DNA from: Deltaproteobacteria bacterium
GTDB taxonomy: Bacteria; Desulfobacterota; Syntrophia; Syntrophales; JAFGHS01
Direction of reading: 5' to 3'
Length of the DNA: 64,000 nt
NCBI GenBank assembly: GCA_016928025.1
Contig: JAFGLN010000031.1
Coordinates: 1-64,000, forward strand
Shown: in pieces, positions 1 to 64,000 of the stretch
How positions within the stretch are numbered: position 1 is the first letter of the stretch
Layout: each line of letters opens with the position of its first letter
Translations under genes and position numbers: made by a program
The notes under the pieces: model-generated
Told to the model about the DNA's origin: nothing
Database searches by the model: none
Seen by the model: the letters and a program-made list of their open reading frames with translations, nothing else

Positions 1-1
1 G

Positions 2-808
2 TTAATGAATGTTATCGGGTCGCCGGTCCATATTTCAAAAACAATCATGAATCTTGTTTCCAATGCCGCTGAAGCCATGACGGACGGCGGCCGGTTGATT
101 ATTTCCACCGGCAACCTGATCCTGAATCGTCCCATATCCGGTTTTGAAGAAATAGAACCGGGTGAATATGTAACCATATCCGTTGAGGACATGGGAATGG
201 GTATATCACCGGAGGACATGAAAAAAATCTTTGAACCTTTCTATACGAAAAAAGTGATGGGCCGGAGCGGAACGGGTTTGGGGATGTCCGTCGTCTGGTG
301 GACCATCAAAGATCATCAGGGATATGTCGACATTCAAAGCGCGGAAGGCAAAGGGACTTTGGTCACGATTTATTTACCGGCGACGCGTCAGCAGACGTTG
401 CCGAAGGACGTCCCTTTGCCTATGGACGATTATTTCGGCCAGGGGGAATCCGTCCTGGTCGTGGATGACATCAAAGAGCAGCGCGAGTTGGCAAGGACCA
501 TCTTTTATGAACTAGGCTACATGGTGGAAACGGTATCGAGCGGTGAGAAAGCCATCGCTTACCTTGAGGAAAAGAAAACGGATATCGTCTTTTTGGATAT
601 GATTATGGACCCCGGTATGGATGGTCTTGATACCTTGAAGCAAATTATCGCAACCAATCCGCAGCAAAAAGCCATCGTGACCAGCGGCTTTTCGGAAACA
701 GATCGTATCATCGAGGCGGAAAACCTCGGTGCCGTGAAGTTCCTGAAAAAACCCTATCAGTTGGAACAACTGGCTCGCTTGGTCAAACAGCTGCTCCGGT
801 CGGAATAA
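2..808 (+). CDS. Hybrid sensor histidine kinase, C-terminal part (HATPase + receiver), 5' truncated
   Basis: The frame is open to the window edge, so the sensor and phosphoacceptor-His domains lie upstream. Visible, counting from the ATG at 5: the N-box (NLVSNAAEAM, about 16-25), G1 region (DMGMGIS), F-box (FEPFYTKK) and G2 (GTGLGM) of a HisKA-type ATP-binding domain. A receiver domain follows from about residue 148, with the acidic pair VVDD, phosphoacceptor Asp198 (VFLDMI) and the conserved Lys249 (KKP). A kinase ending in its own receiver is typical of phosphorelay sensors in Deltaproteobacteria. No partner output regulator is in the window and the signal is unknown. The next gene converges on it. 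Confidence 0.9.
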   Translation, partial: LMNVIGSPVHISKTIMNLVSNAAEAMTDGGRLIISTGNLILNRPISGFEEIEPGEYVTISVEDMGMGISPEDMKKIFEPFYTKKVMGRSGTGLGMSVVWWTIKDHQGYVDIQSAEGKGTLVTIYLPATRQQTLPKDVPLPMDDYFGQGESVLVVDDIKEQRELARTIFYELGYMVETVSSGEKAIAYLEEKKTDIVFLDMIMDPGMDGLDTLKQIIATNPQQKAIVTSGFSETDRIIEAENLGAVKFLKKPYQLEQLARLVKQLLRSE

Positions 809-880
809 AGGTTCAAGGGATAAGGAACAAGGTTAAAGGTTCAAGGTTTCAGGAAGGTCGGCAATCCTTGGACCTTGCAT
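809..880. repeat. AAGGTTCAAGG-type short degenerate repeats
   Basis: The gap after the kinase is made of degenerate tandem copies of AAGGTTCAAGG / GGAACAAGG. The same simple repeat recurs at about 21253-21300, 23286-23310, 37328-37397 and 63735-63824. No coding potential is seen. Confidence 0.6.
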
Positions 881-901
881 CTTTACCCTTGCACCTAATC
901 T

Positions 902-2293
902 TTATTTCCCGATACAGAATTGGGAAAAGATCCTGTCCAGAACATCTTCAGCGGTTGTCTTTCCTGTTATATCATCCAGGCAGGTCAAGGCCTCCCGGAC
1001 ATCGAAGGCGGTCAGCTCAGGTAAGGGGCTCCCCGTTATATTATTTTGGGCTTGGAGCAGACGTTTCCGCGCTCCTTCGATGGCTGATTTGTGTCGAATA
1101 CCGGTAATCAGTATATCCGGCTGATATTCGTCGACTTTGCGGTCGTCCATGATCAGGCTGTAAAGACGGTCTTTGAGGTCCGATATGCCGTCGCCGTATT
1201 TTGCCGAAATGGGTAACGGCATGGTGTCCATATGGGGCTGTAAAAACTTGACTTCTGCAATGGACATTTTCTGTGGGAGGTCCGATTTATTGATGGCCAC
1301 GATGGTTATTTGTTTGTTTTGATGTTTGAGGAGGTCACGGTCTTCCCGGCTGAGCGGCCGACTGCCGTCCAAGACAATGATGATACCATCCGTGGAAGCG
1401 ATTTTTTCCCAAACCATACCGATGCCGGTTTCCTCGATCAGATTTTTGGGTTTCCTGATGCCTGCCGTATCGGTCAGCCTTACGGGCAATCCATGGATGT
1501 TAACGCTTTCTTCGATGAAATCTCTGGTGGTTCCGGGAATCGGTGTGACAATCGCACGCTTCTCACCCAGGAGTCGGTTTAACAGACTGGACTTCCCGAC
1601 ATTCGGTTTTCCCATGATAATGATATTGAGGCCCTGCCGGTAAATTTTGCCCTGTTCATAACCGGCCAGCAGGGCGGTGAGATCGGTGATAACCTCTTCA
1701 ATTTTTAGGCGGATTTCGTCTGAGGATTCGCCTTCCCGTTCATCTTCGGAAAAATCGATGGAAACCTCGATTTCAGCAAGAATATCGACAAGTTTCTGCT
1801 TTAAAGCTTCAATCCTGTCCCGCAGTCGACCATCCATCTGCGATACGGCGATGGCAAGCCCCTTTTCGGTTTTTGCCGAAATCATATCGGCAATCGCTTC
1901 CGCCTGGGACAGATCCATACGGTTGTTCAGAAAAGCCCGTTTCGTGAATTCGCCGGGTTCCGCAAGTCGTGCCCCGGCTTTAACGACTTCATTCAAAACG
2001 TGCTGAAGGATCAGCAATCCACCGTGGCAGTTGATCTCCAGTGTATCATCGCCGGTGTAAGAGTGGGGTTTTTTCATGATGGACATGAGAACGTCATCAA
2101 GGACGCTTCCTGTCTCCGGCGCGATAATTTGGCCGTGATAGAGGTGATGGGATTCGAAGGTCTCTAAAGACCTCGAGGGTTTGAACAGGTGTCGGGCGAT
2201 TTTTTCGGCATTCGGCCCGCTCACACGGATGATCCCTATACCGCCTGTGCCTAAAGGCGTTGATATTGCCGCTATGGTGTCGTCCATGATCAT
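902..2293 (-). CDS. mnmE: tRNA uridine-5-carboxymethylaminomethyl modification GTPase MnmE
   Basis: MnmE (TrmE) works with MnmG to modify the wobble uridine of several tRNAs. The N-terminal formyl-THF-binding domain begins DDTIAAISTPLGTGGIGI. The embedded G domain has a P-loop GKPNVGKSSLLN, the PGTTRD switch and the NKSD specificity motif. The protein ends in the catalytic CIGK. It is the last gene of the rpmH-rnpA-yidD-yidC-jag-mnmE string. The frame stays open upstream to 2404, but that extension is translated palindromic repeat. The ATG at 2293 (or 2287) gives about 461-463 residues, the family's usual length, with AGGT six bases ahead. Confidence 0.95.
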   Translation of the reverse strand: MIMDDTIAAISTPLGTGGIGIIRVSGPNAEKIARHLFKPSRSLETFESHHLYHGQIIAPETGSVLDDVLMSIMKKPHSYTGDDTLEINCHGGLLILQHVLNEVVKAGARLAEPGEFTKRAFLNNRMDLSQAEAIADMISAKTEKGLAIAVSQMDGRLRDRIEALKQKLVDILAEIEVSIDFSEDEREGESSDEIRLKIEEVITDLTALLAGYEQGKIYRQGLNIIIMGKPNVGKSSLLNRLLGEKRAIVTPIPGTTRDFIEESVNIHGLPVRLTDTAGIRKPKNLIEETGIGMVWEKIASTDGIIIVLDGSRPLSREDRDLLKHQNKQITIVAINKSDLPQKMSIAEVKFLQPHMDTMPLPISAKYGDGISDLKDRLYSLIMDDRKVDEYQPDILITGIRHKSAIEGARKRLLQAQNNITGSPLPELTAFDVREALTCLDDITGKTTAEDVLDRIFSQFCIGK

Positions 2294-2329
2294 CGGTGGA
2301 CCTACCAAGAAAACAGTGACCGGTGACAA

Positions 2330-2489
2330 GTGACGGACCTGTAAAAATTCATATTCCCCTCCCCTGGTGGGAGGGGATGAAGGGGAGGGGGGATTTATAA
2401 TCAATTGTAATAACGTTGTTTCTCACCCTCACCCCAACCCTTTCCTCTCAAGGGAGAGGGGGATTTTCGACTTTTTACAGGGCCATCAC
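2330..2489. repeat. MITE-like palindromic element, family A, copy 1
   Basis: About 160 bp bounded by inverted ends of the form GTGACGGACCTGTAAAAA and CTTTTTACAGGGCCATCAC, with CT/AG-rich hairpin arms inside (CCTCCCCTGGTGGGAGGGG, and CTCTCAAGGGAGAG). Near-identical copies lie at 19284-19440 (opposite orientation) and 62957-63115. It carries no gene and fills most of the 340-bp gap between mnmE and jag. The flanks hold GTGACAAGTGACG/GAGTAAC-type short repeats, also seen beside copy 3. Confidence 0.8.
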
Positions 2490-2632
2490 AAGTGACGAGT
2501 AACATGTATTCGGTTTGTGTTGAGTCTTTTATCTCGTTACCTGCCTCTTGTTATCCGTCATGTGTGATTTTCATGCCTCATCGTTTCCTGGGGGCATGGG
2601 CACAATAAGAATAAAGCAGATGCTTACTTAGG

Positions 2633-3427
2633 CTATTTTTTTTTAACCGGCATAATGACGATCTTTTTATATTCTCCCTCGCCCCGGCTTTTTGTCACCA
2701 GGGATTCGTCATTTTGGAGAGCCATATGGATGATCCGGCGATCACGGGCATTCATATGATCAACGGTTACCGGCTTTCTGGATTTCTTAACCTTTTCGCC
2801 AAGCTTTTCGGCCAAAGCGATGAGGGAGCTTTCTCTTTTTTGCCTGTATTCTTCGATGTCTACGGAAATTATTTTCCGTTCGCTCCCCGCTTTGTTCATC
2901 GCTTTTGTTATTATATACTGAATCGCGTCAAGATTTTGACCTCTTCTGCCGATCAGCAATCCCCCGCCGTCTCCCCGGATTTTGAGATTGACGGCTTCCT
3001 CGGTTTCTTCAACCGTAACGGGGTAGCTAAGATCCATTCTCGTTAGAATGCCCTCCAGCAATTGTTTGGCCTGGAAGGCGATTTGTCCGTTCTCTCCTTC
3101 CGGCGCTTTATCCGGAAAAGGTGAATCCGCTGCCGGGACATCCGGCGGTGGTGCCGGGGCGGCCTTTGGTTCGGTTTTTCCGGCGTTCCGCTCTCTGGAT
3201 GCCTTCGCCGGAGCCTTTACCGGTTTATCAAGGGGTTCGTCGAATGACATGTCGAATTGCATTAAACTCGCTTTGATTTTCGCTTTTTTGGCGCCAAATC
3301 CCAAGAATCCCGAAGACCCTTCGGAAATAATTTCTATATTCAGTTTTTCTCTCGGGGCATCGAATTGACGGCAGGCGTTTTGAATGGCTTCGTCAATTGT
3401 TTTCCCTTCTATTTCGATAACTTTCAT
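2633..3427 (-). CDS. jag: Jag/KhpB-type RNA-binding protein (Jag_N, KH, R3H)
   Basis: 264 residues. The N-terminal Jag domain (about 1-55) includes SSGFLGFGAKKAKIK. An Ala/Pro-rich linker (about 56-115) follows, then a type II KH domain (about 122-182) with the GxxG loop IGRRGQNLD, and a C-terminal R3H domain with NARDRRIIHMAL. Jag/KhpB proteins bind RNA in the cytoplasm and are almost always encoded next to yidC, as here (13 bp downstream of yidC). The ATG at 3427 follows a GCGAGG ribosome-binding site. The exact cellular role in this lineage is not known. Confidence 0.93.
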   Translation of the reverse strand: MKVIEIEGKTIDEAIQNACRQFDAPREKLNIEIISEGSSGFLGFGAKKAKIKASLMQFDMSFDEPLDKPVKAPAKASRERNAGKTEPKAAPAPPPDVPAADSPFPDKAPEGENGQIAFQAKQLLEGILTRMDLSYPVTVEETEEAVNLKIRGDGGGLLIGRRGQNLDAIQYIITKAMNKAGSERKIISVDIEEYRQKRESSLIALAEKLGEKVKKSRKPVTVDHMNARDRRIIHMALQNDESLVTKSRGEGEYKKIVIMPVKKK

Positions 3428-3440
3428 CTATAAACCTCGC

Positions 3441-5147
3441 TTATGATCGCCGCCTGGTGATGTAATATTGCTGTCCGATACTGATGATATTATTGAAGAG
3501 CCAGTAAACAACCAGTCCTGAAGGAAAATTCAGGAACAGGAATGTAAAAACAACAGGCATCCACAGCATTAACTTGGCCTGCATGGGATCACCCATGGGC
3601 GGGCTCATTTTCTGCTGAAGGAACATGGTTCCTCCCATGATGATCGGCGTAATGTAATACGGATCTTTAGCCGAAAGGTCCTGGATCCACCAGAAAAACG
3701 GCGAGTGCCTCAGCTCAATCGAGTAAAGCAGGGCCGTATAGAAGCCGAAGAAAACGGGAATCTGAATAAGCATGGGCAGACACCCGCTGAGCGGATTGAC
3801 CTTGTTGGACTTATACATTGCCATTGTTTCCTGGCCGATTTTTTGTCGGTCGTCTTTATATTTTTCGCGCAATTGCGCTATTTGCGGCTGCAGTTTTTGC
3901 ATCTTTTTCATCGATTTGTAGCTGATGTTGCCGAGGGGCCAGAAGAGGATCTTGATCAGAATGGTGATAATAATGATCGCGATACCGTAATTGTGGACGT
4001 ATTGATAAATGAACTTGAGGGCGATGAGCAGAGACATGGCCAGCCATTTTAAACCGGGAATCCAGGATTCAAAGTCGATGGCATTTTCCAGACCAACGCC
4101 CAGTTCTTTCAGAATGCTGTGATTTTTGGGGCCCAGGAACAATGAATAGGAAAACAGACCGACCTGTCCCGAAGGGACGAGATTCTTCGGACCGTTGAGA
4201 CCGACGGTTACCGTGTTATGATCTTTGCTGACAAAAAGACTCGTCAGCGACGGATTTTGGGGGATCAATGAGGCGATAAAGTATTTACTTTCAAACCCTC
4301 CCCAGGATACATCAGGACCGTAGATCTCATCTTTCTCAATTTTTGCTACCTTGATACGGTCAATCGATTCTTTGATATAAGTAATCGGTCCATCATGTCC
4401 GTAACTTTCTGTTTTCGCAGCCGGATCGACGTATTGATACCAGCTGAGCGCGGCGTTTTGCGTAATGGGGCTCGGAGAGAGGTTGTAAACCCTGACTTCA
4501 AGATCAATGGTATATTTATCGGGATTGAAGAGGTATACCTTCTCAATTTTTAAGTGGTCCGGATAAGTCCGGGAAAACGTCAAGCGATAATTGTCCGGTC
4601 TTTCGATCAAATCCAGATGATCGACACTTGCCTTATAGGCATCTTTTACGGGGACATTAATATTTGAGTTTGGAAAAGAGACGGACAGCGGTTTCGGCAT
4701 GTCCGGTTGGATGACCACAAGCTCGACCAGTTGGGCGCTCTCATCTTCCATTTCTTTCTTCGCTGTAAAAAATTTCAGTACATTAGACAGACTATAGTTC
4801 CGATCTGGTGGGAGTTTCTGGTAATAATCTTTCAATTTCAAAGATTTAAGGGCACCGCCCTCCGTCGTAAAGACGGCCGTATAAAGGGAGGTCTCAACGG
4901 GGATATCTCTATATTCAACCGTCTCCCGCGTCGATGCGATGGTTTTCGGGGGAATAACTTTTTCGGCGACGGCCGCTGCTTTTTGTGTTTCCCCCGTCCC
5001 GGCTGCGACGGTCGTCTGTTCGGCCGTCTGTTCGGTCTGCTGAGGGGCCTTTTGTTGTTCTGCCGGCTTCGGTTTCATGAAGAAGGTCTGATAAATAAAG
5101 ATGACGGCCATTGAAAGGGCTATGGCAAGAAATGTCCTCTTGTCCAT
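3441..5147 (-). CDS. yidC: Membrane protein insertase YidC
   Basis: 568 residues, the long Gram-negative form. There is an N-terminal anchor (FLAIALSMAVIFIYQTFF), a Pro/Gln/Ala-rich stretch, a large periplasmic beta-sandwich domain, and a C-terminal bundle of about five membrane helices with the conserved NISYKSMKKMQKLQP cytoplasmic loop and NPLSGCLPMLIQIPVFFGFY. It inserts and folds inner-membrane proteins, alone or with SecYEG. The ATG at 5147 follows ATGGAGGT. It sits between yidD and jag on the same strand. Confidence 0.97.
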   Translation of the reverse strand: MDKRTFLAIALSMAVIFIYQTFFMKPKPAEQQKAPQQTEQTAEQTTVAAGTGETQKAAAVAEKVIPPKTIASTRETVEYRDIPVETSLYTAVFTTEGGALKSLKLKDYYQKLPPDRNYSLSNVLKFFTAKKEMEDESAQLVELVVIQPDMPKPLSVSFPNSNINVPVKDAYKASVDHLDLIERPDNYRLTFSRTYPDHLKIEKVYLFNPDKYTIDLEVRVYNLSPSPITQNAALSWYQYVDPAAKTESYGHDGPITYIKESIDRIKVAKIEKDEIYGPDVSWGGFESKYFIASLIPQNPSLTSLFVSKDHNTVTVGLNGPKNLVPSGQVGLFSYSLFLGPKNHSILKELGVGLENAIDFESWIPGLKWLAMSLLIALKFIYQYVHNYGIAIIIITILIKILFWPLGNISYKSMKKMQKLQPQIAQLREKYKDDRQKIGQETMAMYKSNKVNPLSGCLPMLIQIPVFFGFYTALLYSIELRHSPFFWWIQDLSAKDPYYITPIIMGGTMFLQQKMSPPMGDPMQAKLMLWMPVVFTFLFLNFPSGLVVYWLFNNIISIGQQYYITRRRS

Positions 5148-5174
5148 TAAATACCTCCATGATTTCCTATCGTT

Positions 5175-5399
5175 TTATTTGACTGGATCGTAACCGCCGG
5201 GATGAAAGGGATGGCAGCGCAGCAAGCGCAACGTACCGTACCATAGTCCTTTATACGGCCCGTGCTTTTTGATGGCGCCGATCATGTACTCGGAGCAGGA
5301 TGGGTAAAAACGGCAACACGGCATCAAAAAAGGTGATATGCCGATTTGATAAAGCCGAACAAGAAATATTAGAATCTTTCCTAAAAATTGCCTGATCAT
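5175..5399 (-). CDS. yidD: Membrane protein insertion efficiency factor YidD
   Basis: 74 residues with the family signature: a hydrophobic or amphipathic N-terminus ([15 protein letters not shown]), [15 protein letters not shown], then [16 protein letters not shown] at the C-terminus. The conserved cysteines are present. YidD is a membrane-associated helper of YidC-dependent insertion. It lies 14 bp downstream of rnpA in the canonical order. The ribosome-binding site is weak, which suggests coupling to rnpA translation. Confidence 0.95.
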
Positions 5400-5412
5400 A
5401 TTTTCAAATATT

Positions 5413-5745
5413 TCATTTTATTAAACGTTCCAGTTGTCTGCTCACATCGTGATAATTCAACTTAGCAATATTTCCCTTGACGATGATCACGATATCTTGA
5501 GAGTCTGCAATATCGGATTTGTTTAGCCGGAAAAACTCTCTGAGAAGACGTTTGATTCTGTTTCTTTGTACGGCATTACCGACTTTTTTAGTGACCGTGA
5601 TTCCCAGCCTTTTCGCTCCTGAATGATTACGGCTTACGATGATAGTAAAATTCTCCGAATAGCCTCGCACCCCTTGCTTGTAGACGGTTAAATATTCTTT
5701 TCTTTTCCGAATTCTTTCCTTTTTTGTGAAGGTTTGTTTTTCCAT
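5413..5745 (-). CDS. rnpA: Ribonuclease P protein component
   Basis: Protein subunit of RNase P, which matures the 5' end of tRNAs together with the M1 RNA. The RNR-type core [18 protein letters not shown] and upstream [10 protein letters not shown] are present. The ATG at 5745 (reading [15 protein letters not shown]) gives 110 residues, the usual length. An in-frame TTG at 5763 would add six residues and is less likely. It lies 62 bp downstream of rpmH. Confidence 0.95.
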
Positions 5746-5807
5746 GTCTTCCAGATCCGGCAACCAATAGGATGCCTTTGACCTGTTTCAAAGATTCCTT
5801 CGGTGCC

Positions 5808-5945
5808 TTACACGGACAGGCGCTTCCTTCCCTTTGCCCGCCTCCTGCTGAGGACCAGTCTGCCCCCTTTCGTAGACATTCGGACAAGAAAACCATGGGT
5901 TCTCTTTCTTTTGATGTTGCTTACGGCTGTTAAATTCTTTTTCAT
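5808..5945 (-). CDS. rpmH: 50S ribosomal protein L34
   Basis: A 45-codon gene read on the minus strand. The core is the L34 signature: [32 protein letters not shown] and the RLSV end. GGGG lies upstream of the ATG at 5945. The N-terminus reads [10 protein letters not shown] where most L34 proteins have MKRTYQPSN, so it is one residue longer and loses the usual TYQPS. Its place directly upstream of rnpA is the canonical one. dnaA, often the next gene, is not here. Confidence 0.93.
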
Positions 5946-6070
5946 ATCAAACCCCAGTCAATATATTAAGCGTCGCAATAAACCATAATCATATATGTTT
6001 GTCAAGGTCAAACTGACCCGTGTCTATTATGGTGAGGATGAGGGACCGGCATTGATTTTCCGCCTTTTAT

Positions 6071-6112
6071 GAAAATAAAACCCCCCTTCAATCGTGGACT
6101 GAAGAGGGGTTG
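6071..6112 (-). terminator. Rho-independent terminator of the 6184-6459 gene
   Basis: Read on the minus strand, an ACCCCTCTTCA arm pairs with TGAAGGGGGG across a short loop and is followed by TTTTATTTT. It lies about 70 bp past the stop codon of the gene ending at 6184. Confidence 0.8.
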
Positions 6113-6183
6113 TTCGATTCAGATTCGTTTGATTCTTGCGCTTGCTTTTCTCTATCTTTTTGGCTCGGACACGGGTGCGCAGA

Positions 6184-6459
6184 TCAGCTCACCAGCGATC
6201 TGACCGCATCAATGACCGGTGTCGTGAACAGAGAAATCATGATCGTGTAGAGCGCGAAAGCACCGACCGCTTCACTGGCATAAATTCTGGAGAATCTGTT
6301 TTTCAGAGAGATGATCAGCAAGCCGCCGACGATTAAGCAGCCCAACTGGAAGAATGGAAAATTGCTGATACCTGTTGCCGTATATTCTGCGAAGCTGAAG
6401 GCCGCCGTGCTGAGCACGATGAACGCCGTTACTGCAATGGTTGATAATGTCTTTTTCAT
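6184..6459 (-). CDS. Small exported or membrane protein, unknown function
   Basis: 91 residues, not recognised as a named family. It has a lysine start and hydrophobic N-terminus ending in AAFSFAEY, which looks like a signal peptide with cleavage after SFA. Two hydrophobic stretches follow (LGCLIVGGLLIISL and FALYTIMISLFTTPVI). A strong GGGGGAG ribosome-binding site precedes the ATG at 6459, and its own terminator follows, so it appears to be a real monocistronic gene. A small GCCC(T)6CGGGC hairpin lies in the leader at 6485-6499. Confidence 0.75.
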   Translation of the reverse strand: MKKTLSTIAVTAFIVLSTAAFSFAEYTATGISNFPFFQLGCLIVGGLLIISLKNRFSRIYASEAVGAFALYTIMISLFTTPVIDAVRSLVS

Positions 6460-6863
6460 GGTTTGTCTCCCCCTTTCAGGTTTTGCCCTTTTTTCGGGCT
6501 TTTATCTTTATCTATTGAAAATTGTATGCCAGTTTCATGTTTTAGGGGGGGATATTTTATAACATTATGATTATATGTGGCTTTTGATGGTCTGTTTGTT
6601 TCACGGTCCATCCTTTATTTCCTCTGGAGGGTGCGGCGGCTTGAATGGAATGTTAAACGGCTTGAAAGAAATATTGCATCCCATGAATTTAGGATCCCCC
6701 ATGACGGACAAAAAAATGAAAATGATGATTCCTTTTTTCTGGTGGAATCAATCTTATAAAATATCAAAAGGTGTTGCGTTCGAGATAATATAAGGCTGTC
6801 AGTGCCTGAAAGCACTTCTGCAATTACAGTGCTGAGGGAATAACCTGGTGCGCTGAATCAGAT
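6460..6863. other. 404-bp gap without a confident gene
   Basis: Contains the leader of the 6184-6459 gene and AT-rich sequence. A short plus-strand frame (GTG at 6577 to 6759) reads a basic, heptad-like stretch (WRVRRLEWNVKRLERNI), but it has no convincing ribosome-binding site and is not called. Confidence 0.4.
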
Positions 6864-7130
6864 TTAAGCTTCTGTGCGCGAAAAACGGTTTAATATAAGA
6901 TTATAGAGCCAGGCAAAAATGGCTCCCCCGATCAAACCGTCCACAAACGCCCATAAAAGACCAATAAAACTACCGGTTGGAGATATGGTGAAACCCCGGT
7001 AGATTCGGCCAATGAAAGTCGGATCACCCGTTGCCCCGTCAAATGCGATGATCCACCACGTCAAAACGAAAAGGCCAAAGCCCCAAAGGATTCCACATGT
7101 TACGGCAAACGCGTTGACATTGAGTTTCAT
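6864..7130 (-). CDS. Small holin-like membrane protein
   Basis: 88 residues with two or three hydrophobic segments (about 8-29 and 53-80), a conserved-looking WWIIAFDGATGDPTFIGRIY middle and the FVDGLIGGAIFAWLYNL end. Proteins of this form in anaerobic bacteria are often labelled bacteriophage holin, but nothing phage-related is near and the true role is unknown. A perfect AAGGAGGTG ribosome-binding site precedes the ATG at 7130. The upstream same-strand gene ends at 7160. Confidence 0.75.
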   Translation of the reverse strand: MKLNVNAFAVTCGILWGFGLFVLTWWIIAFDGATGDPTFIGRIYRGFTISPTGSFIGLLWAFVDGLIGGAIFAWLYNLILNRFSRTEA

Positions 7131-7159
7131 TTTGGCACCTCCTTAATCGTTTCATTTAA

Positions 7160-8062
7160 TCATTCCTTATGTTTATTGATGGGAGAATGACGCAGCGTTG
7201 ATGGAATCTCTGTTTGAAAGAGGGTATTTGCGATTTTTACCAGGAACCAGAATGCCAGCAGCGGCAGAATAACCACTTGAATCAAAAACACCCCGACATA
7301 AAGAAATGTCAGTTTCAGGAGGTTCTCGATGATTTTTCCCGCATTGGTAACGGTCGATGCCAGGGCGTTTTTGAATTCCATGGATTTTTGTTTGAGGAAT
7401 GATGCGCTGTTTTCAATCGTTCCTAAAACACCGTCAATTTCCGGAAAGGAGAAATCCTTTAATTTTTCCAGCTCCGCAGAACCGACGGCCAGTTCTTTAT
7501 TGGCGTCCTCGATTTGATCGGCGAAGTAATAACGATAAAGATAATGGTCGGCAACCGCCGCGATGGGCAGGAAAAAGCGGGCGATAATAAGAAGAAACAT
7601 AAATCGCACCATGGTTTTTTGAAAGGATATCAACCTTTGATTATCGAACCATACCAACACGGAAAGGATCAAGAGAAAAATAGCCAGGATGGGCGGAGCA
7701 AGCGATACACTGATTTCATAGGCCAATTTTTGAACGCCTAATGACGTAATCGCCGTTACGAGTACATCGGATAAACGTTCGGTCATATCGTCAATGGGGT
7801 CCAGGGCCTGACCGACAGCTATGGATACGCCAACCCCTGCGGGTTCCAACTGCAGAGTGGATTCCTTGATAATGGATACGGAAGCATTAATCACTCTGCA
7901 TGTCGCATAGGCTATGCCTGATTTGGTAATCGCTTCACGAAAATAAGTATCTGTGGTGGTGTCCAATACGGGAATCTTCAGGCCGGCGGAAAGAAACAGC
8001 AGGACCGCTGCCACAACACCCAGAGACGATCTTATGATTTTCTGTTTTTTTGTCGTTTGCAT
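7160..8062 (-). CDS. Integral membrane protein, unknown function
   Basis: About 300 residues, not recognised. It has four or more hydrophobic segments: near the N-terminus (SLGVVAAVLLFLSAGL), two in the middle (LAPPILAIFLLILSVLVWF, MFLLIIARFFLPIAAV) and one at the C-terminus (FLYVGVFLIQVVILPLLAFWF). A polar, partly coiled-coil region (DANKELAVGSAELEKLKDF) probably lies in the periplasm. The frame extends to an ATG at 8125, but the ATG at 8062 (MQTTKKQKII) puts a basic start directly before the first membrane helix. It may be co-transcribed with the small holin-like gene 29 bp downstream. Confidence 0.7.
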   Translation of the reverse strand: MQTTKKQKIIRSSLGVVAAVLLFLSAGLKIPVLDTTTDTYFREAITKSGIAYATCRVINASVSIIKESTLQLEPAGVGVSIAVGQALDPIDDMTERLSDVLVTAITSLGVQKLAYEISVSLAPPILAIFLLILSVLVWFDNQRLISFQKTMVRFMFLLIIARFFLPIAAVADHYLYRYYFADQIEDANKELAVGSAELEKLKDFSFPEIDGVLGTIENSASFLKQKSMEFKNALASTVTNAGKIIENLLKLTFLYVGVFLIQVVILPLLAFWFLVKIANTLFQTEIPSTLRHSPINKHKE

Positions 8063-8322
8063 GTTGGTCGATGTCCGACAATGACGCTCAAGGTGCCGCC
8101 GAAGAAATTCTCCATCCGGACACAATGGATGACGGCGCCAAATAAAACGATCCGCTCAATATTTCCTACCATAATTCATGAAAGAAGTTCAACGGCCAAA
8201 CTTTTAAACGCCTGCAAGCCGAAAAGCATTGACATCAAAAGAAGGGTTGTGCAGGAACGGCGTTCTTTCGGAAAGATTTTCCCGCCTTGTGCCGCGGTGC
8301 CCTGCCGCTGTCGGTTCGGCCT

Positions 8323-9675
8323 TTACGACACGTCGACGGCGTTTAAAAGATGCTGCATCGCGAAATCCCGAATTTGTCTCGCATCGTGAGTGCTGATCGT
8401 CGTTTCATTGAATGTCATCATAAATGAGATGCTGCCTTTCACCGTAATGACGCCGATGATCTTTTCTTCAACATCGGAATAGACGGACGGGCCGTGCAGG
8501 GCTTCCAGCCGCAATGGTCCGTAGACATCCGGCATATCAATCCTGCCGACATTGGTGATGGCATAGCCGTAAGTAATCCTGTGCCATCCCATTTTTTTCA
8601 GGAGCCTGTTGGATATCCGGCTGTCGATCAAACCATACTTGCTGAAGTACAAAGAGTCAAGAAGACCGGGTGGGAGAAACTCGGCTCTCAGCATTCTGAA
8701 CAGATCGGTCCGGTCGAGTTCGGAATGGATTTGACGGTGCAAATGTCTGGCGTTTTCCCAAAAATCCTTGCGCGGCCAGTATTTCAGCCGGACCGTCAGT
8801 GAAGAAGCATAGAAACCAAAGGCCTCGCCGACGGGAACGTTGAGCCTGTTTCTTGTATTCACCGCTAACGCCGATCGCCATTGGTAGGTCTTCAAAGGCG
8901 CCTGCACATCGTGTTGGGCTGCCAGGAAGGCCGCCCAGAGCGCCGTATTCACGGTGACTTCTTCTTTTCGGCACCGGGCCGCCAGCGCATCCGTCATCTC
9001 TTGGGAGACCGTCCACGGCAGGAGTTTAACGTTTCCGCGCTTTTCCCAGAAAATACGATGGAGCTTCTCTCTATCGTTGCGGTCGAATCGGATATTTTTC
9101 CGGAGCCACTTTCGATTGATGATATTGATGATCTTCTGGGCAAGAGGTTTGGTGGTTGGGGGCGAGGGGACGGTGCCGGGGTCTATCGGCGGCGGTTCCG
9201 GCAGGATCTCCACCGGTCGGTCAGGGTCTCCCAGGTGTTGAAGGATATCCCGGATCAGATAGGCCAGTGACAGACCATCACAAACGGCATGATGGGCGCA
9301 GACGATGAGCTCCGAAAGCCCGGGGGAATGAATCAGGGTGAAACGTACCAATGGCCCCTCTTCAAGGGGAAAGGCGTTCTTTAATTTCGCCTCGATATGT
9401 TCGATCCACTGGTCTTCAGAATGCCGCCGGATGATATGCGGATGAAATGCAGGCACCCCCTCGGAGACGAACCATGCAACATTGTTTTCATCAAAAAAAA
9501 CTCGTACCGCCAGCAGTGCATGCCGTTTCCTCAGCTGTTCGACAACCCCTCCCAGCCTCCGGACCTCAACGTTCCCCCGAATTCTTGCCACCATCGCGAC
9601 GTTGAACGGCATCATCAACACCACGCGTTCAGCGCCCACTCGCCTTTTGAATGCTTTGCTATCGGAGTCGTTCAT
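8323..9675 (-). CDS. Condensation-domain (PapA/wax-synthase-like) acyltransferase
   Basis: 450 residues. The active-site motif HHAVCDG (HHxxxDG) is in the first half, preceded by FPLEEGPLVRFTLI, which is the layout of NRPS condensation domains, PapA acyltransferases and related CoA-dependent O/N-acyltransferases. A DFWE..ARHLH segment and VTVNTALWAAF lie in the second half. There are no adenylation or carrier domains around, so this is a stand-alone acyltransferase, perhaps for a lipid or small alcohol. The acyl donor and acceptor are not known. The ATG at 9675 follows TGAGG. Confidence 0.8.
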   Translation of the reverse strand: MNDSDSKAFKRRVGAERVVLMMPFNVAMVARIRGNVEVRRLGGVVEQLRKRHALLAVRVFFDENNVAWFVSEGVPAFHPHIIRRHSEDQWIEHIEAKLKNAFPLEEGPLVRFTLIHSPGLSELIVCAHHAVCDGLSLAYLIRDILQHLGDPDRPVEILPEPPPIDPGTVPSPPTTKPLAQKIINIINRKWLRKNIRFDRNDREKLHRIFWEKRGNVKLLPWTVSQEMTDALAARCRKEEVTVNTALWAAFLAAQHDVQAPLKTYQWRSALAVNTRNRLNVPVGEAFGFYASSLTVRLKYWPRKDFWENARHLHRQIHSELDRTDLFRMLRAEFLPPGLLDSLYFSKYGLIDSRISNRLLKKMGWHRITYGYAITNVGRIDMPDVYGPLRLEALHGPSVYSDVEEKIIGVITVKGSISFMMTFNETTISTHDARQIRDFAMQHLLNAVDVS

Positions 9676-9749
9676 GTTGACCTCAGGGCCGAACGGGTTG
9701 CTTGCCGGAGCGGCTCATCCGTCTCTTATGGAACTTTATGGTATGTTAA

Positions 9750-10802
9750 TTATTTCTGTGCCGAAATGGTTTCTACTTTATCCGTATTGAGGTGATTGAG
9801 ACGTTCGCTGCACTTTTTTATTTTTTCTTTGATCCGTATTTTGTCGTTTTCAGATGCATTTTTTAGCTCGGCTTCGAGTTCTTGAATGGTCTGTGTCAAT
9901 TTTTCTTTTTCATTTTCCATCTGTTCTGCTAATTCAGCCTTGTCAAACGCAATTTCTTCTGCATTGACATTTACATTGGTTGATGTTGTGTGCATGGCCA
10001 TTGGCATGATTTTCCGATCTTTTTCTATCTGCCGCTGGTTCATAATGGTGGGTGAGGCGATTTCAATACCCCCATCGTGTAATGTATCCAGGACGCATTG
10101 AAAGAGGTTTGAGCGAACCGATATGATCTTTTTAACATCCATCAACAAACCGGATACACGATAAGTGACCGAATAGTTGGCCATATCCAGAATGTGTACG
10201 AAAGGTTCTTCAAGCCCGCATTTCTCGGCTGCTTTTATAAGGAGCGATTCAACCTGGCAATGATGGACATCGTAGCCTAAAGACAGAGAAACTGAAATGA
10301 TGGTTCCCGAGCTGCGGATTGTCGTCACAGGATTGTTGGTCAGGTATGTATTGGGCAAAGCGACAAGTTCCCTTGTTTCGGTTTGAATCTCCGTATCGAA
10401 TAGCCCTCGTTCGGAAACACGACCAAAATGGTCACCGACGCGAACAAAATCACCGGTTCTAAACGGGGTTGTTATTCGAAGCAAAATGCCGGCCATGAAG
10501 TTGGAGATGATATTGGTTGATGAGAACGCAACAATTCCTGAAATGAGAAGCCCGATGAGTCCAATTAACTGATTGCGGGAGCTTTCGCTTATGGGCAAAA
10601 CAAGAATCGTTACCAGGATCCCCGCAAGCATTACCCCCAATAAAATAATTTGTCGTGGGAATTTACGCTCCTTGCCGACATCATGATGCCTTCCAATGAG
10701 AAGCCAATATAAAATCCACAGAAGGATGCCTACTCCCATGACAGTGAATATGGTTGGTAAAAAAGGCATAAAATCGGCCGTCAAATGATCAAATATTAGC
10801 AT
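9750..10802 (-). CDS. MscS-family mechanosensitive ion channel with C-terminal coiled coil
   Basis: 350 residues. Three N-terminal membrane helices end in a pore-like helix with FSSTNIISNFMAGILLRITTPFRTGDFVRVG, the MscS signature, followed by the beta domain (LPNTYLTNNPV). The last 80 or so residues are a charged coiled coil (AELAEQMENEKEKLTQTI), longer than in small MscS. Such channels release solutes on hypo-osmotic shock. GAGGAGA precedes the ATG at 10802. An inverted repeat lies in the leader. Confidence 0.92.
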   Translation of the reverse strand: MLIFDHLTADFMPFLPTIFTVMGVGILLWILYWLLIGRHHDVGKERKFPRQIILLGVMLAGILVTILVLPISESSRNQLIGLIGLLISGIVAFSSTNIISNFMAGILLRITTPFRTGDFVRVGDHFGRVSERGLFDTEIQTETRELVALPNTYLTNNPVTTIRSSGTIISVSLSLGYDVHHCQVESLLIKAAEKCGLEEPFVHILDMANYSVTYRVSGLLMDVKKIISVRSNLFQCVLDTLHDGGIEIASPTIMNQRQIEKDRKIMPMAMHTTSTNVNVNAEEIAFDKAELAEQMENEKEKLTQTIQELEAELKNASENDKIRIKEKIKKCSERLNHLNTDKVETISAQK

Positions 10803-10835
10803 GTGTTCTCCTCGATATGTTTGTTGAATGACATA

Positions 10836-10864
10836 TTTACCGGACGTCTAAGCGATCCGGTAAA
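10836..10864 (-). promoter_or_regulatory. Inverted repeat upstream of the MscS-family gene
   Basis: TTTACCGGA and its exact inverse TCCGGTAAA are separated by 11 bases, about 34 bp ahead of the channel's start codon. This could be an operator or an mRNA hairpin in the leader. Confidence 0.4.
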
Positions 10865-11084
10865 GTGACTTTATGTATATGTGATACTTTCATGATATTT
10901 CGGGTTGAAGATCTTTTACGTATGAACCTCATTACTGTTTGAAAACACTAACAAAACTATTGGCTGAAGGCAAGAGCGGAATCGTAAATGGATATTTAGC
11001 GGTCACGTAAAGTTATGAGCCGGCATTGCCCGATGTGGGGTCATATTCAAACGCCCGGTGCGTCTACATGTCCCCAATGTTCCA

Positions 11085-12134
11085 CTATGACCGTCTGAGA
11101 AACAACCGCCACCCCGCGTAAAGGGACCCCGGAATGAAATCGATGGCCCCTGAGGCTTCGGCGACAGGTGTAAAACCGCAATGACGGCAGTGAATTTCTC
11201 CCCGATTTTTCACGTAGCAGCCTTTTGTTATCTTACCGTCCGGATCGACGTTGATCAGGATATCATCGTGGCAGCGCCATCGGTTGTGCACCATGGCCCG
11301 AAGCCGGCCGGCGGAGTTTAGAATGGGGAACCCGTTCTTCTTGAGTTTCAACACTTTATCAATAGCGGCGCGACGTTCTTCGACGGATAAGGTAAGGTCA
11401 TCTTCCCCCTGATGGTAGGGATAAAAAAACTGGACCGTCATTCCCTGCAAGGTCGGCATGGACTTCACCCACGCCGCCAGTTCTTCAATCTCCCGCCAGT
11501 TTTTGTGATTAAGCGTGCAATGAACAAAAACATTCGGGTGTTTTGTAGCTATAATGTTCGCGCGAATCCGGTCAAAGGACCGGCTTCGGAGCGCATCCTG
11601 AGTTTCTTTCATTCCATCGACGCTCACCCAGAGAACATCGGCGGGGACGTCAAGAGGCAAAGTCCCGTTTGTCGTCACCGCCACGCGAAGAAAGTGTTTG
11701 CGTGCGTAACGCACGAGATCGTGGAATCGGTGGGGACCGTCGCGCCAAATAAGCGGTTCACCGCCTTCAAAAACAACGATGCGGGTTCCGAAGCGACGCA
11801 GGACTTTCAGGGCCTCCATGGCCGTGTGCCAATCCATATGGGCGCCTTTTTCTGCGGCGCGCAGATGAAACGGACAGCCGCTGCAGGCCAGATTGCATCG
11901 GTATGTGACTTTGAAGCTCGCTAACAGGGGAATTGCTTTTCCCCTCATTTTCCGCTGCAGGAAAAAACCGGACAGATCAAGAGGCCAGGGGAGGGTCGCC
12001 ACGTGTATTTTTATCCGCCTTTCACATGGACAGTATTTGCTTTTATCATCGTAAAGATGCAAGAGGTCGCAGTTAACCGGCAGAGGCATTACACGGCATA
12101 ACAAACGGGAGCCTTTTCCTGAACAGCCGACCAA
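11085..12134 (-). CDS. Radical SAM protein with C-terminal cysteine cluster
   Basis: The radical SAM motif is clear: YRCNLACSGCP gives CX3CX2C for the 4Fe-4S/SAM cluster, followed by VVFEGGEPLIW (GGEP). The C-terminal part has further cysteines (RWRCHDD, KGCYVKN, IHCRHCGF) that could hold a second SPASM-like cluster. It resembles the HpnH/MoaA-like branch, but the substrate is not evident. The start is uncertain: TTG 12134 and ATG 12089 have no ribosome-binding site, and ATG 11948 would begin at MRGKAIPLLASFKVTYR. It follows the AsmA-like gene by eight bases, suggesting one transcript and a possible envelope-lipid role (inference). Confidence 0.85.
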   Translation of the reverse strand: MVGCSGKGSRLLCRVMPLPVNCDLLHLYDDKSKYCPCERRIKIHVATLPWPLDLSGFFLQRKMRGKAIPLLASFKVTYRCNLACSGCPFHLRAAEKGAHMDWHTAMEALKVLRRFGTRIVVFEGGEPLIWRDGPHRFHDLVRYARKHFLRVAVTTNGTLPLDVPADVLWVSVDGMKETQDALRSRSFDRIRANIIATKHPNVFVHCTLNHKNWREIEELAAWVKSMPTLQGMTVQFFYPYHQGEDDLTLSVEERRAAIDKVLKLKKNGFPILNSAGRLRAMVHNRWRCHDDILINVDPDGKITKGCYVKNRGEIHCRHCGFTPVAEASGAIDFIPGSLYAGWRLFLRRS

Positions 12135-12142
12135 CTTGGAAG

Positions 12143-13597
12143 TTATTTTTTCTTCAACAGGCCGCCGACATCCTCAAGCATTTTTTGCTGGTCTTCCTTG
12201 AGATACTTCCGGGCCGCGCCTTTGACGGCTTCCTTGCCCGCCTCAACCGCTGCATCTTCGATCGTGTCTTTGACGAGGCCGCCGAGAGACGTCAACGCGG
12301 GTTTGGTCAACGTTATCGCCGGCTTTTGGATGGTGCCGCCGATGGCCGCGCTCAAATCAATGAATCCTTCATCATTGAGCAGGGGCTTCATTGCCTCCTG
12401 AGCAACACTCAGAGAATTAACATACTTTTTTACATCCGGGCTTTTAATCGCCGCGTCGATTTTTTGCGCCAGCGATGTCCTGACGGCATCATTGATCTCT
12501 TTTTTCATCAGCATATTTAAATTCATGGCCAGCGCCCGGGAATCCAGATTCATGCCTCCGTTAAAATGCAGTTTGGTCTGCTCAAGATCCAGGTTGCCGT
12601 TGGTTATTTCAGCCTGGCCGGCCTTGTATCGAAGATCCCAACCGTTTTTGTCGGAGCCTTTCCATTGTTGTTTGCCTTGGAGAAATGAAAGATGTTGACC
12701 GAGGTAATCTCCCAGGATGGGTACGGCGGCAACGGCGTTAAAAATTTGCAGGCCCGTCACTTCACCAGCGGGCATTCCGACATGCAATATCACCTCGGGG
12801 TTGAGTTGTCTCGTTTTTTTGTCGAAAGGTATCACTTTTCCCGCGGCGTCAATGGTCACATTGAAGTTTTGAACACTGCCGGTTTTCATGGCGCCGACGG
12901 TTTTAATGCCCATGTCCAGCTTCGTTTTAATTTCGTTTTTTTGGTCCAGGCTTTCCGGATCGATTTGGATATCGTGAAGCAGGGCGGTCAGATTATAAAT
13001 CTGAAAGGTTTGATCGTATTGGTCGTCACGGTAATTAATCGTGCCGTTCTTCATGCCGATTTCCCCGGCCACCACGGACAAGGGGATATCGTCCGCCGTG
13101 AGGGGTTTCGCAGGTCCCCCGGCCGGCGGCTCTTTTGGGGTCTCGTCCGCCGGCGTCTTCTTCGATTTGATCAGGTCGTCGATGTTCAGCACACCCTGCC
13201 GGTTTTTCGACAGATTGACGACCGGTTTGTACAAGACCAGTTCGCGCAGGTCGATTTTTCCGCACAACAGGGGCAAAAATTTTAATTTAAAGCGGAGCGT
13301 TTCCATGCCCGAAAAAAGATCGGTCTTTTCCACCGGCTTGCCCTGAAGCGCTTTAAGCTCTCCGGGTGTTTTGAAATTGGAAATCGCGAGATTCTTCACC
13401 TCAAAGCCCGAAATGACCGAAAAAATCCCCACATCGACCGCTTCAATCGATACCTGCCTGTTTAAAGCCTTCGATAACTGGTTTTCGATAAAGGTCTTGT
13501 CGACCTTGATATAAATGATGATACCCACCACGATAACAACCAAAACGATTATCGCGATGATGACACCGATTGCCGCAAGCAGTTTTTTAACCATCAT
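12143..13597 (-). CDS. AsmA-like membrane-anchored protein
   Basis: 484 residues. One N-terminal membrane helix (VIIAIIVLVVIVVGIIIYI) is followed by a long periplasmic region of the AsmA type (IENQLSKALNRQVSIEAVDVG, FEVKNLAISN, LVLYKPVVNLSKN). AsmA-family proteins are thought to help move or organise outer-membrane lipids. It ends in an amphipathic basic tail. AAAGGCGG precedes ATGATG at 13597. The radical SAM gene follows immediately. Confidence 0.85.
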   Translation of the reverse strand: MMVKKLLAAIGVIIAIIVLVVIVVGIIIYIKVDKTFIENQLSKALNRQVSIEAVDVGIFSVISGFEVKNLAISNFKTPGELKALQGKPVEKTDLFSGMETLRFKLKFLPLLCGKIDLRELVLYKPVVNLSKNRQGVLNIDDLIKSKKTPADETPKEPPAGGPAKPLTADDIPLSVVAGEIGMKNGTINYRDDQYDQTFQIYNLTALLHDIQIDPESLDQKNEIKTKLDMGIKTVGAMKTGSVQNFNVTIDAAGKVIPFDKKTRQLNPEVILHVGMPAGEVTGLQIFNAVAAVPILGDYLGQHLSFLQGKQQWKGSDKNGWDLRYKAGQAEITNGNLDLEQTKLHFNGGMNLDSRALAMNLNMLMKKEINDAVRTSLAQKIDAAIKSPDVKKYVNSLSVAQEAMKPLLNDEGFIDLSAAIGGTIQKPAITLTKPALTSLGGLVKDTIEDAAVEAGKEAVKGAARKYLKEDQQKMLEDVGGLLKKK

Positions 13598-13711
13598 CTT
13601 ACCGCCTTTCTTTTGAATGAGTTAGGTCGTAAACCAAGGGGACGGCTCAAATCCACCCCCGGAAACGTACCCGGCTATGCGGTGCACTCAGGCTATATCG
13701 CAATTCATAGG

Positions 13712-13960
13712 CTATTTTTTGATCCAGCGATACAGGATCAGCAGCAGAACCGCCCCGCCGACCGCCAGCAGGAAGCTTCCGATATTAAATCCGGTAACCC
13801 CTCCGAGTCCCAAAAAGGAGCCGATAAATCCGCCGACGAAAGCACCCGCTATGCCCAGCAGAACGGTAATGACAATGCCTCCCGGGTCTTTGCCCGGCAT
13901 GATGAATTTTGCAAGCAAGCCGACGATTAAACCCATGACGATCCAGGATAGAATACCCAT
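13712..13960 (-). CDS. GlsB/YeaQ/YmgE family membrane protein
   Basis: 82 residues. Three glycine-rich membrane helices carry the family pattern GLIVGLLAKFIMPGKDPGG, LGIAGAFVGGFIGSFLG and a C-terminal LLLILYRWIKK. These proteins (also called transglycosylase-associated) are common stress-induced small membrane proteins of unknown mechanism. AAAGGAGG precedes the ATG at 13960. It is 43 bp downstream of the next membrane-protein gene on the same strand. Confidence 0.9.
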   Translation of the reverse strand: MGILSWIVMGLIVGLLAKFIMPGKDPGGIVITVLLGIAGAFVGGFIGSFLGLGGVTGFNIGSFLLAVGGAVLLLILYRWIKK

Positions 13961-14003
13961 CGTTAACCTCCTTTAAGCTGACGTTCAATTTTTTGTCTGG
14001 TGA

Positions 14004-14636
14004 CTAAATCCACTTTAAAATGCCCATGAACACAATGAGCAGCACAACGTCGACCCCGAGGATGGTGCCGACGGTCATTGCCTTGGCCCGAATGGTCTTC
14101 ATGTCATAGACCCAGTACGAAACGACGAAAAACCAAAAATAGCCGCCGATCCAGATCGTCCAGGGGGCTTTGACATTCCACCATGAGTAGTCCCACGTGA
14201 GGGCCCCGAAGTAATTCAGGATGATCTCCACAATGACGGCCAATGTCGTAAACAGGATGATGAAAAACCACCGGTTCGGCAGGCCGGCGATCTTCACCGT
14301 TTTGTCTTGGGGAAGGATGATCGAACAGGCGACGCCCATGATGAGAAACATCATGGTGATTTCAATATTGAGGCCGATCAGGAGCAGGTAGGCTGTTTTT
14401 CCCGGTGTTCCCCAGACAGGCGCGTACTGGGTGAAATGGAAAACGAGGCCGTTCCAGATTTCATTGAACCAGTCGCATCCCCACAGAGCGAGTCCGGCGA
14501 AAACGGCATTCCAATTCTTTTGCCGGGCTTCATTATGATAGATGTAAATGATAATGAGGAGTAGAGGGATCAAATACCATTCAAAGTGGGAAGGGTCTCT
14601 AAGGTTGGCAAAGGCTTTGGCGGCGGCTTCTGTCAT
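14004..14636 (-). CDS. Six- to seven-helix membrane protein, unknown function
   Basis: 210 residues with about six hydrophobic helices and many aromatic residues (WGCDWFNEIWNGLVF, WNVKAPWTIWIGGYFWFFVVSYW). I do not recognise the family. The even spacing of helices and short loops suggest a small-molecule or lipid-handling membrane protein. AAGGTGAT precedes the ATG at 14636. Confidence 0.75.
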   Translation of the reverse strand: MTEAAAKAFANLRDPSHFEWYLIPLLLIIIYIYHNEARQKNWNAVFAGLALWGCDWFNEIWNGLVFHFTQYAPVWGTPGKTAYLLLIGLNIEITMMFLIMGVACSIILPQDKTVKIAGLPNRWFFIILFTTLAVIVEIILNYFGALTWDYSWWNVKAPWTIWIGGYFWFFVVSYWVYDMKTIRAKAMTVGTILGVDVVLLIVFMGILKWI

Positions 14637-14858
14637 AAAATCACCTTATCCTTTCACGTCATGTTAAAAGATACTGTAATTGAAAACAACGACGCGCCTT
14701 TTTTATCTGCAAACTATAGGCGGACATTTCTTAAAAGTCAATAAAATTAAGATGCTATATGTATGTAACGGATTTCCGGCGATGAGATTTTTACGTGGGA
14801 GATCGAATTTGATGCCCTGGAACGGGCGGGGAGCAAGCGAAGCCGGGCTAATTCCATC

Positions 14859-15590
14859 TTATTTTTGCTGCCGGTTATCGATTGATAATCTGAGGGCCAA
14901 TCCTTTCTCCAGCGCCAAACCCTGGTCGAGTGTAAGGTCCAGCCCCCTGAGGACGGCTTCTTTAACGAATTGAACCGTTTGCGGATGACGGGCCGCGATG
15001 AGGCGGGCGGAGGCATCGGCTTCCGTCCACAGCCGGTCGCGGGGGACGACCCGGTTGACCAGCCCGGCCCGGAGGGCTTCCGGCGCTTCCAGCCAGCGGT
15101 TTGTCAGCATCATTTCCAAAGCCAAAGCGCGGCCGACAGCACGGGGAACGGTCTGGGTACCGCCCGCCGCCGGGATGATCCCCAGGCCGACTTCAGGCAG
15201 CCCGAACCGAGCATCTTCCGATGCCATAACCAGATCGCAGCAAAGGGTGATTTCAATGCCGGAACCGAGGCAGTAGCCATGGACGGCGCAAATGAGCGTT
15301 TGTGGCATAGACGCGAAGAGATCCCACAGATCCGTATCGAAACGCACGGCACGGGCCGCCGTCGGAGGCGGTGCCGTTAGAAATTCCGTTAGATCGGCGC
15401 CGGCGCAAAACGCCTTGTCTCCCGCGCCCTTGAAGAGCACCACCCGAATCTCGTCATCCGCCCGAATGGCGCTGAGGGCTTCATACAGATCGTCCCGCAT
15501 GGCCGTATTATGGATATTCATAACCTCCGGCCGGTTCAAGGTGATGACGGCGACAGCATCCGTTTTTTCATAGATGAGGGTTTCAAACAT
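14859..15590 (-). CDS. Enoyl-CoA hydratase (crotonase) with both catalytic glutamates
   Basis: 243 residues. The oxyanion-hole segment is KAFCAGADL. HGYCLGSGIEITLCCD supplies the first catalytic Glu and FGLPEVGLGIIPAAGGTQ the second, matching Glu144 and Glu164 of rat enoyl-CoA hydratase. It is therefore expected to hydrate a trans-2-enoyl-CoA. It is the only one of the six crotonases in this window with the full active site. It starts two bases after the stop of the neighbouring crotonase gene, so the two form one operon read away from the CoA-transferase pair. Confidence 0.93.
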   Translation of the reverse strand: MFETLIYEKTDAVAVITLNRPEVMNIHNTAMRDDLYEALSAIRADDEIRVVLFKGAGDKAFCAGADLTEFLTAPPPTAARAVRFDTDLWDLFASMPQTLICAVHGYCLGSGIEITLCCDLVMASEDARFGLPEVGLGIIPAAGGTQTVPRAVGRALALEMMLTNRWLEAPEALRAGLVNRVVPRDRLWTEADASARLIAARHPQTVQFVKEAVLRGLDLTLDQGLALEKGLALRLSIDNRQQK

Positions 15591-15592
15591 GT

Positions 15593-16363
15593 TTACTTCC
15601 CGGTAAATTTTGGAGATCTTTTTTCTCGGAATGCCTCAATACCCTCCCGGCGGTCGTCCGTTGTGTGGAGGAGAAAGTAGAGATCCGCTTCCAGCCTCAT
15701 TCCCTGGGCAAGAGTCATGTCCATGCCTTTCAGGACGGCTTCCTTGGCGTACTTCAGGGCGAGAGGACTTTTGGCGGTCAGATCTCCCGCCAGTTTTAGC
15801 GCTTCTGACAACAGGCTGTCATGAGGTACCACCCGGTTGACCAGGCCCATCTCCTTGGCTGCCTGCACGTCAATGATATCAGCATAGAGGATCATCTCCA
15901 GAGCTTTCATTCTGCCGATCAGGCGCGGCAGGCGCTGTGTGCCTCCGTCAAAAGGCATTTCGCCGGTGTTGATTTGGGTCATGGCAAAGCGCGAGCGGTC
16001 GGAGGCGATGCGAATGTCGCAGGCCAGTGCCAGTTCCAGGCCCTGGCCGAAGGCGGCGCCGTCGAGAGCGGCAATGATCGGTTGTGTCAGTGAGGCGATC
16101 CGGGATGCCATGGCATGATGGTTGATGCGATCTTCCCGCCGTTTAAAGCTCTGAAAGGAATCGGCATCGGTGCCCGTTGAAAAATCCGCGCCTTGACCGG
16201 TGAGAAGAAAAACGGCAATATCGCTGTCCCAGCCGATGGCGTCAAGTATCGTCCTCATTTCGGATGCCATCGGCGCCGTGATGGTATTTTTTCGGTCGGG
16301 TCGGTTGAGGGTAATGATCCCTACGAGGCCTCTTTTTTCGAAAACAACAGCCGGTTCTTTCAT
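15593..16363 (-). CDS. Crotonase-family protein, second catalytic Glu replaced by Gln
   Basis: 256 residues. The first Glu is kept (FGQGLELALACD). The second is Gln, in FAMTQINTGEMPFDGGTQ, where FGLPE would be expected. The oxyanion segment is changed too (ADFSTGTD). Known crotonases with only one of the two glutamates include isomerases and hydrolases, so plain hydration is not the safest call. It is first gene of a two-gene operon with the 14859-15590 hydratase. CGGGGA precedes the ATG. It is divergent from the first CoA-transferase pair. Confidence 0.88.
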   Translation of the reverse strand: MKEPAVVFEKRGLVGIITLNRPDRKNTITAPMASEMRTILDAIGWDSDIAVFLLTGQGADFSTGTDADSFQSFKRREDRINHHAMASRIASLTQPIIAALDGAAFGQGLELALACDIRIASDRSRFAMTQINTGEMPFDGGTQRLPRLIGRMKALEMILYADIIDVQAAKEMGLVNRVVPHDSLLSEALKLAGDLTAKSPLALKYAKEAVLKGMDMTLAQGMRLEADLYFLLHTTDDRREGIEAFREKRSPKFTGK

Positions 16364-16431
16364 AATAAATCCCCGATCTGATAAGTGATTTACTCAACAA
16401 GTCTCCGGATTGGACGGACGAAATCCTAACG

Positions 16432-16445
16432 TGATTGATCAATCA
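16432..16445. promoter_or_regulatory. Perfect palindrome in the divergent region (putative operator)
   Basis: TGATTGATCAATCA is a perfect 14-bp palindrome in the 248-bp gap between the crotonase operon (minus) and the CoA-transferase pair (plus). This is a good place for a shared operator. A weaker GTCGG/CCGAC inverted repeat lies at 16511-16526, and a TTGACA box at 16538-16543 could be the -35 for the plus-strand genes. Confidence 0.45.
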
Positions 16446-16611
16446 AGTCAATAGACAAACCACGGACGCCGTTTTGCCGGCGTTTATCCTCTATCCGGAC
16501 GGTTGCCGGAGTCGGTTAAACCCGACACAGGAAGCACTTGACATAAAAATCATGATATAGGTATGTGTTGATGGATTGTTTGCTAAGGAATTCTTTTTGG
16601 GCCAGGTCTAC

Positions 16612-17814
16612 ATGAGCAAAAAGGCTCTTCAAAATATTATGGTGCTGGATTTTAGCCGGTCTATCGCCGGCCCCTATTGCACCAAACTGCTGGCGGCTTT
16701 CGGCGCGGAAGTCATCAAAGTGGAAGAACCGAAACGGGGCGATCCGGCCCGGTATGAAGGGCCTTTCCGGGATGACCGACCCGATCCGGAAGGGAGCGCC
16801 CTGTTTCTCTATCTTAATACGGGGAAAAAAAGCATTACCCTCGACCTGCAGGCAGTCGCCGAAACAAATCTGCTGAAAATGCTGATCAAAGAGGCCGATG
16901 TGCTCGTCGAAAATTTCCCGCCCGGATACATGGCCGATCTGGGTATCGGTTATGAAAAGCTGGCGAAAATTAATCCGGGATTGATTATGGTTTCCCTCAC
17001 GGATTTCGGCCAGGACGGTCCTTACAGGAATTATCAGGGCGGCCGTCTGGTGGAAAATGCCCTCAGCGGGTATATGTATGTCAACGGTGATCCCGGGCGG
17101 GAACCGCTGGCGGGCGGCGGGGAACAGCCCGCCTATCAGGGCGGACTTCACGCCTATGCGGGGATTCTGGCGGCCCTGATTTCACGACAATTGACCGGCC
17201 GGGGCTGGTATATCGATGTTTCCATCATGGAATGTATGGCTTCGCTGCACCAGTTTACGGTCAACCGGTATGCCTATTCCGGAAAAATTCAAAAGCGGGG
17301 CGGCAATCGACATATCTGGAGCCATCCGGTGACCGTTTATCCCTGCCGGGACGGCCACGTCTTGGTCTGCGCCGGTACGGAGGATCAAGCGGAAATGCTG
17401 CTGACGCTCGTTGGGGAGACCGATGCCCTGAATGATCCCCGGTTCGAAAGCGGCATTCAGAGACTTATTCACGCTGATGAATTCGATGGCTTGGTCAAAC
17501 CGTGGTTTCTTGACAAAACCAAAAAAGAAATTGTCGAGATCTGTCAGGAGTGGCGTATTCCTGTGGCACCGGTCAATGAGATCCCCGATCTTTATGAAGA
17601 CGAACAGCTTCGCGCCCGGGAGTACTGGATCGAACTCGATCATCCGGTGGCGGGAAGATTGCCCTATGCCGGCGCGCCCTTCAGAATGTCGGAAACACCG
17701 GCTGTCTACAGCCGGGCACCCCTTTTGGGCGAGCATAATGAAGAAATTTTTATCAGCCGCCTGGGCCTGACGGAAGCGGAAATGGGTCAATTAAAAAAGG
17801 ACGGCGTGATTTAG
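16612..17814 (+). CDS. CaiB/BaiF CoA-transferase, degenerate subunit of pair 1 (Asp to Ala)
   Basis: About 400 residues. The class III CoA-transferase fold is clear: LDFSRSIAGPYCTKLLAAFGAEVIKVEEP, VENFPPGYMADLGIGYEKL, GRGWYIDVSIMECMA, and the GEHNEEIF end. The segment aligned with the nucleophilic Asp169 of formyl-CoA transferase reads AYQGGLHAYAGILAAL, so residue 174 (codon 17131-17133) is Ala. The enzyme cannot form the usual aspartyl-CoA intermediate alone. The next gene keeps the Asp, so a heterodimer is likely. Start: the frame opens at a TTG at 16576, but the ATG at 16612 matches the family N-terminus. Confidence 0.92.
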   Translation: MSKKALQNIMVLDFSRSIAGPYCTKLLAAFGAEVIKVEEPKRGDPARYEGPFRDDRPDPEGSALFLYLNTGKKSITLDLQAVAETNLLKMLIKEADVLVENFPPGYMADLGIGYEKLAKINPGLIMVSLTDFGQDGPYRNYQGGRLVENALSGYMYVNGDPGREPLAGGGEQPAYQGGLHAYAGILAALISRQLTGRGWYIDVSIMECMASLHQFTVNRYAYSGKIQKRGGNRHIWSHPVTVYPCRDGHVLVCAGTEDQAEMLLTLVGETDALNDPRFESGIQRLIHADEFDGLVKPWFLDKTKKEIVEICQEWRIPVAPVNEIPDLYEDEQLRAREYWIELDHPVAGRLPYAGAPFRMSETPAVYSRAPLLGEHNEEIFISRLGLTEAEMGQLKKDGVI

Positions 17815-17900
17815 CGGGCGGCGTGCCCAATTCTGACGAAATGATTTGCACGGCGGCACCTGAGCGGTTGCCGGAACGCAGAGAAAGGAACCCTGTCGAC

Positions 17901-19157
17901 ATGTATCGTTTATTGGAGGGCATCCGGGTGCTCGATCTCACACGGGTCTGGTCGGGACCACTGGCGGGACGCATCCTGGCCGATCTGGGGGCGGAGGTCA
18001 TCCATATTCTCGGCCGCGTGACTGTTTCGGGAGAAAAAATACCTCCCGAACAGGTGGCGGTTTTGGGGACTTTTCCGGAGGATGATCCGGGCGCAAGACC
18101 CTGGAACAGGATGTCTCAGAATAACGACTTCAGCCGCAACAAACTCGGACTCACCCTGGAGCTTGATGTACCGGAAGGCATCGATCTTTTCAAGCGCCTG
18201 GTGGCGAAAAGCGATGTGGTTCTGGAAAATTTCAGTCCCCGGGTCATGACGAATTTCGGTTTGGATTATGACGTTCTCAAGAAAATCAACCCGGCCATTA
18301 TCGTTTGTTCCATGCCGGGTTTCGGTCTGACGGGTCCGCAAAAGGATTATATTTCCTACGGCGTTAATCTGGATTTCTTCTCCGGCCTGGCGAGTTTGAT
18401 GGGTTATCCGAATAAAGGGGCCCATATGTCCGGTAATGCCTATCCCGATGCGACAGCCGCTTTGCATGCCGTTGGCGCCATCCTGACGGCCCTCTTTCAT
18501 AAAATGCGCATGGGAAAGGGACAGCATATCGATCTTTCGCAGGCGGAATCCGCCGTGTCCGTGATCGGTGACGTTGCCCTGGGATTCGCTCTGAATGGTC
18601 ATGTTCCGCGGCGCCGGGGAAACCGCCATCCTGTGTATGCTCCTCACGGATGTTACCAATGCCGGGGGGAAGACCAATGGCTGGCGATTGCCGTATCGAC
18701 GGAAAGCCAGTGGAAGGCACTGATCGGCATTCCGGACATGCCCGCGCAAATGAAGGACGCAAAATACGGCGATCCCGAAAAGCGGCAGGCACATCATGAT
18801 GAACTGGATAAAATGATCGAATCATGGACAATTCAATATGATCACCGCGACGCCATGAGCATTCTTCAGAATGCCGGTATTCCCGCCGGGGCGGTTTTCG
18901 ATGCCGCTGAGCTGTTGGCCGACGAACACCTGTGCGAAAGAGATTTTTTCCTGCAGATGGATCACCCGGAGGCGGGGCTGCGACATTATTGCGGCCTGCC
19001 GATCAAGTTTTCCGGAACACCGGTCTCACCGGGCAATCCTCCTCCCCTGCTGGGCCAGCATAATGAATATGTCTTGAGCAAGATTCTTGGCCTTTCACCG
19101 GAAGAGATTACCCGCTGTGAACAAAATGGTGTCATCGGAACCGAACCGATTGATTAA
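17901..19157 (+). CDS. CaiB/BaiF CoA-transferase, catalytic subunit of pair 1
   Basis: About 418 residues of the class III family (RVLDLTRVWSGPLAGRILADLGAEVI, VLENFSPRVMTNFGLDYDVL, GKGQHIDLSQAESAV, LLGQHNEYVLSKILG). The nucleophile segment reads YPDATAALHAVGAILTAL; the Asp codon is 18447-18449 (residue 183 from this start). The start at 17901 (MYRLLEGIRV) has AGAAAGGAA upstream; the frame is open back to 17823. It follows the Asp-less partner by 86 bp. It is expected to move CoA between a carboxylic acid and an acyl-CoA donor, with the substrate unknown. Confidence 0.92.
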   Translation: MYRLLEGIRVLDLTRVWSGPLAGRILADLGAEVIHILGRVTVSGEKIPPEQVAVLGTFPEDDPGARPWNRMSQNNDFSRNKLGLTLELDVPEGIDLFKRLVAKSDVVLENFSPRVMTNFGLDYDVLKKINPAIIVCSMPGFGLTGPQKDYISYGVNLDFFSGLASLMGYPNKGAHMSGNAYPDATAALHAVGAILTALFHKMRMGKGQHIDLSQAESAVSVIGDVALGFALNGHVPRRRGNRHPVYAPHGCYQCRGEDQWLAIAVSTESQWKALIGIPDMPAQMKDAKYGDPEKRQAHHDELDKMIESWTIQYDHRDAMSILQNAGIPAGAVFDAAELLADEHLCERDFFLQMDHPEAGLRHYCGLPIKFSGTPVSPGNPPPLLGQHNEYVLSKILGLSPEEITRCEQNGVIGTEPID

Positions 19158-19283
19158 AAAGTTTTTTCGGCATTGCCCAAAACCGCTTTAATTGTTTTTT
19201 TCATTCCCGGATTGATGTCTTATCCGTTCCTTCACCTCCTGCTTAAACATCAACACCCATATGGATTTTTATTTTAGTCACAA

Positions 19284-19440
19284 GGGACCGTCTCGTAAGA
19301 AGTCGAAAATCATCCTCTCCCTTGAGGGGAGAGGGTTGGGGTGAGGGTGAGAAATAATGTTATTACAAATAATGATAAATCCGCCTCCCCTTCATCCTCT
19401 CCCACCAAGGGAGGGGAATATGACTTTTTACAGGACCATC
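19284..19440. repeat. MITE-like palindromic element, family A, copy 2 (reverse orientation)
   Basis: Same element as at 2330-2489 and 62957-63115, inverted, with ends CTCGTAAGAAGTCGAAAAT and GACTTTTTACAGGACCATC. It occupies much of the 415-bp gap between the first CoA-transferase pair and the IclR regulator. Confidence 0.8.
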
Positions 19441-19505
19441 AAAAGTCTTTTGATAAAACATTTGTTCCAAAAGAGGAAGGATTTCAGGAAGGGAATAATT
19501 TCTTG

Positions 19506-19534
19506 TTGACAATTTTTATGATCATATATTATAA
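19506..19534 (+). promoter_or_regulatory. Probable sigma-70 promoter of the IclR gene
   Basis: TTGACA at 19506-19511 and TTATAA at 19529-19534 are spaced by 17 bases, about 40 bp upstream of the IclR start codon. The strong palindrome begins at the next base. Confidence 0.6.
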
Positions 19535-19563
19535 CGCTATACGTAATTAATTAACGCATAGCG
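19535..19563. promoter_or_regulatory. 29-bp palindromic operator upstream of the IclR gene
   Basis: The arms CGCTATACGTAATT and AATTAACGCATAGCG are inverse copies with 11 of 14 positions paired around 19549. The site starts right after the -10 box and ends nine bases before the regulator's ATG, so a bound repressor would block its own transcription. A weaker look-alike (CGCTATCGGATAATTAATG) is at 44547-44565, ahead of the M29-like gene. Confidence 0.6.
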
Positions 19564-19572
19564 ATAAAATAT

Positions 19573-20355
19573 ATGAAAAAGTCCTCTTCGATCAATTCGG
19601 TTTTCAAAACCTTCCGACTCATTGATATTCTCAGTGTGCCCAATGCCGAATACAGTCTGACGGAAATTACCAAAAGGCTCGATCTTTCCATCGGCGCGGC
19701 GCAAAGAATCACGAATTCACTCATGCAAATCGGTTATCTGGCAAAAGATAAGAAAACCAAGAAATATCGTCTCACTCCCAAATGGCTGTCCGTTGGATTT
19801 GGTATCTTGGCCGGCATGGAAATCCGTAAGATAGCTCTTCCGCACTTGAAACAGCTTTATAAGGAAACGGGCCAAACGGTGAGTTTTGTGATCCGTGACG
19901 GTGACGAAGTCATCTATATCGAACGGCTGACGACCCAGGACTTGATCGGGTTCAACATCAGGACAGGTCTAAAAAGGCCTATGTATATGAATTCCATGGG
20001 GCGGGCGATACTGGCTTATCTGCCGGTTGATGATCAGGCAGAAATATTGAAACGCACCATATCGACCAATGGAAATGCCAAAGGATCGCTCAAGCGCGAC
20101 AAGATGGAGGCAGAGTTAAAAAAAATAAAACAAATGGGCTATGCCATCAACAGAGTCAGTTACAGCGGCGGTGCCATGGCGGTATCCGTGCCCATATTCA
20201 ACCAGAAGGGTAAACCCATTGCCGGTATTAATATCGGTATGCCGCCGAAAACCTCTCCGGAAGACGAACACTTTCATAAAATGGTTGAAATGTTAATGAA
20301 AACGGGGAGAACAATTTCTTCGGAGATCGGTTATATGGATGACATGGAGGAATAG
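19573..20355 (+). CDS. IclR-family transcriptional regulator
   Basis: 260 residues. The N-terminal winged helix-turn-helix (about 10-65: RLIDILSVPNAEYSLTEITKRL, SIGAAQRITNSLMQIGYL) is followed by the IclR ligand-binding domain (QTVSFVIRDGDEVIYIERL, RPMYMNSMGRAILAYL, SYSGGAMAVSVPIF). IclR proteins sense small organic acids, often aromatic or acyl-derived, and control degradation operons. It is the only DNA-binding regulator in the 41-kb acyl-CoA cluster and precedes the crotonase and CoA-transferase run. It is probably autoregulated through the palindrome at 19535-19563. Confidence 0.93.
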   Translation: MKKSSSINSVFKTFRLIDILSVPNAEYSLTEITKRLDLSIGAAQRITNSLMQIGYLAKDKKTKKYRLTPKWLSVGFGILAGMEIRKIALPHLKQLYKETGQTVSFVIRDGDEVIYIERLTTQDLIGFNIRTGLKRPMYMNSMGRAILAYLPVDDQAEILKRTISTNGNAKGSLKRDKMEAELKKIKQMGYAINRVSYSGGAMAVSVPIFNQKGKPIAGINIGMPPKTSPEDEHFHKMVEMLMKTGRTISSEIGYMDDMEE

Positions 20356-20409
20356 GCTGGACCTTTTTCATTGAAACGAACGTAAAATATTGACTGAGAG
20401 GGAGGAGAG

Positions 20410-21252
20410 ATGAGCTGTCTAATATATGAGAGCAAAGACAAGGTCGCCACGATCTCGTTTAACCGGTCTGATAAGCTCAATGCCTTGAACGACGAGCTGT
20501 TGAACGAGTTTAATGCGGCTTTGATAGAAGCCGAACAGGATGACGATGTGGCTGCCTTGGTTCTGAAAGGCAACGGCAGGGCGTTTTGCGCCGGCTATGA
20601 TATCAGCGGAACGGGTACCGCCGATACGGATTTTGATATGCGATCGGAAACCGATGTGACTGAATTGATAAAAAAACAGCGCCGCCGGCAAAAAAGCATC
20701 TTCAACCTGGCCCGGTTTCCCAAAACGAAAATCGCCCAGGTCCACGGCTACTGTCTGGAAATGGGATGCTCCTTCGTCATGGCCTGTGATATTTCCTTTG
20801 CCGACGAGAATGCCCAATTCGGGGATCCTTCAGTGCGCTTTGGGCTGACGACGGATACGCCGTTCTGGTATCATTTGGTTACCCACCGGAAAGCCAAAGA
20901 GCTGCTTTTTACCGGCAGAATTATTGACGGCAGGGAAGCGGAACGCATTGGCATCGTCACGAAGGCGGTTCCCGCGGACCAGTTGGAGCAAAAAGTAAGA
21001 GAGATGGCCTTGACCGCATCCCTGACACCTTTTGATGGGTTGACCAACAATCTGGAAGGCTTTCAGACGGGCATCGACGCCAGGGGTCTGGCGGAAGGCT
21101 GGCGATCCGCCGCAGATCGAAGGGCGTTTGGTATATTACAGCGCCCCGCTTCGCGTTCGGGCGAGTTTAATTTCCTGGATGTCCGTGACCGGAAAGGGTT
21201 GAAAGTAGCCCTCGCCGAGATGAATGCGCCTTACAGGATGTGTGGATATTAG
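20410..21252 (+). CDS. Crotonase-family protein lacking both catalytic glutamates (paralog A1)
   Basis: 280 residues. The oxyanion-hole motif is kept in altered form (GRAFCAGYDISG). The first catalytic Glu is Ser (HGYCLEMGCSFVMACD) and the second is also Ser (FGDPSVRFGL). It therefore should not hydrate enoyl-CoA by the classic mechanism; a hydrolase, decarboxylase or ring-opening role is possible. It is closely similar along its length to the gene at 22435-23283, including the C-terminal EFNFLDVRD...MNAPYR. GGGAGGAGAG precedes the ATG. Confidence 0.9.
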   Translation: MSCLIYESKDKVATISFNRSDKLNALNDELLNEFNAALIEAEQDDDVAALVLKGNGRAFCAGYDISGTGTADTDFDMRSETDVTELIKKQRRRQKSIFNLARFPKTKIAQVHGYCLEMGCSFVMACDISFADENAQFGDPSVRFGLTTDTPFWYHLVTHRKAKELLFTGRIIDGREAERIGIVTKAVPADQLEQKVREMALTASLTPFDGLTNNLEGFQTGIDARGLAEGWRSAADRRAFGILQRPASRSGEFNFLDVRDRKGLKVALAEMNAPYRMCGY

Positions 21253-21328
21253 GACAAGGAACAAGGCTCAAAGCTCGAATACCGCAGACCCTTGACCCTG
21301 TTTTTGTATCGGAGAAAGGAAAGAAACC

Positions 21329-22156
21329 ATGAGTTACGAATACATCCTTTACGAAAAAGAGGCTCCCATCGCCCGGATCATTATGAATCGTCCGGAAAAA
21401 CATAATCCCCTGGGAAAGCCCATGATGAGAGAAATCATCAAAGCCTTGGAGATCGCCGGTGAAGACAGGGAAGTAAAAGTCGTCATCATCAAAGGCGCCG
21501 GCCGTTCTTTCAGTTCGGGACATGACATCCCCGCCATCGGCATGGATATCGAACTCGGTCCGGAATATATAGGAAAGAGGCCCCCGGCAAAAATGCTCAT
21601 TGAGAGAGATGAGTGGCTCAAAAGGGAATTCTATCAATACGTGTTTAATTTTCCGAAACCGACCATCGCGCAGGTTCACGGCTACTGTATATACGGCGGC
21701 AATAATTTCCAGCTTTGCTGCGACATTACCATCGCGGCGGAAAATGCCCAATTCAAGCCCAAAGGCGATACGATCGTCACCATTGCCAGTTACCTGCCTG
21801 CCGACACTTTTGCGACTGGCTTCGGTCCGCGCCATCTCGGTGTCAAGATGGATGGCAAGGTCGCGGAGAAATGGGGTGTGGTCAACCGGGCCGTTCCGCT
21901 GGAAAAGCTCGAGGAAGAAGTGGAAACATTGGCAAAGGTTATTGCCCAAATGCCGGAGGACAGCGTTAACCTGAATAAAAAATGCCTGAACGCCATGATG
22001 GATTTCGATGGTCTGGAGGCGGCCTGGAGAACGACGCATATTGCCCATGCCATGGGGACGCATCAGCGGGTGCGCTCCGATGAGTTCAACATCTTCAAAA
22101 TGAGGGCGAAGGAAGGCGCGTCGGCGGCTATTCATGCGCGTCAACGAAAACGATAG
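21329..22156 (+). CDS. Crotonase-family protein lacking both catalytic glutamates (divergent)
   Basis: 275 residues. The fold is shown by NRPEKHNPLGKPMM, GRSFSSGHDIPA, HGYCIYGGNNFQLCCD and KWGVVNRAVP. The first catalytic Glu is Asn (GGNNF) and the second segment is rewritten (FKPKGDTIVTIASYLPADT). Overall it is nearer to the 52810-53667 protein than to its two neighbours. GGAGAAAGG precedes the ATG. The reaction is not known; it lies between two other crotonases and probably belongs to the same transcript. Confidence 0.88.
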   Translation: MSYEYILYEKEAPIARIIMNRPEKHNPLGKPMMREIIKALEIAGEDREVKVVIIKGAGRSFSSGHDIPAIGMDIELGPEYIGKRPPAKMLIERDEWLKREFYQYVFNFPKPTIAQVHGYCIYGGNNFQLCCDITIAAENAQFKPKGDTIVTIASYLPADTFATGFGPRHLGVKMDGKVAEKWGVVNRAVPLEKLEEEVETLAKVIAQMPEDSVNLNKKCLNAMMDFDGLEAAWRTTHIAHAMGTHQRVRSDEFNIFKMRAKEGASAAIHARQRKR

Positions 22157-22169
22157 CGGAAACGGCTTT

Positions 22170-22277
22170 GTAAAAAGTCCGGATGTGGCGTTGCCCTGCG
22201 ATATTCGTCATTGCGATGTACGCAACTGTACGTCTCATTCCTCATATCTCGTGCGCCTTGCCTGCGGAGCTTTTTAC
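22170..22277. repeat. MITE-like element, family F (GTAAAAAG ends)
   Basis: 108 bp with inverted ends GTAAAAAG and CTTTTTAC, an internal GCGATGTACGCAACTGTACG palindrome and a GCGCCTTGCCTGCGG right arm. The same right arm plus CTTTTTAC survives as fragments at about 30530-30556 and 35762-35796. It has no coding content. Confidence 0.6.
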
Positions 22278-22434
22278 CAAACCTTTGTTCGAATTATTGA
22301 TTAACATGAATCTTCCTTTCGAGAAAAAGAAAATATCAGTGTTTCAATTTTTGCCGCTGACCCGGGGAGAGGGTTTAATAAGGTAGATTGATTTTTTCTC
22401 GTCAACTGAATTGGATTTATTGGAGGAGAAACAT

Positions 22435-23283
22435 ATGGGTTTCGAAAACGTTATCTATACGAAAAAGGATAGGGTTGCCGTCATTTCACTGAATCGCCCT
22501 CATAAGCTAAACGCGCTGAACGAGCCGCTGCTGGCTGATTTTGATGCGGCTTTGAAGGCGGCGGAAGAGGACAGAGCGGTTGCCGTTCTGACCATTCAGG
22601 GAGAAGGTAGGGCGTTTTGCGCCGGCTATGATGTGAGCGGCGACGAAAATTCGGATCCGGCCTTTGACTGGCGAAACAAACCAATGATGTATGATCTGTA
22701 TACCAGAGAAAGACGGCGCCAGGACCGGATTGAGAATCTGGCCCGATTTTCCAAACCGACGATCGCCAAAATTCACGGCTATTGCCTGGAAGCGGGTTGT
22801 TCCATCGTCCTGGCCTGTGATTTTGCCGTGGCGACGGAAGATGCCCGGTTCGGTGATCCTTCCGTGAGAATGGGCATGTGCACGGATCTGCCGCTCTGGT
22901 ATTACGTCCTGGGAATCAAAAGAGCGAAAGAACTGATGCTGACCGGGAAAATCATCGACGCGGCGGAAGCGGAGCGGATCGGCCTGGTCACACAAACAGT
23001 GCCGGTGGATAAAATTGATGAGGAAGTTGACAAGCTCGTCCAGGTCCTGCTGGCGAACCCCGCCGATGCCCTGCGGAATAACCGGGAGGCATTCCAGGCG
23101 GCCCTGGAGGCCAGGGGTCTCTCCGCGGGTTTCCGGTTTGCCGGTGACATGCGGGTTTTCAGCGTCCTGCAGCGACCCGGTTCCCGACCGCGAGAGTTTA
23201 ATTTCTTTGAGCGGCGGGACCAGAAAGGCTTAAAGGCTGCCTTCGAAGATATGAACGCGCCATTTAAGAAGCTGGGATACTAA
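22435..23283 (+). CDS. Crotonase-family protein lacking both catalytic glutamates (paralog A2)
   Basis: 282 residues. It shares with the 20410-21252 protein GRAFCAGYD, HGYCLEAGCSIVLACD (Glu to Ser), FGDPSVRMGM (Glu to Ser) and the EFNFFERRD...MNAPFKKLGY ending, so the two are paralogs that kept the same unusual active site. This argues for a selected, distinct chemistry rather than decay. The strong GGAGGAG precedes the ATG at 22435; an upstream in-frame TTG at 22411 is unlikely. Confidence 0.9.
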   Translation: MGFENVIYTKKDRVAVISLNRPHKLNALNEPLLADFDAALKAAEEDRAVAVLTIQGEGRAFCAGYDVSGDENSDPAFDWRNKPMMYDLYTRERRRQDRIENLARFSKPTIAKIHGYCLEAGCSIVLACDFAVATEDARFGDPSVRMGMCTDLPLWYYVLGIKRAKELMLTGKIIDAAEAERIGLVTQTVPVDKIDEEVDKLVQVLLANPADALRNNREAFQAALEARGLSAGFRFAGDMRVFSVLQRPGSRPREFNFFERRDQKGLKAAFEDMNAPFKKLGY

Positions 23284-23356
23284 CCCCAAGGCGCAAGGTT
23301 AAAAAGGTTTAGAACAGAAATTTGTTCCCCATCATTTAACATTCGGAGATCAAAAA

Positions 23357-25090
23357 ATGCTTGCGGATGTTTACAAACTGGAACCTTACGAAAAGATCGA
23401 CAAGGTTGTTGATTTAAAAACAGCTATCGAAAAGCACATCAAAGACGGGATGACCCTCTATATCAGCCGGTCGGCGGAAGCCGCGGCAGCGGAAATCATC
23501 CGTCAGTTCTGGGACCGCAACCCCGATTTTACCCTGATGATGAATCTACCCGGAGGCGCTCAGGCCATGTGCCTGATGCACCGGGGCCTGATCAAAAAAC
23601 TGATTTTCACGACCTGCGCAGACCTCTATCCCAGCCCCAGCCCGAATCCGATTATCCAGCGGGCTTACCGGCAAAAAGCGGTCGAATTCGAAAACTGGTC
23701 GGTTCTGTCCTTTACCCAGGCCCTGATGGCGGGTGCCTTGAACCTGCCTTTTATGCCGACTCTGTCCATTACCGGCAGTGCCATGGCCGAAGAAAACAGC
23801 GGCGCCTTTACTCAGATTGAAGATCCTTTTTCCGGGGAGCCAATCGGTGTCGTAAAGCGTATGAACCCTGACGTGGCGCTCTATCACGGCTGGGCGGCCG
23901 ATGCGGCAGGCAATACCATTATCGCCCCTTACGGTGACGACCGGGAGTGGGGGGCGAAAGCCGCCACGTCCGGTGTTATTGTGACGGTGGAAAAGATCGT
24001 CTCCACGGATTTCATCCGGGAGCACGCCAACATGGTCAAAATACCCGCCTATATGGTGGATGCGGTCTGTCTCGCGCCTTTGGGCGCTCACCCGCGTGCC
24101 ATGAACAGCCGGGGACTTCCGGAATTTGAATCCTATGATGTGGATGTGCCGTTTTTAGAAGACTTCCGGGAGGCGGGCAAAAAACCGGAGACCCTCGATC
24201 AATGGGTCGGAGAGTGGATACTGGGCTGTAAAAACCATGAGGAGCGTCTGAAGAAATTAGGCGTCGAGCGGATTTACCGGCTGAAGGGCAAAACCGCTAA
24301 AGACAGCTGGCAGTACCGCTTTATTCAAACGGCGGATGAAGCCAGTGAACCCAAGCCATATAACGGCATCGAGTTTGCCATTGTCGCCGCCTCTCATAAA
24401 ATTAAGGACATCTTTATAAAGGGCGGCTTCAAAGCCATGTTCGCGGGTATCGGCATCGGTGGACTGGCCGCGTGGCTGGCCTACTATGCCCTGAAATCGG
24501 AAGGTTGTGAGGCGTATATGGTTGGTGCTGGTATCGGTTTCGATCCGCGCCCCGCCGATCCTCTCATGACGTCGTCCAGCAATATTGCCACATCGAGGAT
24601 GCTGGTAGATCCCATTGATATCCACGGCGTCTGCATCGGCGGCGTGAAAAAAGCGTGTCTCGGCATTCTGGGGGCGGCGCAAATCGACAAGAACGGAAAC
24701 CTCAATTCCTCCAAGGTGAGTGAAAAGACTTATATCGGCGGGGCCGGCGGCGGTAATGACATCGCCAACGGCGCGAAAGAGGTCGTTGTCATCACCAAGC
24801 AGAAAAAGGAGCGTTTTCTGGAGAAGGTATCTTACATCACCTGTGCCGGAAACCACGTGAAAACATTGATCTCCGATCTCGGCATTTTTGAAAAGAAAGG
24901 TGCTGCGTTCGAGTTGACGCATTATTTTTCTGCGGACGGAACTGCGAAAGACGACGTTTTGCAAAAGATCGCCGATCGTTGCGGGTGGGAATTGAAGGTC
25001 TCAGAGCGGGTTCAGGCGGCGGCCGAACCGACGGTTGAAGAATTGGCCTTGTTGAGATCGCTCGATCCGGAAGGGGTATTTATCGGTTAG
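23357..25090 (+). CDS. Fused family I CoA-transferase-like protein without nucleophilic Glu (IpdAB-like), copy 1
   Basis: 577 residues. The N-terminal half resembles glutaconate CoA-transferase subunit A (LKTAIEKHIKDGMTLYIS, ALYHGWAADAAGNTI). The C-terminal half resembles subunit B (GAAQIDKNGNLNSS, GGAGGGNDIA, VSYITCAGNHVKTLISDLGIF). The segment that carries the catalytic Glu in subunit B (ESG) reads VGAGIGFDP, so residue 390 is Gly. Loss of this Glu is also reported for IpdAB, a CoA-thioester C-C hydrolase of cholesterol ring cleavage. A ring-opening hydrolase is therefore an alternative to CoA transfer. CGGAGAT precedes the ATG. Confidence 0.88.
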   Translation: MLADVYKLEPYEKIDKVVDLKTAIEKHIKDGMTLYISRSAEAAAAEIIRQFWDRNPDFTLMMNLPGGAQAMCLMHRGLIKKLIFTTCADLYPSPSPNPIIQRAYRQKAVEFENWSVLSFTQALMAGALNLPFMPTLSITGSAMAEENSGAFTQIEDPFSGEPIGVVKRMNPDVALYHGWAADAAGNTIIAPYGDDREWGAKAATSGVIVTVEKIVSTDFIREHANMVKIPAYMVDAVCLAPLGAHPRAMNSRGLPEFESYDVDVPFLEDFREAGKKPETLDQWVGEWILGCKNHEERLKKLGVERIYRLKGKTAKDSWQYRFIQTADEASEPKPYNGIEFAIVAASHKIKDIFIKGGFKAMFAGIGIGGLAAWLAYYALKSEGCEAYMVGAGIGFDPRPADPLMTSSSNIATSRMLVDPIDIHGVCIGGVKKACLGILGAAQIDKNGNLNSSKVSEKTYIGGAGGGNDIANGAKEVVVITKQKKERFLEKVSYITCAGNHVKTLISDLGIFEKKGAAFELTHYFSADGTAKDDVLQKIADRCGWELKVSERVQAAAEPTVEELALLRSLDPEGVFIG

Positions 25091-25106
25091 AAGGAGCCAT
25101 GGATTT

Positions 25107-26342
25107 ATGACGGGAACAAAAAGACATCCTCAACCCCTTGATCACCTCACGGTCATCGAAATCGGAAACAACATCTCCACGGCCTATGGTGCCAAGATGC
25201 TGGCCGATCAGGGGGCGGAGGTCATCAAAGTCGAAGATCCGCTGACGGCGGAAATGGACCGGACGGAAAGGATTTTGCCGGGTGATGAGAAAACCGGCTG
25301 CCTGTTTGCTTATATCAACTGCAACAAATTAGGTGTCCGTTTAAACCTGGAGACCGAGAAGGGACAGAAGGTCCTGGCTGATCTGGTCCGCAAGGCGGAT
25401 ATCCTGGTGGAAGGAAACCGGCCTTCCAGAGCGAAAGAGCTGGGACTGGATTATGAGACACTCTCAAAAATCAATCCACGGCTCCTGGTTGCTTCGATTA
25501 CGCCTTTCGGGCAGACAGGGCCTTATTGCGAATATAACGCCTATGCCATCACAGTGAGTGCCGCCGGCGCTTCCAGCGTGTGCATCGGAGAACCCGGACG
25601 AACGCCGCTGCCGCTACCTCTTTCTCAAGTTCATTTTCAGAGTGCCGCCATGGCGGCGACGGCCCTGCTGGGTGGCATTCTGGCCCGGGAATTCACGGGC
25701 CGGGGGCAGCATATCGATATCAGCGAGGCGGAAGTCTGGATCACCCACTTTACGGGGCATGCCGTGATTGCCTATGTCTTTCACAATAGACGCCGCATCC
25801 GGTCAGGTCACAAGACCCAGGCCCTTTTCCCGAATGGGATTTTTCACTGCAAAGACGGCTATATATCCTTGCTGGCCATGCGCGGCGAACAATGGAAGGC
25901 GTATCTCAATATTCTGGGTGAAGGGAAAATGCCGGACTGGTACGCGAATGATGAGAGATTCACAAGGACCAGTTTCCGGGAGCTTAACGTCAAATATGGC
26001 GATGAGTTGGAAGTCCTCATGGAAAAATGGCTGATGACCAAAACAAAAAATGAGATCTTCGAACTGGGCCGGATCAATCATGTTGCTTTGGCCCCGGTCA
26101 GAGATATTCGAGAAGTGCTGGAGGATCCCCATCTCAACGATAGAAAATATTTTGTGGATGTCGATGATCCCCAGTTCGGCAGGCTGAAATATCCCCAGTC
26201 GGCGCTCCGGTTTTCCCAGACGCCCTCCGCTGTTTACCGGCCGGCGCCGACATTGGGGGAGCACAATGAAGAAATTTTTTGCAAACGCCTCGGCTACACC
26301 AAAGAATATGTCAATGAACTTGCCGAATGCGGCGTGATTTAG
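25107..26342 (+). CDS. CaiB/BaiF CoA-transferase, degenerate subunit of pair 2 (Asp to His)
   Basis: 411 residues of the class III family (TVIEIGNNISTAYGAKMLAD, VEGNRPSRAKELGLDYETL, GRGQHIDISEAEVWI, LGEHNEEIFCKRLG). In the nucleophile segment HFQSAAMAATALL the Asp is replaced by His176 (codon 25632-25634). AAGGAG precedes the ATG. The Asp-bearing partner begins 18 bp after its stop. It resembles the degenerate subunits at 16612 and 33060 in its C-terminal wording. Confidence 0.92.
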   Translation: MTGTKRHPQPLDHLTVIEIGNNISTAYGAKMLADQGAEVIKVEDPLTAEMDRTERILPGDEKTGCLFAYINCNKLGVRLNLETEKGQKVLADLVRKADILVEGNRPSRAKELGLDYETLSKINPRLLVASITPFGQTGPYCEYNAYAITVSAAGASSVCIGEPGRTPLPLPLSQVHFQSAAMAATALLGGILAREFTGRGQHIDISEAEVWITHFTGHAVIAYVFHNRRRIRSGHKTQALFPNGIFHCKDGYISLLAMRGEQWKAYLNILGEGKMPDWYANDERFTRTSFRELNVKYGDELEVLMEKWLMTKTKNEIFELGRINHVALAPVRDIREVLEDPHLNDRKYFVDVDDPQFGRLKYPQSALRFSQTPSAVYRPAPTLGEHNEEIFCKRLGYTKEYVNELAECGVI

Positions 26343-26360
26343 GGAGGGAGATTTCAGCAG

Positions 26361-27608
26361 ATGGATAAAAGCAAATATCCTTTAAGCGGTATCCGGGTCC
26401 TCGACTTTGGATGGGTCGCCGCCGGCCCTTCGGCCACGAAAATACTGGCGGACATGGGCGCGGAGGTCATTAAGGTCGAATCCCGCAAGCGGCCCGATAC
26501 GACACGGTTTACGCCGGACAATATCGAGCGGTCGCCGGAGACGGACCCGGCCTTTCACAGCCTCAACCGCAATAAGCTGGGTATTACCATCGACATGACC
26601 AAACCGGAGGGATGTGAACTTTTGAGAAAGCTTGCCGCCAAGACTGATATCGTCCTGGAGAATTTCTTTCCCGGTGTCATGAAAAAGTTCGGTCTCGATT
26701 ATGAATCCCTGCGCAAAGTGAAACCGGATATCATCATGGTTTCCATGCCCGGTTTAGGCAACTGGGGGCCTCAAGCCGAGACGCCGTCCTATGCGCCGGG
26801 GCTTGCCGCTCTGTCCGGGCTGGAGAGCATGGTCGGATACAAAGGGGAGCGGGCTTTAGGCCTGCAGCAGCCCTATTCGGATTACAATGCGGGAACCAAT
26901 TCCGCCTTTGCCGCCCTGGCGGCCCTGATTCATCGGAATCGCACGGGGGAAGGACAAAATATTGAAGTGGCGCAGATTGAAGCCCTCGTCGCCTGCATCG
27001 GCGAAGCCGTTCTGGATTATCAGGTAACAGGTAAAGTGCCCGGTCTGGAGGGAAACCGCCACGGCCGGATGGCGCCCTACAACAACTACCTTTGCGACGG
27101 CGACGATAAATGGGTGTCCATTGCCGTGAGGACCGATGAGGAATGGAAAAATCTGGTCGAGGTGATGGCGGATGAACCTCGCCTTAAGAATGAGAAATTC
27201 GCCGCCATGGACGGACGAATGGCCAACCAGGATGAATTGGACGTTGTCATTTCGGACTGGACCATCAGCCGCTCAGCCGAAGAGATCACCGAGATGCTTC
27301 AGGAAAAGGGCGTGGCGGCTTTTCCCTGTATGGACATCGGCGATTGTTTTCTCGACCCGCATTTTCAGGATCGGGAGGTCTTCATTCCCTTGGAGCATCC
27401 CGTCTCCGGCGATGAGTTTATCGCCAATCTGTCCTGGAAAATGAGTGAAACGAACGGCGGCGTCTATCGGTCCGCACCGCTCTGGGGACAGCATAACCAC
27501 TATGTTTTCGGCGAAGTGCTGGGCTTGTCGCAGGAAGAGATTGCCAGGCTGGAAGATGCGGAGGTGATCCAAAAATTTCAGGAACCGGAGAGAAAGAATA
27601 AGGGATAG
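26361..27608 (+). CDS. CaiB/BaiF CoA-transferase, catalytic subunit of pair 2
   Basis: 415 residues (RVLDFGWVAAGPSATKILAD, VLENFFPGVMKKFGLDYESL, GEGQNIEVAQIEALV, WGQHNHYVFGEVLG). The nucleophile segment PYSDYNAGTNSAFAALAAL keeps the Asp at residue 174 (codon 26880-26882). It is most like the catalytic member of pair 3 (34273-35505). AGGGAGGGAG precedes the ATG. The partner is the preceding Asp-less gene. Confidence 0.93.
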   Translation: MDKSKYPLSGIRVLDFGWVAAGPSATKILADMGAEVIKVESRKRPDTTRFTPDNIERSPETDPAFHSLNRNKLGITIDMTKPEGCELLRKLAAKTDIVLENFFPGVMKKFGLDYESLRKVKPDIIMVSMPGLGNWGPQAETPSYAPGLAALSGLESMVGYKGERALGLQQPYSDYNAGTNSAFAALAALIHRNRTGEGQNIEVAQIEALVACIGEAVLDYQVTGKVPGLEGNRHGRMAPYNNYLCDGDDKWVSIAVRTDEEWKNLVEVMADEPRLKNEKFAAMDGRMANQDELDVVISDWTISRSAEEITEMLQEKGVAAFPCMDIGDCFLDPHFQDREVFIPLEHPVSGDEFIANLSWKMSETNGGVYRSAPLWGQHNHYVFGEVLGLSQEEIARLEDAEVIQKFQEPERKNKG

Positions 27609-27616
27609 GTAAAGTC

Positions 27617-28801
27617 ATGACTCCACTCGCTTTAAACGGCATCAAAATCATCGATATCGGCTATTACCTTCCGGCGGCTTATTGTACACAAATGCTGGGA
27701 GATATGGGTGCTGATGTGATCAAGATTGAGGAGCCCATTACGGCCAGGCATCGTCGCGGCGGTGCCGGGGTGTCTGCTGCGCCGGGAGAAGGTGCGGAAA
27801 AGAAATCAGCCTATGACTTTTTCAACCGCAACAAAAAGAGTGTGATCCTCGATATGAAATCAAAAGAGGCACTGGACATCTTTCACCACCTCGCCGGCCA
27901 GGCCGATGTCATGATCGAAAACATGCGTCCCGGCGTCGTTAAACGTTTGGGCATCGATTATGATGCCCTCAAAGTGATCCATCCGCGCCTGATCTATTGC
28001 TCCATTTCCGGCTTTGGTCAGGACAGCCCTTACAAAAATCTGGCCGGCCACGATCCCAATTACTGTTCCATTGCCGGCGCCCAGATGCTGAACCTTGACC
28101 GCGATAAAAAGCCCATTCGCTTCGGTGTGCCCCTCGGTGATATCGGCACGGCCTTACATGCGGCGATCGGTATTCTGCTGGCCGTCATTGCCCGCGGCCA
28201 TACGGGCCGGGGCCAGTATATCGATACATCCATGACGGACAGCGTCTTTTCCTTTGTCAGCAGAAGCCTGAGGGGCTGGATTAATCCCGATCTCTGGCCG
28301 GGAACAGAGTATGAGGAGGTGGTTTTGGGACCTCTGGAAGTTAAGAACGGCCAATTTATTACTGTTGGCAATATTGAACCTTACTTCTGGGAGCGTTTCT
28401 GCAAGGCCGTTGGCCGGGAGGATTTTATTCCCTTCAAAAACGCCAAGGGCGAAAAAGGGGAGGTAATGACATCCGAGATCAAGAGAATTCTTCTGACGAA
28501 AACGAGAGATGAATGGGTCGATATTTTAACCAGGGCCGATACGGCCATAGCGCCCGTCTTGGAAGCCGGAGAGGTTTTGAACGATCCCCATATTCAGGCA
28601 AGGCAGCTGGTGCTGGATCTGGACCATCCGACACAGGGCAAAGTCAAACATATCGGTTTTCCCATTAAGCTGTCCGATACGCCGGGGCAGGTTCGCAGTT
28701 TCGCGCCTTTTGCCGGCCAGCATACGGAAGAAGTCCTCCGAAGCCTGGGATACAGTGAAGATGAAATAAAAATGCTAAAAGAAAAGGGAATTATTCAATA
28801 G
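27617..28801 (+). CDS. CaiB/BaiF CoA-transferase, single catalytic gene
   Basis: 394 residues (IKIIDIGYYLPAAYCTQMLGD, MIENMRPGVVKRLGIDYDAL, GRGQYIDTSMTDSVF, GQHTEEVLRSLGYSEDEI). The nucleophile Asp175 is in PLGDIGTALHAAIGILLA (codon 28139-28141). Unlike the paired genes it has no Asp-less neighbour of its own and looks like an ordinary homodimeric enzyme. It begins eight bases after the previous stop, within one operon. Confidence 0.93.
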   Translation: MTPLALNGIKIIDIGYYLPAAYCTQMLGDMGADVIKIEEPITARHRRGGAGVSAAPGEGAEKKSAYDFFNRNKKSVILDMKSKEALDIFHHLAGQADVMIENMRPGVVKRLGIDYDALKVIHPRLIYCSISGFGQDSPYKNLAGHDPNYCSIAGAQMLNLDRDKKPIRFGVPLGDIGTALHAAIGILLAVIARGHTGRGQYIDTSMTDSVFSFVSRSLRGWINPDLWPGTEYEEVVLGPLEVKNGQFITVGNIEPYFWERFCKAVGREDFIPFKNAKGEKGEVMTSEIKRILLTKTRDEWVDILTRADTAIAPVLEAGEVLNDPHIQARQLVLDLDHPTQGKVKHIGFPIKLSDTPGQVRSFAPFAGQHTEEVLRSLGYSEDEIKMLKEKGIIQ

Positions 28802-28835
28802 TTGATATGATGAATAGAAGAAAAAAAAAGAGATG

Positions 28836-29043
28836 CAGCGTTTGGAGCCCTGCGCCGCTCAAGAATCTTTTCTCGACTCTGCAGCTGCTCGCTGCACTGC
28901 CGGGACGACAACTCGTGCCTGACGGCGCTCAGACATTCGTCCCGTCGGTCGTTACGCTGCGCGCGCAGGGGGCGGGGACAGTTTTCAAAACTGTCCCCAT
29001 ACATTCGATTCGCGGCTTTGAGCTCCTGCACGCCGTTACAACT
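28836..29043. repeat. Long-hairpin repeat, family B, copy B1
   Basis: About 200 bp that folds on itself. Outer arms TTTGGAGCCCTGCGCCGC and GATTCGCGGCTTTGAGCTC, middle arms around GAATCTTTTCTCGA, and inner arms GCCGGGACG / CGTCCCGTCGG are inverse copies. It carries an extra perfect 25-bp palindrome (28974-28998) built on GGGGACAGTTTT. It fills most of the 316-bp gap before the MaoC-like gene. Other copies: 30804, 32809, 35881, 47404, 49071 (deleted) and 50852. Confidence 0.85.
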
Positions 29044-29117
29044 TTGACGTTCCACACAAACATTAGCAACATCTTAGAACGATCATATTTATAAGGAATA
29101 TAACGGGAGGAAACATC

Positions 29118-30284
29118 ATGGCAGAAAAAAAGACAAAACTCGCTGAAGGAAAGATCACCGAAGAGGCTCTCGACCAGCTGCGCAGCCGGATCGGGATGAA
29201 GCTGCGCATCCATCCCGACAGCGGCAACCGTAACATATCGGAAGAAACCATCCGGAAGTTCGTCAACGGCACCGGCGACATCAATCCCCTCTACCGGGAC
29301 CCCGAATATGCCAAGAAGACCCGCTACGGCAAACTGGTTGCTCCGCCTTCCTGGTTGTACAGCGTTTTTCAGATGGGCGTCATGCATGGCCTGGCCGGTG
29401 TTCATGGCTGGCATTCCGGCGACGACTGGGAATTTTATAAGCCTCTCCTGGATGGCGACCGGATCAAACCGGAAGCGATATTCAAGGGCTTTGAGGAAAC
29501 GAAGAGCGGCTTTTCCGACAGGATGATCAAAGTTTATCAGGACAGGCTCTATTATAACCAGCGGGATGAGCTGGTGGCAAAGGCTCTCGGCTGGACCTTC
29601 AAGGCCGAGCAGAGCAACGTCCGGAAAAAGGGGAAGTATGCCAAACTGGAGTTGCCCCATCCTTGGACGGACGAGGAGCGCGACGAGATCGACGATCAGA
29701 TTATGGCGATGAAGATCCGGGGGCCTGAAGTCCTGTATTTTGAGGATGTCAATATCGGCGATGAAGTGCCCCAGGTCATCAAAGGCCCCATCGGTATCAC
29801 CGATGAAGCGGCCTTCTACGGTGGAACCTCCGGCCGGTTGATGGCCCATGAAGCGGCGTTGGCCGGTTATAAAAAGCACCCGGCCTGGGGCTTCCGTGCA
29901 GGCGATACGACGGCCTGGGAACCCCGAGCAGCAGTCCATTGGCTGATTGAAGCGGCACAGGGCGCCGGTCTTCCCTACATGTACGAGATCGGCATGGAGC
30001 GAAATTCCTGGACCATCCAGATGTTCACTAGCTGGATCGGCGACGAGGGATGGCTGAAGAACTGTTACGCAGAATACCGCGCGTTCATCTACCTGGGAGA
30101 TGTGGCCTTCATCAAAGGTACGGTTACCAAGAAGTATGACGACGAAAACGGCGAGCCTTGCGTGGACGTGGAGATTCTAGGTACCAATCAGCGGAAAGAA
30201 ACCATCGTGAAAGGCCATGGGACGGTCATTCTGCCGTCGAGGGAGAAGAAGACATGGCCTTTGGAGTCGCGGTTGGCGAAATAG
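29118..30284 (+). CDS. MaoC-like double-hotdog acyl-CoA dehydratase homolog
   Basis: 388 residues. The N-terminal half is a hotdog dehydratase domain with GDINPLYRDPEYAKKTRYGKLVAPPSW. The (R)-hydratase motif is DxNPxH, and here the His is Tyr (DINPLY), so the catalytic pair is incomplete in this half. The C-terminal half (from about 200) is a second hotdog-like region with VNIGDEVPQVIKGPI but no obvious DxNPxH. The function could be hydration by a modified mechanism or a non-hydratase role. GGGAGGAAAC precedes the ATG. Confidence 0.82.
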   Translation: MAEKKTKLAEGKITEEALDQLRSRIGMKLRIHPDSGNRNISEETIRKFVNGTGDINPLYRDPEYAKKTRYGKLVAPPSWLYSVFQMGVMHGLAGVHGWHSGDDWEFYKPLLDGDRIKPEAIFKGFEETKSGFSDRMIKVYQDRLYYNQRDELVAKALGWTFKAEQSNVRKKGKYAKLELPHPWTDEERDEIDDQIMAMKIRGPEVLYFEDVNIGDEVPQVIKGPIGITDEAAFYGGTSGRLMAHEAALAGYKKHPAWGFRAGDTTAWEPRAAVHWLIEAAQGAGLPYMYEIGMERNSWTIQMFTSWIGDEGWLKNCYAEYRAFIYLGDVAFIKGTVTKKYDDENGEPCVDVEILGTNQRKETIVKGHGTVILPSREKKTWPLESRLAK

Positions 30285-30296
30285 GGAAGTGATTGC

Positions 30297-30500
30297 TTCG
30301 GAATCCATTTCGCTTGCCTGGAATTTTTTCGAGCAAATCTAAGGCTTGCTCCCGGCGATTTCAAAACGCGCCTTCGGCTCGGACAGTTGAAATCGCTGGT
30401 CTGGAGTTTATCCCGAACTTGATTCGGGGCTTTGCCTTGATTTGCGGACGAAAAAATTCCAATGGCCGCGCCATGGATTTCCTTCGCAACCATTTTCTTT
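30297..30500. repeat. Long-hairpin repeat, family C, copy C1
   Basis: About 200 bp whose ends are inverse copies: GGAATCCATTTCGC, TGGAATTTTTTCGAGCAAAT on the left; ATTTGCGGACGAAAAAATTCC, then GGCCGCGCCATGGATTTCC on the right (each arm interrupted by mismatches). The second copy is at 35513-35698. Both follow genes directly and precede a family B copy. No gene is present. Confidence 0.75.
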
Positions 30501-30529
30501 TCCAATTGTTTCATAATTAATTAGCGCGC

Positions 30530-30790
30530 CTTGCCTGCGGTGCTTTTTACGAAGCCGCAGTTACGGTCTCCGTTCTTTGATGTGAATTATTATTCTTGTC
30601 ATTCTGGCGAATAGACTGTGTCGTAATGGCAAAAAGTGCCTTTTGAGCAGTCACCCCGGCGAAAGCCGGGGTCCAGTAGGTATTAGTAAATCCTGGATTC
30701 CGTGTCGCGCTTTGCTTGCACGGAATGACAAGAAAAACGAATTGTGACATAGCTTTGAAAACCGGAATCCAGGAAAAAGATAAAGAATAT
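30530..30790. repeat. Family F fragment plus GAAA-loop hairpin repeat
   Basis: This part of the 732-bp gap contains the family F right arm (GCGCCTTGCCTGCGG then CTTTTTACGAAG) and a CCCCGGC-GAAA-GCCGGGG hairpin at 30654-30671 within a GTCCAG...CTGGATTCCG repeat that ends near 30733. Related CCGGAATCC sequence is at about 51685-51775. No gene is seen. Confidence 0.5.
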
Positions 30791-30803
30791 TTTGCCAATA
30801 GTA

Positions 30804-30988
30804 GGCGGCCTGCAGGAGCACGGAGACGCGAATCGAAGATTTTTCCGGGGCCCTTCTGCGCGCGCAGCGGAACGACCGACGGGACGCATGTCTGAGCGCG
30901 GTAAGCGCGAGTTGGCGTCCCGTCAGTGGAGCGAGCAGCTGCAGGGTCGGAAAAAGATTCTGAGCGGCGGAGTGCTCCGAATGATGCC
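30804..30988. repeat. Long-hairpin repeat, family B, copy B2 (opposite orientation)
   Basis: Same element as B1, inverted, without the 25-bp inner palindrome: at that place it has TTTTTCCGGGGCCC. It ends about 28 bp before the ATG of the second IpdAB-like gene. Confidence 0.85.
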
Positions 30989-31016
30989 AATATTTTAAAG
31001 AGGGAAACCATTGACC

Positions 31017-32783
31017 ATGAGTACCGAAATGATTGACGTCATCCGGCGGAATTTTGATCTGGATCTGGCTGAGGGCGGGGAAGACAAAGTCGTCGACCTT
31101 CCCGACGCCGTCAGAAAGCACATCAAACCGGGGCAGGCAATACTCCTGGGCGAATTCGCCAATGCGGCGACGCGGGAGATAGCGCGGCAGTTCCGGGATA
31201 CCGATGCGGCTTTCACCATTATCAATGCCAGCCGGGACTATTTATCGGCCCTGGTTTACAACGGCCTGGTAAAAAAGCTCATCGGTGTGGCCTATATGCA
31301 CCTCTACCCCACTACCGGGCCGAACCGCCTCATTCAAAAGGCCTTCAACGAAGGGCGCATTGCGATCGAGGGATGGACGTCCATCAGTTTGCAGCAGCGG
31401 TTGATCGCGGGTGCCATGGATATGGAATGTATGGTGACCAAGTCCCTCCTCGGGTCCGATATGGTTGCGGACAATTCGAGTAGTCTCCATACATTCCAAT
31501 GTCCTTTTGAGAGCGGGAAGGAGTTGGCCCTGGTCAAAGCGATCAATCCCGATATTGCCGTTGTCCACGGCTGGTTTGCCGACCGGCAGGGTAACATCAT
31601 TATGGGATCGCCTTACTATATGGGAACGAGCACCTGGGGCGCCCGGGCCAGTAAGGAAGGGGTTGTGGCGACGGTGGAAAAAATCGTTTCGACGGAGTTC
31701 ATCCGGAAGCATTCCTGCCTGGTGTCCATTCCCAGCTATATGGTGAAATCGGTTTCCGAAGTCCCGTTCGGAGCCCATCCTCAGAGCATGAATACCCTAG
31801 GCCTCGGCATGGACGGATATACCAGTTATCGGCCGGACATCCCCTTCATCGGCGCATACCGGGACACCGTTTCGGACCCTGCCAAGTTGAAGGCCTGGAT
31901 GGACGAGTGGGTTTATAATTGCTCCAGCCAGGAAGACTATCTGGCAAAACTGGGACGTGAGCGGCTCGATGCATTGTCTTCAGGCATCGGCGAGGGTGAG
32001 GGGCAGATGGAACTGGCTAATCTTTTAAGCACCGTATCCTTCAGCCCCGAATACACAAAAAACGAATTGACCGTTGTGGCGGCGGCGAGAAAGATCGAGG
32101 AGATCGTCCTCCGGAAGGGTTATGTCAATTTCCTGCTCGGCGTCGGTTTCAGCGCCCTGGCCGGCTGGTCAGCATACTACCAGCTGAAAAAGCAAGACAT
32201 CCCCATTAAATTGTTGATCGGCACGGGGGTATACGGCTATTCGCCGCAGCCCGGCAATCCGTCCATCGGCGCGACGTCCAACATCGAAACGGGCTGCCTG
32301 ATGACCGATGCGTTCCAGAGCTACGGCACGTTCATCGGCGGATACAACAATCGCTGCTTGAGCGTCCTGGGGGCGGCGCAGGTCGACAAACACGGCAACG
32401 TCAACGCGACCAAGGTGAACGGCCAGTTTATCGCCGGCTCCGGGGGATCCAACGACGCGGTGAACGCACAAGAGGTCATGGTCATTTCCCGGCAGTCTCC
32501 CAAGCGTTATGTCGATCGCGTCGATTACATTACCTCTCCGGGGACGAGGGTCAAAACCCTCGTGTCCGACATGGGGGTTTTTGAGAAACTGGGCGACGAC
32601 AAAGAATTCACATTGACGGGCGTCCATGTTAGCGGGGCCGGTTTGGAGGAGAAGATCAAAACAGTTCGTGAGAACTGCGGCTGGGACCTGAAGGTTGCCG
32701 CCGATGTGAAGGAGATGGCCGCGCCGGATGTGGAAGAGCTGGCTATGATCCGGTGCTTTGATCCGGACAGGTTGTATAGATAA
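31017..32783 (+). CDS. Fused family I CoA-transferase-like protein without nucleophilic Glu (IpdAB-like), copy 2
   Basis: 588 residues, the same A+B fusion as 23357-25090 and clearly its paralog (VVHGWFADRQGNIIMG, GAAQVDKHGNVNATKV, GSGGSNDAV, YITSPGTRVKTLVSDMGVF). The catalytic-Glu position again holds Gly (residue 402 in LLIGTGVYGYSPQP). Two separately retained copies sharing the same loss point to a real function. The ATG at 31017 has GAGGGA about 12 bases upstream; a TTG at 31011 is in frame. It may act as a CoA-thioester ring hydrolase like IpdAB (inference). Confidence 0.88.
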   Translation: MSTEMIDVIRRNFDLDLAEGGEDKVVDLPDAVRKHIKPGQAILLGEFANAATREIARQFRDTDAAFTIINASRDYLSALVYNGLVKKLIGVAYMHLYPTTGPNRLIQKAFNEGRIAIEGWTSISLQQRLIAGAMDMECMVTKSLLGSDMVADNSSSLHTFQCPFESGKELALVKAINPDIAVVHGWFADRQGNIIMGSPYYMGTSTWGARASKEGVVATVEKIVSTEFIRKHSCLVSIPSYMVKSVSEVPFGAHPQSMNTLGLGMDGYTSYRPDIPFIGAYRDTVSDPAKLKAWMDEWVYNCSSQEDYLAKLGRERLDALSSGIGEGEGQMELANLLSTVSFSPEYTKNELTVVAAARKIEEIVLRKGYVNFLLGVGFSALAGWSAYYQLKKQDIPIKLLIGTGVYGYSPQPGNPSIGATSNIETGCLMTDAFQSYGTFIGGYNNRCLSVLGAAQVDKHGNVNATKVNGQFIAGSGGSNDAVNAQEVMVISRQSPKRYVDRVDYITSPGTRVKTLVSDMGVFEKLGDDKEFTLTGVHVSGAGLEEKIKTVRENCGWDLKVAADVKEMAAPDVEELAMIRCFDPDRLYR

Positions 32784-32808
32784 AAGAAGGATAATGAGGA
32801 AGAAGTCA

Positions 32809-32994
32809 GGCATTTGAAGCCCTTCGCCGCTCAAGAATCTTTTCTCGACCCTGCAGCTGCTCGCTGTACTGCCGGGACGACAACTCGCGCCTTCGGCTCT
32901 CAAACATTCGTCCCGTCATACGTTCCGCTGCGCGCGCAGGGTGCGGGGACAGTTTTCAAAACTGTCCCCATACATTCGGGCTCCCGCTGCTGCT
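32809..32994. repeat. Long-hairpin repeat, family B, copy B3
   Basis: Same orientation as B1 and also carrying the 25-bp palindrome (32945-32969). It lies between the IpdAB-like copy 2 and CoA-transferase pair 3 and fills most of that gap. Confidence 0.85.
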
Positions 32995-33059
32995 CAATGA
33001 TGTATTTTTTCATGTATGAGCCTATGCAGCGAGAAATGAAAAAGGATTGGACATAATTT

Positions 33060-34271
33060 ATGACAAAAAAAGCCTTGAGTGGACTGAAAATCGTTGAATA
33101 CGGCCATTTCATTTCGGCGCCGTATTGCACGAAACTGATGGCCGATCTGGGTGCTGAAGTCATCAAGATTGAAAATCCCGCTGAGGGCGGCGATGAATCG
33201 AGACGCCACGGCCCTTTCCCCGGCGATGTACCGCATCCGGAGAAGAGCGGTCTGTTTCTGTGGCTTAATGCCAACAAAAAGGGCATTGCTCTGGATATTA
33301 CATCGGACGCGGGACGGGATGTTTTTTGCAAACTGCTGAATGATGCAGATGTTTTTGTGGCCAATTATCCGCCCAGCGAGACGGAGGAATTAGGCATCGA
33401 TTACGAAGCACTTTCCGGGATTAATCCGCAGCTCGTTGTCACGAGCATCTCGCCATTCGGCCAGTGGGGACCCTACCGGGATTATAAAGCTTATGAATTG
33501 AACTGTCAGGCGGCCGGAGGCGTCAGTGTGGCGTCCGGTGATCCGGAAAGAGCGCCGCTCGTTTTGCCTTTATTCCAGAGCTACTATCAGGCCGGTGCCG
33601 CCGCGGCCGGGGCGACGCTCACGGCGTTGCTTGCCCGCGACAGAATCGGCCGCGGTCAGCACATCGAGATCTCGGAGGTGGAAGTATCGGCCAACAACCT
33701 CGTGGGGCAGCATTTAACCACCTACATCTACCGCGGCCTCACCGGAATCAGGAAAGGTCATCAAGGCGGCTATTTCAACTATCCCACCTGCTGTCTGCCG
33801 TGCAAAGACGGCTATATCTGTCTTGTTGCCCCGCAGGTCGCCCAGTGGAAACGATTCATTGAACTCATGGGAACTCCCGAGTGGTCGAAAAACCCGCGCT
33901 ACCGCGACCGCCGCGAAATGGCGGAATCCTATCCCGAGGAGGTAGACGCCCTCCTGATTGACTGGTTAAAGGACTATACGAAGGAAGAAATTTTTGCCCT
34001 GTGCATGGAGCATCATATCCCCTTCAGTCCGGTCAGAACCGTTGATGAAGTCGCTCATGATAAGCAGCTTGAAGCGCGACGCTTTTTTGTCGAAATCGAT
34101 CATCCTGTCGCGGGGAAATTGAAATATCCCGGCACAGGTTATGAGTTATCCAAGACGCCCGTGAAAATCGAATGCGCAGCGCCCCGTCTGGGCGAACACA
34201 ACCGGGAGATCATGGGCGAACGTCTGGGATATTCCGATGAAGACATCGAACGAATCATAAAGGAGCAATGA
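33060..34271 (+). CDS. CaiB/BaiF CoA-transferase, degenerate subunit of pair 3 (Asp to Tyr)
   Basis: 403 residues (LKIVEYGHFISAPYCTKLMADL, FVANYPPSETEELGIDYEAL, GRGQHIEISEVEVSA, LGEHNREIMGERLG). The nucleophile segment is SYYQAGAAAAGATLTALL; Tyr175 (codon 33582-33584) stands where the Asp should be. Its stop codon is one base before the ATG of the Asp-bearing partner, so the two are translationally coupled. That is strong support for a stable two-subunit enzyme. Confidence 0.93.
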   Translation: MTKKALSGLKIVEYGHFISAPYCTKLMADLGAEVIKIENPAEGGDESRRHGPFPGDVPHPEKSGLFLWLNANKKGIALDITSDAGRDVFCKLLNDADVFVANYPPSETEELGIDYEALSGINPQLVVTSISPFGQWGPYRDYKAYELNCQAAGGVSVASGDPERAPLVLPLFQSYYQAGAAAAGATLTALLARDRIGRGQHIEISEVEVSANNLVGQHLTTYIYRGLTGIRKGHQGGYFNYPTCCLPCKDGYICLVAPQVAQWKRFIELMGTPEWSKNPRYRDRREMAESYPEEVDALLIDWLKDYTKEEIFALCMEHHIPFSPVRTVDEVAHDKQLEARRFFVEIDHPVAGKLKYPGTGYELSKTPVKIECAAPRLGEHNREIMGERLGYSDEDIERIIKEQ

Positions 34272-34272
34272 C

Positions 34273-35505
34273 ATGTTGAGTCTTGAAGGCTATAGAATCG
34301 TTGATTTCGGAACAGCCTGGGCGGGTCCCATGACCACGCAACTCTTGGCGGATATGGGTGCCGAGGTCATCAAAGTGGAAACAAAAAGCCGTCTGGATGG
34401 TCTTCGGATGGGCCGGCCGATCGTAGGAGACGATATCGCCGGCGGCGATGAGGGAAAGTGGCCGAATCTGCAGCCGGCCTTCCATTCGTTGAATCGCAAT
34501 AAGATGAGCATCACCGTGGACATCAAAACGGAAAAGGGCCTTGATCTGATCAGAAACCTGATCAGGCTCAGCGATGTGGTGAGCGATAATTTCAGTCCCG
34601 GTGTCCTGGACAGAGCCGGTCTGGGGTATGACGATCTGGTCAAAATCAAATCGGATATTATTTGTATTTCATTAAGCGGCGTTGGGCAATACGGTCCCCT
34701 GAAAGACGCGACTCTTTATGCCAACACCATTATGGCCCTGTCCGGTTTGAGTTCTCTTATCGGTTATAAGGGAGAGCCGCTTATGGGAATGTCCGCCGTG
34801 GCGTATGGCGATGCCAACGCCAGTATCCATGCGGCCTTCACGATCTTAGCCGCTCTGTTTCATCGAAAGAGGACAGGCGAAGGACAAAAAATCGATCTGG
34901 CGGAAGCCCAGATGGGTAGCAGCCTGATGGGCGAAGCCCTGATGGATTATTTTATGAACGGACGCATTGCCGAGCCTCAAGGCAACCGCCATCCCACTAT
35001 GGCGCCTCATAATAACTATCAATGCGAAGGCGAAGACAAATGGATTTCCATTGCCGTCAGGACCGACGAAGAATGGAATAAATTTTGTGAAGCCATCGGA
35101 AATCCCGAATGGTGCAAGGACGAGAAGTTTGCCGATGCGAAGAGTCGCTGGGAAAACCAGGACGAATTGGATCGGCACATTACGGAATGGACCATCGATC
35201 GGGAGAACAACGATGTGATGGAACTCCTGCAGGGCGTCGGCGTTGCCGCTGTTTCCTGTATGAATACGGAGGACCAGTATTTCGATCCCCATTTCAATGA
35301 GCGGCAAAGCCACATTGAAATCGAACATCCTCTGGTGGGGGTGGAGTCGCTTTACGGTATTCCCTGGCGATTGAGCGAAACGCCGGGCGAAATTTACCGT
35401 CCGGCGCCGTCCATCGGGGAGCATAATGATTATGTTTTTGGGGAACTTTTAGGCAAATCGAAAGAGGAGATTGAAAGGTTGGTTGAGGCGAAGGTTATTT
35501 ATTAA
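34273..35505 (+). CDS. CaiB/BaiF CoA-transferase, catalytic subunit of pair 3
   Basis: 410 residues (YRIVDFGTAWAGPMTTQLLAD, VSDNFSPGVLDRAGLGYDDL, GEGQKIDLAEAQMGSS, IGEHNDYVFGELLG). The nucleophile Asp180 lies in AYGDANASIHAAFTILAAL (codon 34810-34812). The ribosome-binding site AAGGAG is inside the end of the upstream gene. It closely resembles the catalytic subunit of pair 2. Confidence 0.93.
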   Translation: MLSLEGYRIVDFGTAWAGPMTTQLLADMGAEVIKVETKSRLDGLRMGRPIVGDDIAGGDEGKWPNLQPAFHSLNRNKMSITVDIKTEKGLDLIRNLIRLSDVVSDNFSPGVLDRAGLGYDDLVKIKSDIICISLSGVGQYGPLKDATLYANTIMALSGLSSLIGYKGEPLMGMSAVAYGDANASIHAAFTILAALFHRKRTGEGQKIDLAEAQMGSSLMGEALMDYFMNGRIAEPQGNRHPTMAPHNNYQCEGEDKWISIAVRTDEEWNKFCEAIGNPEWCKDEKFADAKSRWENQDELDRHITEWTIDRENNDVMELLQGVGVAAVSCMNTEDQYFDPHFNERQSHIEIEHPLVGVESLYGIPWRLSETPGEIYRPAPSIGEHNDYVFGELLGKSKEEIERLVEAKVIY

Positions 35506-35512
35506 AAGTTAC

Positions 35513-35698
35513 GTTGCCCGAATCTCTCTTCGCTTGCCTGAAATTTTTTCGAACAAATCTCAGGCTTGTTTCAGGCGATTTCATAACTCGCCTTCGACTC
35601 AGACAGTTGAAATCGCTGATCTTACGCTTCGCCTTGATTTGTTAACGAAAAAAGTTCAATGGCCGCTCCGAGAGATTCTTGAGCAACGGTTGTTAAGA
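35513..35698. repeat. Long-hairpin repeat, family C, copy C2
   Basis: Second copy of the 30297-30500 element, with the same CGCTTGCCTG, ATTTTTTCGA and ACAGTTGAAATCGCTG landmarks. Its arms are more degraded. A family F end fragment follows at about 35762-35796, then family B copy B4, the same order as in the 30297-30988 gap. Confidence 0.75.
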
Positions 35699-35880
35699 AA
35701 ATAGCATAGAATATTAAATTTGTGCCTTTGGGAAGACGGATTTGGAGAAGGTATCCGGAAGACGCGCCTTGCCTGCGGCCTTTTTACGAAGCCGCGTTTG
35801 AGAGGCGATATTTGACATTTGATCGAAGTAAGCGGCGATTTTTTATGCTCTCCATAAAGGGAGAGGGGGAACGTTGTGAC

Positions 35881-36065
35881 GGTAGCGTGCCGGAGCCCGA
35901 AGTCGCGAATTGAATGTTTTCCGGGGTCCCCTGCGCGCGCAGCGGAACGTCCGACGGGACGAATGTTTGAGCGCCGAAGGCGAGAGTTTTCGTTCCGGCA
36001 GTGCAGCGAGCAGCTGCAGGGTCGAGAAAAGATTCTTGAGCGGCGGAGGGCTTCAAACGCTGTTT
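35881..36065. repeat. Long-hairpin repeat, family B, copy B4 (orientation of B2)
   Basis: Same element as B2, no 25-bp palindrome. It ends about 20 bp before the ATG of the next CoA-transferase gene, so it forms most of the leader of that gene. Confidence 0.85.
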
Positions 36066-36086
36066 CAAAAGAATTGAGGAAATGAC

Positions 36087-37322
36087 ATGGCCGAAGAAAA
36101 AAAACAAAACCTTCAGGATGGTGCCTTGACGGGCATCAAGATTCTGGATTTGAGCCGTACCTTACCGGGGCCTTTCTGTACACTGATGCTGGCGGATATG
36201 GGGGCGGAGGTCATCAAAATCCAGGAGGCCCGGCGCCGACGGAATTCTCTGGAGACCCTGGTGCCGAAGTCCGAGCTGACCACCGACGACCTGAAGGCAG
36301 GCTATACGCCTCATCGAGCCATCGACCGGAACAAGAAAGGCATTGCTCTTAATTTAAAAAACGAGGCGGCCCGTGAGATTTTTTACAAGCTGGTGAAAGA
36401 CGGTGATGTCGTGGTTATTGAGTTCCGCCCTGATGTTGGTAAGCGCCTCAAGATCGACTATGACACGTTGAAAGCCATCAATCCGCGAATTATCTATTGC
36501 GCTGTTACAGCTTATGGTCAGGATGGTCCCTATGCTGATTATCCCGCCCACGATGCAAATGTCATTGCTGCTGCCGGCATTTTGGGTGCGACAGGTACGC
36601 CTGACGGGCAATATGTCCTGCCGGGCGTGCCCATTGCCGATCTTTGCGGGGGAGGCATGAACGCCGCTGTCGGTATTCTGACGGCCCTTTTTGCCCGGGA
36701 GAAGACAGGGAGGGGGCAGTTTGTCGACATTTCCATGATGGATGGTGCGGTGGCCATGATGCTGGCTCGTCACAACATGCTTTACGGTATTACCGGCCAA
36801 TCGCCGAAGGCCGGCCAGCGGCCGTCCCATGTGTACCGTACCAGGGATGATAAGTCTATCTGTTTTGCCGGCGGCGAGCCCTGGTTCTGGGAAAGACTTT
36901 GTAAAACTTTGGATCTGGAAGAACTGATTCCCTATGATCAGGCCATTAAGCCGTTTGCGGGCTTCAGTAAGGAACGGGAATGGGTCATCTCAAAACTGAC
37001 GGAGAAATTTCTCTCCAAGACCCGCGATGAATGGCTGGAGAGCCTGCATAAGGCCGATACATGCATTGCCCCGGTCCATACGGCCATGGATGACGTCCTT
37101 AACGATCCGCAGGTGAAGCACCGCCGGATGATGGTAGAGGTTGAAGATCCCATTCTCGGGAAGATTCCACAACCGGGTATCGCCATCAAGCTGTCTGAGA
37201 CGCCGGGCCGGATACGGACTCTTGCGCCCAGGCACGGCCAGCACACATCGGAGATATTGGCCGGGCTGGGGTACAGCGATGAAGAGGTTGAAGAATTAAA
37301 GAAAGACGGCGCGGTCGTTTGA
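36087..37322 (+). CDS. CaiB/BaiF CoA-transferase, single catalytic gene
   Basis: 411 residues (IKILDLSRTLPGPFCTLMLADM, VIEFRPDVGKRLKIDYDTL, GRGQFVDISMMDGAV, GQHTSEILAGLGYSDEEV). The nucleophile Asp185 is in PIADLCGGGMNAAVGILTAL (codon 36639-36641). It is most like the other single gene at 27617-28801 (shared YSDEE/YSEDE C-terminus) and looks like a conventional enzyme. The ribosome-binding site is weak (GAGGAAATG). Confidence 0.93.
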   Translation: MAEEKKQNLQDGALTGIKILDLSRTLPGPFCTLMLADMGAEVIKIQEARRRRNSLETLVPKSELTTDDLKAGYTPHRAIDRNKKGIALNLKNEAAREIFYKLVKDGDVVVIEFRPDVGKRLKIDYDTLKAINPRIIYCAVTAYGQDGPYADYPAHDANVIAAAGILGATGTPDGQYVLPGVPIADLCGGGMNAAVGILTALFAREKTGRGQFVDISMMDGAVAMMLARHNMLYGITGQSPKAGQRPSHVYRTRDDKSICFAGGEPWFWERLCKTLDLEELIPYDQAIKPFAGFSKEREWVISKLTEKFLSKTRDEWLESLHKADTCIAPVHTAMDDVLNDPQVKHRRMMVEVEDPILGKIPQPGIAIKLSETPGRIRTLAPRHGQHTSEILAGLGYSDEEVEELKKDGAVV

Positions 37323-37327
37323 AATAA

Positions 37328-37397
37328 AAGGATCAAGGTCCAAGGTGCAAGGTAGAAAAAATAACTCCTTTTTCCTGCAGCTTGGCCCTTGATCCTT
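37328..37397. repeat. Inverted AAGGATCAAGG repeat (hairpin)
   Basis: AAGGATCAAGGTCCAAG at 37328-37344 and CTTGGCCCTTGATCCTT at 37381-37397 are inverse copies with one mismatch. The hairpin lies between two CoA-transferase genes, just after the stop of the first. It could slow or end transcription but has no clear T-run. Confidence 0.5.
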
Positions 37398-37423
37398 GAA
37401 CCTATCTTCTTGAGGAGTTTTTT

Positions 37424-39862
37424 ATGTCTAAATCTGCACTGAGCGGTATTAAAGTTGTTGAACTGGCGACGATGTATTCCGGACCTTACTGTGGAAAATT
37501 GCTGGCGGACCTCGGCGCCGATGTTATCAAGGTCGAACCGCCCGTGGGTGACCCCGCACGTTTTGAAGGTGCGTTTCCGACGGAAGAACCCCATCCCGAA
37601 AAGAGCGTCCTTTTTCTCTATTTGAACACGAGTAAACGCGGCGTGACTTTCGATTTGAACAAAACCGCCGACCTGGAGCAATTCAAAAAGCTGCTTGGCT
37701 GGGCCGATGTTCTTATCGACAACCATCGCCCCGATTATCTGCCGAGCTTGGGACTGGACTGGCAAACCATCCGGAAATTATATCCCCGTTTGATTTATAC
37801 CTCCATTACGCCTTATGGATGCGTCGGTCCCCGGGCCCTCCAGGAAGCGGGCGAAATGACGATCGTCCATGCCGCGGGATTGGGCAATCTCCTGCCCGCC
37901 AAAGCGGTGGATATCAGCAGACCTCCCGTCAAAACGGGCGGAAACACAGCCCAGTATATCGCCGGTATCTATGCGGCTTTGAGTACCGCTGCGTCCCTCA
38001 TTGGCAGGCGCAAAACCGGGTTGGGCAATTTCATCGACATATCGATTCAAGATGTGATTATGAATCTCATTGCGCCTCGGATCACGATGAACAGATACCA
38101 GTTTACCTCATGGGGCCGTGTTCCCGATCGTCCTCAGGCCATGGGCCGGATGGAAACGAGCGATGGGTATATTGTGCTGGCGGCCAACGACGATCATCAT
38201 TTCCGCGCCGTTCGTGAATTGGTGGGCAATCCTGATTGGGCGCAGAACGATGGCTGGAACGATCGAGGCTGGCGGCTTAATCATCTGATGGATGTTGCGC
38301 CCCAGATGGAAGCCTGGATGCGCGAGCAGAAAAAATTTGAACTCTATCACCGGGCCGCCAAAATGAAGATTCCTATCGGGACGATCAACACGGCCAAAGA
38401 CGTCATGGAAAGCGAACAGTACAAATCGCGGGGATTTTTCATTGATGTGGATCATCCGGTGGCCGGAAAATACCCTTACGCCGGATGGTCTTACAAGATG
38501 CCCGCTTCGCCGCCCCGGGTCAGCCGGCCGTCACCCTTGTTGGGCCAGCATAATGAAGAGGTTTTTTCGGAGATTGCGAAAATAGAGCCAGTTGATGTTA
38601 AACCTTTATCTCAGAAAGATTTGGCAAATCCGGAAAATTTTGTGCACCCCCTCAAAGGCATCCGGATTCTCGATTTCAGCTGGGTCTGGGCGGGTCCTTA
38701 CTGTAATCTCCTTTTGGGCGCCCTGGGGGCCGAGGTGATCAAAATCGAGGGCCATAACCGGCTGGATCTGTCCCGCCGTAACTATCCGTGGCCTCTTCCC
38801 AATCCGGCACCGATAAAAACGCCGCCCAACCAGGGCATGTCCTTCAATTCCGTCAACATGAATAAAAAGAGTGCGACCATCGATCTAAGCAAACCGGAAG
38901 GGCTGGCGCTGACCCGAAAGCTCGTCGCCGTGAGCAACGTCGTCATCGACAACATGCGTGCCGGCGCCATGATCAAGCTCGGCCTTGGCTATGAAGACCT
39001 GCGCCGGATCCGCCCCGACATCATCGCCATGACCATTGCCAGCCGCGGAATGACCGGCCCGGAAAGGGATTATCTCGGTTATGCCAATATCCATCACGCC
39101 ATCGGCGGCGCGGCCTATTTAACGGGTTTCCCCGATGACCACCCCAGCCATGGTGCGGGCGGCGATACGGACATCTTTGATGCCACAACGGCTGCATTCG
39201 CCGTCGTCGCGGCACTTCATCACCATGCGCAGACGGGTGAGGGACAGTTCATCGATCTGTCTCAATGTGAGGGGGTCAGTTCCCTCATCGGCGAGTATCT
39301 TCTGGAATACGCCATGACCGGCAAAATCCCGGAACGCATCGGCAATGCCCATCCGCGGTATGCCCCCCATGCCGTTTATCGATGCTGGGGCGTCGACCGC
39401 TGGCTGGCGCTGGAAATCCGTTCCGATGATGAATTTGCAAAACTGGCCCGGATCATCGGGCGGCCGGAGCTGGTGACGAACCGGCGTTTTAAGACGATGG
39501 CCGCCCGCAAGCGAAACGAAAAGGCCCTCGATAAATTCATTGAAGACTGGACGAAAGAACGGGATCGCGACTGGATGGTCAAGGAATTTTGTGAAGCGGG
39601 CCTGATTGCGGCGCCATCCCGTGAGGGGAGAGACCTGTATGCGGACGAACATCTCCGGGTTAGAGGAAGCTTTGTTAAAATCGACCATCCGGAACTCGGT
39701 GAATTGGAAATGGTCAGGGTCCCCTGGCGGATGAACGATCAATTGGCGCCGATGACGGCCGCCCCGCAATTGGCGAAACACAACCCATACGTCTTCGGCG
39801 AAATCCTGGAGCTGAGCAATGAGGAGATAAACGAACTGAGAGACAAGAAGGTGATAATGTAG
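37424..39862 (+). CDS. Fused double CaiB/BaiF CoA-transferase (degenerate half + catalytic half)
   Basis: 812 residues, twice the family length. The N-terminal domain (about 1-385) has VVELATMYSGPYCGKLLADLG, GLGNFIDISIQDVIM and LLGQHNEEVFSEIA. After a short linker a second full domain (about 404-812) begins IRILDFSWVWAGPYCNLLLGALG. In the N-half the nucleophile position is Gln177 (QYIAGIYAALSTA, codon 37952-37954); in the C-half Asp586 is kept (FDATTAAFAVVAAL, codon 39179-39181). This is a one-chain version of the Asp-less/Asp-bearing pairs elsewhere in the cluster, in the same order, and supports a heterodimer model for them. There is no internal stop or frame change. Confidence 0.95.
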   Translation: MSKSALSGIKVVELATMYSGPYCGKLLADLGADVIKVEPPVGDPARFEGAFPTEEPHPEKSVLFLYLNTSKRGVTFDLNKTADLEQFKKLLGWADVLIDNHRPDYLPSLGLDWQTIRKLYPRLIYTSITPYGCVGPRALQEAGEMTIVHAAGLGNLLPAKAVDISRPPVKTGGNTAQYIAGIYAALSTAASLIGRRKTGLGNFIDISIQDVIMNLIAPRITMNRYQFTSWGRVPDRPQAMGRMETSDGYIVLAANDDHHFRAVRELVGNPDWAQNDGWNDRGWRLNHLMDVAPQMEAWMREQKKFELYHRAAKMKIPIGTINTAKDVMESEQYKSRGFFIDVDHPVAGKYPYAGWSYKMPASPPRVSRPSPLLGQHNEEVFSEIAKIEPVDVKPLSQKDLANPENFVHPLKGIRILDFSWVWAGPYCNLLLGALGAEVIKIEGHNRLDLSRRNYPWPLPNPAPIKTPPNQGMSFNSVNMNKKSATIDLSKPEGLALTRKLVAVSNVVIDNMRAGAMIKLGLGYEDLRRIRPDIIAMTIASRGMTGPERDYLGYANIHHAIGGAAYLTGFPDDHPSHGAGGDTDIFDATTAAFAVVAALHHHAQTGEGQFIDLSQCEGVSSLIGEYLLEYAMTGKIPERIGNAHPRYAPHAVYRCWGVDRWLALEIRSDDEFAKLARIIGRPELVTNRRFKTMAARKRNEKALDKFIEDWTKERDRDWMVKEFCEAGLIAAPSREGRDLYADEHLRVRGSFVKIDHPELGELEMVRVPWRMNDQLAPMTAAPQLAKHNPYVFGEILELSNEEINELRDKKVIM

Positions 39863-39880
39863 AATATAAGGAGAGGAGAT

Positions 39881-40714
39881 ATGGATCTCGAAGCAAAGGT
39901 ATTGATCGACGGATTGAAATTTCCTGAAACGCCCCGCTGGCATGACGGCAAACTCTGGTTTTCCGACATGGTGGCAAGAAAGGTCATGATGGTGGATCTT
40001 GACGGTCGCACGGAAACGATCGTTGAGGTACCAAACTCGCCGGGGGGAATCGGCTGGCTTCCCGATGGAAAGCTGCTCGTTGTCTCAATGAGGGATCGTC
40101 GCCTCCTGCGCCTCGATCCGGGAGGACTGGTTGAGGTGGCGGATTTGAGCAAGCTCGCGGACTTCTCCCTCGACGATATGGTCGTCGATGCGCAGGGTCG
40201 CGCCTATGTCGGTCACTTCGGTTACGACGCCCTGGCCGGCAAGCCCTTTGCCCTGGCAACGCTGATCATGGTGACACCGGACGGTGAGATCAGCACCGCG
40301 GCAGACGATATGGCCTTCCCCAACGGGTGTGTCATGACGCCGGACAATAAGACGTTAATTGTCGCTGAATCCATCGGCCGCAAGTTGACGGCCTTCGACA
40401 TGGCACCGGACGGGTCTCTCTCGAATCGACGCCTTTGGGCTGGACTCGAACAAATGCCCGACGGCATCTGCCTCGACGCTGAGGGCGCAATTTGGGTGTC
40501 GACTCCAGCGGGGGAAGAAGTGATCCGTGTCCATGAAGGCGGAAAAGTCAGTCAGCGTATCAAGACGAAACCTCAGGCCTATGCCTGCATGCTGGGCGGC
40601 GAGGATCGGCGAATCCTATTTCTCTGCACATCCACGACGGAAGCGTTCCGGGGTGCCGTACCCGGTGCCATTCAGACGATCCGGGTTGACGTGCCGGGGG
40701 CGGGGAGGCCCTAA
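39881..40714 (+). CDS. SMP-30/gluconolactonase-family protein
   Basis: 277 residues forming a six-bladed propeller. The metal-site positions of the family appear as Glu in FPETPRW, Asn in FPNGCVMTPD and Asp in MPDGICLD. These enzymes hydrolyse lactones or act as related esterases in the cytoplasm. AGGAGAGGAG precedes the ATG, 18 bp after the fused CoA-transferase. In this pathway it may open a lactone formed from a cyclic intermediate (inference). Confidence 0.9.
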   Translation: MDLEAKVLIDGLKFPETPRWHDGKLWFSDMVARKVMMVDLDGRTETIVEVPNSPGGIGWLPDGKLLVVSMRDRRLLRLDPGGLVEVADLSKLADFSLDDMVVDAQGRAYVGHFGYDALAGKPFALATLIMVTPDGEISTAADDMAFPNGCVMTPDNKTLIVAESIGRKLTAFDMAPDGSLSNRRLWAGLEQMPDGICLDAEGAIWVSTPAGEEVIRVHEGGKVSQRIKTKPQAYACMLGGEDRRILFLCTSTTEAFRGAVPGAIQTIRVDVPGAGRP

Positions 40715-40773
40715 AAGGAATAGAAAATAAGGCATACATTTGCTTCACCACATAATCTTGAAGGAGGAATAAA

Positions 40774-41475
40774 ATGGCGACTTATGTATTGGTTCATGGC
40801 GCGTTTACCGGCGGTTGGGTTTGGACGAAAGTAGCGGAGCCCTTGAGGGCGGCGGGTCACATCGTCCATACGCCGACGCTGGAGGGATGCGCGGAGCGCT
40901 ATCCCCGGATCCGACCCGGCATCACCATAGACACCCATGTCCAGGAACTGATTGGGTATTTGTTCTATCATGATTTGAAAGATGTCGTATTGGTCGGGAC
41001 CAGCATCAGTGGTCTTGCCATCAGTATGGTTGCCGATAAAGTGCCGGAACGCGTCGGCCGGCTCGTTTACATCGACGCCCTCCTGCCCCTGCCCGGTGAA
41101 AGCCTGCGGGATATTCTGGTCCCCATTCCCGGTGCGAAATGGGAAACGACGGAGCTGGCCTTGGGGCCCGCGCGGGAGTTGATCGAAGGTCCAATGTTTG
41201 AGGACCTCGATCCGGAATTCCGCGCCTGGGTGGCGGCCCGCTTCACTCTGCATCCTATTGGCGGTTCGCCCCGCAAGGGTCCGGATATGGAGGTTTTCTG
41301 GAAACGGAAATGGAAAGCGACGGTGATTAACGGCAGCCGGGGTTCAAACCCGTCGGAAGCTCATCAGCGCCGCACAGCGGAAAAACTGAACGCGGACTAT
41401 TTAGAGATCGACTGCGGCCATTATCCCCATTTAAGCAAACCGCAGGAACTGGCCCAGATGCTGATGAGGGAGTAA
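40774..41475 (+). CDS. Alpha/beta hydrolase (esterase/thioesterase-like)
   Basis: 233 residues. The oxyanion HG motif is near the start (VLVHGAFTGGWVW), the nucleophile Ser is in VGTSISGLA and the catalytic His in CGHYPHLSKP, the layout of the plant-MES/EstC-like branch. It probably cleaves an ester, lactone or C-C bond; the substrate is unknown. The ideal GAAGGAGGAAT precedes the ATG. It lies between the SMP-30 protein and an acyl-CoA ligase. Confidence 0.88.
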   Translation: MATYVLVHGAFTGGWVWTKVAEPLRAAGHIVHTPTLEGCAERYPRIRPGITIDTHVQELIGYLFYHDLKDVVLVGTSISGLAISMVADKVPERVGRLVYIDALLPLPGESLRDILVPIPGAKWETTELALGPARELIEGPMFEDLDPEFRAWVAARFTLHPIGGSPRKGPDMEVFWKRKWKATVINGSRGSNPSEAHQRRTAEKLNADYLEIDCGHYPHLSKPQELAQMLMRE

Positions 41476-41504
41476 GGACATTGTAAGGTTATAAGGAAAA
41501 ATTA

Positions 41505-43064
41505 ATGAATACGACGGATTTTTTAAGCGTTGCCGTGTCGATTTGTCCGGAACGTGAGTTTATGGTTTTTGAGAAGAATCGCTGGACTTATGAACAGGCC
41601 CATGAGCGGATCAACAGAATAGCCCATGCCCTAACGGCACTGGGGGTGGAGAAGGGGACCCGTGTCGGAATGCTTGCCGTCAATTGTCCCCAGTATATCG
41701 AAGTGTATTTCGCAGCGGCGAAAATTGGGGCCGTTTTCGTTCCGTTGAATTTCCGGGCGAAGGCCGACGAGCTGACGTATATGATTGACCGGGCGCAGGT
41801 GAAAGTTCTTTGCGTGGGCAAGCGTTATGTTGAGATGATCCGCGAAATCCGTCCGAAACTGAAAGGGCTTGAATTCTGCATTGCCGTCGACGAGCCGGAG
41901 GCGGATATGCTCGATTATGAAGATCGAATTTCATCAGCGCTGGATGAAGAATATTTCGGCGATATTGAAGACGAAGATATGACGATCCTGATGTTTACCT
42001 CCGGCACCACCGGCCGTCCGAAGGCCGTTCCCCTGACGCACGATAATTTTTCTTCTTACATTTTGGAGAACGTCGATCCTGCCGATCCGGAGATTGAAGA
42101 GAAAAATATCCTGACGGTTCCCCTTTATCACATCGCCGGTATTCAGGGCGTTCTGGCCGCGGTTTACGGCGGACGGACGCTGATTTTAATGCGTCAGTTC
42201 GAAGTCGAAGAATGGATGGCAAAAGTACAGCAGGAAAAAGCCAACCGGGCCATGCTCGTTCCGACCATGATCAAACAGATTGTCGATTCGCCTGATTTTT
42301 ATTCCTACGATCTGTCGAGCCTGCAGATCATCACTTACGGTGCGGCGGCCATGCCTTTTGCGGTCATCAGGAAAGCCATCGAATACTTTCCTGGTGTGTC
42401 CTTTATTAATGCCTTTGGTCAGACGGAGACGGCATCGACCATCGCCTCTTTGGGGCCGGAAGACCACGACCTGAGCGGGACGGAAGAGGAAAAAGAAAAG
42501 AAGCTCAAACGACTGGCGTCATCCATTGGCCGTCCCCTGCCGGATGTGGAGGTTCGCATTGTCGATGAAGACGAAAATCCGGTTCCCCCTCATACGGAAG
42601 GCGAGATTACGGTCCGGGGTGCCCGTATTATGAGCGGATACTGGCAGGATGAAGAAAAGACGGCTCAGGCCTTTACGGCGGACGGCTGGCTTCGGACATC
42701 AGATATGGGCTACATGGATGAGGACGGTTATATCTATCTGGCAGGACGGGCGGACGATTTGATCATTCGCGGGGGCGAGAACATCTCACCCGGGGAGGTG
42801 GAAGAGGCGATCCTGTCCCATCCGAAAATACAGGATGTGGCCGTCATCGGTGTCCCCAGTGAGGAATGGGGAGCGGAGCCCCGAGCCGTTGTGGTTCTGA
42901 GAACGGGAGAAACGGCCACGGAAGAAGAGATCATTGAATTTTCGAAGTCGAAGCTGGCCTCTTTCAAATGCCCCCGGTCGGTCATTTTTGTTGAGGATCT
43001 GCCCCACAACGCCCTGGGCAAATTGTTACGCAAGCAACTGGTGGAAGAATACAGTAAACCTTGA
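41505..43064 (+). CDS. AMP-forming acyl-CoA synthetase
   Basis: 519 residues of the ANL superfamily. The P-loop motif FTSGTTGRPK is at about 164-173, AFGQTETAS is the A5 region, the hinge is near AGRADDLIIRGGENISPGE, and the catalytic Lys is in NALGKLLRKQL. It activates a carboxylic acid with ATP and CoA. The acid is not evident; the binding pocket cannot be assigned by eye. Two small iron-protein genes follow in the same direction. Confidence 0.93.
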   Translation: MNTTDFLSVAVSICPEREFMVFEKNRWTYEQAHERINRIAHALTALGVEKGTRVGMLAVNCPQYIEVYFAAAKIGAVFVPLNFRAKADELTYMIDRAQVKVLCVGKRYVEMIREIRPKLKGLEFCIAVDEPEADMLDYEDRISSALDEEYFGDIEDEDMTILMFTSGTTGRPKAVPLTHDNFSSYILENVDPADPEIEEKNILTVPLYHIAGIQGVLAAVYGGRTLILMRQFEVEEWMAKVQQEKANRAMLVPTMIKQIVDSPDFYSYDLSSLQIITYGAAAMPFAVIRKAIEYFPGVSFINAFGQTETASTIASLGPEDHDLSGTEEEKEKKLKRLASSIGRPLPDVEVRIVDEDENPVPPHTEGEITVRGARIMSGYWQDEEKTAQAFTADGWLRTSDMGYMDEDGYIYLAGRADDLIIRGGENISPGEVEEAILSHPKIQDVAVIGVPSEEWGAEPRAVVVLRTGETATEEEIIEFSKSKLASFKCPRSVIFVEDLPHNALGKLLRKQLVEEYSKP

Positions 43065-43134
43065 TTGACATAATAAACAGAGGTTGTAAAATAAAAAAAG
43101 TATTTAAGGAAACAACAGGAAGGAGCAATAAGGT

Positions 43135-43254
43135 ATGGCTAATCAGATCGGTAAAAAATATACCTGCGAAAAATGCGGCGCCATCTATATCGTCACCAAG
43201 GGCGGCGATGGGAAACTGGTCTGTTGCGGACAGCCGATGGTGATTAAGAAATAA
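43135..43254 (+). CDS. Desulforedoxin-type iron protein (39 aa)
   Basis: Reads as 39 codons from the ATG at 43135, with AAGGAGCAATAAGGT upstream. CEKC near the start and CC near the end form the CxxC...CC iron site, and the whole chain lines up with Desulfovibrio desulforedoxin and the N-terminal domain of desulfoferrodoxin (MAN start, KLVCCGQPMV end). It should bind one Fe(Cys)4 centre and carry single electrons. The second gene lies 14 bp downstream. Confidence 0.88.
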   Translation: MANQIGKKYTCEKCGAIYIVTKGGDGKLVCCGQPMVIKK

Positions 43255-43268
43255 GAAGGAGTCAGGAA

Positions 43269-43409
43269 ATGAGTCAATTGGGAAAAAGATACGAATGCAC
43301 GGTTTGCGGCACAGTTGTGCTTTGCACGAAAGCGAGTCCGTCCAATCCGATTTGCTGCGATAAGGAAATGGATGTTCAAAAGCCGAAAAAAAAGCCGTCA
43401 TCCGATTAA
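43269..43409 (+). CDS. Second desulforedoxin-type iron protein (46 aa)
   Basis: Reads as 46 codons from the ATG at 43269. CTVC and CC give the same CxxC...CC site (ECTVCGTVVLCTKA, ICCDKEMDV). It has an extra Cys (VLC) and a basic tail KPKKKPSSD absent from the first copy. It is a tandem paralog of the 43135 gene; the pair may form a heterodimer or serve different partners. Confidence 0.85.
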   Translation: MSQLGKRYECTVCGTVVLCTKASPSNPICCDKEMDVQKPKKKPSSD

Positions 43410-43528
43410 TATGACCTCTAAGTTTAATGGATTTTAGATTCCGGGGGTCATTTATTCGACCTCTTTCTGAAAATCATCTCATGTAAATCTTTCCGACCCC
43501 TTGGATCTTTTTTATGTGGAGGAGGCTG

Positions 43529-44485
43529 ATGAAAAAGACGCGCGTTTGTGAATTACTGGGCATTCAGTATCCCATCTTGCAGGGTGGAATGCTTTGGCTG
43601 GCCGATGCCGGATTGGCGGCCGCCGTGTCCAATGCCGGGGGCTTGGGTGTCATCAGTCCGATGGCAGGCATGAAGCCTCACGGCAATCCCGTGAAGAATC
43701 TCGACAAGCAGATCGTCAGGGCCAAAGAGCTGACCGATCAGCCCTTTGGCGTCAATATCCCCCTCGATCTGCGGGACTGCGGTCTTTTGATGGAAGTGAT
43801 TCTGGAACATGAAGTCAGGGTTGTGATCACGGCAGCAGGCGATCCGCGCCTTTATACGGAGTTATTGCAGAGCGCCCATACCCGTGTCATCCATGTCGTC
43901 AGTTCCGTCAAACACGCGAAAGTTGCCGAAGAAGCGGGTGTCGATGCCCTGGTCTGTGAAGGCGTCGAGGCGGCGGCCCGGAACGGTTATGATGAACTGC
44001 CACTTTTCTCCCTGATCCCCCAGGTGGCGGATGCCGTGAGGATTCCCATCATTGCGGCAGGCGGCATTGCCGATTCACGGGGTATCGCCGCGGCTTTTGC
44101 CCTGGGTGCGGAGGGCGTCCAACTGGGTACCCGGTTTGTCGCCGTCCAGGAGAATATCGCCCATCCAAACTATAAGGATGCCATTGTGAACGCCGGTGAC
44201 ACGGATACGGCCATTACCTGCCGGCCCTTGATTCCCTCTCGCAGCCTCAAAAATACCGAGTTCAGCCAGGTGCTTCTGGCGATGGAACAGGCGGGGGCTT
44301 CGGCGGACGCAATCCGGGAGTTTATGGGCCATGCCGCTTCCCGGCGGGCGGGGCTGGAGGGCGATCTGGACAACGGGGAGGCCTATTGCGGGTCGTCCGC
44401 CGGACTGGTCCGCGAGATTACCACGGCAAAAGAGGTGATTCAAAGCCTGGTGGCCGGCTATCCGGGAGTGGTTAAAAAACTGTAA
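43529..44485 (+). CDS. Nitronate monooxygenase / FabK-like FMN protein
   Basis: 318 residues of the 2-nitropropane dioxygenase superfamily: PILQGGMLWLADAGLAAAVSNAGGLGVIS at the N-terminus, PIIAAGGIADSRGIAAAFALGAEGVQLGTRF for FMN phosphate binding. In acyl-CoA degradation clusters of anaerobes such proteins are common and may act as enoyl reductases rather than on nitronates. The ATG at 43529 has GGAGGAGG upstream; the frame opens at 43514. Confidence 0.88.
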   Translation: MKKTRVCELLGIQYPILQGGMLWLADAGLAAAVSNAGGLGVISPMAGMKPHGNPVKNLDKQIVRAKELTDQPFGVNIPLDLRDCGLLMEVILEHEVRVVITAAGDPRLYTELLQSAHTRVIHVVSSVKHAKVAEEAGVDALVCEGVEAAARNGYDELPLFSLIPQVADAVRIPIIAAGGIADSRGIAAAFALGAEGVQLGTRFVAVQENIAHPNYKDAIVNAGDTDTAITCRPLIPSRSLKNTEFSQVLLAMEQAGASADAIREFMGHAASRRAGLEGDLDNGEAYCGSSAGLVREITTAKEVIQSLVAGYPGVVKKL

Positions 44486-44613
44486 ATCGATGGGATATGA
44501 TGGTTTGTTTGTCGATCAGATACCTTATTGAAATGATGAAGCATGACGCTATCGGATAATTAATGTATGGCAATGCCAAAGCGATAAAAATTCAAATTGA
44601 AAAGGAGAAGATT

Positions 44614-45576
44614 ATGGACGTAAAGAAAAACATTCAGAACATGCTGGTTGCATGTAACGCAGTCAAAGAAGGGGAAAAATATTTGGTTGTTGCGGACAGT
44701 TCTCCCCGTCCGGCCCATTTGGGTCAAACGCTTTTGGATGCCCTGCTGGACATGGGGCATGAAACAACTCTGGCCATTTTCCCCCCACGGAGAGTAGACG
44801 GAGCAGAACCGCCCGGTGCGGTTGCGGCGGCCATGAAAGAAGTGAACGCCATCTTCTCCATCGCGGAAGGGGCGACGATCGCTCACACGACGGCCCGGAA
44901 GGAATCCTCGGCCCTGGGCGTGCGTTTTCATATCATCAGCGCGTTGGAGGCCGATCTGGAGAAACACGAGCTGAAAGCGGAAGACATTGCGCTGTGCAAG
45001 GAACGGACGGTCAAGATCGCCAAGGCTTTGAAAGAGGGTAAGGTAGCGAAAGTCACCACGCCGAAGGGCACCGATATCACCTTTGAAATCGGTGGACGGG
45101 CGACCCTGGCCGTTTATCCGAGCAATCCCTTCAACGGCACGATTCCCTATTATGCCGAGTCCGCCGTGGCACCGATTGAGGGGACCGCCGAGGGGACGAT
45201 TATTGTCGACCTGGCGTTCCGCAACTGGAATTATATCCTCGAAGAGCCTCTGAAAATCATTGTCAAAGGCGGCAAGGCCGTGGAGATGATCGGCGCCAAA
45301 AAAGACTACGATATCCTCTGGAAAATCGCAACGACGGACGAGAACGCGTCAAACATCGCAGAACTGGGAATTGGGACCTGCCATTATCTGCCCCGGCCAA
45401 TGAAAGGGACGTCCCTCGACTTTGCCCGTTACGGGACGGCTCATATCGCCGTCGGTAGAAACAATGACATTGGTGGTAACACCATGAGCCGTGTCCACCA
45501 GGATGTTTTATTCGATAAACCGACCATCTTCATTGATGATGCCTGCATCATGAAGGATGGGGAGTTGCAGATCTAA
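44614..45576 (+). CDS. M29 aminopeptidase/NicX-like metalloprotein (COG2309)
   Basis: 320 residues. The layout matches the leucyl-aminopeptidase-T/NicX group: EGATIAHTTARKE, VTTPKGTDITFEIGGR, ELGIGTC, and GTAHIAVGRNNDIGG. Members include M29 peptidases and the ring-opening 2,5-dihydroxypyridine dioxygenase NicX. In a carboxylic-acid cluster a hydrolytic or ring-related role is as likely as peptide cleavage. The ATG at 44614 has AAGGAGAAG upstream; the frame opens at 44563. It is followed by a strong hairpin. Confidence 0.8.
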   Translation: MDVKKNIQNMLVACNAVKEGEKYLVVADSSPRPAHLGQTLLDALLDMGHETTLAIFPPRRVDGAEPPGAVAAAMKEVNAIFSIAEGATIAHTTARKESSALGVRFHIISALEADLEKHELKAEDIALCKERTVKIAKALKEGKVAKVTTPKGTDITFEIGGRATLAVYPSNPFNGTIPYYAESAVAPIEGTAEGTIIVDLAFRNWNYILEEPLKIIVKGGKAVEMIGAKKDYDILWKIATTDENASNIAELGIGTCHYLPRPMKGTSLDFARYGTAHIAVGRNNDIGGNTMSRVHQDVLFDKPTIFIDDACIMKDGELQI

Positions 45577-45614
45577 AAAAAATTGTTTCTTGGTTTAGAC
45601 TCGACCGTTGTGAT

Positions 45615-45655
45615 ATAGGGATTGAAGCGATTTACAAGGTCGCTTCAATCCCTAT
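45615..45655 (+). terminator. Strong hairpin after the M29-like gene (possible terminator)
   Basis: ATAGGGATTGAAGCGA pairs perfectly with TCGCTTCAATCCCTAT over a nine-base loop, 38 bp past the stop codon. No T-run follows, so it could be a terminator, a processing site or an mRNA stabiliser between this gene and the mutase. Confidence 0.5.
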
Positions 45656-45732
45656 TCCGTAAGCCTTAAACACCGCAGAGCAAAATAGAAGCCTTTTGCA
45701 AATTCGTCGCATTCGACAAGGAGATAAAGGAC

Positions 45733-47391
45733 ATGTCTGCCAATTCCAAAGAGGAAGCAAAAAACCAAGCAGCTCAGGATCAGAAAAGTCAAAAGGGTGA
45801 AAAAGGTCTCCGGACGCTGTCCGGATACCCTGTGCCCAAATTTTACACGGCGGAAGACCTGAAAGCCTTTGATATCGAAGCGGAATTGGGTCATCCCGGC
45901 GATTATCCTTTCACGCGGGGCATTACCGAAGATATGTACCGGGAGAAATTCTGGGTCATGAGCCAGTATGCGGGTTTTGGAACGGCTCGCGAATCCAACG
46001 AGCGGTTCAAGTACCTGATCGCCAAAGGCGGCTCCGGCGTGGGCATCGCTCTGGATTTGCCGACGCAGCTCGGCATGGATTCGGACCATCCCCAGGCGCA
46101 AGGCGAAGTGGGTCGCACGGGCGTGGCCATCGATTCGCTGCGTGATATTGAGATCATGCTGGAGGGCATTCCCCTGGAAAAGGTCGGCATCATCCGCACG
46201 ACCGCCAATGCCATCGGCCCCATCGCCTGTGCGTGGCTGGTGGCCCTGGGGGAAAAGCGGGGCTGTCCGCCGACCACCTTCAGCGTGCGGCTGCAAAACG
46301 ACGTCCTCAAGGAATTCGTTGCCCGGGGGACCCATATCTTTCCACCCGCACCGTCGGTGAAACTCTGCATCGACGCCCTGGAATACTGCGCCCGTCATGT
46401 CCCGAACTGGCTGCCTCTGACGGCCTGCGGGAGCCACATGCGTCAGGCCGGCGGCAAGGTCAAGCACGAACTGGGCTTTGCCATTGCCAACGCCATCGCC
46501 TACGCGGATGAGGCCATCCGGCGGGGACTGAAAATCGAGGATTTTGCACCGACCCTGACTTTTCATTTTCTGATCCATAAGGACTTTTTCGAAGAGATCG
46601 CCAAGTACCGGGCGGCCCGCCGGGTCTGGGCCAAGCTCGTCAAAACGCGGTATGGCTCCGACGATGCGGAATCGCAAAAAATGCACATCAGCGCCTATAC
46701 TGCCGGCGTTACCCTGACGGCCCAGCAGCCGCTCAACAATGTGAGCCGCGTGACGCTGCAGGCCCTGGCCGCCGTCCTGGGCGGCGTCCAGTATCTGGCC
46801 ACCTCGTCCTATGACGAAGCCCTTTCCCTGCCGTCCGAAGAGGCCGTGACCATCGCTCTCAGGACCCAGCAGATCATTGCCCATGAAAGCGGCGTGGCCA
46901 GTGTCGCCGATCCTCTGGGCGGGTCCTATTTCCTGGAGCACCTCACCGATGCCATCGAAAAGGATGTGTGGGCCGTTCTGGAAGAGGTGGAGAAAAAAGG
47001 CGGGGCCGTGGAGGCCATTTCACAGGGATTCTACCAAAAGGAACTTATGGAGTCGGCGTGGGAGCAGCAGCGCGCGATCGACCGGGGCGAGGAAATCGTC
47101 GTCGGCGTCAACCAGTATGAAACGGGCGAGGAGATCGAAATGCCCAGCTTCCGGGTCAATCCCGCCGTGGAAAAAGAGCAGCTGGAAAATCTGGCGCGGT
47201 TGAAGCAAGAACGGGATAGCCAGGCCGTCCAGCGCGGTCTGGAGGCGGTCCGCGTTGCCGGAAAGAAAAACGAAAATCTCGTTCCGTCCCTTGTGGAAGC
47301 CGTCAAGGCCTATGCCACCATCGGCGAGATATGCGACGTCCTGCGCGAGGTTTACGGCGAGTATAAGGAGCCCCTGTCGTTTTTGAGGTAA
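45733..47391 (+). CDS. B12-dependent acyl-CoA mutase, large (catalytic) subunit
   Basis: 552 residues, the methylmalonyl/isobutyryl-CoA mutase TIM-barrel subunit without a B12 domain. Compared with the P. shermanii enzyme, Tyr79 matches Tyr89 and Arg198 matches Arg207, the residues that hold a substrate carboxylate. However, Arg87 is Ser77, Thr85 is Val75, Arg82 is Lys72 and Tyr243 is Ser234; the catalytic His is kept (GSHMRQAGG). It is thus like methylmalonyl-CoA mutase at the carboxylate end but changed elsewhere, suggesting a different acyl substrate. The B12 subunit is at 51226-51618 and the chaperone GTPase at 51791. AAGGAGAT precedes the ATG. Confidence 0.93.
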   Translation: MSANSKEEAKNQAAQDQKSQKGEKGLRTLSGYPVPKFYTAEDLKAFDIEAELGHPGDYPFTRGITEDMYREKFWVMSQYAGFGTARESNERFKYLIAKGGSGVGIALDLPTQLGMDSDHPQAQGEVGRTGVAIDSLRDIEIMLEGIPLEKVGIIRTTANAIGPIACAWLVALGEKRGCPPTTFSVRLQNDVLKEFVARGTHIFPPAPSVKLCIDALEYCARHVPNWLPLTACGSHMRQAGGKVKHELGFAIANAIAYADEAIRRGLKIEDFAPTLTFHFLIHKDFFEEIAKYRAARRVWAKLVKTRYGSDDAESQKMHISAYTAGVTLTAQQPLNNVSRVTLQALAAVLGGVQYLATSSYDEALSLPSEEAVTIALRTQQIIAHESGVASVADPLGGSYFLEHLTDAIEKDVWAVLEEVEKKGGAVEAISQGFYQKELMESAWEQQRAIDRGEEIVVGVNQYETGEEIEMPSFRVNPAVEKEQLENLARLKQERDSQAVQRGLEAVRVAGKKNENLVPSLVEAVKAYATIGEICDVLREVYGEYKEPLSFLR

Positions 47392-47403
47392 TTGCCGGGA
47401 ATG

Positions 47404-47588
47404 CAAGCATTTGGAGCCCTCTGCCGCTCAAGAATCTTTTCTCGACCCTGCAGCTGCTCGCTGCACTGCCGAGCCGCAAACTCGCGCCTAAAGTCGCTTA
47501 AACATGCGGCCCGTCGGTCGTTCCACTGCGCGCGTAGGGGACCCCGGAAAACATTCGATTCGCGACTCCGGGCTCCGACATGCAGCCA
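47404..47588. repeat. Long-hairpin repeat, family B, copy B5 (orientation of B1)
   Basis: Same element as B1 without the 25-bp palindrome (it has GGGGACCCCGGAAAA there). It begins 13 bp after the mutase stop codon and fills most of the gap before the PrpD-like gene. Confidence 0.85.
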
Positions 47589-47677
47589 TAAGTTTGATAT
47601 TTCTTGGGTACGAGAGGTGGTGTTTTAGTGCGTTTCCCCGTCATTGCCATAATTAAAGAAAAGAGAGGAGGACTCCG

Positions 47678-49021
47678 TTGACCGCCACATTGCTGGATCA
47701 ACTCGCAGCATTCGTCAAAGTAACTGCGTCTGAGGACATTCCGGCCGGTGTGAAGGAGGCCGCCAAGGTTAGGATCATCAACCTCATGGCCGCCGTCGGC
47801 CTGGGCATGTGCTCAGGGGTAGAAAATCCTCTCCTGAACGTGACCCGCATTCCGTCCCAGCCGGAGGCGACGATCCTTTTTTCCGGAGAGCCGGCGCCGG
47901 CCCCCCATGCCGCCGCCTGCAACAGCTATATCGCCACCTCCTCCGGTACGGAAGACGGCAGCCGGTTTGCCGGGGCCCATCCGTCATCGGGCATCATCCC
48001 GTCCGCTTTGGCGGCCGCGGAGACCATGGGTGCCTCGGGTGCGGATTTTTTGACCGCTGTTATCCTGGGCTATGAGGTCCACCTGCGGATCGGTTATGCC
48101 CTCTATCCCTATGACCTGCACCGGGGATTCCACTCCTCCGCCATCCTGGCCCCGCTGGGATCGGCGGCGGCGGTCGGCAGACTCCTGGGGATCGACGCAA
48201 CGGCTCTCCGAAATGCCCTGTCTCTGGCCTGCCTCTCGTCGGCGGGCCTGGTCTGCGCCTTCGACGCCTATCCGGCCAAATGCTATCAGATTGCGCGGGC
48301 CGTGAAGGGCGGCTATGAAGCGGCCCTTCTGGCTAAAGACGGCATGCCCGGCCCGGAACTCGCCCTGGAGGATGGTTTTCTGAAGGCTTATGGAAATGTC
48401 GAAGCGATTGATTTGAGCGGCTTGGGCTCACGGTTTCTCGTTACCGAGACTTATTTGAAAATTCATGGAGGCTGCCGCCACATTCACCCCGCCATCGACG
48501 CCGCCCTTTCCCTGAGAAACGAGGAGGGTGTCCGGCCGGATGGGGTCGAAGCGATTTCCGTCGGCATTACCTCCGCGGCCCATGCGATGGAACGGGAAAA
48601 TCCCCAAACCTATACGGATGCCCGCTTCAACACCCCGTTTCTCATTGCCGTCGCCCTGCAGGAAGGGCAGGTGTCGGACGAGCAGATTACGGATGCGCTG
48701 CTGGCCGACCAACGGCTCCAGGCCCTCTGCGCAAAAACGCAGGTTGCCGTTGATCCGGAACTGGACAAAAATTTCCCGGCCGAACGGGGGGCATGGGTCG
48801 AGATAAAACTGAAAGACGGCCGCACGGTGAGCAGGCGGCTGCAAAACCCGGTCGGGGAGCCGGAGAACCCTCTGGCGCCGGAGGTCGTGGGGACCATGTT
48901 TAAAAAAGCCCTGACCGGTATCCTGCCGCCGGACCGCATCGATTTCCTGTCCGGCTATCTGCAGGATTTGGAAAAGCAGAAGAGTTTGATGCCCTTTTTC
49001 GACGCGATCGTGAATAAATAA
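47678..49021 (+). CDS. MmgE/PrpD family protein
   Basis: 447 residues of the 2-methylcitrate dehydratase/cis-aconitate decarboxylase superfamily (YIATSSGTEDGSRFAGAHPSSG, GYEVHLRIGYALYP, GFHSSAILAPLGSAAAVGRLLG, KIHGGCRHIHPAIDA). Members dehydrate or decarboxylate hydroxy-polycarboxylic acids or act as epimerases. It starts at TTG 47678, chosen because of the strong GAGAGGAGGA just ahead; no nearby ATG fits. It sits between the two mutase subunit genes, so it may act on the rearranged product. Confidence 0.88.
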   Translation: MTATLLDQLAAFVKVTASEDIPAGVKEAAKVRIINLMAAVGLGMCSGVENPLLNVTRIPSQPEATILFSGEPAPAPHAAACNSYIATSSGTEDGSRFAGAHPSSGIIPSALAAAETMGASGADFLTAVILGYEVHLRIGYALYPYDLHRGFHSSAILAPLGSAAAVGRLLGIDATALRNALSLACLSSAGLVCAFDAYPAKCYQIARAVKGGYEAALLAKDGMPGPELALEDGFLKAYGNVEAIDLSGLGSRFLVTETYLKIHGGCRHIHPAIDAALSLRNEEGVRPDGVEAISVGITSAAHAMERENPQTYTDARFNTPFLIAVALQEGQVSDEQITDALLADQRLQALCAKTQVAVDPELDKNFPAERGAWVEIKLKDGRTVSRRLQNPVGEPENPLAPEVVGTMFKKALTGILPPDRIDFLSGYLQDLEKQKSLMPFFDAIVNK

Positions 49022-49070
49022 AGATACAAGGGTGTGATTTATTTATATTGAAAATCAACTTGAAGCTGTG

Positions 49071-49124
49071 TGCCGGAGCCCGGAGCCGCGAATCGCTTGA
49101 GCGGCGAAGGGTTCCAAGCGCTTT
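49071..49124. repeat. Long-hairpin repeat, family B, copy B6 (internal deletion)
   Basis: Only the two outer arms remain, fused: GCCGGAGCCCGGAGCCGCGAAT then CTTGAGCGGCGAAGGGTTCC. The hairpin core is deleted. This is the footprint expected from deletion between the arms of a palindrome. Confidence 0.7.
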
Positions 49125-49220
49125 GCCTAATCATCTTTCTTCCATTAAAAAGACCTTACACACATGGGGTAGGGTGCTGGGAATGATGGAGACTGGATAA
49201 TAACTATTCGGAGGTTTTTC

Positions 49221-50816
49221 ATGCTGGATTCAGAAATAGAATGGGGAGACGATCTCATTAAACTGCCCCGTGAGCAGTGGACACTCGGGAGACTGCTGAC
49301 GGAAAAGGCCGAACGGAACCAGGATAAGGTGTATCTTCTTTTCCAGGACCAGAGCTTTACCTATAATCAGTTTGAGGAAAAGGCAAACCAGGCGGCCAAC
49401 GCCCTCACTGCTTTGGGCGTCAAAAAGGGGGACAAGGTCGGGGTCCTGATGCTGAACTGTCCGGAGTATCTCTTCCTGTGGTTCGGGATCTGTAAGGTCG
49501 GTGCCGTGATGGTTCCCTTCAACGTGGAGTGGAAGGGGGATATCCTCTCTTACATCCTGGAACATTCCGATACCCGGGGCGTTATCGTGCAGCAGGATCT
49601 CCTGCCGCAGGTGGAAGACGCCCTCGGTGGCCGCAAGCTCGACTTTTACGTTATCCGGTCCGTCGGAAACGGGCCCCTGCATCCCGGCACGTCGGACCTG
49701 AAGGATTTCTTCACCGGCCCCGGCACCTTCACGTCGCCGCCCATCGCCCACACCGATCCGTTTCAGATCATGTATACATCGGGCACGACGGGTCGTTCCA
49801 AGGGCGTGGTGCGCTCCCATGAATACGTCATTTTGAGGGCCCTCCGGGCGCTGCGCGTGTTCGGCTACACCGAAGACGATATTTTTTATACCGCCCTGCC
49901 GTTCCACCACGGGAACGCCCAGAATCTGACGACGCTGCCCGCCCTCCTGAAGAATGCAAAGCTGGCCCTGGGTGTCCGTTTTTCGGCGAGCCAGTTCTGG
50001 CTGGACATCCGCAAGCACAAAGCGACCACCTTCAATTATATCGGGGCCATGCTGCCGATCCTCTATAAGCAGCCGCCGACCCCCGATGACGTGAACAATA
50101 ATGTCCGGTTCATCCGGGGCGCCGGAGCGCCGGAGGACATTATCCTGGATTTCGAAAAGCGGTTCGGTCTGGAAATCGTCGAATCCTACGGAACGACGGA
50201 AGGCGGCTCCATCCAGAACCGGCCGGGGAAGCGGAAGCTCGGTTCCATGGGCTGGCCGCCCTATTATAACGAGGCCAAGGTCGTGGATGACGACGATAAC
50301 GACCTGCCTCCCGGCAAGATCGGCGAGATGATTATCCGCCCCACGGACCCGGAGGAGAAATGGGTGGAATATTATAAAGACGAGGAAGCCAGCGATGAAA
50401 AAATGAAGGACGGCTGGTTCCGTTCCGGCGACCTGGCCCTGGTGGACGAGGACGGGTTTTTCTTCTTCAAAGGGCGCAAGAAGGACGCCCTGCGGCGGCG
50501 CGGGGAAAACATCTCGGCCCAGGAAGTGGAAAAGGTCATCGACCGGCACCCGGCAGTGATGGAGTCTGCTGTTTACGGCGTTCCGTCCGAATTATCGGAA
50601 GAAGATGTGATGACCGCCGTGGTTTTAAAGCCGGGGCAGACCCTGACGCACGAGGACCTGATTACTTACTGCGAAGCCAATATGGCGCGCTTCATGGTGC
50701 CCCGTTATGTCGAGTTTATGGACGCCCTTCCCCAAACGCCCACCCTCCGCACGGAAAAGTATAAACTGGTCGAGCGGGGCGTGACGCCGGCGACATGGGA
50801 CCGGGAGAAAAAATAA
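49221..50816 (+). CDS. AMP-forming acyl-CoA ligase (crotonobetaine/fatty-acid ligase-like)
   Basis: 531 residues. The P-loop motif YTSGTTGRSK is at about 185-194, SYGTTEGGSIQNRPG is the A5 region, KGRKKDALRRRGENIS the hinge, and the C-terminal lysine region reads TPTLRTEKYKL. It activates a carboxylic acid to its CoA ester. CGGAGGT precedes the ATG at 49221. It lies between the PrpD-like gene and the B12 subunit, so it probably feeds the mutase branch. Confidence 0.92.
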   Translation: MLDSEIEWGDDLIKLPREQWTLGRLLTEKAERNQDKVYLLFQDQSFTYNQFEEKANQAANALTALGVKKGDKVGVLMLNCPEYLFLWFGICKVGAVMVPFNVEWKGDILSYILEHSDTRGVIVQQDLLPQVEDALGGRKLDFYVIRSVGNGPLHPGTSDLKDFFTGPGTFTSPPIAHTDPFQIMYTSGTTGRSKGVVRSHEYVILRALRALRVFGYTEDDIFYTALPFHHGNAQNLTTLPALLKNAKLALGVRFSASQFWLDIRKHKATTFNYIGAMLPILYKQPPTPDDVNNNVRFIRGAGAPEDIILDFEKRFGLEIVESYGTTEGGSIQNRPGKRKLGSMGWPPYYNEAKVVDDDDNDLPPGKIGEMIIRPTDPEEKWVEYYKDEEASDEKMKDGWFRSGDLALVDEDGFFFFKGRKKDALRRRGENISAQEVEKVIDRHPAVMESAVYGVPSELSEEDVMTAVVLKPGQTLTHEDLITYCEANMARFMVPRYVEFMDALPQTPTLRTEKYKLVERGVTPATWDREKK

Positions 50817-50851
50817 TCTGCCGTAATTCCGGTAAGGAAGAGTATATGTGC

Positions 50852-51062
50852 GGCGCGGCATTTGGAGCATTGCGCCGCTCAGAATCTTTTTCCGACCCTC
50901 TAACGGCTCGCTCCGCTGCTGTTTTTTATGGGGACAGTTTTTTTAAACTGTGCCCATAAAAAACGCCCTCAGACATGCGTCCCGTCGAGCGTTCCGCTGC
51001 GCGTAGAGGGGCCCCGGAAAAATCTTCGATTCACGGTGCCATGCTCCTGCATGCCGCCACAA
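50852..51062. repeat. Long-hairpin repeat, family B, copy B7, with displaced palindrome
   Basis: Same element as B1, but the GGGGACAGTTTT palindrome sits near the centre (50923-50963, TTTTTTATGGGGACAG...CATAAAAAA) rather than in the right arm. The arm position holds GGGGCCCCGGAAAAA instead. This shows the small palindrome moves independently. Confidence 0.8.
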
Positions 51063-51179
51063 GAGCATAAGGACATTGTCATGCAAATTGCAATGCAGTC
51101 TCGGATGAGAGAATCCAGTCAGTTCGATTACACGGATTGTGGATCAAGCTCCACCCTGGCGGGGTGACGGGAATCCATT

Positions 51180-51223
51180 AAATTCCCTCTTCCCTTGAGG
51201 GAGAGGGTTAGAGTGAGGGGGTA
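51180..51223. repeat. Family A fragment supplying the ribosome-binding site of the B12 subunit
   Basis: CCCTTGAGGGAGAGGGTTAG and AGTGAGGGGGTAAA match one arm of the family A element. The GAGGGGG that serves as ribosome-binding site for the ATG at 51226 is part of this remnant. Confidence 0.6.
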
Positions 51224-51225
51224 AA

Positions 51226-51618
51226 ATGAAAAAACTGCGCATATTGATTGCCAAAGTAGGACTGGACGGCCACGACCGGGGGGCCAAGTCCGTTGCCGTC
51301 GGGCTCCGGGACGCGGGGATGGAGGTCATCTATACGGGCATCCGGCAGACCGCCGAGTCCGTCGTTTCCGTCGCCGTTCAGGAAGATGTGGACGCCATCG
51401 GCATCAGCAGCCTCGCGGGCGCCCATATGACGATGTTCCCGAAAGTGATGCGCCTTCTGGAAGAGAAGGGGGCCAGAGACATTATGGTTTTCGGCGGAGG
51501 CATCATTCCCCGGGATGATATCGTCGAGTTGAAGAAGATTGGCGTGGGAAAACTCTTTCTTCCCGGCACGAAGATCTCCGATGTCGTGGCCTATCTGAAC
51601 GAAGCATTTCCGAACTGA
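51226..51618 (+). CDS. B12-binding subunit of acyl-CoA mutase
   Basis: 130 residues, a stand-alone cobalamin-binding domain. DGHDRG gives the DxHxxG base-off/His-on motif (His17, the cobalt ligand), with SSLAGAH and [10 protein letters not shown] later. It matches the small subunit of isobutyryl-CoA-type mutases. It pairs with the large subunit at 45733-47391, from which it is separated by two enzyme genes. The ribosome-binding site is provided by a repeat fragment. Confidence 0.93.
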
Positions 51619-51790
51619 CGGTTTTCACCTTCCTCTATTTCCTGTTCCCTGGTGGGAGAGGGGGAATCTTTACGCATGGTCATTTCGGCAAAAACCGGAA
51701 TCCGGTCTTTTTTAATCCTGCTTCAGCGGGCCCGGGTCCCGGATCGGCGTCCGGGATGACAGGAAAATTTATTTTATAGACGAACACACC

Positions 51791-52792
51791 ATGACAGACA
51801 ACCCCGAAGAACTGAACCGTTTACGTAAAATTCAACAAGGCGATGTCCGAACCGCCTCCCGCCTGATCAGGGGCATCGAAGATAATCTTCCCGACGCGAA
51901 AACGGCCATCCGCCGCATCTTTTCCCACACGGGCCGCGCCCATGTCGTCGGTTTTACGGGGGCGCCGGGCGCCGGGAAAAGCACCCTGGTCGACGCCATG
52001 ATTACCGTATTCCGCAGGCAGGCGAAGACCGTCGGTGTCCTGGCCGTCGATCCCACCTCGCCGTTCACGGGCGGCGCGATCCTTGGCGACCGGGTCCGGA
52101 TGCAGAGTCATGCGGAAGATCCGGGCGTCTTTGTCCGCAGCCTTGCCACCCGCGGCGCTCTGGGCGGCCTGTCCAAGGCCGTCGGAGACGCCGTTCATGT
52201 CATGGATGCCATGGGCAAGGAAATGATCATGATCGAGACCGTTGGGGCGGGGCAGCAGGAAGTGGACATCATCAACCATTCCCACACGGTCATCGTTGTT
52301 CTCATTCCCGGAATGGGTGATGAGATTCAGGCTATCAAGGCCGGCGTGATGGAAATCGCCGATATCTTCGTCATCAACAAGGCGGACCGGGAAGGGGCCG
52401 GCCGGCTGGAGAACGAACTGATCGCCATGCTCAATATGGTTTCCCAGTTCCCCGGCGACTGGCGTCCGCCGATTATCCGCATTGGAAACCTGGCCGACGC
52501 AGAAGCTTTCCGGGAGAGTGTTGAAGAACTGGCCGTTTCCGTGAACGACCACTATCAGAGGCTGGTGGAGACGGGTCTTCTGGGCGACCGGCTGCGGCGC
52601 AAGGCCATCATGGAAATCCATGAGGCCCTCCATGACGCTATCCTGGCACCGGTCCTGACCGATTTGGCCCAGAGCGGAGAAATGGACCGCATCGTCGAGC
52701 GCATCCTCAACAAAGAATCCGACCCTTACACCATCGCCGACGAGATTGCCCGGAAGTACCCCACACGTCCCAAAAAATCTGAAAAAGAATGA
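51791..52792 (+). CDS. meaB: MeaB/ArgK-type G3E GTPase, mutase chaperone
   Basis: 333 residues. The P-loop GAPGAGKS is at 57-64; DRVRMQSHAEDPGVFVRSLATRG, ETVGAGQQEVD and NKADREGA are the MeaB signatures. MeaB proteins gate delivery of adenosylcobalamin to B12 mutases and remove damaged cofactor. Its place directly after the B12-binding subunit confirms that the mutase is functional. The ribosome-binding site is weak. Confidence 0.95.
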   Translation: MTDNPEELNRLRKIQQGDVRTASRLIRGIEDNLPDAKTAIRRIFSHTGRAHVVGFTGAPGAGKSTLVDAMITVFRRQAKTVGVLAVDPTSPFTGGAILGDRVRMQSHAEDPGVFVRSLATRGALGGLSKAVGDAVHVMDAMGKEMIMIETVGAGQQEVDIINHSHTVIVVLIPGMGDEIQAIKAGVMEIADIFVINKADREGAGRLENELIAMLNMVSQFPGDWRPPIIRIGNLADAEAFRESVEELAVSVNDHYQRLVETGLLGDRLRRKAIMEIHEALHDAILAPVLTDLAQSGEMDRIVERILNKESDPYTIADEIARKYPTRPKKSEKE

Positions 52793-52809
52793 TGACTGAT
52801 CATCTTATG

Positions 52810-53667
52810 TCATTTGCTCAGGCCGGCTTTTTCCAGCCACGGCCGGGAAAGGGCCAGGTTCGCCTTCGCGACGTCCGTGCGGGCGAAGCCGCCTTGGCTG
52901 GGTTTGGCCATGGACCGGGCGCCCATGGTCGTCATGAGGCAGAAATTGTTGAAAGAGGCTTCGATTTCGGTGTTCAGCCCCAGGGTTTCCTCCATGTGGT
53001 TGATGGAAAATTTACAGAGTCGCACCCAGACGGTGTTGGTCAGGTAGTTGTCGGCGACCCGCTCGGCGTAGGCCATTGTTTCCTGTTCGAGGGTTTCTGC
53101 ACTGAAGATGCGGTTGACGAATCCGTAGTCATAAGCCTCCCGGGCGGTGATGAAGCGGTGTTCGAACAGGATTTCCTTGGCCCGGCGCGGCCCGATATCC
53201 CAGGGTACGGAGAAATACTCCACAAATCCCGGCAGGAATTGGGCGTCTTCGGCGGCGAAGATCACATCCATGGCCGCCACCACCATCCAGCCGCCGAAGA
53301 TGCAGTATCCGTGAACCATGGCGATGGTCGGTTTGGGGGCGTTCCGCCAGACCCGTTGGAAGTCCACGTATAGCTTGCGCATGCCTTCCGTCCACTCGAA
53401 CAGCGTCAGATCGGTTTTTGTGACGTAGCCGTGTTGTTCACGGTATTGCTTGTCTTCCTCCGTTCCGCCAATATCGTGGCCGACGGAAAACGCCCGGCCC
53501 ATTCCCGATAGAACGATGCAACCGCAGGCGGGGTCTTTTACGGCCTCCTTGAGGGCCGCATCCAGCTCTTCCAGCATGCGGTAGCTCTGCGCGTTAAGAT
53601 ACCTCGGCCGATTGAGAATGATCCGGGCCACTTTTCCCGGTTCGTAAATGATATGCTCATAAGCCAT
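52810..53667 (-). CDS. Crotonase-family protein lacking both catalytic glutamates (minus strand)
   Basis: 285 residues. RIILNRPRYLNAQSYRMLEEL, GRAFSVGHDIGGTEED and HGYCIFGGWMVVAAMD show the fold. The first catalytic Glu is Met (GGWMV) and the second segment reads FLPGFVEYFSVPWDIG with no Glu at the aligned place. It is nearest to the 21329-22156 protein. AAAAGGAGGAG precedes the ATG. It converges on meaB and follows the SDR gene on the minus strand. Confidence 0.88.
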   Translation of the reverse strand: MAYEHIIYEPGKVARIILNRPRYLNAQSYRMLEELDAALKEAVKDPACGCIVLSGMGRAFSVGHDIGGTEEDKQYREQHGYVTKTDLTLFEWTEGMRKLYVDFQRVWRNAPKPTIAMVHGYCIFGGWMVVAAMDVIFAAEDAQFLPGFVEYFSVPWDIGPRRAKEILFEHRFITAREAYDYGFVNRIFSAETLEQETMAYAERVADNYLTNTVWVRLCKFSINHMEETLGLNTEIEASFNNFCLMTTMGARSMAKPSQGGFARTDVAKANLALSRPWLEKAGLSK

Positions 53668-53718
53668 TGCAACTCCTCCTTTTCACATATTGAGATGTAT
53701 TTTTCGGCTATTCGGTTT

Positions 53719-54489
53719 CTATTTGGGTGCCATCCGCAGCGCTCCATCGAGACGAATGGTCTCGCCATTGATGTACGAATTCGTGATGAGATGCTCCACG
53801 AGGTCGGAAAATTCGTCAGGTATCCCAACACGCTTGGGGAACGGAACGGATTCGTTCAGAGATTTGATATTTTCCGGAGGCAGAGACATCAGCAGCGGCG
53901 TTTTGAAAAGGCCCGGCGCGATGGTATTCACGCGGATGCCCAGACCGGAAAGGTCGCGTGCCATGGGAAGCGTCATGCCGACAACGGCTCCTTTGGAAGC
54001 CGCATAGGCGGCCTGTCCGATCTGGCCGTCAAAAGCCGCCGTGCTGGCGACATTGACGATGACCCCCCGTTCGCCATTCTCATCCGGTTCGTTGGTTGAC
54101 ATGGCGAAGGCCGACTTGCTTGCGACATTGAACGTTCCTAGAAGATTCAGACGGACGATCATCTCAAAACTGGCCAATTGATGAGACCCGGTTTTGGATA
54201 CCGTTCGTTCCGCCCAGCCGGTTCCTGCGCAATTGACGCAGAAATGAATGGCGCCGAACAGTTCTTTTGCTTTGGCAACGGCTTGGTTGACATCGTTCTC
54301 GTCCGTTACGTCACACTTGATGAAGCAGGCCGTCGAGCCCAATTCGACAGCCAATTTCCCGCCGTTTTCTTCCTGCACATCCATGATGCAGATATGGCCT
54401 CCACAAGCTGCAATCCGTCTGACCGTTGCCGCCCCCAAACCGGAGGCGCCTCCGGTGACCAGTGCCGTTCTGTTTCTGATATCCATCAT
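53719..54489 (-). CDS. SDR-family 3-hydroxyacyl-CoA dehydrogenase-like protein
   Basis: 256 residues. The NAD-binding [10 protein letters not shown] is near the N-terminus, NCAG in the middle, and the catalytic YAASK follows a Ser-containing [11 protein letters not shown]. The whole sequence resembles the type-2 (HSD10-like) 3-hydroxyacyl-CoA dehydrogenase group, so it probably oxidises a 3-hydroxyacyl-CoA to the 3-oxo form. AAGGAGGAT lies just ahead; the second of the two adjacent ATGs (54486) has the better spacing. It is the only recognisable hydroxyacyl dehydrogenase in the cluster. Confidence 0.92.
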
Positions 54490-54536
54490 ATCCTCCTTTC
54501 ATTTGTCATAAATAAAAAAAATCATGAGGAATCATT

Positions 54537-54650
54537 CCAGGTTGCATTCAAAAGGCGACGCGGCAAAGAGAAGGTGCCCCGATCGTATGACCGATTCATT
54601 GGGCCGCCGATGATGCATCCGACGAAGTCAGCCAAATGAATGCGACCTGG
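54537..54650. repeat. Inverted repeat in the divergent gap before the acyl-CoA dehydrogenase
   Basis: CCAGGTTGCATTCA (54537-54550) and TGAATGCGACCTGG (54637-54650) are inverse copies with one mismatch, 86 bp apart, in the 296-bp gap between the SDR (minus) and acyl-CoA dehydrogenase (plus). This could be a regulatory pair of half-sites or a small decayed element. No gene is seen. Confidence 0.45.
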
Positions 54651-54701
54651 TATGAGGTGTACATGGGCGTTTACCTCAACAAGGGGATCGCCGATTTCCC
54701 C

Positions 54702-54730
54702 TTGACATTTTCTATCATGTTCCGTCTTAT
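54702..54730 (+). promoter_or_regulatory. Probable sigma-70 promoter of the acyl-CoA dehydrogenase
   Basis: TTGACA at 54702-54707 and TCTTAT at 54725-54730 with a 17-base spacer, about 55 bp upstream of the ATG at 54786. Confidence 0.5.
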
Positions 54731-54785
54731 TATTTCATCAAATAAATGTATGCGTCTATGAACGGCCACACGAAAGGAGGCAACA

Positions 54786-55988
54786 ATGAAAAGGTACGGA
54801 GCTTTCATCAGCGAGGAGAGTAAAGCGTTACTGACCAATGTGAGAAATTTCGTGGATAAGGAGATCCTGCCGGTTCGGGTTCAACTCGATGAGAGCCGCG
54901 AGGCCTGCGAGGAGGTCATCGACAAACTGGTCAAGATGGGGATGCAGCGTTACGGCCTGGCGCCGAAATACGGCGGGGTCCAGATCGGTTCGGCGGTCGA
55001 GTACGTTGCCGTTTGCGAGGAGCTCGCCCGGGGGGACAGCGGAATCGCGACGGAGATGACCTGCCCGGAATGGCTCTTCGGGCCGGCCATGCGGGCACGC
55101 AACAAGGTCGTGCTGGAAAACCTGATGTCACCCTTCTGTTCGGACGAGCGCCATACGGCCTGTTTCGCCCTGACCGAACCTGCCGGAGGCTGCAACGGCG
55201 AAGACCCGACTCAGCGCGGCATGGCCCTGAAAACAATCGCCAGACTGGACGGTGATGAGTGGGTGATCAACGGGTCGAAGCGATGGCCCGGCGGCGCGGG
55301 GATCGCGGAGGTTTATGGTGTCCTGTGCACGACCGATCCGTCCCTGGGCGAAGAGGGCGTGGCGCTGATCTATGTGCCCAATGGGGTTCCCGGGCTGAGC
55401 TTCGGGAAGCCGGAAAACAAAATGGGTATGCGTTACAGCGACATCAACGCGGATGTTTATCTGGATAATGTTCGTGTTCCCAAAGAGTACCGCCTGGCGG
55501 GGCCGGGGCAGGATTGGAAGCTGTTCCGTGCCGCGCTCTCATGGGGACGGCTCAGCAGTGCCGGATTCGCCATCGGAAACGCCCAGGCCGTCCTGGAAAT
55601 CGTGATCGACTATACGGCGAACCGCTTTTATAAGGGCAAGGCTGTCCGGGAGCACACCCTCCAGGCCGCCATGATCGCCGATATGGCCATTGCCATCGAA
55701 AGCGCCCGCGCTTATTATCTCAGTGTTGCTTCCATGTTCGACCGGAAAGAGTTCGGCGATCCCGGCGAGCCGTATCTGATGGGAAAAGCCAGCGGCGCCA
55801 AGGTCTATGCCTGCGACGTGGCGGAGATGGTCTGCAACCGCGCCATGGAGCTCATGGGCGCTTATGGCTACACGAAGGAGTACCATGTGGAAAAATACCT
55901 GCGCGACTTTAAGATCATTCAAATCTGGGAAGGTGGGGGACAGCTCGGACGGCTCGAAGCGGCGATGGGCTATTATCCCATTCCGTAG
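54786..55988 (+). CDS. Acyl-CoA dehydrogenase
   Basis: 400 residues, full length. ACFALTEPAGGCNGEDP and WVINGSKRWPGGAG are the FAD-binding middle domain; the C-terminal helical domain has MELMGAYGYTKEYHVEKYLRD. The catalytic base is Glu382 in IQIWEGGG. It should oxidise an acyl-CoA to the enoyl-CoA, passing electrons to ETF, whose genes are not in the window. GAAAGGAGG precedes the ATG. It is the last gene of the acyl-CoA region. Confidence 0.94.
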   Translation: MKRYGAFISEESKALLTNVRNFVDKEILPVRVQLDESREACEEVIDKLVKMGMQRYGLAPKYGGVQIGSAVEYVAVCEELARGDSGIATEMTCPEWLFGPAMRARNKVVLENLMSPFCSDERHTACFALTEPAGGCNGEDPTQRGMALKTIARLDGDEWVINGSKRWPGGAGIAEVYGVLCTTDPSLGEEGVALIYVPNGVPGLSFGKPENKMGMRYSDINADVYLDNVRVPKEYRLAGPGQDWKLFRAALSWGRLSSAGFAIGNAQAVLEIVIDYTANRFYKGKAVREHTLQAAMIADMAIAIESARAYYLSVASMFDRKEFGDPGEPYLMGKASGAKVYACDVAEMVCNRAMELMGAYGYTKEYHVEKYLRDFKIIQIWEGGGQLGRLEAAMGYYPIP

Positions 55989-56072
55989 ACGGCGGTCTGT
56001 TGAATTGGACCTCTTGGCAATGACAGTACCGGATCGATTGCCAAGGGCAGTATTTTATGACAAGGTCGCCCC

Positions 56073-58079
56073 ATGATAAATCGATTCAATATAGTGACGG
56101 AATTCGAACCGCGGGGCGATCAGCCGCGGGCGATTGAGAAGCTTATCGCCGGCCTCAAAGACAGCCGGGGGCATCAGGTCCTGCTCGGCGTGACGGGATC
56201 GGGGAAGACCTTTACCATTGCCAATGTCATTGCCGCCTGCCAGCGGCCGGCCCTCATTATTGCTCATAATAAGACACTGGCCGCTCAGTTGTACGGTGAA
56301 TTCAAAACCCTGTTCCCGGAAAACGCCGTCGAATATTTTGTCAGCTATTACGATTATTACCAGCCTGAAGCCTATATCCCCAGCACGGACACCTACATCG
56401 AAAAGGATTCGTCCATCAACGAAGAGATCGACAAGCTTCGGCACTCGGCCACCCACTCCCTGCTGGAGCGCAACGACGTCATCATCGTCGCCAGCGTTTC
56501 ATGTATCTATGGCCTCGGGTCGCCGGAGGCCTATCACGGCATGGTGCTCCTGCTGGAAGAGGGGATGGAAATCGGGCGGGACGAGATGCTGAAGCGTCTG
56601 GTCGAAATCCAGTACGAACGGAACGACATCGACTTCCACCGCGGGACCTTCCGTGTCCGGGGCGATTGTGTCGAGATTTTTCCGGCCTATGAAGAAGAAC
56701 GGGCCGTGCGGGTGGAGCTTTTCGGGGATACCATTGATTCCATCTCTCTGATGGACCCGCTGAGAGGAAAGAAGATTGGCGGCATCCGCCGGATGGCCGT
56801 TTATCCCGGCAGTCATTACGTCACGACGAAGGACAATATGCACCGGGCGATTTCCGCGATCCGGGAAGAACTGGTGGAACGTCTTCAGGAATTGAAGACC
56901 GAAAACAAGATTTTGGAAGCCCAAAGACTGGAACAACGCACGAACTTCGATATGGAGATCATGGAAGAGATGGGCTATTGCCAGGGCATCGAAAATTATT
57001 CCCGTCATCTGACGGGGCGGAAGCCCGGCGAGCCGCCGCCGACGCTGATGGAGTATCTGCCGTCCGACGCCCTGGTTATCATCGACGAAAGCCATGCCAC
57101 CGTCCCGCAGTTGATTGGGATGTACCGGGGGGACCGGTCACGGAAGGAAACGCTCGTCAAATACGGGTTCCGCCTGCCGTCCGCCCTGGACAACCGCCCG
57201 TTGATGTTCGAGGAGTTTGAGCGGTTCGGCAATCAGCGGCTCTATATTTCGGCCACCCCTGCTGTTTATGAGCTGAGAAAGGCGGAAGGTGCCGTGGTGG
57301 AACAGATCATCCGTCCCACAGGACTCATGGATCCGGAAATTATCGTCAAGCCGGTGACGCATCAGGTGGACGATCTGCTGGCGGAAATCCGCAAACGGGT
57401 GAAGCAGGACGAGCGGGTCCTCGTCACGACCCTGACGAAAAGGATGGCGGAGAATCTGACGACCTATTACAGCGATTTGGGCATTCGGGTCCGGTATCTC
57501 CACTCGGATATCCATACCCTGGAGCGGGTCGATATCATCCGGGACCTGCGGCTTGGCGAATTCGATGTCCTCATCGGCGTCAATCTCCTCCGGGAAGGCC
57601 TGGACATCCCGGAGGTTTCCCTGGTGGCCATTCTGGACGCCGACAAGGAGGGCTTTTTGCGCTCCGAACGGTCCCTGATTCAGACCAGCGGCCGGGCCGC
57701 CCGGAATGTTGCCGGCCGGGTCATTATGTACGCCGACGCCCGGACGGCTTCCATCAAGGCCTGCCTAGCGGAAACCCGGAGGCGCCGAGAAATTCAAAAG
57801 CAGTTCAACGAAGAAAATAACATAACGCCGGAATCGATCAAAAAATCAATCCACAATATCCTGGCCTCCGTTTATGAGGCCGATTATGTTACGGTTTCGA
57901 CGGTGGCGGAAGAAAAGAAGGCGTATCGATCGGAAGAGGAGCTTCCCGTTCTGATCCGGCAGTTGAAAGAGGAGATGAAAAAGGCGGCGGCGGATTTGGA
58001 ATTTGAAAAGGCCGCCCAACTCCGTGATGAGATCAAGGAGCTGACGGCCCTGATGCTGGAGATGGGGAGTGAGGATTGA
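56073..58079 (+). CDS. uvrB: Excinuclease ABC subunit B
   Basis: 668 residues. The Walker A GVTGSGKT, the damage-probing beta-hairpin region [14 protein letters not shown], the DESH helicase motif, the C-terminal helicase domain (QTSGRAARN) and the terminal UVR motif ([11 protein letters not shown]) are all present. It is the DNA-damage verification helicase of nucleotide excision repair. uvrC follows 3 kb away; uvrA is not in the window. Confidence 0.98.
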
Positions 58080-58163
58080 AACAAAGCAGCTTCACCCACG
58101 CCACGGTTGGAATCGAACCTTTCCATAAGATATCGCGATTCCTGACTGTGTTATAGATTTAAA

Positions 58164-58949
58164 CTAAATTTTCACTTGGGAAACCGAAACTTCTTTGACA
58201 AAGCTGCCCGGGTATTTTTTGAGCATCTTGTTGCTTTTTAAAAAGTGGGCGGCTTCGCTTTTATTGGCGAATTGTCCCACAAAGACGCGATGAATGATTT
58301 TCCCGTCGCTGCTTTTCACCGTCATCCAATGGGCTTCCAGTCCCTCCTTATTAAAGGCGTCTACGATTCGGCGGACATTATTCATATTGCTGAAAGCCCC
58401 GACCTGGACGGCGTAATATTTTGCCGGTGGCAACGGTCGGTCGGGTTTTGCGATTTGTTGAGACGGGGATTCCTCTTTTGTTTCCTCTTTTTGAACGGTT
58501 TTTCCGATGTCCGGTTTTTTCTCGACCATGAGCAATCGTGCAGGAGGCGGGGCGGCTGCCGTCTCGGTCGTGTCGGAAGCAGCCGGCGGCGGTATGTCAG
58601 TGTCTGCAGCTTCAGGCTTCTCTGAGGGTTCGGACTTTGTCGCAACAGCCGCCGGGGATTCCGGGGTTGATGAGGGAGCGGTAACCGTCAAAGGCTGGTC
58701 ACCGGGTGTCTTGGAAGGGCCGGAGAAAAAAGTCGGCTCCACAAGCGTTATCACGAAGATGGTCGCTAAGATAACAAAAACGATACATCCAACGATGATA
58801 AAGGTGCGGGCCGGTCGTTTCTTTTCCTCTTCCTCGGGGTGGGAGGGGGGGATGAGGATCGTTTCGTCGTCCGTATCCGCGACGCGCCGATACATGTTAT
58901 CCAAGTCCTCAAATAATTCTTCTTCTTCCGGTCTTTTCTTGTCGTTCAT
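58164..58949 (-). CDS. SPOR-domain membrane protein
   Basis: 261 residues. An acidic cytoplasmic N-terminus, one membrane helix (about 49-70: TFIIVGCIVFVILATIFVITL), a long Pro/Ala/Glu-rich periplasmic linker and a C-terminal SPOR domain (YAVQVGAFSNMNNVRRIVDAF, RVFVGQFANKSEAAHFL). SPOR domains bind denuded peptidoglycan at the septum, so a cell-division role is likely. GAGAAGGAGAT precedes the ATG. Confidence 0.93.
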   Translation of the reverse strand: MNDKKRPEEEELFEDLDNMYRRVADTDDETILIPPSHPEEEEKKRPARTFIIVGCIVFVILATIFVITLVEPTFFSGPSKTPGDQPLTVTAPSSTPESPAAVATKSEPSEKPEAADTDIPPPAASDTTETAAAPPPARLLMVEKKPDIGKTVQKEETKEESPSQQIAKPDRPLPPAKYYAVQVGAFSNMNNVRRIVDAFNKEGLEAHWMTVKSSDGKIIHRVFVGQFANKSEAAHFLKSNKMLKKYPGSFVKEVSVSQVKI

Positions 58950-59000
58950 CCTTATATCTCCTTCTCGGCTGTTTGCGGCTGCGTTTTTCCTACGACCTGT

Positions 59001-59630
59001 TTAATCCTTCATTCTTTTTAAATAACGACTGGCCACGGTATCGGCGTCTAATCCCATACACTGCCCGTATGCCTTCAAAAAACCCTTCAGGAATATTCCG
59101 GCGGGTATTTTTTCAAACTCGTCATTTTCGATAGCCTCTAAGTATAGCATACGGACCTTGGTGGTTTTGGCAACCTCCTCCAGTGGTATACCCAATTCAT
59201 CCCTGATGCTTTTTAACTCCGCCCCAGATATGGTTTCACGGGCGAGAATTTCCTGAATTCCCGGGTGGGACGAAACAACGGATTTCACATTGTCCCTGAT
59301 GCTCAATGCCGACTGGTCTGCCGGGCTTTTTGCATCGACCGTCCGGTTCATGTCGGGCCGGTCTTTTACATCCGTCTTCAGGGTACCGTTTTCGACGAGT
59401 GATCGATCATAACCGGCCCTCGTTTTGACATTCATGAGTGTCGAATAGGCCTCATCCAGCATAGCGAGGATTTCCCGGCGTTCCTCCGGGGGGAAAAAAG
59501 AGTAGCTGGCGAGAGAGTCGTCATGATAGAGATCATACATCTCCTTGTATGCTTGGTGAACCTCTAGAGGCGACGCATGGGGAGCTATTTCCAAAAGCTC
59601 ATAGTAATTCAATTTTTCGAGTGTTTTCAT
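59001..59630 (-). CDS. Degenerate J-domain plus RodZ-like helix-turn-helix protein
   Basis: 209 residues from the ATG at 59630. The first 70 or so residues resemble a J-domain (NYYELLEIAPHASPLEVHQAY, LDEAYSTLMNVKTRAGYD), but the HPD motif that stimulates DnaK reads HDD. The C-terminal 80 or so residues are a RodZ-type HTH (SGAELKSIRDELGIPLEEVA, MLYLEAIENDEFEKIPAGIFLKG). There is no membrane helix. The frame extends upstream to 59789, but the ATG at 59630 gives a proper J-domain start just after the MinD-like gene. It may be an adaptor of that ATPase. Confidence 0.82.
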   Translation of the reverse strand: MKTLEKLNYYELLEIAPHASPLEVHQAYKEMYDLYHDDSLASYSFFPPEERREILAMLDEAYSTLMNVKTRAGYDRSLVENGTLKTDVKDRPDMNRTVDAKSPADQSALSIRDNVKSVVSSHPGIQEILARETISGAELKSIRDELGIPLEEVAKTTKVRMLYLEAIENDEFEKIPAGIFLKGFLKAYGQCMGLDADTVASRYLKRMKD

Positions 59631-59656
59631 GCTGTTGCCCTTGGTTGTAAAACCGT

Positions 59657-60622
59657 TTATATAGAAGTCGAGGCCGCTAACGCCGCTGTTTGCCGATTCG
59701 TCCCCCCTGTTATGCCCTGAAGAACACCGTGCAGGTCCAGAGCGGTTTGAGAGTGTGCATACTTTAAAATATAGGGCGATTTCATGCATACCGTTTCATG
59801 AACGCGATCGTCAAAGCCCACGTTGCCGATGAACTGGATTCTCATGCCGAGATGTTTCTCAATAATTTTGCAGATCAGCGTCCCGGTTCTTGGATTATCC
59901 CGCTTCCTGACCTGATTAACAACCAGTTTAAACTGAAAGGCCTGTAAAATTTTCTCAATATTACCGCCTTGCTCCGGATCGATTTGTTTCAATGTCGTCA
60001 GAAGATATTCCGGATGTTGAATAACGGCATCCCGGTTTTGTGCTTCCGCTTGACCGGCCAGGTTTCTGAAACAGTTGATCTGGAGCACCTGGCGGATCTT
60101 GCGAATATAAACGGAGCGAATCAGCCGGTAGATATTTTCTATCGATGTGGGTTCCGGAATGCACACGAAAATACCGGAGTCCGACAGGGTAAAAAAATCA
60201 ATTGTGTTAAAAGCGGTACCGGCGCCGAGATCAAGCAGTATATAATCGTAATGCAATCGTGATATGGCACGCAGCATTTTCATTTTCTGTTCGTGGGCAA
60301 AATTGGCAATGTCGAGCTTATTCCTCGCTCCGCTGATGAGAAAAAGGTTGTGAACTGGCATTTCTAAAACCGTTTCTTCGAGGGTTGACACGGTCTTGTT
60401 GACAAAATCGGAAAGACTGGTTTTAGGATTGGGCAGACCAATGATGGTATGAAGATTGGGTGTGCCGAGATCGGCATCGATCAGGAGGGTCTTGTATCCT
60501 TGACGGGCCAATAGAATTCCGATATTAATGGTCAGAAAACTTTTACCGGTACCCCCCTTTCCTCCACCAATGGGCCATATAAAAGGCGTACATTCTGAAC
60601 GAGATTGATTGATGCTATTCAT
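59657..60622 (-). CDS. MinD/FlhG-like P-loop ATPase
   Basis: 321 residues. The deviant Walker A GGKGGTGKS, DADLGTPN and LLDLGAGT (Walker B) mark the MinD/ParA family; FVCIPEPTSIENIYRLIRS is typical of the FlhG/FleN branch. The MinD membrane-targeting helix is not obvious at the C-terminus. It is followed by the J-domain/HTH gene 26 bp downstream, an arrangement that suggests a dedicated pair. No flagellar genes are near, so a polar or cell-cycle positioning role is as likely. Confidence 0.9.
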   Translation of the reverse strand: MNSINQSRSECTPFIWPIGGGKGGTGKSFLTINIGILLARQGYKTLLIDADLGTPNLHTIIGLPNPKTSLSDFVNKTVSTLEETVLEMPVHNLFLISGARNKLDIANFAHEQKMKMLRAISRLHYDYILLDLGAGTAFNTIDFFTLSDSGIFVCIPEPTSIENIYRLIRSVYIRKIRQVLQINCFRNLAGQAEAQNRDAVIQHPEYLLTTLKQIDPEQGGNIEKILQAFQFKLVVNQVRKRDNPRTGTLICKIIEKHLGMRIQFIGNVGFDDRVHETVCMKSPYILKYAHSQTALDLHGVLQGITGGTNRQTAALAASTSI

Positions 60623-61047
60623 TATCCATCTCTATATCATTAAGAATTATAGCACAATCAAGGGACAGCCGTGATCCGGGTACATTTGAAAGGTGCATGC
60701 ATCCCCCGTTCATATCTTTTTCGTTTGATACAAAGGCCGCTGTATTTATCCTTTGTATTTATTTTCCCGGCACCTGAACATCAGCAACGCACTGAAAGTT
60801 TTTCAAATTTAGCGTACGATCATCCATTGCAATGATGGGTTTTCTTTTTGTAATGGGAGTATATGAAGAGTAAAATTTTGTGTCAAGAGGATTTTAATGC
60901 TGAAATCATTATATATTCTTCTTTTACGTGTGAGTTAAAAGTGATAAGAGGCTTATGATAGAATAGAAACAAGTTGATGTTGTCAATGGGCGCTTTTGGC
61001 AGATGATACGTGTTTAAATGATGGCCGACCCTTTTTGCTGCAAGTTT
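60623..61047. other. 425-bp gap between the divergent MinD-like gene and uvrC
   Basis: No gene is seen. The region holds the promoters of both flanking genes and a CATCCATTGCAATGATGGG hairpin followed by TTTTCTTTTTG near 60822-60853, which could end plus-strand transcripts. The uvrC frame opens at 61018. Confidence 0.4.
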
Positions 61048-62889
61048 ATGACCGATTATCTCAAACAAAAAATCAAACACGCACCCCGAACGCCGGGCGT
61101 CTATATGATGAAGGACGAAGAAGGTACTGTGATTTATATCGGAAAGGCGAGAGACATCAGGAGCCGGATCCGTTCTTATTTCGGCGGGACGGATTCGCGG
61201 TTCATGGTGCCCTTTCTCGTATCGCGTGTTTGCGACATCGACTTTATTGTGACGGAAACGGAAAAAGAAGCCCTTATCCTGGAAAACAATTTGATCAAGG
61301 AACACCGCCCCAAATACAATGTCGATTTTCGAGACGACAAGGCTTATTTTCATATCCGCATGGACTTGAGAGAGCCGTTCCCACGGTTTCAACTCGTCCG
61401 ACGTCCCAAGAAGGACGGTGCGAAATACTTCGGTCCTTATCCGTCCAGCTCGTCGGCGAAAGAAACCCTCCGCTTCCTCCAGCCGATTTTTCCCCTGCGG
61501 ACCTGCCGCAAGCAGGAGTTGAACAGCCGCAAGCGGCCCTGTCTGGAATATGAAATCGGCCGGTGTTCAGCTCCCTGCTGCCATCTGATTGATGCGGCGG
61601 CCTATGAGGGCCTGGCCAGGGATGCGGCGGCATTTCTCGAGGGACGTACCAAAAGGCTCTTGGTCGATTTGCGTGACCGGATGAAAAATGCCGCGGATCA
61701 GATGAATTACGAGGCGGCGGCGGTTCTCAGAGACCGGATCGTCTCCATCGAGCATACCCTGGAGAAACAGCGTATGGCATCCATGGATGCGCGAGATCAG
61801 GATGTTTACGGTGTTTACCGGGAGGATGACATGACCCAGATCTGTGCCGTTCTGATCCGGGGCGGCAATATCGTGGGCCAGAAAATTTTTCCGTTGATCC
61901 GGATCGGTGGCGAAACGGCTGAGATTGTCTCGGCCCTCGTCAAAAGATACTATGATGCGGACGCCTATATCCCCGCAGAGATCTTGACGCCCGTTGCCAT
62001 GGAAGACGGGGCCGTCATTGCCGAATGGTTGACGGAAAAAAAAGGCCGGGCGGTGTCTGTTTTAACGCGGCAAAAGGGTAAGGGGGCGGCCATCCTGGAT
62101 ATGGCGCAGCGCAATGCCGAAAACATCTTTCGGACCGAACGGCTGGCCCGGGACAATCCGGAAAAAACGATCAGGATATTGGCGGAGAAACTCCATCTGA
62201 AAAATCTGCCGGTCCGGATTGAATGTTTCGACATTTCGAATATCGGGGGGCGTCAGGCCGTGGGCTCGATGGTGACGTTTGAATCCGGCCTGCCGCTGAA
62301 GGCCCGTTACCGGCGCTTCAGAATCAAAACGATCGACGGCGCCGACGATTACGGCATGATGTATGAAGTCCTGAAAAGGCGGTATCTCAAAAAAGACGAC
62401 CTTCCGGACCTTCTCATGGTCGATGGGGGAAAAGGCCAACTGGGCGTGGCGGTTTCCGTCCTGAAAGACCTGGCTGTCGATAATATCGATGTCATTGCCA
62501 TTGCCAAAGAGAAAAGAGATGAACGCGACGACGTTTTAAAAAAAGGACCGTTTCAGGTCAAGAAGGATTACGACCGCATCTATCTGCCGGGCAGAAAAGA
62601 TCCCGTCAACCTGTCACACTGGCCGGCAACGCTTTTTCTGCTTCAGCGGATCAGAGACGAAGCCCATCGGTTCGCCATTTCTTATCACCGTAAGCTCAAA
62701 GAAAAACAGGACCTGCAATCCCTGCTGGATGAGATTCCTGGGATCGGCGGGGTCAGGAAAAAAGCGCTGCTGAAGTATTTCGGCGATGCGGCCCATATCC
62801 GTGAGGCCCCCCAGGAAACCCTGCAAAAGGTTGAAGGTATTGGTAAGGCAACGGCGGCGCAGATTTATGATTATTTGAGAAAACAGTAA
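61048..62889 (+). CDS. uvrC: Excinuclease ABC subunit C
   Basis: 613 residues from the ATG at 61048 (MTDYLKQKI); an upstream ATG at 61018 adds ten. The GIY-YIG nuclease is TPGVYMMKD...VIYIGKARD, the UVR motif MNYEAAAVLRDRI, the RNase H-like nuclease begins ECFDISNIGGRQAVGSMV, and the C-terminus has two helix-hairpin-helix motifs (IPGIGGVRKKALLKYF, VEGIGKATAAQIY). It makes the 3' and 5' incisions in nucleotide excision repair with UvrAB. Confidence 0.97.
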   Translation: MTDYLKQKIKHAPRTPGVYMMKDEEGTVIYIGKARDIRSRIRSYFGGTDSRFMVPFLVSRVCDIDFIVTETEKEALILENNLIKEHRPKYNVDFRDDKAYFHIRMDLREPFPRFQLVRRPKKDGAKYFGPYPSSSSAKETLRFLQPIFPLRTCRKQELNSRKRPCLEYEIGRCSAPCCHLIDAAAYEGLARDAAAFLEGRTKRLLVDLRDRMKNAADQMNYEAAAVLRDRIVSIEHTLEKQRMASMDARDQDVYGVYREDDMTQICAVLIRGGNIVGQKIFPLIRIGGETAEIVSALVKRYYDADAYIPAEILTPVAMEDGAVIAEWLTEKKGRAVSVLTRQKGKGAAILDMAQRNAENIFRTERLARDNPEKTIRILAEKLHLKNLPVRIECFDISNIGGRQAVGSMVTFESGLPLKARYRRFRIKTIDGADDYGMMYEVLKRRYLKKDDLPDLLMVDGGKGQLGVAVSVLKDLAVDNIDVIAIAKEKRDERDDVLKKGPFQVKKDYDRIYLPGRKDPVNLSHWPATLFLLQRIRDEAHRFAISYHRKLKEKQDLQSLLDEIPGIGGVRKKALLKYFGDAAHIREAPQETLQKVEGIGKATAAQIYDYLRKQ

Positions 62890-62956
62890 CGAGTGATAGG
62901 TGACAGGTGACGAGCCTATAGGTTTGCAGGAATTTTTAACTTGTTACCTGTCACTT

Positions 62957-63115
62957 GTGATGGTCCTGTAAAAAGTCATATTCCTCTCCCTTGGTGGGAG
63001 GGGATGAAGGGGAGGGGGATTTATAATCAGTTGTAATAATGTTATTTCTCACCCTCACCCCAACCCTCTCCCCTCAAGGGAGAGGGTGATTTTCGACTTT
63101 TTACGAGTCCGTCAC
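62957..63115. repeat. MITE-like palindromic element, family A, copy 3
   Basis: Same element and orientation as 2330-2489, with ends GTGATGGTCCTGTAAAAAGTC and GACTTTTTACGAGTCCGTCAC. It is set within TGACAGGTGACGAG/CTTGTTACCTGTCAC short repeats that continue on both sides. It fills the gap between uvrC and mntP. Confidence 0.8.
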
Positions 63116-63166
63116 TTGTTACTTGTCACAGGTTTTTTTCCGTAGAGGCATGGGGATTAATATTTC

Positions 63167-63727
63167 ATGACAACGACTGCGATTTTTATCATTGCCGTCG
63201 GGCTGGGCATGGACGCCTTTTCCGTGGCGGTTGGTATCGGCGCTTCGGGCAGAAAACTGTCTTACGCGCCGGTATTACGTCTTGCCACTGCCTTTGGTTT
63301 TTTTCAGTTTATCATGCCCATTGCCGGATGGCTGGCGGGGATGACGGTTGCGAATTTGATCGCAAATTTGGATCACTGGATTGCCTTTGTGCTGCTGTCC
63401 TTTATCGGCGGAAAGATGATCTGGGAATCCTTCCAGGGTGACGGTCAAAACCGAGGCAAGGACCCCACGACCGGCTTGACCCTTCTGATGCTTGCCGTGG
63501 CGACAAGCATTGACGCCCTGGCCGTGGGATTAAGTTTTGCCTTTCTGAAGATAGCTATTTTTTATGCGAGCCTCATCATCGGCGTTGTCGCATTTTTCAT
63601 GACGGCCGTCGGTGCGGTGTTCGGTAAAAACCTGGGAAAACTGTTTGGGAAAAGAGCGGAATTGATAGGCGGCTTGGTCCTGATCAGCATCGGCATAAAA
63701 ATTCTGTTTGACCACATGGTTGGATAA
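63167..63727 (+). CDS. mntP: Manganese efflux pump MntP
   Basis: 186 residues with six membrane helices and the family repeats: GLGMDAFSVAVGIGAS at the N-terminus and ATSIDALAVGLSFAF in the middle, each with the metal-binding Asp, plus FIGGKMIWES. It exports Mn2+ across the inner membrane. No yybP-type manganese riboswitch is visible; the upstream gap is the family A repeat. Confidence 0.95.
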   Translation: MTTTAIFIIAVGLGMDAFSVAVGIGASGRKLSYAPVLRLATAFGFFQFIMPIAGWLAGMTVANLIANLDHWIAFVLLSFIGGKMIWESFQGDGQNRGKDPTTGLTLLMLAVATSIDALAVGLSFAFLKIAIFYASLIIGVVAFFMTAVGAVFGKNLGKLFGKRAELIGGLVLISIGIKILFDHMVG

Positions 63728-63734
63728 AAAACCG

Positions 63735-63824
63735 AGGAACAAGGTTCAAGGATAAAGGTTCAAGGAGCAAGGTACAAAGTACAAGGAGCAAGGTGCAAGG
63801 TACAAGAGACAAGGTTAAAGGGAC
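63735..63824. repeat. AAGGTTCAAGG-type tandem short repeats
   Basis: About nine degenerate copies of AAGGTTCAAGG / GGAGCAAGGTACAA between mntP and the last gene, of the same type as at 809-880. Confidence 0.65.
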
Positions 63825-63829
63825 ACAGG

Positions 63830-64000
63830 ATGGATGAAATGTCGATGATAAAGGGGCATTACGATTTGGTGGACACGCCATTGGGGCAGATGGGGATTGT
63901 TTGGACTTATGACAGGGGAAAGCCGTTTGTCAAAAGGATTTATCTCCCTGTTGAACATGGACGATTGGAATCGAAGATCAGGCGAGACTTCCAACGGGCT
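63830..64000 (+). CDS. Probable methylated-DNA--protein-cysteine methyltransferase, 3' truncated
   Basis: 57 codons to the window edge, from the ATG at 63830 (an ATG at 63845 is an alternative). YDLVDTPLGQMGIVW followed by RIYLP resembles the N-terminal region of MGMT/Ogt proteins. The PCHR active-site motif would lie outside the window, so the call rests on the N-terminus alone. Confidence 0.55.
   Translation, partial: MDEMSMIKGHYDLVDTPLGQMGIVWTYDRGKPFVKRIYLPVEHGRLESKIRRDFQRA

Follow-up and report, generated by a model that had tools for sequence, protein, structure and literature searches.

Four BbsEF-type class III CoA-transferase units in one bacterial gene cluster: probable pairs of a catalytic and a non-catalytic subunit

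The stretch of DNA studied here, referred to as the window, comprises 64,000 nucleotides of contig JAFGLN010000031.1 from a deltaproteobacterium of the order Syntrophales, the genome of which is available as a draft of 3.68 Mb in 126 contigs. Nine genes in the window encode ten CaiB domains (Table 1), and all of these reading frames are intact, co-oriented and free of internal stops. The B gene of unit 1 may start with GTG at position 17823 instead of ATG at 17901. Besides the features listed in Table 1, the neighborhood includes genes for an SMP-30 lactonase-like protein, an acyl-CoA ligase and a methylmalonyl-CoA mutase-like protein, and as a whole it fits a putative catabolic island for carboxylic acids. 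A block of four genes, for a class I CoA-transferase-like protein, an A subunit, a B subunit and a lone CaiB protein, occurs twice (23357-28801 and 31011-37322), with identities between the copies of 40%, 43%, 50% and 42%, respectively, such that units 2 and 3 appear to sit in a duplicated block. Both copies are conserved in a genome of the same genus (L127). In the two class I-like proteins, the region of the catalytic Glu seems altered when inspected by eye; the alignments with PDB entries stop short of this region.

Table 1. CaiB genes and selected neighbors in the window. A, BbsE-type subunit; B, BbsF-type subunit; residues are those at the nucleophile position unless numbered
Feature	Coordinates	Strand	Remarks
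A (BbsE-type) subunit, unit 1	16612..17814	+	Ala, kept in the G001 orthologue
B (BbsF-type, putatively catalytic) subunit, unit 1	17901..19157	+	Asp; best PDB match 9fn0_B
IclR-type regulator and three crotonase-fold (ECH) genes	19573..23283	+	
Fused class I CoA-transferase-like protein (relative of GctAB/AibAB/IpdAB)	23357..25090	+	First gene of block 1
A subunit, unit 2	25107..26342	+	His, also in orthologue; best PDB match 9fn0_A
B subunit, unit 2	26361..27608	+	Asp (alignment and tree)
Lone ordinary CaiB CoA-transferase	27617..28801	+	Asp, plus N96, R104 and D140
FAS1-dehydratase/MaoC-like protein	29118..30284	+	Between the blocks
Fused class I CoA-transferase-like protein	31011..32783	+	First gene of block 2
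A subunit, unit 3	33060..34271	+	Tyr, also in orthologue; best PDB match 9fn0_A
B subunit, unit 3	34273..35505	+	Asp (alignment and tree)
Lone ordinary CaiB CoA-transferase	36087..37322	+	Asp (alignment and tree)
Unit 4, A-B fusion, 812 aa	37424..39862	+	N-terminal half A-type, Gln; C-terminal half B-type, Asp

The ten domains were aligned with each other and, in larger sets, with BbsE, BbsF, SUGCT, YfdE, a Frc-like enzyme and formyl-CoA transferase (Frc) from Escherichia coli. The initial annotation had assigned a residue to each domain at the position of the nucleophile, Frc Asp169, and independent alignments returned the same residue in all ten cases. It also holds that the Asp-less member precedes the Asp-bearing one in all four units and that both lone genes have Asp. 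In the ten-domain alignment, the four Asp-less window domains are devoid of Asp for about six residues on either side of the site, the sole acidic residue nearby being a Glu three residues upstream in the protein encoded at 16612. A shifted catalytic Asp in the A subunits was ruled out by several alignments, those with formyl-CoA transferase, BbsE and BbsF included.

The source genome encodes 34 CaiB domains (36 Pfam matches, with two genes matched in two pieces). Nine of them lack the Asp and carry Gly, Gly, Ser, Ala, His, Tyr, Gln, Tyr and Trp in its place. Every one of the nine adjoins or is fused to an Asp-bearing domain, and not a single lone CaiB domain without Asp was found among the 34. 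If residues were assigned at random, the probability that all nine pairs contain a single Asp-less member would be about 1e-5, and the pattern is therefore not due to chance. In one divergent pair (L014, 1783-4460), which has Trp at the nucleophile site, the Asp-bearing member comes first. An ordinary CaiB gene at G000:C115:35573-36664 (L007) contains two in-frame stops and is probably a pseudogene or an assembly error.

In a tree calculated with IQ-TREE after removal of the nucleophile columns, eight of the nine Asp-less domains of the genome, those of the four window units included, form one clade with BbsE of PDB entry 9FN0 (support 100/98), and the Asp-bearing partners form one clade with BbsF (support 100/99). 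The L014 pair is a separate lineage outside of both clades, and the number of BbsEF-type units in this genome is eight. The main groups follow a similar branching order in both subtrees. The aligned Asp of the B subunits is BbsF residue 178, counted along the chain, and the solved benzylsuccinate CoA-transferase structure 9FOL bears the title 'D178-CoA adduct + succinate'; BbsE has Tyr in the same column. When the fused 812-residue protein was submitted to Foldseek, the second match was the BbsF chain of 9FN0 (9fn0_D), with a TM score of 0.94 by target length and 34% identity between its B half and BbsF. In all four window units the two members fall into the two clades, Asp is present only in the F-type member and the E-type member comes first of the adjacent genes. 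Judged by these sequence features, the four units are very probably heterodimeric class III CoA-transferases of the BbsEF type with a non-catalytic A and a catalytic B subunit. NCBIfam models gave just generic matches below their cut-offs. Relatives in plasmid records carry generic "CoA transferase" names, and no characterized one was identified among them. Viral contigs contain nine weaker relatives.

Loci from named genomes and whole-genome searches yielded 84 A/B units, 78 of which remained after removal of near-copies. Similarity to the window A subunits was the criterion by which the units were collected, and the counts describe this sample rather than all bacteria. The pairing occurs in many phyla, with at least 11 units in one relative (G003) and at least six each in two others (G029 and G102). 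The densest arrangement seen is that of the window, with four units within 23 kb; the flanks fetched from other loci were short. The A gene comes first in 83 of 84 units, the single exception being unit L087. A BbsE-type gene in G012 (L189, 5559-8331) has no adjacent partner, and a transposase gene occupies the place where the partner would be expected. Elsewhere (L006, 442-8414) a BbsEF-type unit adjoins genes for two 2-hydroxyacyl-CoA dehydratase (HGD-D) subunits, a BadF-type activator and a sigma-54 activator; this locus resembles a system for the dehydration of 2-hydroxyacids in which the transferase is heterodimeric.

An Asp nucleophile is present in 79 of 79 B sequences, with BbsF counted, and likewise in each of the 124 sampled ordinary CaiB proteins. 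The A subunits (n = 78) have Gly (14), Tyr (14), Asp (12), Glu (10), Ala (7), Gln (7), His (6), Ser (4), Phe (2), Leu (1) or Ile (1) at this site. Eleven kinds of residues and at least six to eight changes between Asp and non-Asp on the A tree imply that the site is unconstrained between lineages. The A subunits are one lineage in which this site drifts, and the reading of the different replacements as repeated recruitment or repeated meaningful substitution is not supported by the single clade and its variability. The absence of Asp was also rejected as the defining feature of A, since 12 A subunits have it, among them those of L134, L135, L019, L038, L132, L152 and L179.

In mesaconyl-CoA transferase, CoA is bound by Asn100 at its pantetheine arm and by Arg104 at a phosphate (PMC9196870); by position, we infer that Frc positions 96 and 104 are the counterparts of these residues. 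Asn96 together with Arg or Lys104 is found in 61 of 78 B subunits and 104 of 124 ordinary CaiB proteins, as opposed to 8 of 78 A subunits. None of the 12 Asp-bearing A subunits retains this combination, and the four window A subunits have neither it nor the Asp. The loss in A thus appears wider than that of the nucleophile, extending to most of the CoA-binding residues, and the BbsE-type copy is likely a pseudoenzyme. Position 140 shows the reverse: an acidic residue is present in 60 of 78 A subunits and 115 of 124 ordinary CaiB proteins and in none of the 78 B subunits, which have Gly or Ala instead. We suggest that loss of the acid may open space in the B site.

The chains of class III CoA-transferases interlock, and their active sites lie at the chain interface (PMC9813914). 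Fused units make up 27 of the 78, with A as the N-terminal half in every case, and parsimony gives about 12 changes between the fused and the separate state. AlphaFold2 modeling of the fused window protein, based on an input alignment of 27 fused sequences, gave a pLDDT of 90.4 and a pTM of 0.93, so that the placement of the two halves relative to each other is predicted with confidence and the protein would form one compact body. The distance matrices of A and B correlate with r = 0.90 across the 78 units; within five genomes r is 0.85-0.99, with Mantel p values from 0.0002 to 0.02. The correlation points to inheritance as units and by itself does not prove contact; correlated trees are also expected from simple co-duplication of neighboring genes. 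Fusion is the stronger argument for pairing. Together with the clades shared with BbsE and BbsF, these data support the heterodimers of the BbsEF type put forward in the initial annotation, and the subunits of the unfused units presumably pair physically as well.

In the mechanism that we propose, the Asp of B would react with an acyl-CoA donor to form an anhydride and then aspartyl-CoA, from which CoA would be passed to the acceptor acid. A would serve as a pseudoenzyme partner, its own site lacking the nucleophile and most of the CoA-binding residues. As class III active sites are formed where two interlocking chains meet, A would be needed to complete the B site. Each dimer would possess one active site, A would shape the acyl pocket, and different units would use different carboxylic acids in the catabolic island. 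In broader terms, BbsEF-type proteins may be a single large lineage, spread across phyla, whose members are obligate pairs of an enzyme and a pseudoenzyme, in which A has lost the CoA site and B, reciprocally, the acid at position 140, perhaps making room for bulky acids, and in which units have been repeatedly duplicated and re-fused, giving each acid its own transferase. We assign this reading a probability of about 0.55.

The same cluster with the same gene order exists in the same-genus genome (G001), where the orthologues are 69-90% identical and each A replacement is kept. Values of dN/dS against G001, approximate since dS exceeds 1, range from 0.06 to 0.15 in the A subunits and from 0.04 to 0.16 in the B subunits, and A is under purifying selection similar to that on its partner. 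The Asp-less genes could be seen as decaying duplicates retained by chance linkage, as their wide variation at the site and relaxed CoA residues might indicate, but intact reading frames, partner-like dN/dS values, the like pairing in many phyla and repeated fusions render this highly improbable. The claim that random decay does not account for the replacements therefore stands, and of the structural or allosteric subunit suggested at the outset, the retained non-catalytic subunit is upheld and the allosteric role is without support. A regulatory or allosteric sensor, whose former CoA pocket binds a ligand specific to the unit, would agree with unit-specific residues being kept in the same-genus orthologues; however, most residues are conserved anyway at 74-88% identity, the site drifts freely between lineages, and we found no positive evidence for such a function, which we regard as improbable.

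Hardly more probable, and still unlikely, is that the A subunits are active themselves, either with another nucleophile or with none (as a lyase, a racemase or in intramolecular transfer), each unit then consisting of two cooperating enzymes. Purifying selection on A would agree with this, as would the acid at position 140 that most A subunits keep and B subunits have lost, and CoA transfer without a nucleophile has been proposed for ThnP, an unrelated enzyme of family I (PMC11659651). An active site would be conserved, though, and 11 different residues occupy that of A; moreover, the inferred CoA-binding combination at positions 96 and 104 is lost in 70 of 78 A subunits. Pairs of an enzyme and a pseudoenzyme are the reading we prefer.

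Most CaiB genes are annotated merely as "CoA transferase". The signatures described here, Asp169, Asn96 and Gly or Ala140 for B and loss of the CoA residues for A, suggest, on the basis of sequence only, which genes need to be expressed jointly and would account for the apparent inactivity of an Asp-less gene that is expressed by itself. The BbsEF-type family would also provide many natural pairs of enzyme and pseudoenzyme in which to study the transition from homodimer to obligate heterodimer.

Homodimeric class III enzymes such as Frc, YfdE, SUGCT and CaiB have the fold, the Asp nucleophile and the interlocked dimer in common with the window units (PMC9813914). They differ in that one gene provides two active sites and in the acid at position 140, which is usual in ordinary CaiB proteins and absent from B subunits. 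The Asp and the CoA pocket that each chain of these enzymes carries are lacking in the four window A subunits and present in the lone protein encoded at 27617. DddD resembles the fusion at 37424 in its domain layout, having two CaiB domains fused in tandem and a single catalytic Asp. It differs as a DMSP CoA-transferase/lyase that acts as a lyase on DMSP (PMC4437653). Succinyl-CoA:phthalate CoA-transferase, SptAB, cited in PMC11659651, belongs to family III and handles a bulky diacid; its name points to two gene products.

The closest counterpart is BbsEF itself, succinyl-CoA:(R)-benzylsuccinate CoA-transferase (PDB 9FN0, 9FOL and 9FUN), which shares with the window units two CaiB-fold subunits from the E and F clades and an Asp in F only (D178). 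The scanned window proteins include no product of toluene-pathway (bss/bbs) genes and no benzylsuccinate synthase. The genome encodes about nine glycyl radical enzymes (L190-L196), two pairs of them close together; their scores are nearest to dehydratase/PFL2 models, none reaching the curated cut-offs, and a benzylsuccinate link through them was rejected as none of the nine could be assigned. The two-subunit design is already known, and the window units appear to be further members, which differ from BbsEF in their divergent sequences and in the arrangement of four units, one of them fused, in a single cluster. No earlier mapping of copy number, distribution or extent of disabling was found in the sources consulted, and new compared with BbsEF are the unit-wise expansion to eight in one genome, the duplicated four-gene block and the reciprocal change at position 140.

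Follow-up and report, generated by a model that had tools for sequence, protein, structure and literature searches.

The glutamate nucleophile is absent from P1 and P2

What does a protein with the fold of glutaconate CoA-transferase (Gct) do when the glutamate nucleophile of that enzyme is gone? Two genes, P1 and P2, raise this question in the window analysed here, a stretch of DNA of 64,000 nucleotides (Table 1). A sequence-only reading had described their products as fused A+B Gct-like proteins in which Gly390 and Gly402 replace the nucleophile, and had suggested that they might be ring hydrolases of the IpdAB type. The description was borne out exactly. Both sets of coordinates are intact open frames (the mechanical start of P2 is a TTG 6 bases upstream of 31017), and the Gct fold spans the A and B halves of both proteins in sequence and structure matches: the A halves matched 1poi_A with E=1.8e-21 (P1) and 1.5e-16 (P2), the B halves matched 1poi_B with E=2e-7 and 8e-11, and Pfam CoA_trans was matched with E=2.3e-29 and 6.7e-21, respectively. 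The AF2 models (pLDDT 92.5 for P1 and 91.9 for P2) likewise had 1poi_A as their top structural match (Z 30.7 and 30.4). The dN/dS ratios of the two genes, 0.082 and 0.070, showed strong purifying selection, equal in strength to that on two neighbouring enzymes, indicating that P1 and P2 are maintained genes.

Table 1. Position and annotation of P1, P2 and surrounding genes in the window.
Feature	Coordinates	Strand	Remarks
IclR-type regulator	19573..20355	+	head of same-direction cluster; adjoins P1 also in same-genus locus L015
Three enoyl-CoA hydratase/isomerase (crotonase) genes	20410..23283	+	directly upstream of P1
P1	23357..25090	+	fused A+B Gct-type protein, 577 aa
Three class III CoA-transferases	25107..28801	+	directly downstream of P1
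MaoC/FAS1-like dehydratase	29118..30284	+	
P2	31017..32783	+	fused A+B Gct-type protein, 588 aa
Two class III CoA-transferases	33060..35505	+	directly downstream of P2
Class III CoA-transferase and 812-aa double class III CoA-transferase	36087..39862	+	
Nitronate monooxygenase (NMO)/FabK-type reductase	43514..44485	+	IpdC candidate; 32% to Novosphingobium ipd-cluster NMO gene
B12-dependent acyl-CoA mutase large subunit	45733..47391	+	nearest solved relative is 2-hydroxyisobutyryl-CoA mutase
B12-binding mutase small subunit and MeaB chaperone	51226..52792	+	

In place of the ExG nucleophilic Glu of the B half, P1 has Gly390 (motif VGAGI) and P2 has Gly402 (motif IGTGV). The same Gly was found in the same-genus orthologues of both genes (84 and 87% identical), and among 72 fused homologues this column held Gly in 16 and Glu in 56, showing that the Gly is no isolated event. 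The P1 motif is one residue shorter (GAGI-GF), a deletion that shifted the Gly of P1 and of L015 by two columns in one of the MAFFT alignments, so that these were counted as GxG via another alignment. A frameshift or an error in sequencing could shorten the motif in this way, but such an artefact, to which we give practically no chance, was ruled out by the presence of these motifs in a same-genus genome that was assembled independently (L006/L015, L014) and by 12 further GxG sequences.

A check for the IpdA glutamate, Glu105, which we take to have an essential catalytic role, had been proposed along with the ring-hydrolase suggestion, and its outcome went against that suggestion. The Glu105 column, placed by the E/A difference between 6co6_A and 6coj_A (the latter titled as the E105A structure), holds Val116 in P1 and Ser122 in P2, and Glu was found there in 0/72 fused homologues. 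The conserved A-half Glu (E112 in P1 and E118 in P2, in FENWS and IEGWT) was ruled out as Glu105 because the same structure comparison puts Glu105 four residues further on; it is a Gct-type residue that also occurs in the Glu-bearing relatives and does not discriminate. The family's invariant residues are retained, as are most other features of Gct. The GxG proteins have gained no acid or base specific to their clade, apart from Y/H/Q in the P2 436 column, where the Glu-bearing relatives have L/M; the clade-specific residues are His423 in P1 and Tyr436 in P2, and the clade has also lost a Gly at P1 88. In the homologue CtfAB, the betaE46A and E46S variants are inactive (PMC12400318). As the corresponding Glu is gone from P1 and P2, ordinary family I CoA transfer by a glutamyl-anhydride ping-pong mechanism is very probably not what these proteins carry out.

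A single loss of glutamate within the fused family

We built an IQ-TREE tree of 61 sequences, picked from 115 by removal of near-duplicates and most split pairs; it does not include the truncated L030, L156, L083, L128 and L010. L146 and L159 were set aside as duplicates. The separation by residue was complete, with Gly in 16/16 members of the GxG clade and Glu in 56/56 other fused homologues. The GxG clade was nested within the fused Glu-bearing Gct family; its grouping with two Glu-bearing sisters had support of 99.8/93, and the GxG clade alone only 88.3/68. P1 and P2, which are 41% identical, fell into separate GxG subclades, and both have all of the group signature: a fused A+B chain, Gly in the nucleophile column, Y/H/Q at P2 436, and monophyly, at the modest support just given. 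Three IpdAB formed a separate clade (100/100) apart from the fused proteins. This nesting, together with the position of IpdAB elsewhere in the tree, indicates that the Glu was lost once within the fused Gct-type family, independently of IpdAB. A literature search of open-licence papers found none that describes fused Gct proteins lacking the Glu.

Genes near GxG and ExG homologues

The sequence-only reading had also counted ten class III transferases in the window, which holds as a count of domains, although these are in nine genes (a scan for the class III active-site motif matched 2/9 genes, its pattern being too strict). The window crotonases are 29-35% identical to the enoyl-CoA hydratase adjoining Novosphingobium ipdB. 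The genes beside ipdAB in that organism are presumably those named EchA20 and IpdC. At 29-35% identity, the likeness of the window NMO and crotonases to their ipd counterparts is at the family level, and orthology to the ipd cluster via these genes was rejected. A 50% identical homologue of the window's MaoC/FAS1-like dehydratase lies near a GxG gene in L017.

To compare contexts, we counted genes at 13 GxG loci (5 to 64 kb; same-genus L015 not among them) and 47 ExG loci (3 to 30 kb). B12 carbon-skeleton mutase genes were present at 5/13 GxG but only 1/47 ExG loci (p=0.001); the window mutase lies 13 kb from P2, and without it the GxG count was 4/13 (p=0.006). Class III transferases were also more frequent (7/13 versus 8/47, p=0.012), an excess that weakened when short loci were removed (6/11 versus 8/39, p=0.05). 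For crotonases the difference between GxG loci (6/13) and ExG loci (16/47) was not significant (p=0.52). The GxG loci are not independent, as L025 and L029 are sister sequences.

Unexpectedly, three Chloroflexota GxG genes lie within or beside pantothenate genes or operons; DUF2520 proteins are, we assume, those named PanG. Our search of open-licence papers found no report of a GxG-type gene in a pantothenate operon.

A candidate role in intramolecular CoA transfer

We tentatively propose, with a probability of about 0.35, that P1 and P2, as members of the Glu-less GxG branch, are functional acyl-CoA enzymes that may act as intramolecular CoA transferases on branched dicarboxylyl-CoA. For the substrate class, the internal anhydride and the place in a pathway, we infer the following scheme. 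With a dicarboxylyl mono-CoA thioester bound to the enzyme, the free carboxylate would attack the thioester of the same molecule, an internal (cyclic) anhydride would form within the substrate, and the freed CoA thiolate would re-attack the other carbonyl, moving CoA between the carboxyls. The Glu-to-Gly change would make room for this route, which in the cluster could start from the regio-isomer that class III transferases or ligases deliver and yield the isomer needed by the B12 mutase or beta-oxidation.

In favour of intramolecular transfer we counted the GxG/ExG split, the nesting of the clade, the inactive CtfAB mutants, the mutase and class III counts, the absence of IpdA Glu105, the lack of a new acid or base, the dN/dS values of 0.07-0.08, and ThnP, a family I enzyme with the same Glu-to-Gly replacement, for which intramolecular CoA transfer was shown by experiment (PMC11659651). 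ThnP also undoes the argument that extra CoA transfer would be unneeded given the class III set. Against the proposal, ThnP is a single precedent from another subgroup (Cat1), and no dicarboxylyl-CoA is expected at the pantothenate operons with GxG genes. Moreover, class III enzymes of the Mct type are also capable of intramolecular transfer (PMC9813914), so that P1 and P2 might not be needed for such a step.

The main alternative is a hydrolase that breaks C-C bonds in the manner of IpdAB, by retro-Claisen cleavage of a cyclic or linear beta-ketoacyl-CoA, and that evolved separately with other catalytic residues. A ring- or chain-cleaving role is possible, and the ring-hydrolase suggestion stands insofar as the Glu is gone, ordinary CoA transfer is very unlikely and IpdB likewise has Gly there. 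The cluster contains crotonases and an NMO/FabK-type reductase, as does the neighbourhood of Novosphingobium ipdAB, and in RHA1 and Azoarcus the fused relatives that have the Glu lie directly behind an SDR gene in clusters resembling ring-beta-oxidation ones. We nevertheless consider such a hydrolase rather unlikely: the Glu105 column is without Glu throughout the fused homologues, IpdB has TDGEA rather than GxG, IpdAB is a separate clade, the window NMO and crotonases resemble the ipd ones at the family level, and the crotonase excess is not significant. Less probable still, the proteins may have no catalytic activity and act as partners or CoA-thioester sensors, scaffolding or regulating the class III transferases encoded next to them or, in Chloroflexota, the synthesis of pantothenate. 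Such a role would suit proteins that have lost their sole residue for covalent catalysis and whose genes occur in unrelated contexts (catabolic clusters and pantothenate operons), but selection on P1 and P2 matches that on two neighbouring enzymes, the invariant residues are kept, and the fold's other members without the Glu function as enzymes.

Two further activities appear improbable. A cofactor-free decarboxylase acting, like AibA/AibB, on a glutaconyl-type CoA ester would be consistent with the retained activity of AibB, which is without the Glu, when its Cys56 is replaced (PMC7756340), with the fit of the AibA and AibB chains to both AF2 models (Z 21-25), and with nearby genes for dicarboxylate-type CoA chemistry; however, the column holds Gly rather than Cys, and there is no direct glutaconyl-CoA context. 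An intermolecular CoA transferase using a displaced carboxylate as nucleophile, for which the retained Gct features and the consideration of E269 for ThnP by its authors (PMC11659651) would speak, is hard to reconcile with a clade that gains no acidic residue and whose changes include L/M to Y/H/Q at P2 436 and the Gly loss at P1 88.

For the clade as a whole we put forward a broader and more doubtful proposal: the GxG fused proteins may be an undescribed Gct-fold group, arisen once, that performs CoA-thioester chemistry without a protein nucleophile. The group would serve anaerobic dicarboxylate or branched-acid pathways alongside B12 mutases, and in Chloroflexota it would act in pantothenate/CoA synthesis, at a step or control point not yet recognised there. 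Annotation of family I CoA transferases follows the fold, yet among those without the Glu, IpdAB is a ring hydrolase, AibAB a decarboxylase and ThnP an intramolecular transferase. The GxG clade is a further lineage without the Glu; it has many members and a sister group that bears the Glu, and its sequence signature is clean. It is a natural experiment in what the Gct fold does without its nucleophile, and a warning that 'Glu-less' is not to be read as 'IpdAB'. Its proteins are candidates to fill gaps in the known pathways of anaerobic acid degradation and perhaps of CoA synthesis.

Comparison with known systems

GctAB of Acidaminococcus fermentans (1poi; family I/Gct) is the best structural match and has the fold, full-length similarity and A-half Glu in common with P1 and P2, which differ in having A and B in one chain and Gly for the catalytic Glu54beta. 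IpdAB (6co6, 6co9, 6coj), which hydrolyses the ring of COCHEA-CoA in steroid degradation, has the same fold (A chain Z ~28) and, like P1 and P2, Gly aligned to the Glu column, given as Gly57beta in PMC5380842. In contrast to IpdAB, P1 and P2 are fused chains of a different clade that are without the catalytic Glu105 and are surrounded by no close ipd-type gene set.

AibA/AibB, the 3-methylglutaconyl-CoA decarboxylase (5mzw and others), resembles P1 and P2 in its Gct-type fold and loss of Glu, but has Cys56 where they have Gly, consists of two chains and has a different role. AibB C56A/S/N/V remain active, which makes the side chain dispensable (PMC7756340), and its proton source is Glu72B. ThnP, from the anaerobic naphthalene degradation of sulfate-reducing N47, is a family I enzyme in which Gly238 replaces the Glu; its report (PMC11659651) states that acetyl- or succinyl-CoA is not used and proposes an internal anhydride. 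This likeness, by description and not alignment, is qualified by subgroup, as ThnP is a Cat1 protein of about 46 kDa and the best matches of P1 and P2 are Gct, so that they may work like ThnP yet are no ThnP-type members (a profile alignment of ThnP E269 with P2 436 via the genome's Cat1 proteins misplaced the motif). The parent family of the GxG clade is the fused ExG family, represented by RHA1_RS43630 on pRHL3 of R. jostii RHA1 and AZKH_RS25220 of Azoarcus sp. KH32C, which has the same fused architecture and 27-48% identity to P1, and which has kept both the Glu and L/M at P2 436.

Architecture, fold and maintenance of P1 and P2

The sequence-only reading had described P1 and P2 as a pair of fused proteins resembling glutaconate CoA-transferase (Gct) without the nucleophilic Glu, and this was borne out: both open reading frames are real, at the coordinates it gave, each covers both GctAB subunits in one chain, and alignment placed Gly390 (P1) and Gly402 (P2) in the column of the Glu on which the acyl anhydride is built. 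Confident AlphaFold2 models, built from 35-row alignments (pLDDT 92.5 and 91.9), had GctA (1poi_A) as their closest solved structure, P1 at Z 30.7 with an rmsd of 1.9 over 287 residues and P2 at Z 30.4 with an rmsd of 2.3 over 294. SCOT-type enzymes ranked lower, as did IpdA (Z about 28) and AibA/AibB (Z 21-25). Orthologues of both, 84 and 87% identical, lay in matching order in a same-genus genome and shared the Gly; dN/dS for the fused pair (0.082 and 0.070) was comparable with the low values of two adjacent class III transferases (0.087 and 0.071). The Gly at the nucleophile position is not accidental.

Coordinates of fused Gct-type genes and associated features
Feature	Locus	Coordinates	Motif
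P1, 577 aa	window	23357-25090 (+)	GxG
P2, 588 aa	window	31017-32783 (+)	GxG
Double class III CoA-transferase, 812 aa	window	37424-39862
B12 mutase large subunit	window	45733-47391
Fused gene in/beside pantothenate operon, Chloroflexota MAGs	L018	9980-11740	GxG
	L028	1401-3242	GxG
	L038	9785-11563	GxG
Fused gene in pantothenate operon slot, Chloroflexota MAG	L016	1905-3677	ExG
Fused gene, Azoarcus sp. KH32C plasmid	L109	13986-15662	ExG
Fused gene, R. jostii RHA1 plasmid	L108	13965-15776	ExG
MutE and B12-binding small subunit	L025	13022-14929
	L029	13085-15126

A single GxG clade within the fused family

Genomes and plasmids yielded, besides split pairs, 72 distinct fused-type sequences (counting L046, where A and B are adjoining genes). 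The B-half motif was ExG in 56 and GxG in 16, with no third variant, P1 and its orthologue, which have a one-residue deletion at the motif, being assigned to GxG from a separate alignment. The column of P2 residue 436 tracked this split without exception (GxG: Y in 12, H in 2, Q in 2; ExG: L in 44, M in 12). The 15 GxG members included in a 61-sequence maximum-likelihood tree were monophyletic inside the ExG family (SH-aLRT 88.3, UFBoot 68), and joined two Glu-bearing sisters (L016, L144) with support of 99.8/93; because the GxG set is a single clade, the split at both positions represents one event, not 16. P1 and P2 fell in different GxG subclades and therefore look like old paralogues rather than a local duplication. 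GxG hosts were Deltaproteobacteria MAGs, Dehalococcoidia and other Chloroflexota, and one Acidobacteria MAG; at E<=1e-60, a P1 query detected the fused family in 24/395 genomes from the window's phylum, and the L018 protein detected it in 5/400 from L018's phylum.

Gene neighborhoods

The genes of the window's cluster all point the same way. An IclR regulator stands first and is followed by three crotonases, P1, three class III transferases, a MaoC-type dehydratase and P2. Beyond P2 come four further class III genes, which encode five domains, then an SMP-30-type hydrolase, an alpha/beta hydrolase and an acyl-CoA ligase, and after these an NMO/FabK-type reductase, a B12 mutase and a second ligase; the mutase small subunit, MeaB and an acyl-CoA dehydrogenase complete the series. 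The mutase large subunit is nearest to 2-hydroxyisobutyryl-CoA mutase (4r3u) and has CGSHMRQAGG where the solved relatives shown have SGYHI/M-EAG, a substitution that makes an unusual substrate probable. In L160 the GxG gene adjoins one for an 844-aa protein similar to the 812-aa double transferase, and a further two double frames (835 and 823 aa) occur in the window's 3.7-Mb genome, where PF02515 (class III CoA-transferase) has 36 matches, ten inside the window.

With neighbors identified by similarity to window and locus proteins, and related loci not being independent, B12 mutases (MCM type or MutE) were found near GxG genes in 5/13 loci and near ExG genes in 1/47 (p=0.0012; 5/11 vs 1/39, p=0.0012, with short loci dropped; 4/13, p=0.006, with the window's distant mutase uncounted). 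Class III genes were present in 7/13 GxG vs 8/47 ExG loci (p=0.012; 6/11 vs 8/39, p=0.05, with short loci dropped), and neither crotonases nor acyl-CoA dehydrogenases differed in frequency between the 13 and 47 loci. In L025 and L029, the glutamate-mutase-like MutE and its B12-binding small subunit have class III CoA-transferases on one side and the GxG gene on the other, and may constitute a mutase pathway on CoA esters. The Glu-bearing plasmid proteins of L109 and L108, annotated solely as CoA-transferases, are encoded immediately downstream of an SDR in ring-beta-oxidation-like clusters.

The GxG genes of L018 and L028 lie within a run of DUF2520, PanD, fused gene, PanB and PanC, and that of L038 directly upstream of PanC; the Glu-bearing sister in L016 occupies the same slot. 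We take the DUF2520 protein to be a ketopantoate-reductase candidate. This placement fits none of the mechanisms considered here, and these genes are the best lead toward something really new.

Possible reactions and comparison with IpdAB

Earlier doubt about ordinary CoA transfer proved sound. CtfAB E46A and E46S were inactive and E46D was a hydrolase (PMC12400318), and because of this the ordinary family I reaction would be very unlikely in P1 and P2. Loss of the Glu would not exclude CoA transfer as such, by analogy with ThnP, a family I protein of the naphthalene-degrading, sulfate-reducing culture N47 with Gly instead of Glu; PMC11659651 reports that it experimentally shifts CoA between two carboxyls of one molecule, by an internal anhydride in its authors' proposal, and that acetyl-CoA and succinyl-CoA are not used. 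AibAB, likewise without the Glu, is a decarboxylase (PMC7756340). Glu-less homologues differ in reaction, and the Glu-less state thus fits at least three chemistries. We tentatively favor intramolecular CoA transfer (probability roughly 0.35). Branched acyl-CoA mutases would need CoA on one given carboxyl, and an intramolecular transferase could supply that isomer. A non-catalytic role seems unlikely, and decarboxylation or a displaced nucleophile would each be quite improbable.

C-C hydrolysis, the chemistry of the steroid-degradation ring hydrolase IpdAB, is a doubtful reading, somewhat stronger than these. The sequence-only reading had proposed P1 and P2 as possibly IpdAB-type and pointed to the IpdA glutamate reported to be essential. 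Structures 6co6_A and 6coj_A differ in the aligned stretch by a single letter, E to A within MDEGM, the latter being titled 'IpdAB E105A COCHEA-CoA complex' in the PDB. The Glu105 column aligned with V116 in P1 and S122 in P2, and Glu occurred there in none of the 72 fused sequences (L, I, M, F, V, S, N, Y or Q; two gaps). The conserved A-half Glu of P1 and P2 (E112/E118) is a separate residue, common to GctA (MEDYS) and 49/56 ExG members. Three IpdAB pairs formed a 100/100 clade in the tree, separate from every fused protein. Membership in IpdAB was thus not upheld, and what stands of the proposal is a possible C-C hydrolase of separate origin: with Glu105 absent and the IpdAB clade apart, P1 and P2 differ from IpdAB in descent and in the known catalytic residue, but are like it in fold and in the Gly.

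Follow-up and report, generated by a model that had tools for sequence, protein, structure and literature searches.

Type III CoA-transferases act through a mixed anhydride followed by an aspartyl-CoA thioester (PMC6006322). Single-gene members such as FRC, CaiB, SUGCT and YfdW form a homodimer from one gene and possess two Asp sites per dimer. In a homodimeric relative the two subunits are interlocked, and each active site is formed where one subunit's large domain meets the small domain of its partner (PMC9196870). Benzylsuccinate CoA-transferase BbsEF (PDB 9fn0, 9fol, 9fun) is composed of two separate polypeptides, BbsE, which carries Tyr and no Asp, and BbsF with the nucleophile Asp178; the title of entry 9fol refers to a D178-CoA adduct of BbsEF. 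Two type III domains can also reside in one chain. In 2018, 2401 bacterial members of this kind were listed (PMC6006322). Endozoicomonas DddD comprises two CaiB domains (residues 1-416 and 439-821; PMC7174347), and in PtmU4 and homologs an Asp of the C-terminal domain is conserved; its replacement in PtmU4 lowered activity 125-400-fold (PMC6006322). Fused enzymes with a conserved second-domain Asp have already been described, and the architecture is not new. The less documented parts are the occurrence of fused and split orthologs in congeneric species and a group that unites fused second halves with BbsF-like ones; neither point was found stated in a search of the open-access literature, most subscription papers being outside its reach.

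A single open frame with two CoA-transferase domains

The window, a stretch of 64,000 nucleotides from a Deltaproteobacteria genome, contains a predicted type III (family III, CaiB/BaiF) CoA-transferase with two domains. An open frame of 812 codons without internal stop encodes the protein (Table 1). A preliminary description had recognized two complete CaiB domains in this frame, in agreement with the Pfam scan, in which the whole protein scored 618.9 bits against a cut-off of 23.3 for PF02515 (E = 4e-186) in two stretches. As all NCBIfam matches (formyl-CoA transferase, succinate-glutarate and mesaconate CoA-transferases) were sub-threshold, no curated equivalog covers the 812-aa protein.

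Table 1. Positions in the window of the fused gene, its parts and the other type III CoA-transferase genes nearby.
Feature	Positions	Strand	Basis
Adjacent pair, separate genes: 16576-17814 (non-Asp, Ala) and 17823-19157 (Asp)	16576..19157	+	Pfam, nucleophile column, tree
Adjacent pair, separate genes: 25107-26342 (non-Asp, His) and 26361-27608 (Asp)	25107..27608	+	Pfam, nucleophile column, tree
Adjacent pair, separate genes: 33060-34271 (non-Asp, Tyr) and 34273-35505 (Asp)	33060..35505	+	Pfam, nucleophile column, tree
Single-gene CoA-transferase with Asp; groups with one-gene enzymes, apart from the pairs	36087..37322	+	Pfam, tree
Shine-Dalgarno-like GAGGAG, 6 nt 5' of ATG	37412..37417	+	Sequence
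Fused two-domain CoA-transferase ORF	37424..39862	+	Pfam; ortholog L031 88% identical
N-terminal PF02515 domain, residues about 5-387, predicted non-catalytic half	37436..38584	+	Pfam and domain classification
Gln177 codon, N-half nucleophile column, Asp lost	37952..37954	+	Family HMM alignment
Linker, residues about 388-408, sequence varies among orthologs	38585..38647	+	Model pLDDT drops here
C-terminal PF02515 domain, residues 409-812, predicted catalytic half	38648..39859	+	Pfam, structure match
Asp583 codon, predicted catalytic nucleophile, BbsF Asp178 equivalent	39170..39172	+	Alignment, conservation, 9fol title
Asp586 codon, residue named in the preliminary description, not conserved	39179..39181	+	Alignment of relatives

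The assembly is fragmented (126 contigs) and a paralog, L002, is genuinely split, which might point to two neighbouring genes merged by a sequencing or assembly error. Such an error is practically ruled out by L031, the 88% identical ortholog in an independent assembly of a sister species of the genus (G001), which displays the identical fused layout and the same adjoining pairs and single gene. Moreover, no stop or frame break was present near position 38600, where the preliminary description had placed the trace of a possible misjoining. Fused relatives with 51-61% identity comprise L003 and L004 of the window's own genome, L034 of G001, L032 from a genome within the same order, L045 of Deltaproteobacteria bacterium RBG_13_43_22 and L049 of a Thermoanaerobaculia MAG. 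A Variovorax plasmid encodes a fused protein annotated simply as CoA transferase. The linkers differ among orthologs and paralogs of the fused gene, and the tail of the first subunit is replaced by the linker, so that the fused frame represents more than a simple lost stop.

Asp583 occupies the nucleophile position of the second domain

The family HMM aligns residue 583 to the column of Gln177, while residue 586 lies three columns further. The earlier placement of Gln177 at the nucleophile position of the first domain was confirmed. Asp586, proposed as its counterpart in the second domain, was wrong by three residues, and the alignment as well as conservation identify Asp583 as the correct residue (GGDTD583-IFD586). 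Asp583 takes the position of FRC Asp169 and BbsF Asp178, belongs to the 20 invariant columns of 24 fused proteins and is Asp in 49/49 loci. At residue 586, Asn is present in L003, L004, L031 and L034. Position 177 (Gln in the window protein, Gly or Ser in its close relatives) is among the variable columns with a conservation of only 1.14 bits (49 loci), whereas 583 is invariant.

The same asymmetry was evident in the fused proteins, whose status was called by domain content with no part played by residue identity. All 28 distinct fused proteins with both columns readable have Asp in the second domain, and 27 of them have another residue in the first (Gly, Tyr, Gln, Ser, Ala, Pro or His). For separate pairs the residue was used to assign first and second members, and the non-Asp/Asp pattern there is partly by construction.

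Asp in both halves was observed in one fused protein, L053 (5968-8421), and in three separate pairs, L038, L039 and L043 (G003). L033 (G051), a sister of L038, exhibits Asn at the first-half nucleophile column. These Asp/Asp proteins and the Asn of L033 may reflect recent loss or regain of a second active site. The Asp/Asp relatives run counter to our preferred reading of a non-catalytic N half, and they are what speaks for an enzyme active in both halves, with two sites and two substrate specificities. For the window protein this is very unlikely given the Gln at the poorly conserved position 177, the Gly or Ser of its close relatives and the invariant residue 583.

A common group of second halves and repeated switches between fused and split forms

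One profile scan of public genome contigs with the fused alignment yielded 80 loci, which were classified by domain content. A tree of 141 domains placed all 51 second domains, with BbsF as one of them, in one group (SH-aLRT 100) together with four further second members first labelled single; the one-gene enzymes fell outside. Among the first domains, which include BbsE, there was no one-gene enzyme save the first members of Asp/Asp pairs. Two-domain proteins from public genomes grouped with the window protein, and its C half grouped with BbsF (34% identity, rmsd 1.8 Å).

In a concatenated tree of 50 loci, the fused and split states changed at least seven times, all of these changes being forced by supported branches (7-9 in bootstraps). 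With this many changes, fusion counts as a recurrent event, which speaks for obligate pairing. This also favours the heterodimer reading of the paired genes, which the preliminary description had seen strengthened by the fusion. Distances among N halves correlated with those among C halves (r = 0.84, Mantel p 0.001) in the 27 separate pairs alone, a correlation to which shared descent contributes. By analogy with BbsEF and by the gene-fusion argument, we infer that the halves pair physically. The numerous neighbouring CaiB genes that come in pairs in genomes of this kind would then be obligate partners, and their annotation should treat them as subunits of a single enzyme, the first being non-catalytic.

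The subfamily occurs in only 3/155 genomes of the window's class, and its closest relatives span phyla: L045 (Deltaproteobacteria), L049 (Acidobacteriota) and L046 (Chloroflexota). This patchy distribution suggests horizontal transfer. Viral relatives were limited to distant single-domain matches, and no PHROG match was obtained.

Fused and split orthologs in two congeneric species

Relatives split into two adjacent genes, for which the preliminary description had proposed a search, exist on contig C123 of the genome that includes the window (L002) and in a Dehalococcoidales MAG (L046), with 60% (full-length) and 54% identity to the fused protein, respectively. In G001 the ortholog of L002 is a single gene, L034, at the corresponding locus of this congener. 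The loci are colinear over 5,030 bp (76% identity at the DNA level), with 89% and 90% identity between the respective halves, and the flanking genes match in order and start residues. We take these flanks, recognized by eye from the ORFs, to be tol-type genes upstream and hypA and a transporter downstream.

At the junction, L002 displays a TAG stop, a GGGAGG ribosome-binding site, a TAA stop of the old frame and then the ATG of the second gene. In L034 both stops and the ribosome-binding site fall within a 21-nt in-frame gap, and ACG stands in place of the ATG. The first gene of L002 ends with the C-terminal tail LGYSSDEFKRLKNAQVI, which is typical of separate first subunits. Such a tail is also present in the first gene of L046, whereas the fused proteins carry unrelated linkers there. 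The gap at the junction together with the tails of L002 and L046 argues that the fused form at this locus probably arose through an in-frame deletion.

The opposite direction would make the fused form ancestral in the subfamily, with L002 as a secondary split and no new fusion at L034. L002 is in fact nested among fused relatives with 100/100 support in the concatenated tree, and by parsimony alone one fission would be needed. Nevertheless, we regard fission as rather unlikely. It is at odds with the usual family tail retained by the first gene of L002 and absent from the fused proteins, with the similar tail of the split L046, and with the 21-nt gap of L034, which spans precisely the stop and the ribosome-binding site and is accompanied by ACG in place of the ATG of L002. 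Furthermore, the linkers of the paralogs are unlike one another.

The split state of L002 and L046, the orthology of L002 and L034 and the common group of C halves support the earlier view of the window gene as a natural fusion of a degenerate and a catalytic partner. With halves 89-90% identical, L002 and L034 constitute a natural experiment in which the effect of fusion on a heteromeric CoA-transferase can be tested directly.

Structure model and proposed mechanism

An AlphaFold2 model calculated with 24 fused sequences reached a mean pLDDT of 90.6 and a pTM of 0.93 across the 812 residues. Low confidence was confined to residues 234-239 and to 402-404, the latter in the linker. The C half matched SUGCT (Z 29.2, rmsd 1.9 Å) and BbsF (Z 28.6, rmsd 1.8 Å), and the N half matched YfdE (Z 27.3) and Rv3272 (Z 26.4).

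Most probably, the protein is a pseudo-dimer born from a joined gene pair, with a C half that is catalytic via Asp583 and a non-catalytic N half. The two halves would fold as one unit equivalent to the BbsE-BbsF heteromer, and Asp583 would act as the nucleophile, passing through the acyl (mixed) anhydride and then the aspartyl-CoA thioester. Having lost its nucleophile (Gln177), the N half would serve as a structural and probably substrate-shaping partner, which would leave one working active site per chain, not two. By analogy with the homodimeric relative, this site would be built from the large domain of the C half and the small domain of the N half. The gene itself probably originated from a neighbouring, co-translated pair joined in register, whereby the stop, the ribosome-binding site and the start of the second gene were lost.

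If the small domain of the N half covers the working site, higher conservation might be expected there. The opposite was seen: conservation over 49 loci was 1.72 bits for the N-half small domain (residues 240-322) and 2.33 bits for its C-half counterpart (646-728). Perhaps the less conserved N-half small domain sets substrate specificity.

The proposed arrangement corresponds to BbsEF in having a non-catalytic first part (Gln177) and a catalytic second part (Asp583), but in a single chain instead of the separate polypeptides of BbsE and BbsF; in the paralog L002 the two parts are separate as well. With the single-gene enzymes it shares the fold and, as predicted, the nucleophile chemistry. Tandem type III domains in one chain, a weakly conserved linker and the C-domain Asp are features in common with the known two-domain enzymes.

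Gene neighbourhood and possible substrates

The window harbors three adjacent pairs of separate CoA-transferase genes (Table 1). Descent of the fused gene from one of these pairs was rejected, since, half by half, they share only about 28-39% identity with the fused protein. According to the Pfam scan, other neighbours code for an IclR regulator, enoyl-CoA hydratases, MaoC, an AMP-ligase, an acyl-CoA mutase with MeaB, and MmgE/PrpD. This neighbourhood indicates acyl-CoA catabolism, the acid itself not being specified by it. The paralogs L003 and L004 lie in unrelated surroundings, and a comparison with L002/L034, based on ORF order and start residues only, revealed no shared pathway.

Among five scanned glycyl radical enzymes of the genome, none was recognized as a benzylsuccinate synthase type enzyme. 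All five stayed below the cut-offs, with PFL2-type, sulfopropanediol dehydratase or hydroxyproline dehydratase as best models, and benzylsuccinate or another fumarate adduct as substrate received no support. In total, the genome (G000) encodes about nine glycyl radical enzymes of full or nearly full length, located on contigs C18, C47, C52, C70, C115 and C124.

The neighbours also make the activities of the two described fused enzymes improbable here. A DddD-type enzyme, combining CoA transfer with dimethylsulfoniopropionate lysis, would have the identical layout, a single chain of about 820 residues with two CaiB domains (PMC7174347). This assignment is highly unlikely: the Pfam-scanned neighbours include no BCCT transporter, LysR regulator or ddd alcohol/aldehyde dehydrogenases (dddB/dddC), and DddD was placed outside the other two-domain enzymes (PMC6006322). 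Still less likely is a PtmU4-type enzyme that forms thioacids by transferring sulfur to the acyl group. An AMP-ligase does lie 1.6 kb downstream of the fused gene, but the one ThiS-like sulfur-carrier gene that a search of the genome revealed sits on a different contig (C29). In addition, the PtmU4 Asp is at position 430, not near 583, from which a much shorter N domain can be deduced (PMC6006322). Unlike DddD and PtmU4, which were compared by their published descriptions, the window gene is accompanied by neither ddd genes nor a thioacid cassette.

Two ORFs of about 580 aa in the window (23357-25090 and 31011-32783) match family I CoA-transferases (PF01144). Both score far under every NCBIfam cut-off and possibly represent fused A/B subunits of an uncharacterized enzyme.

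Just 5' of the fused gene, at 37328-37397, the window contains a strong hairpin (z -5.2) with the 7-nt unit CCTTGAN. Sites of this unit are also located at 831-846 and 63743-63772. With one mismatch allowed, the 16-mer CCTTGATCCTTGAACC occurs 45 times in the genome, frequently in tandem, compared with 0 occurrences of a reversed control. CCTTGATCCTTGAACC is a dispersed heptad repeat, which forms a palindrome upstream of the fused gene.
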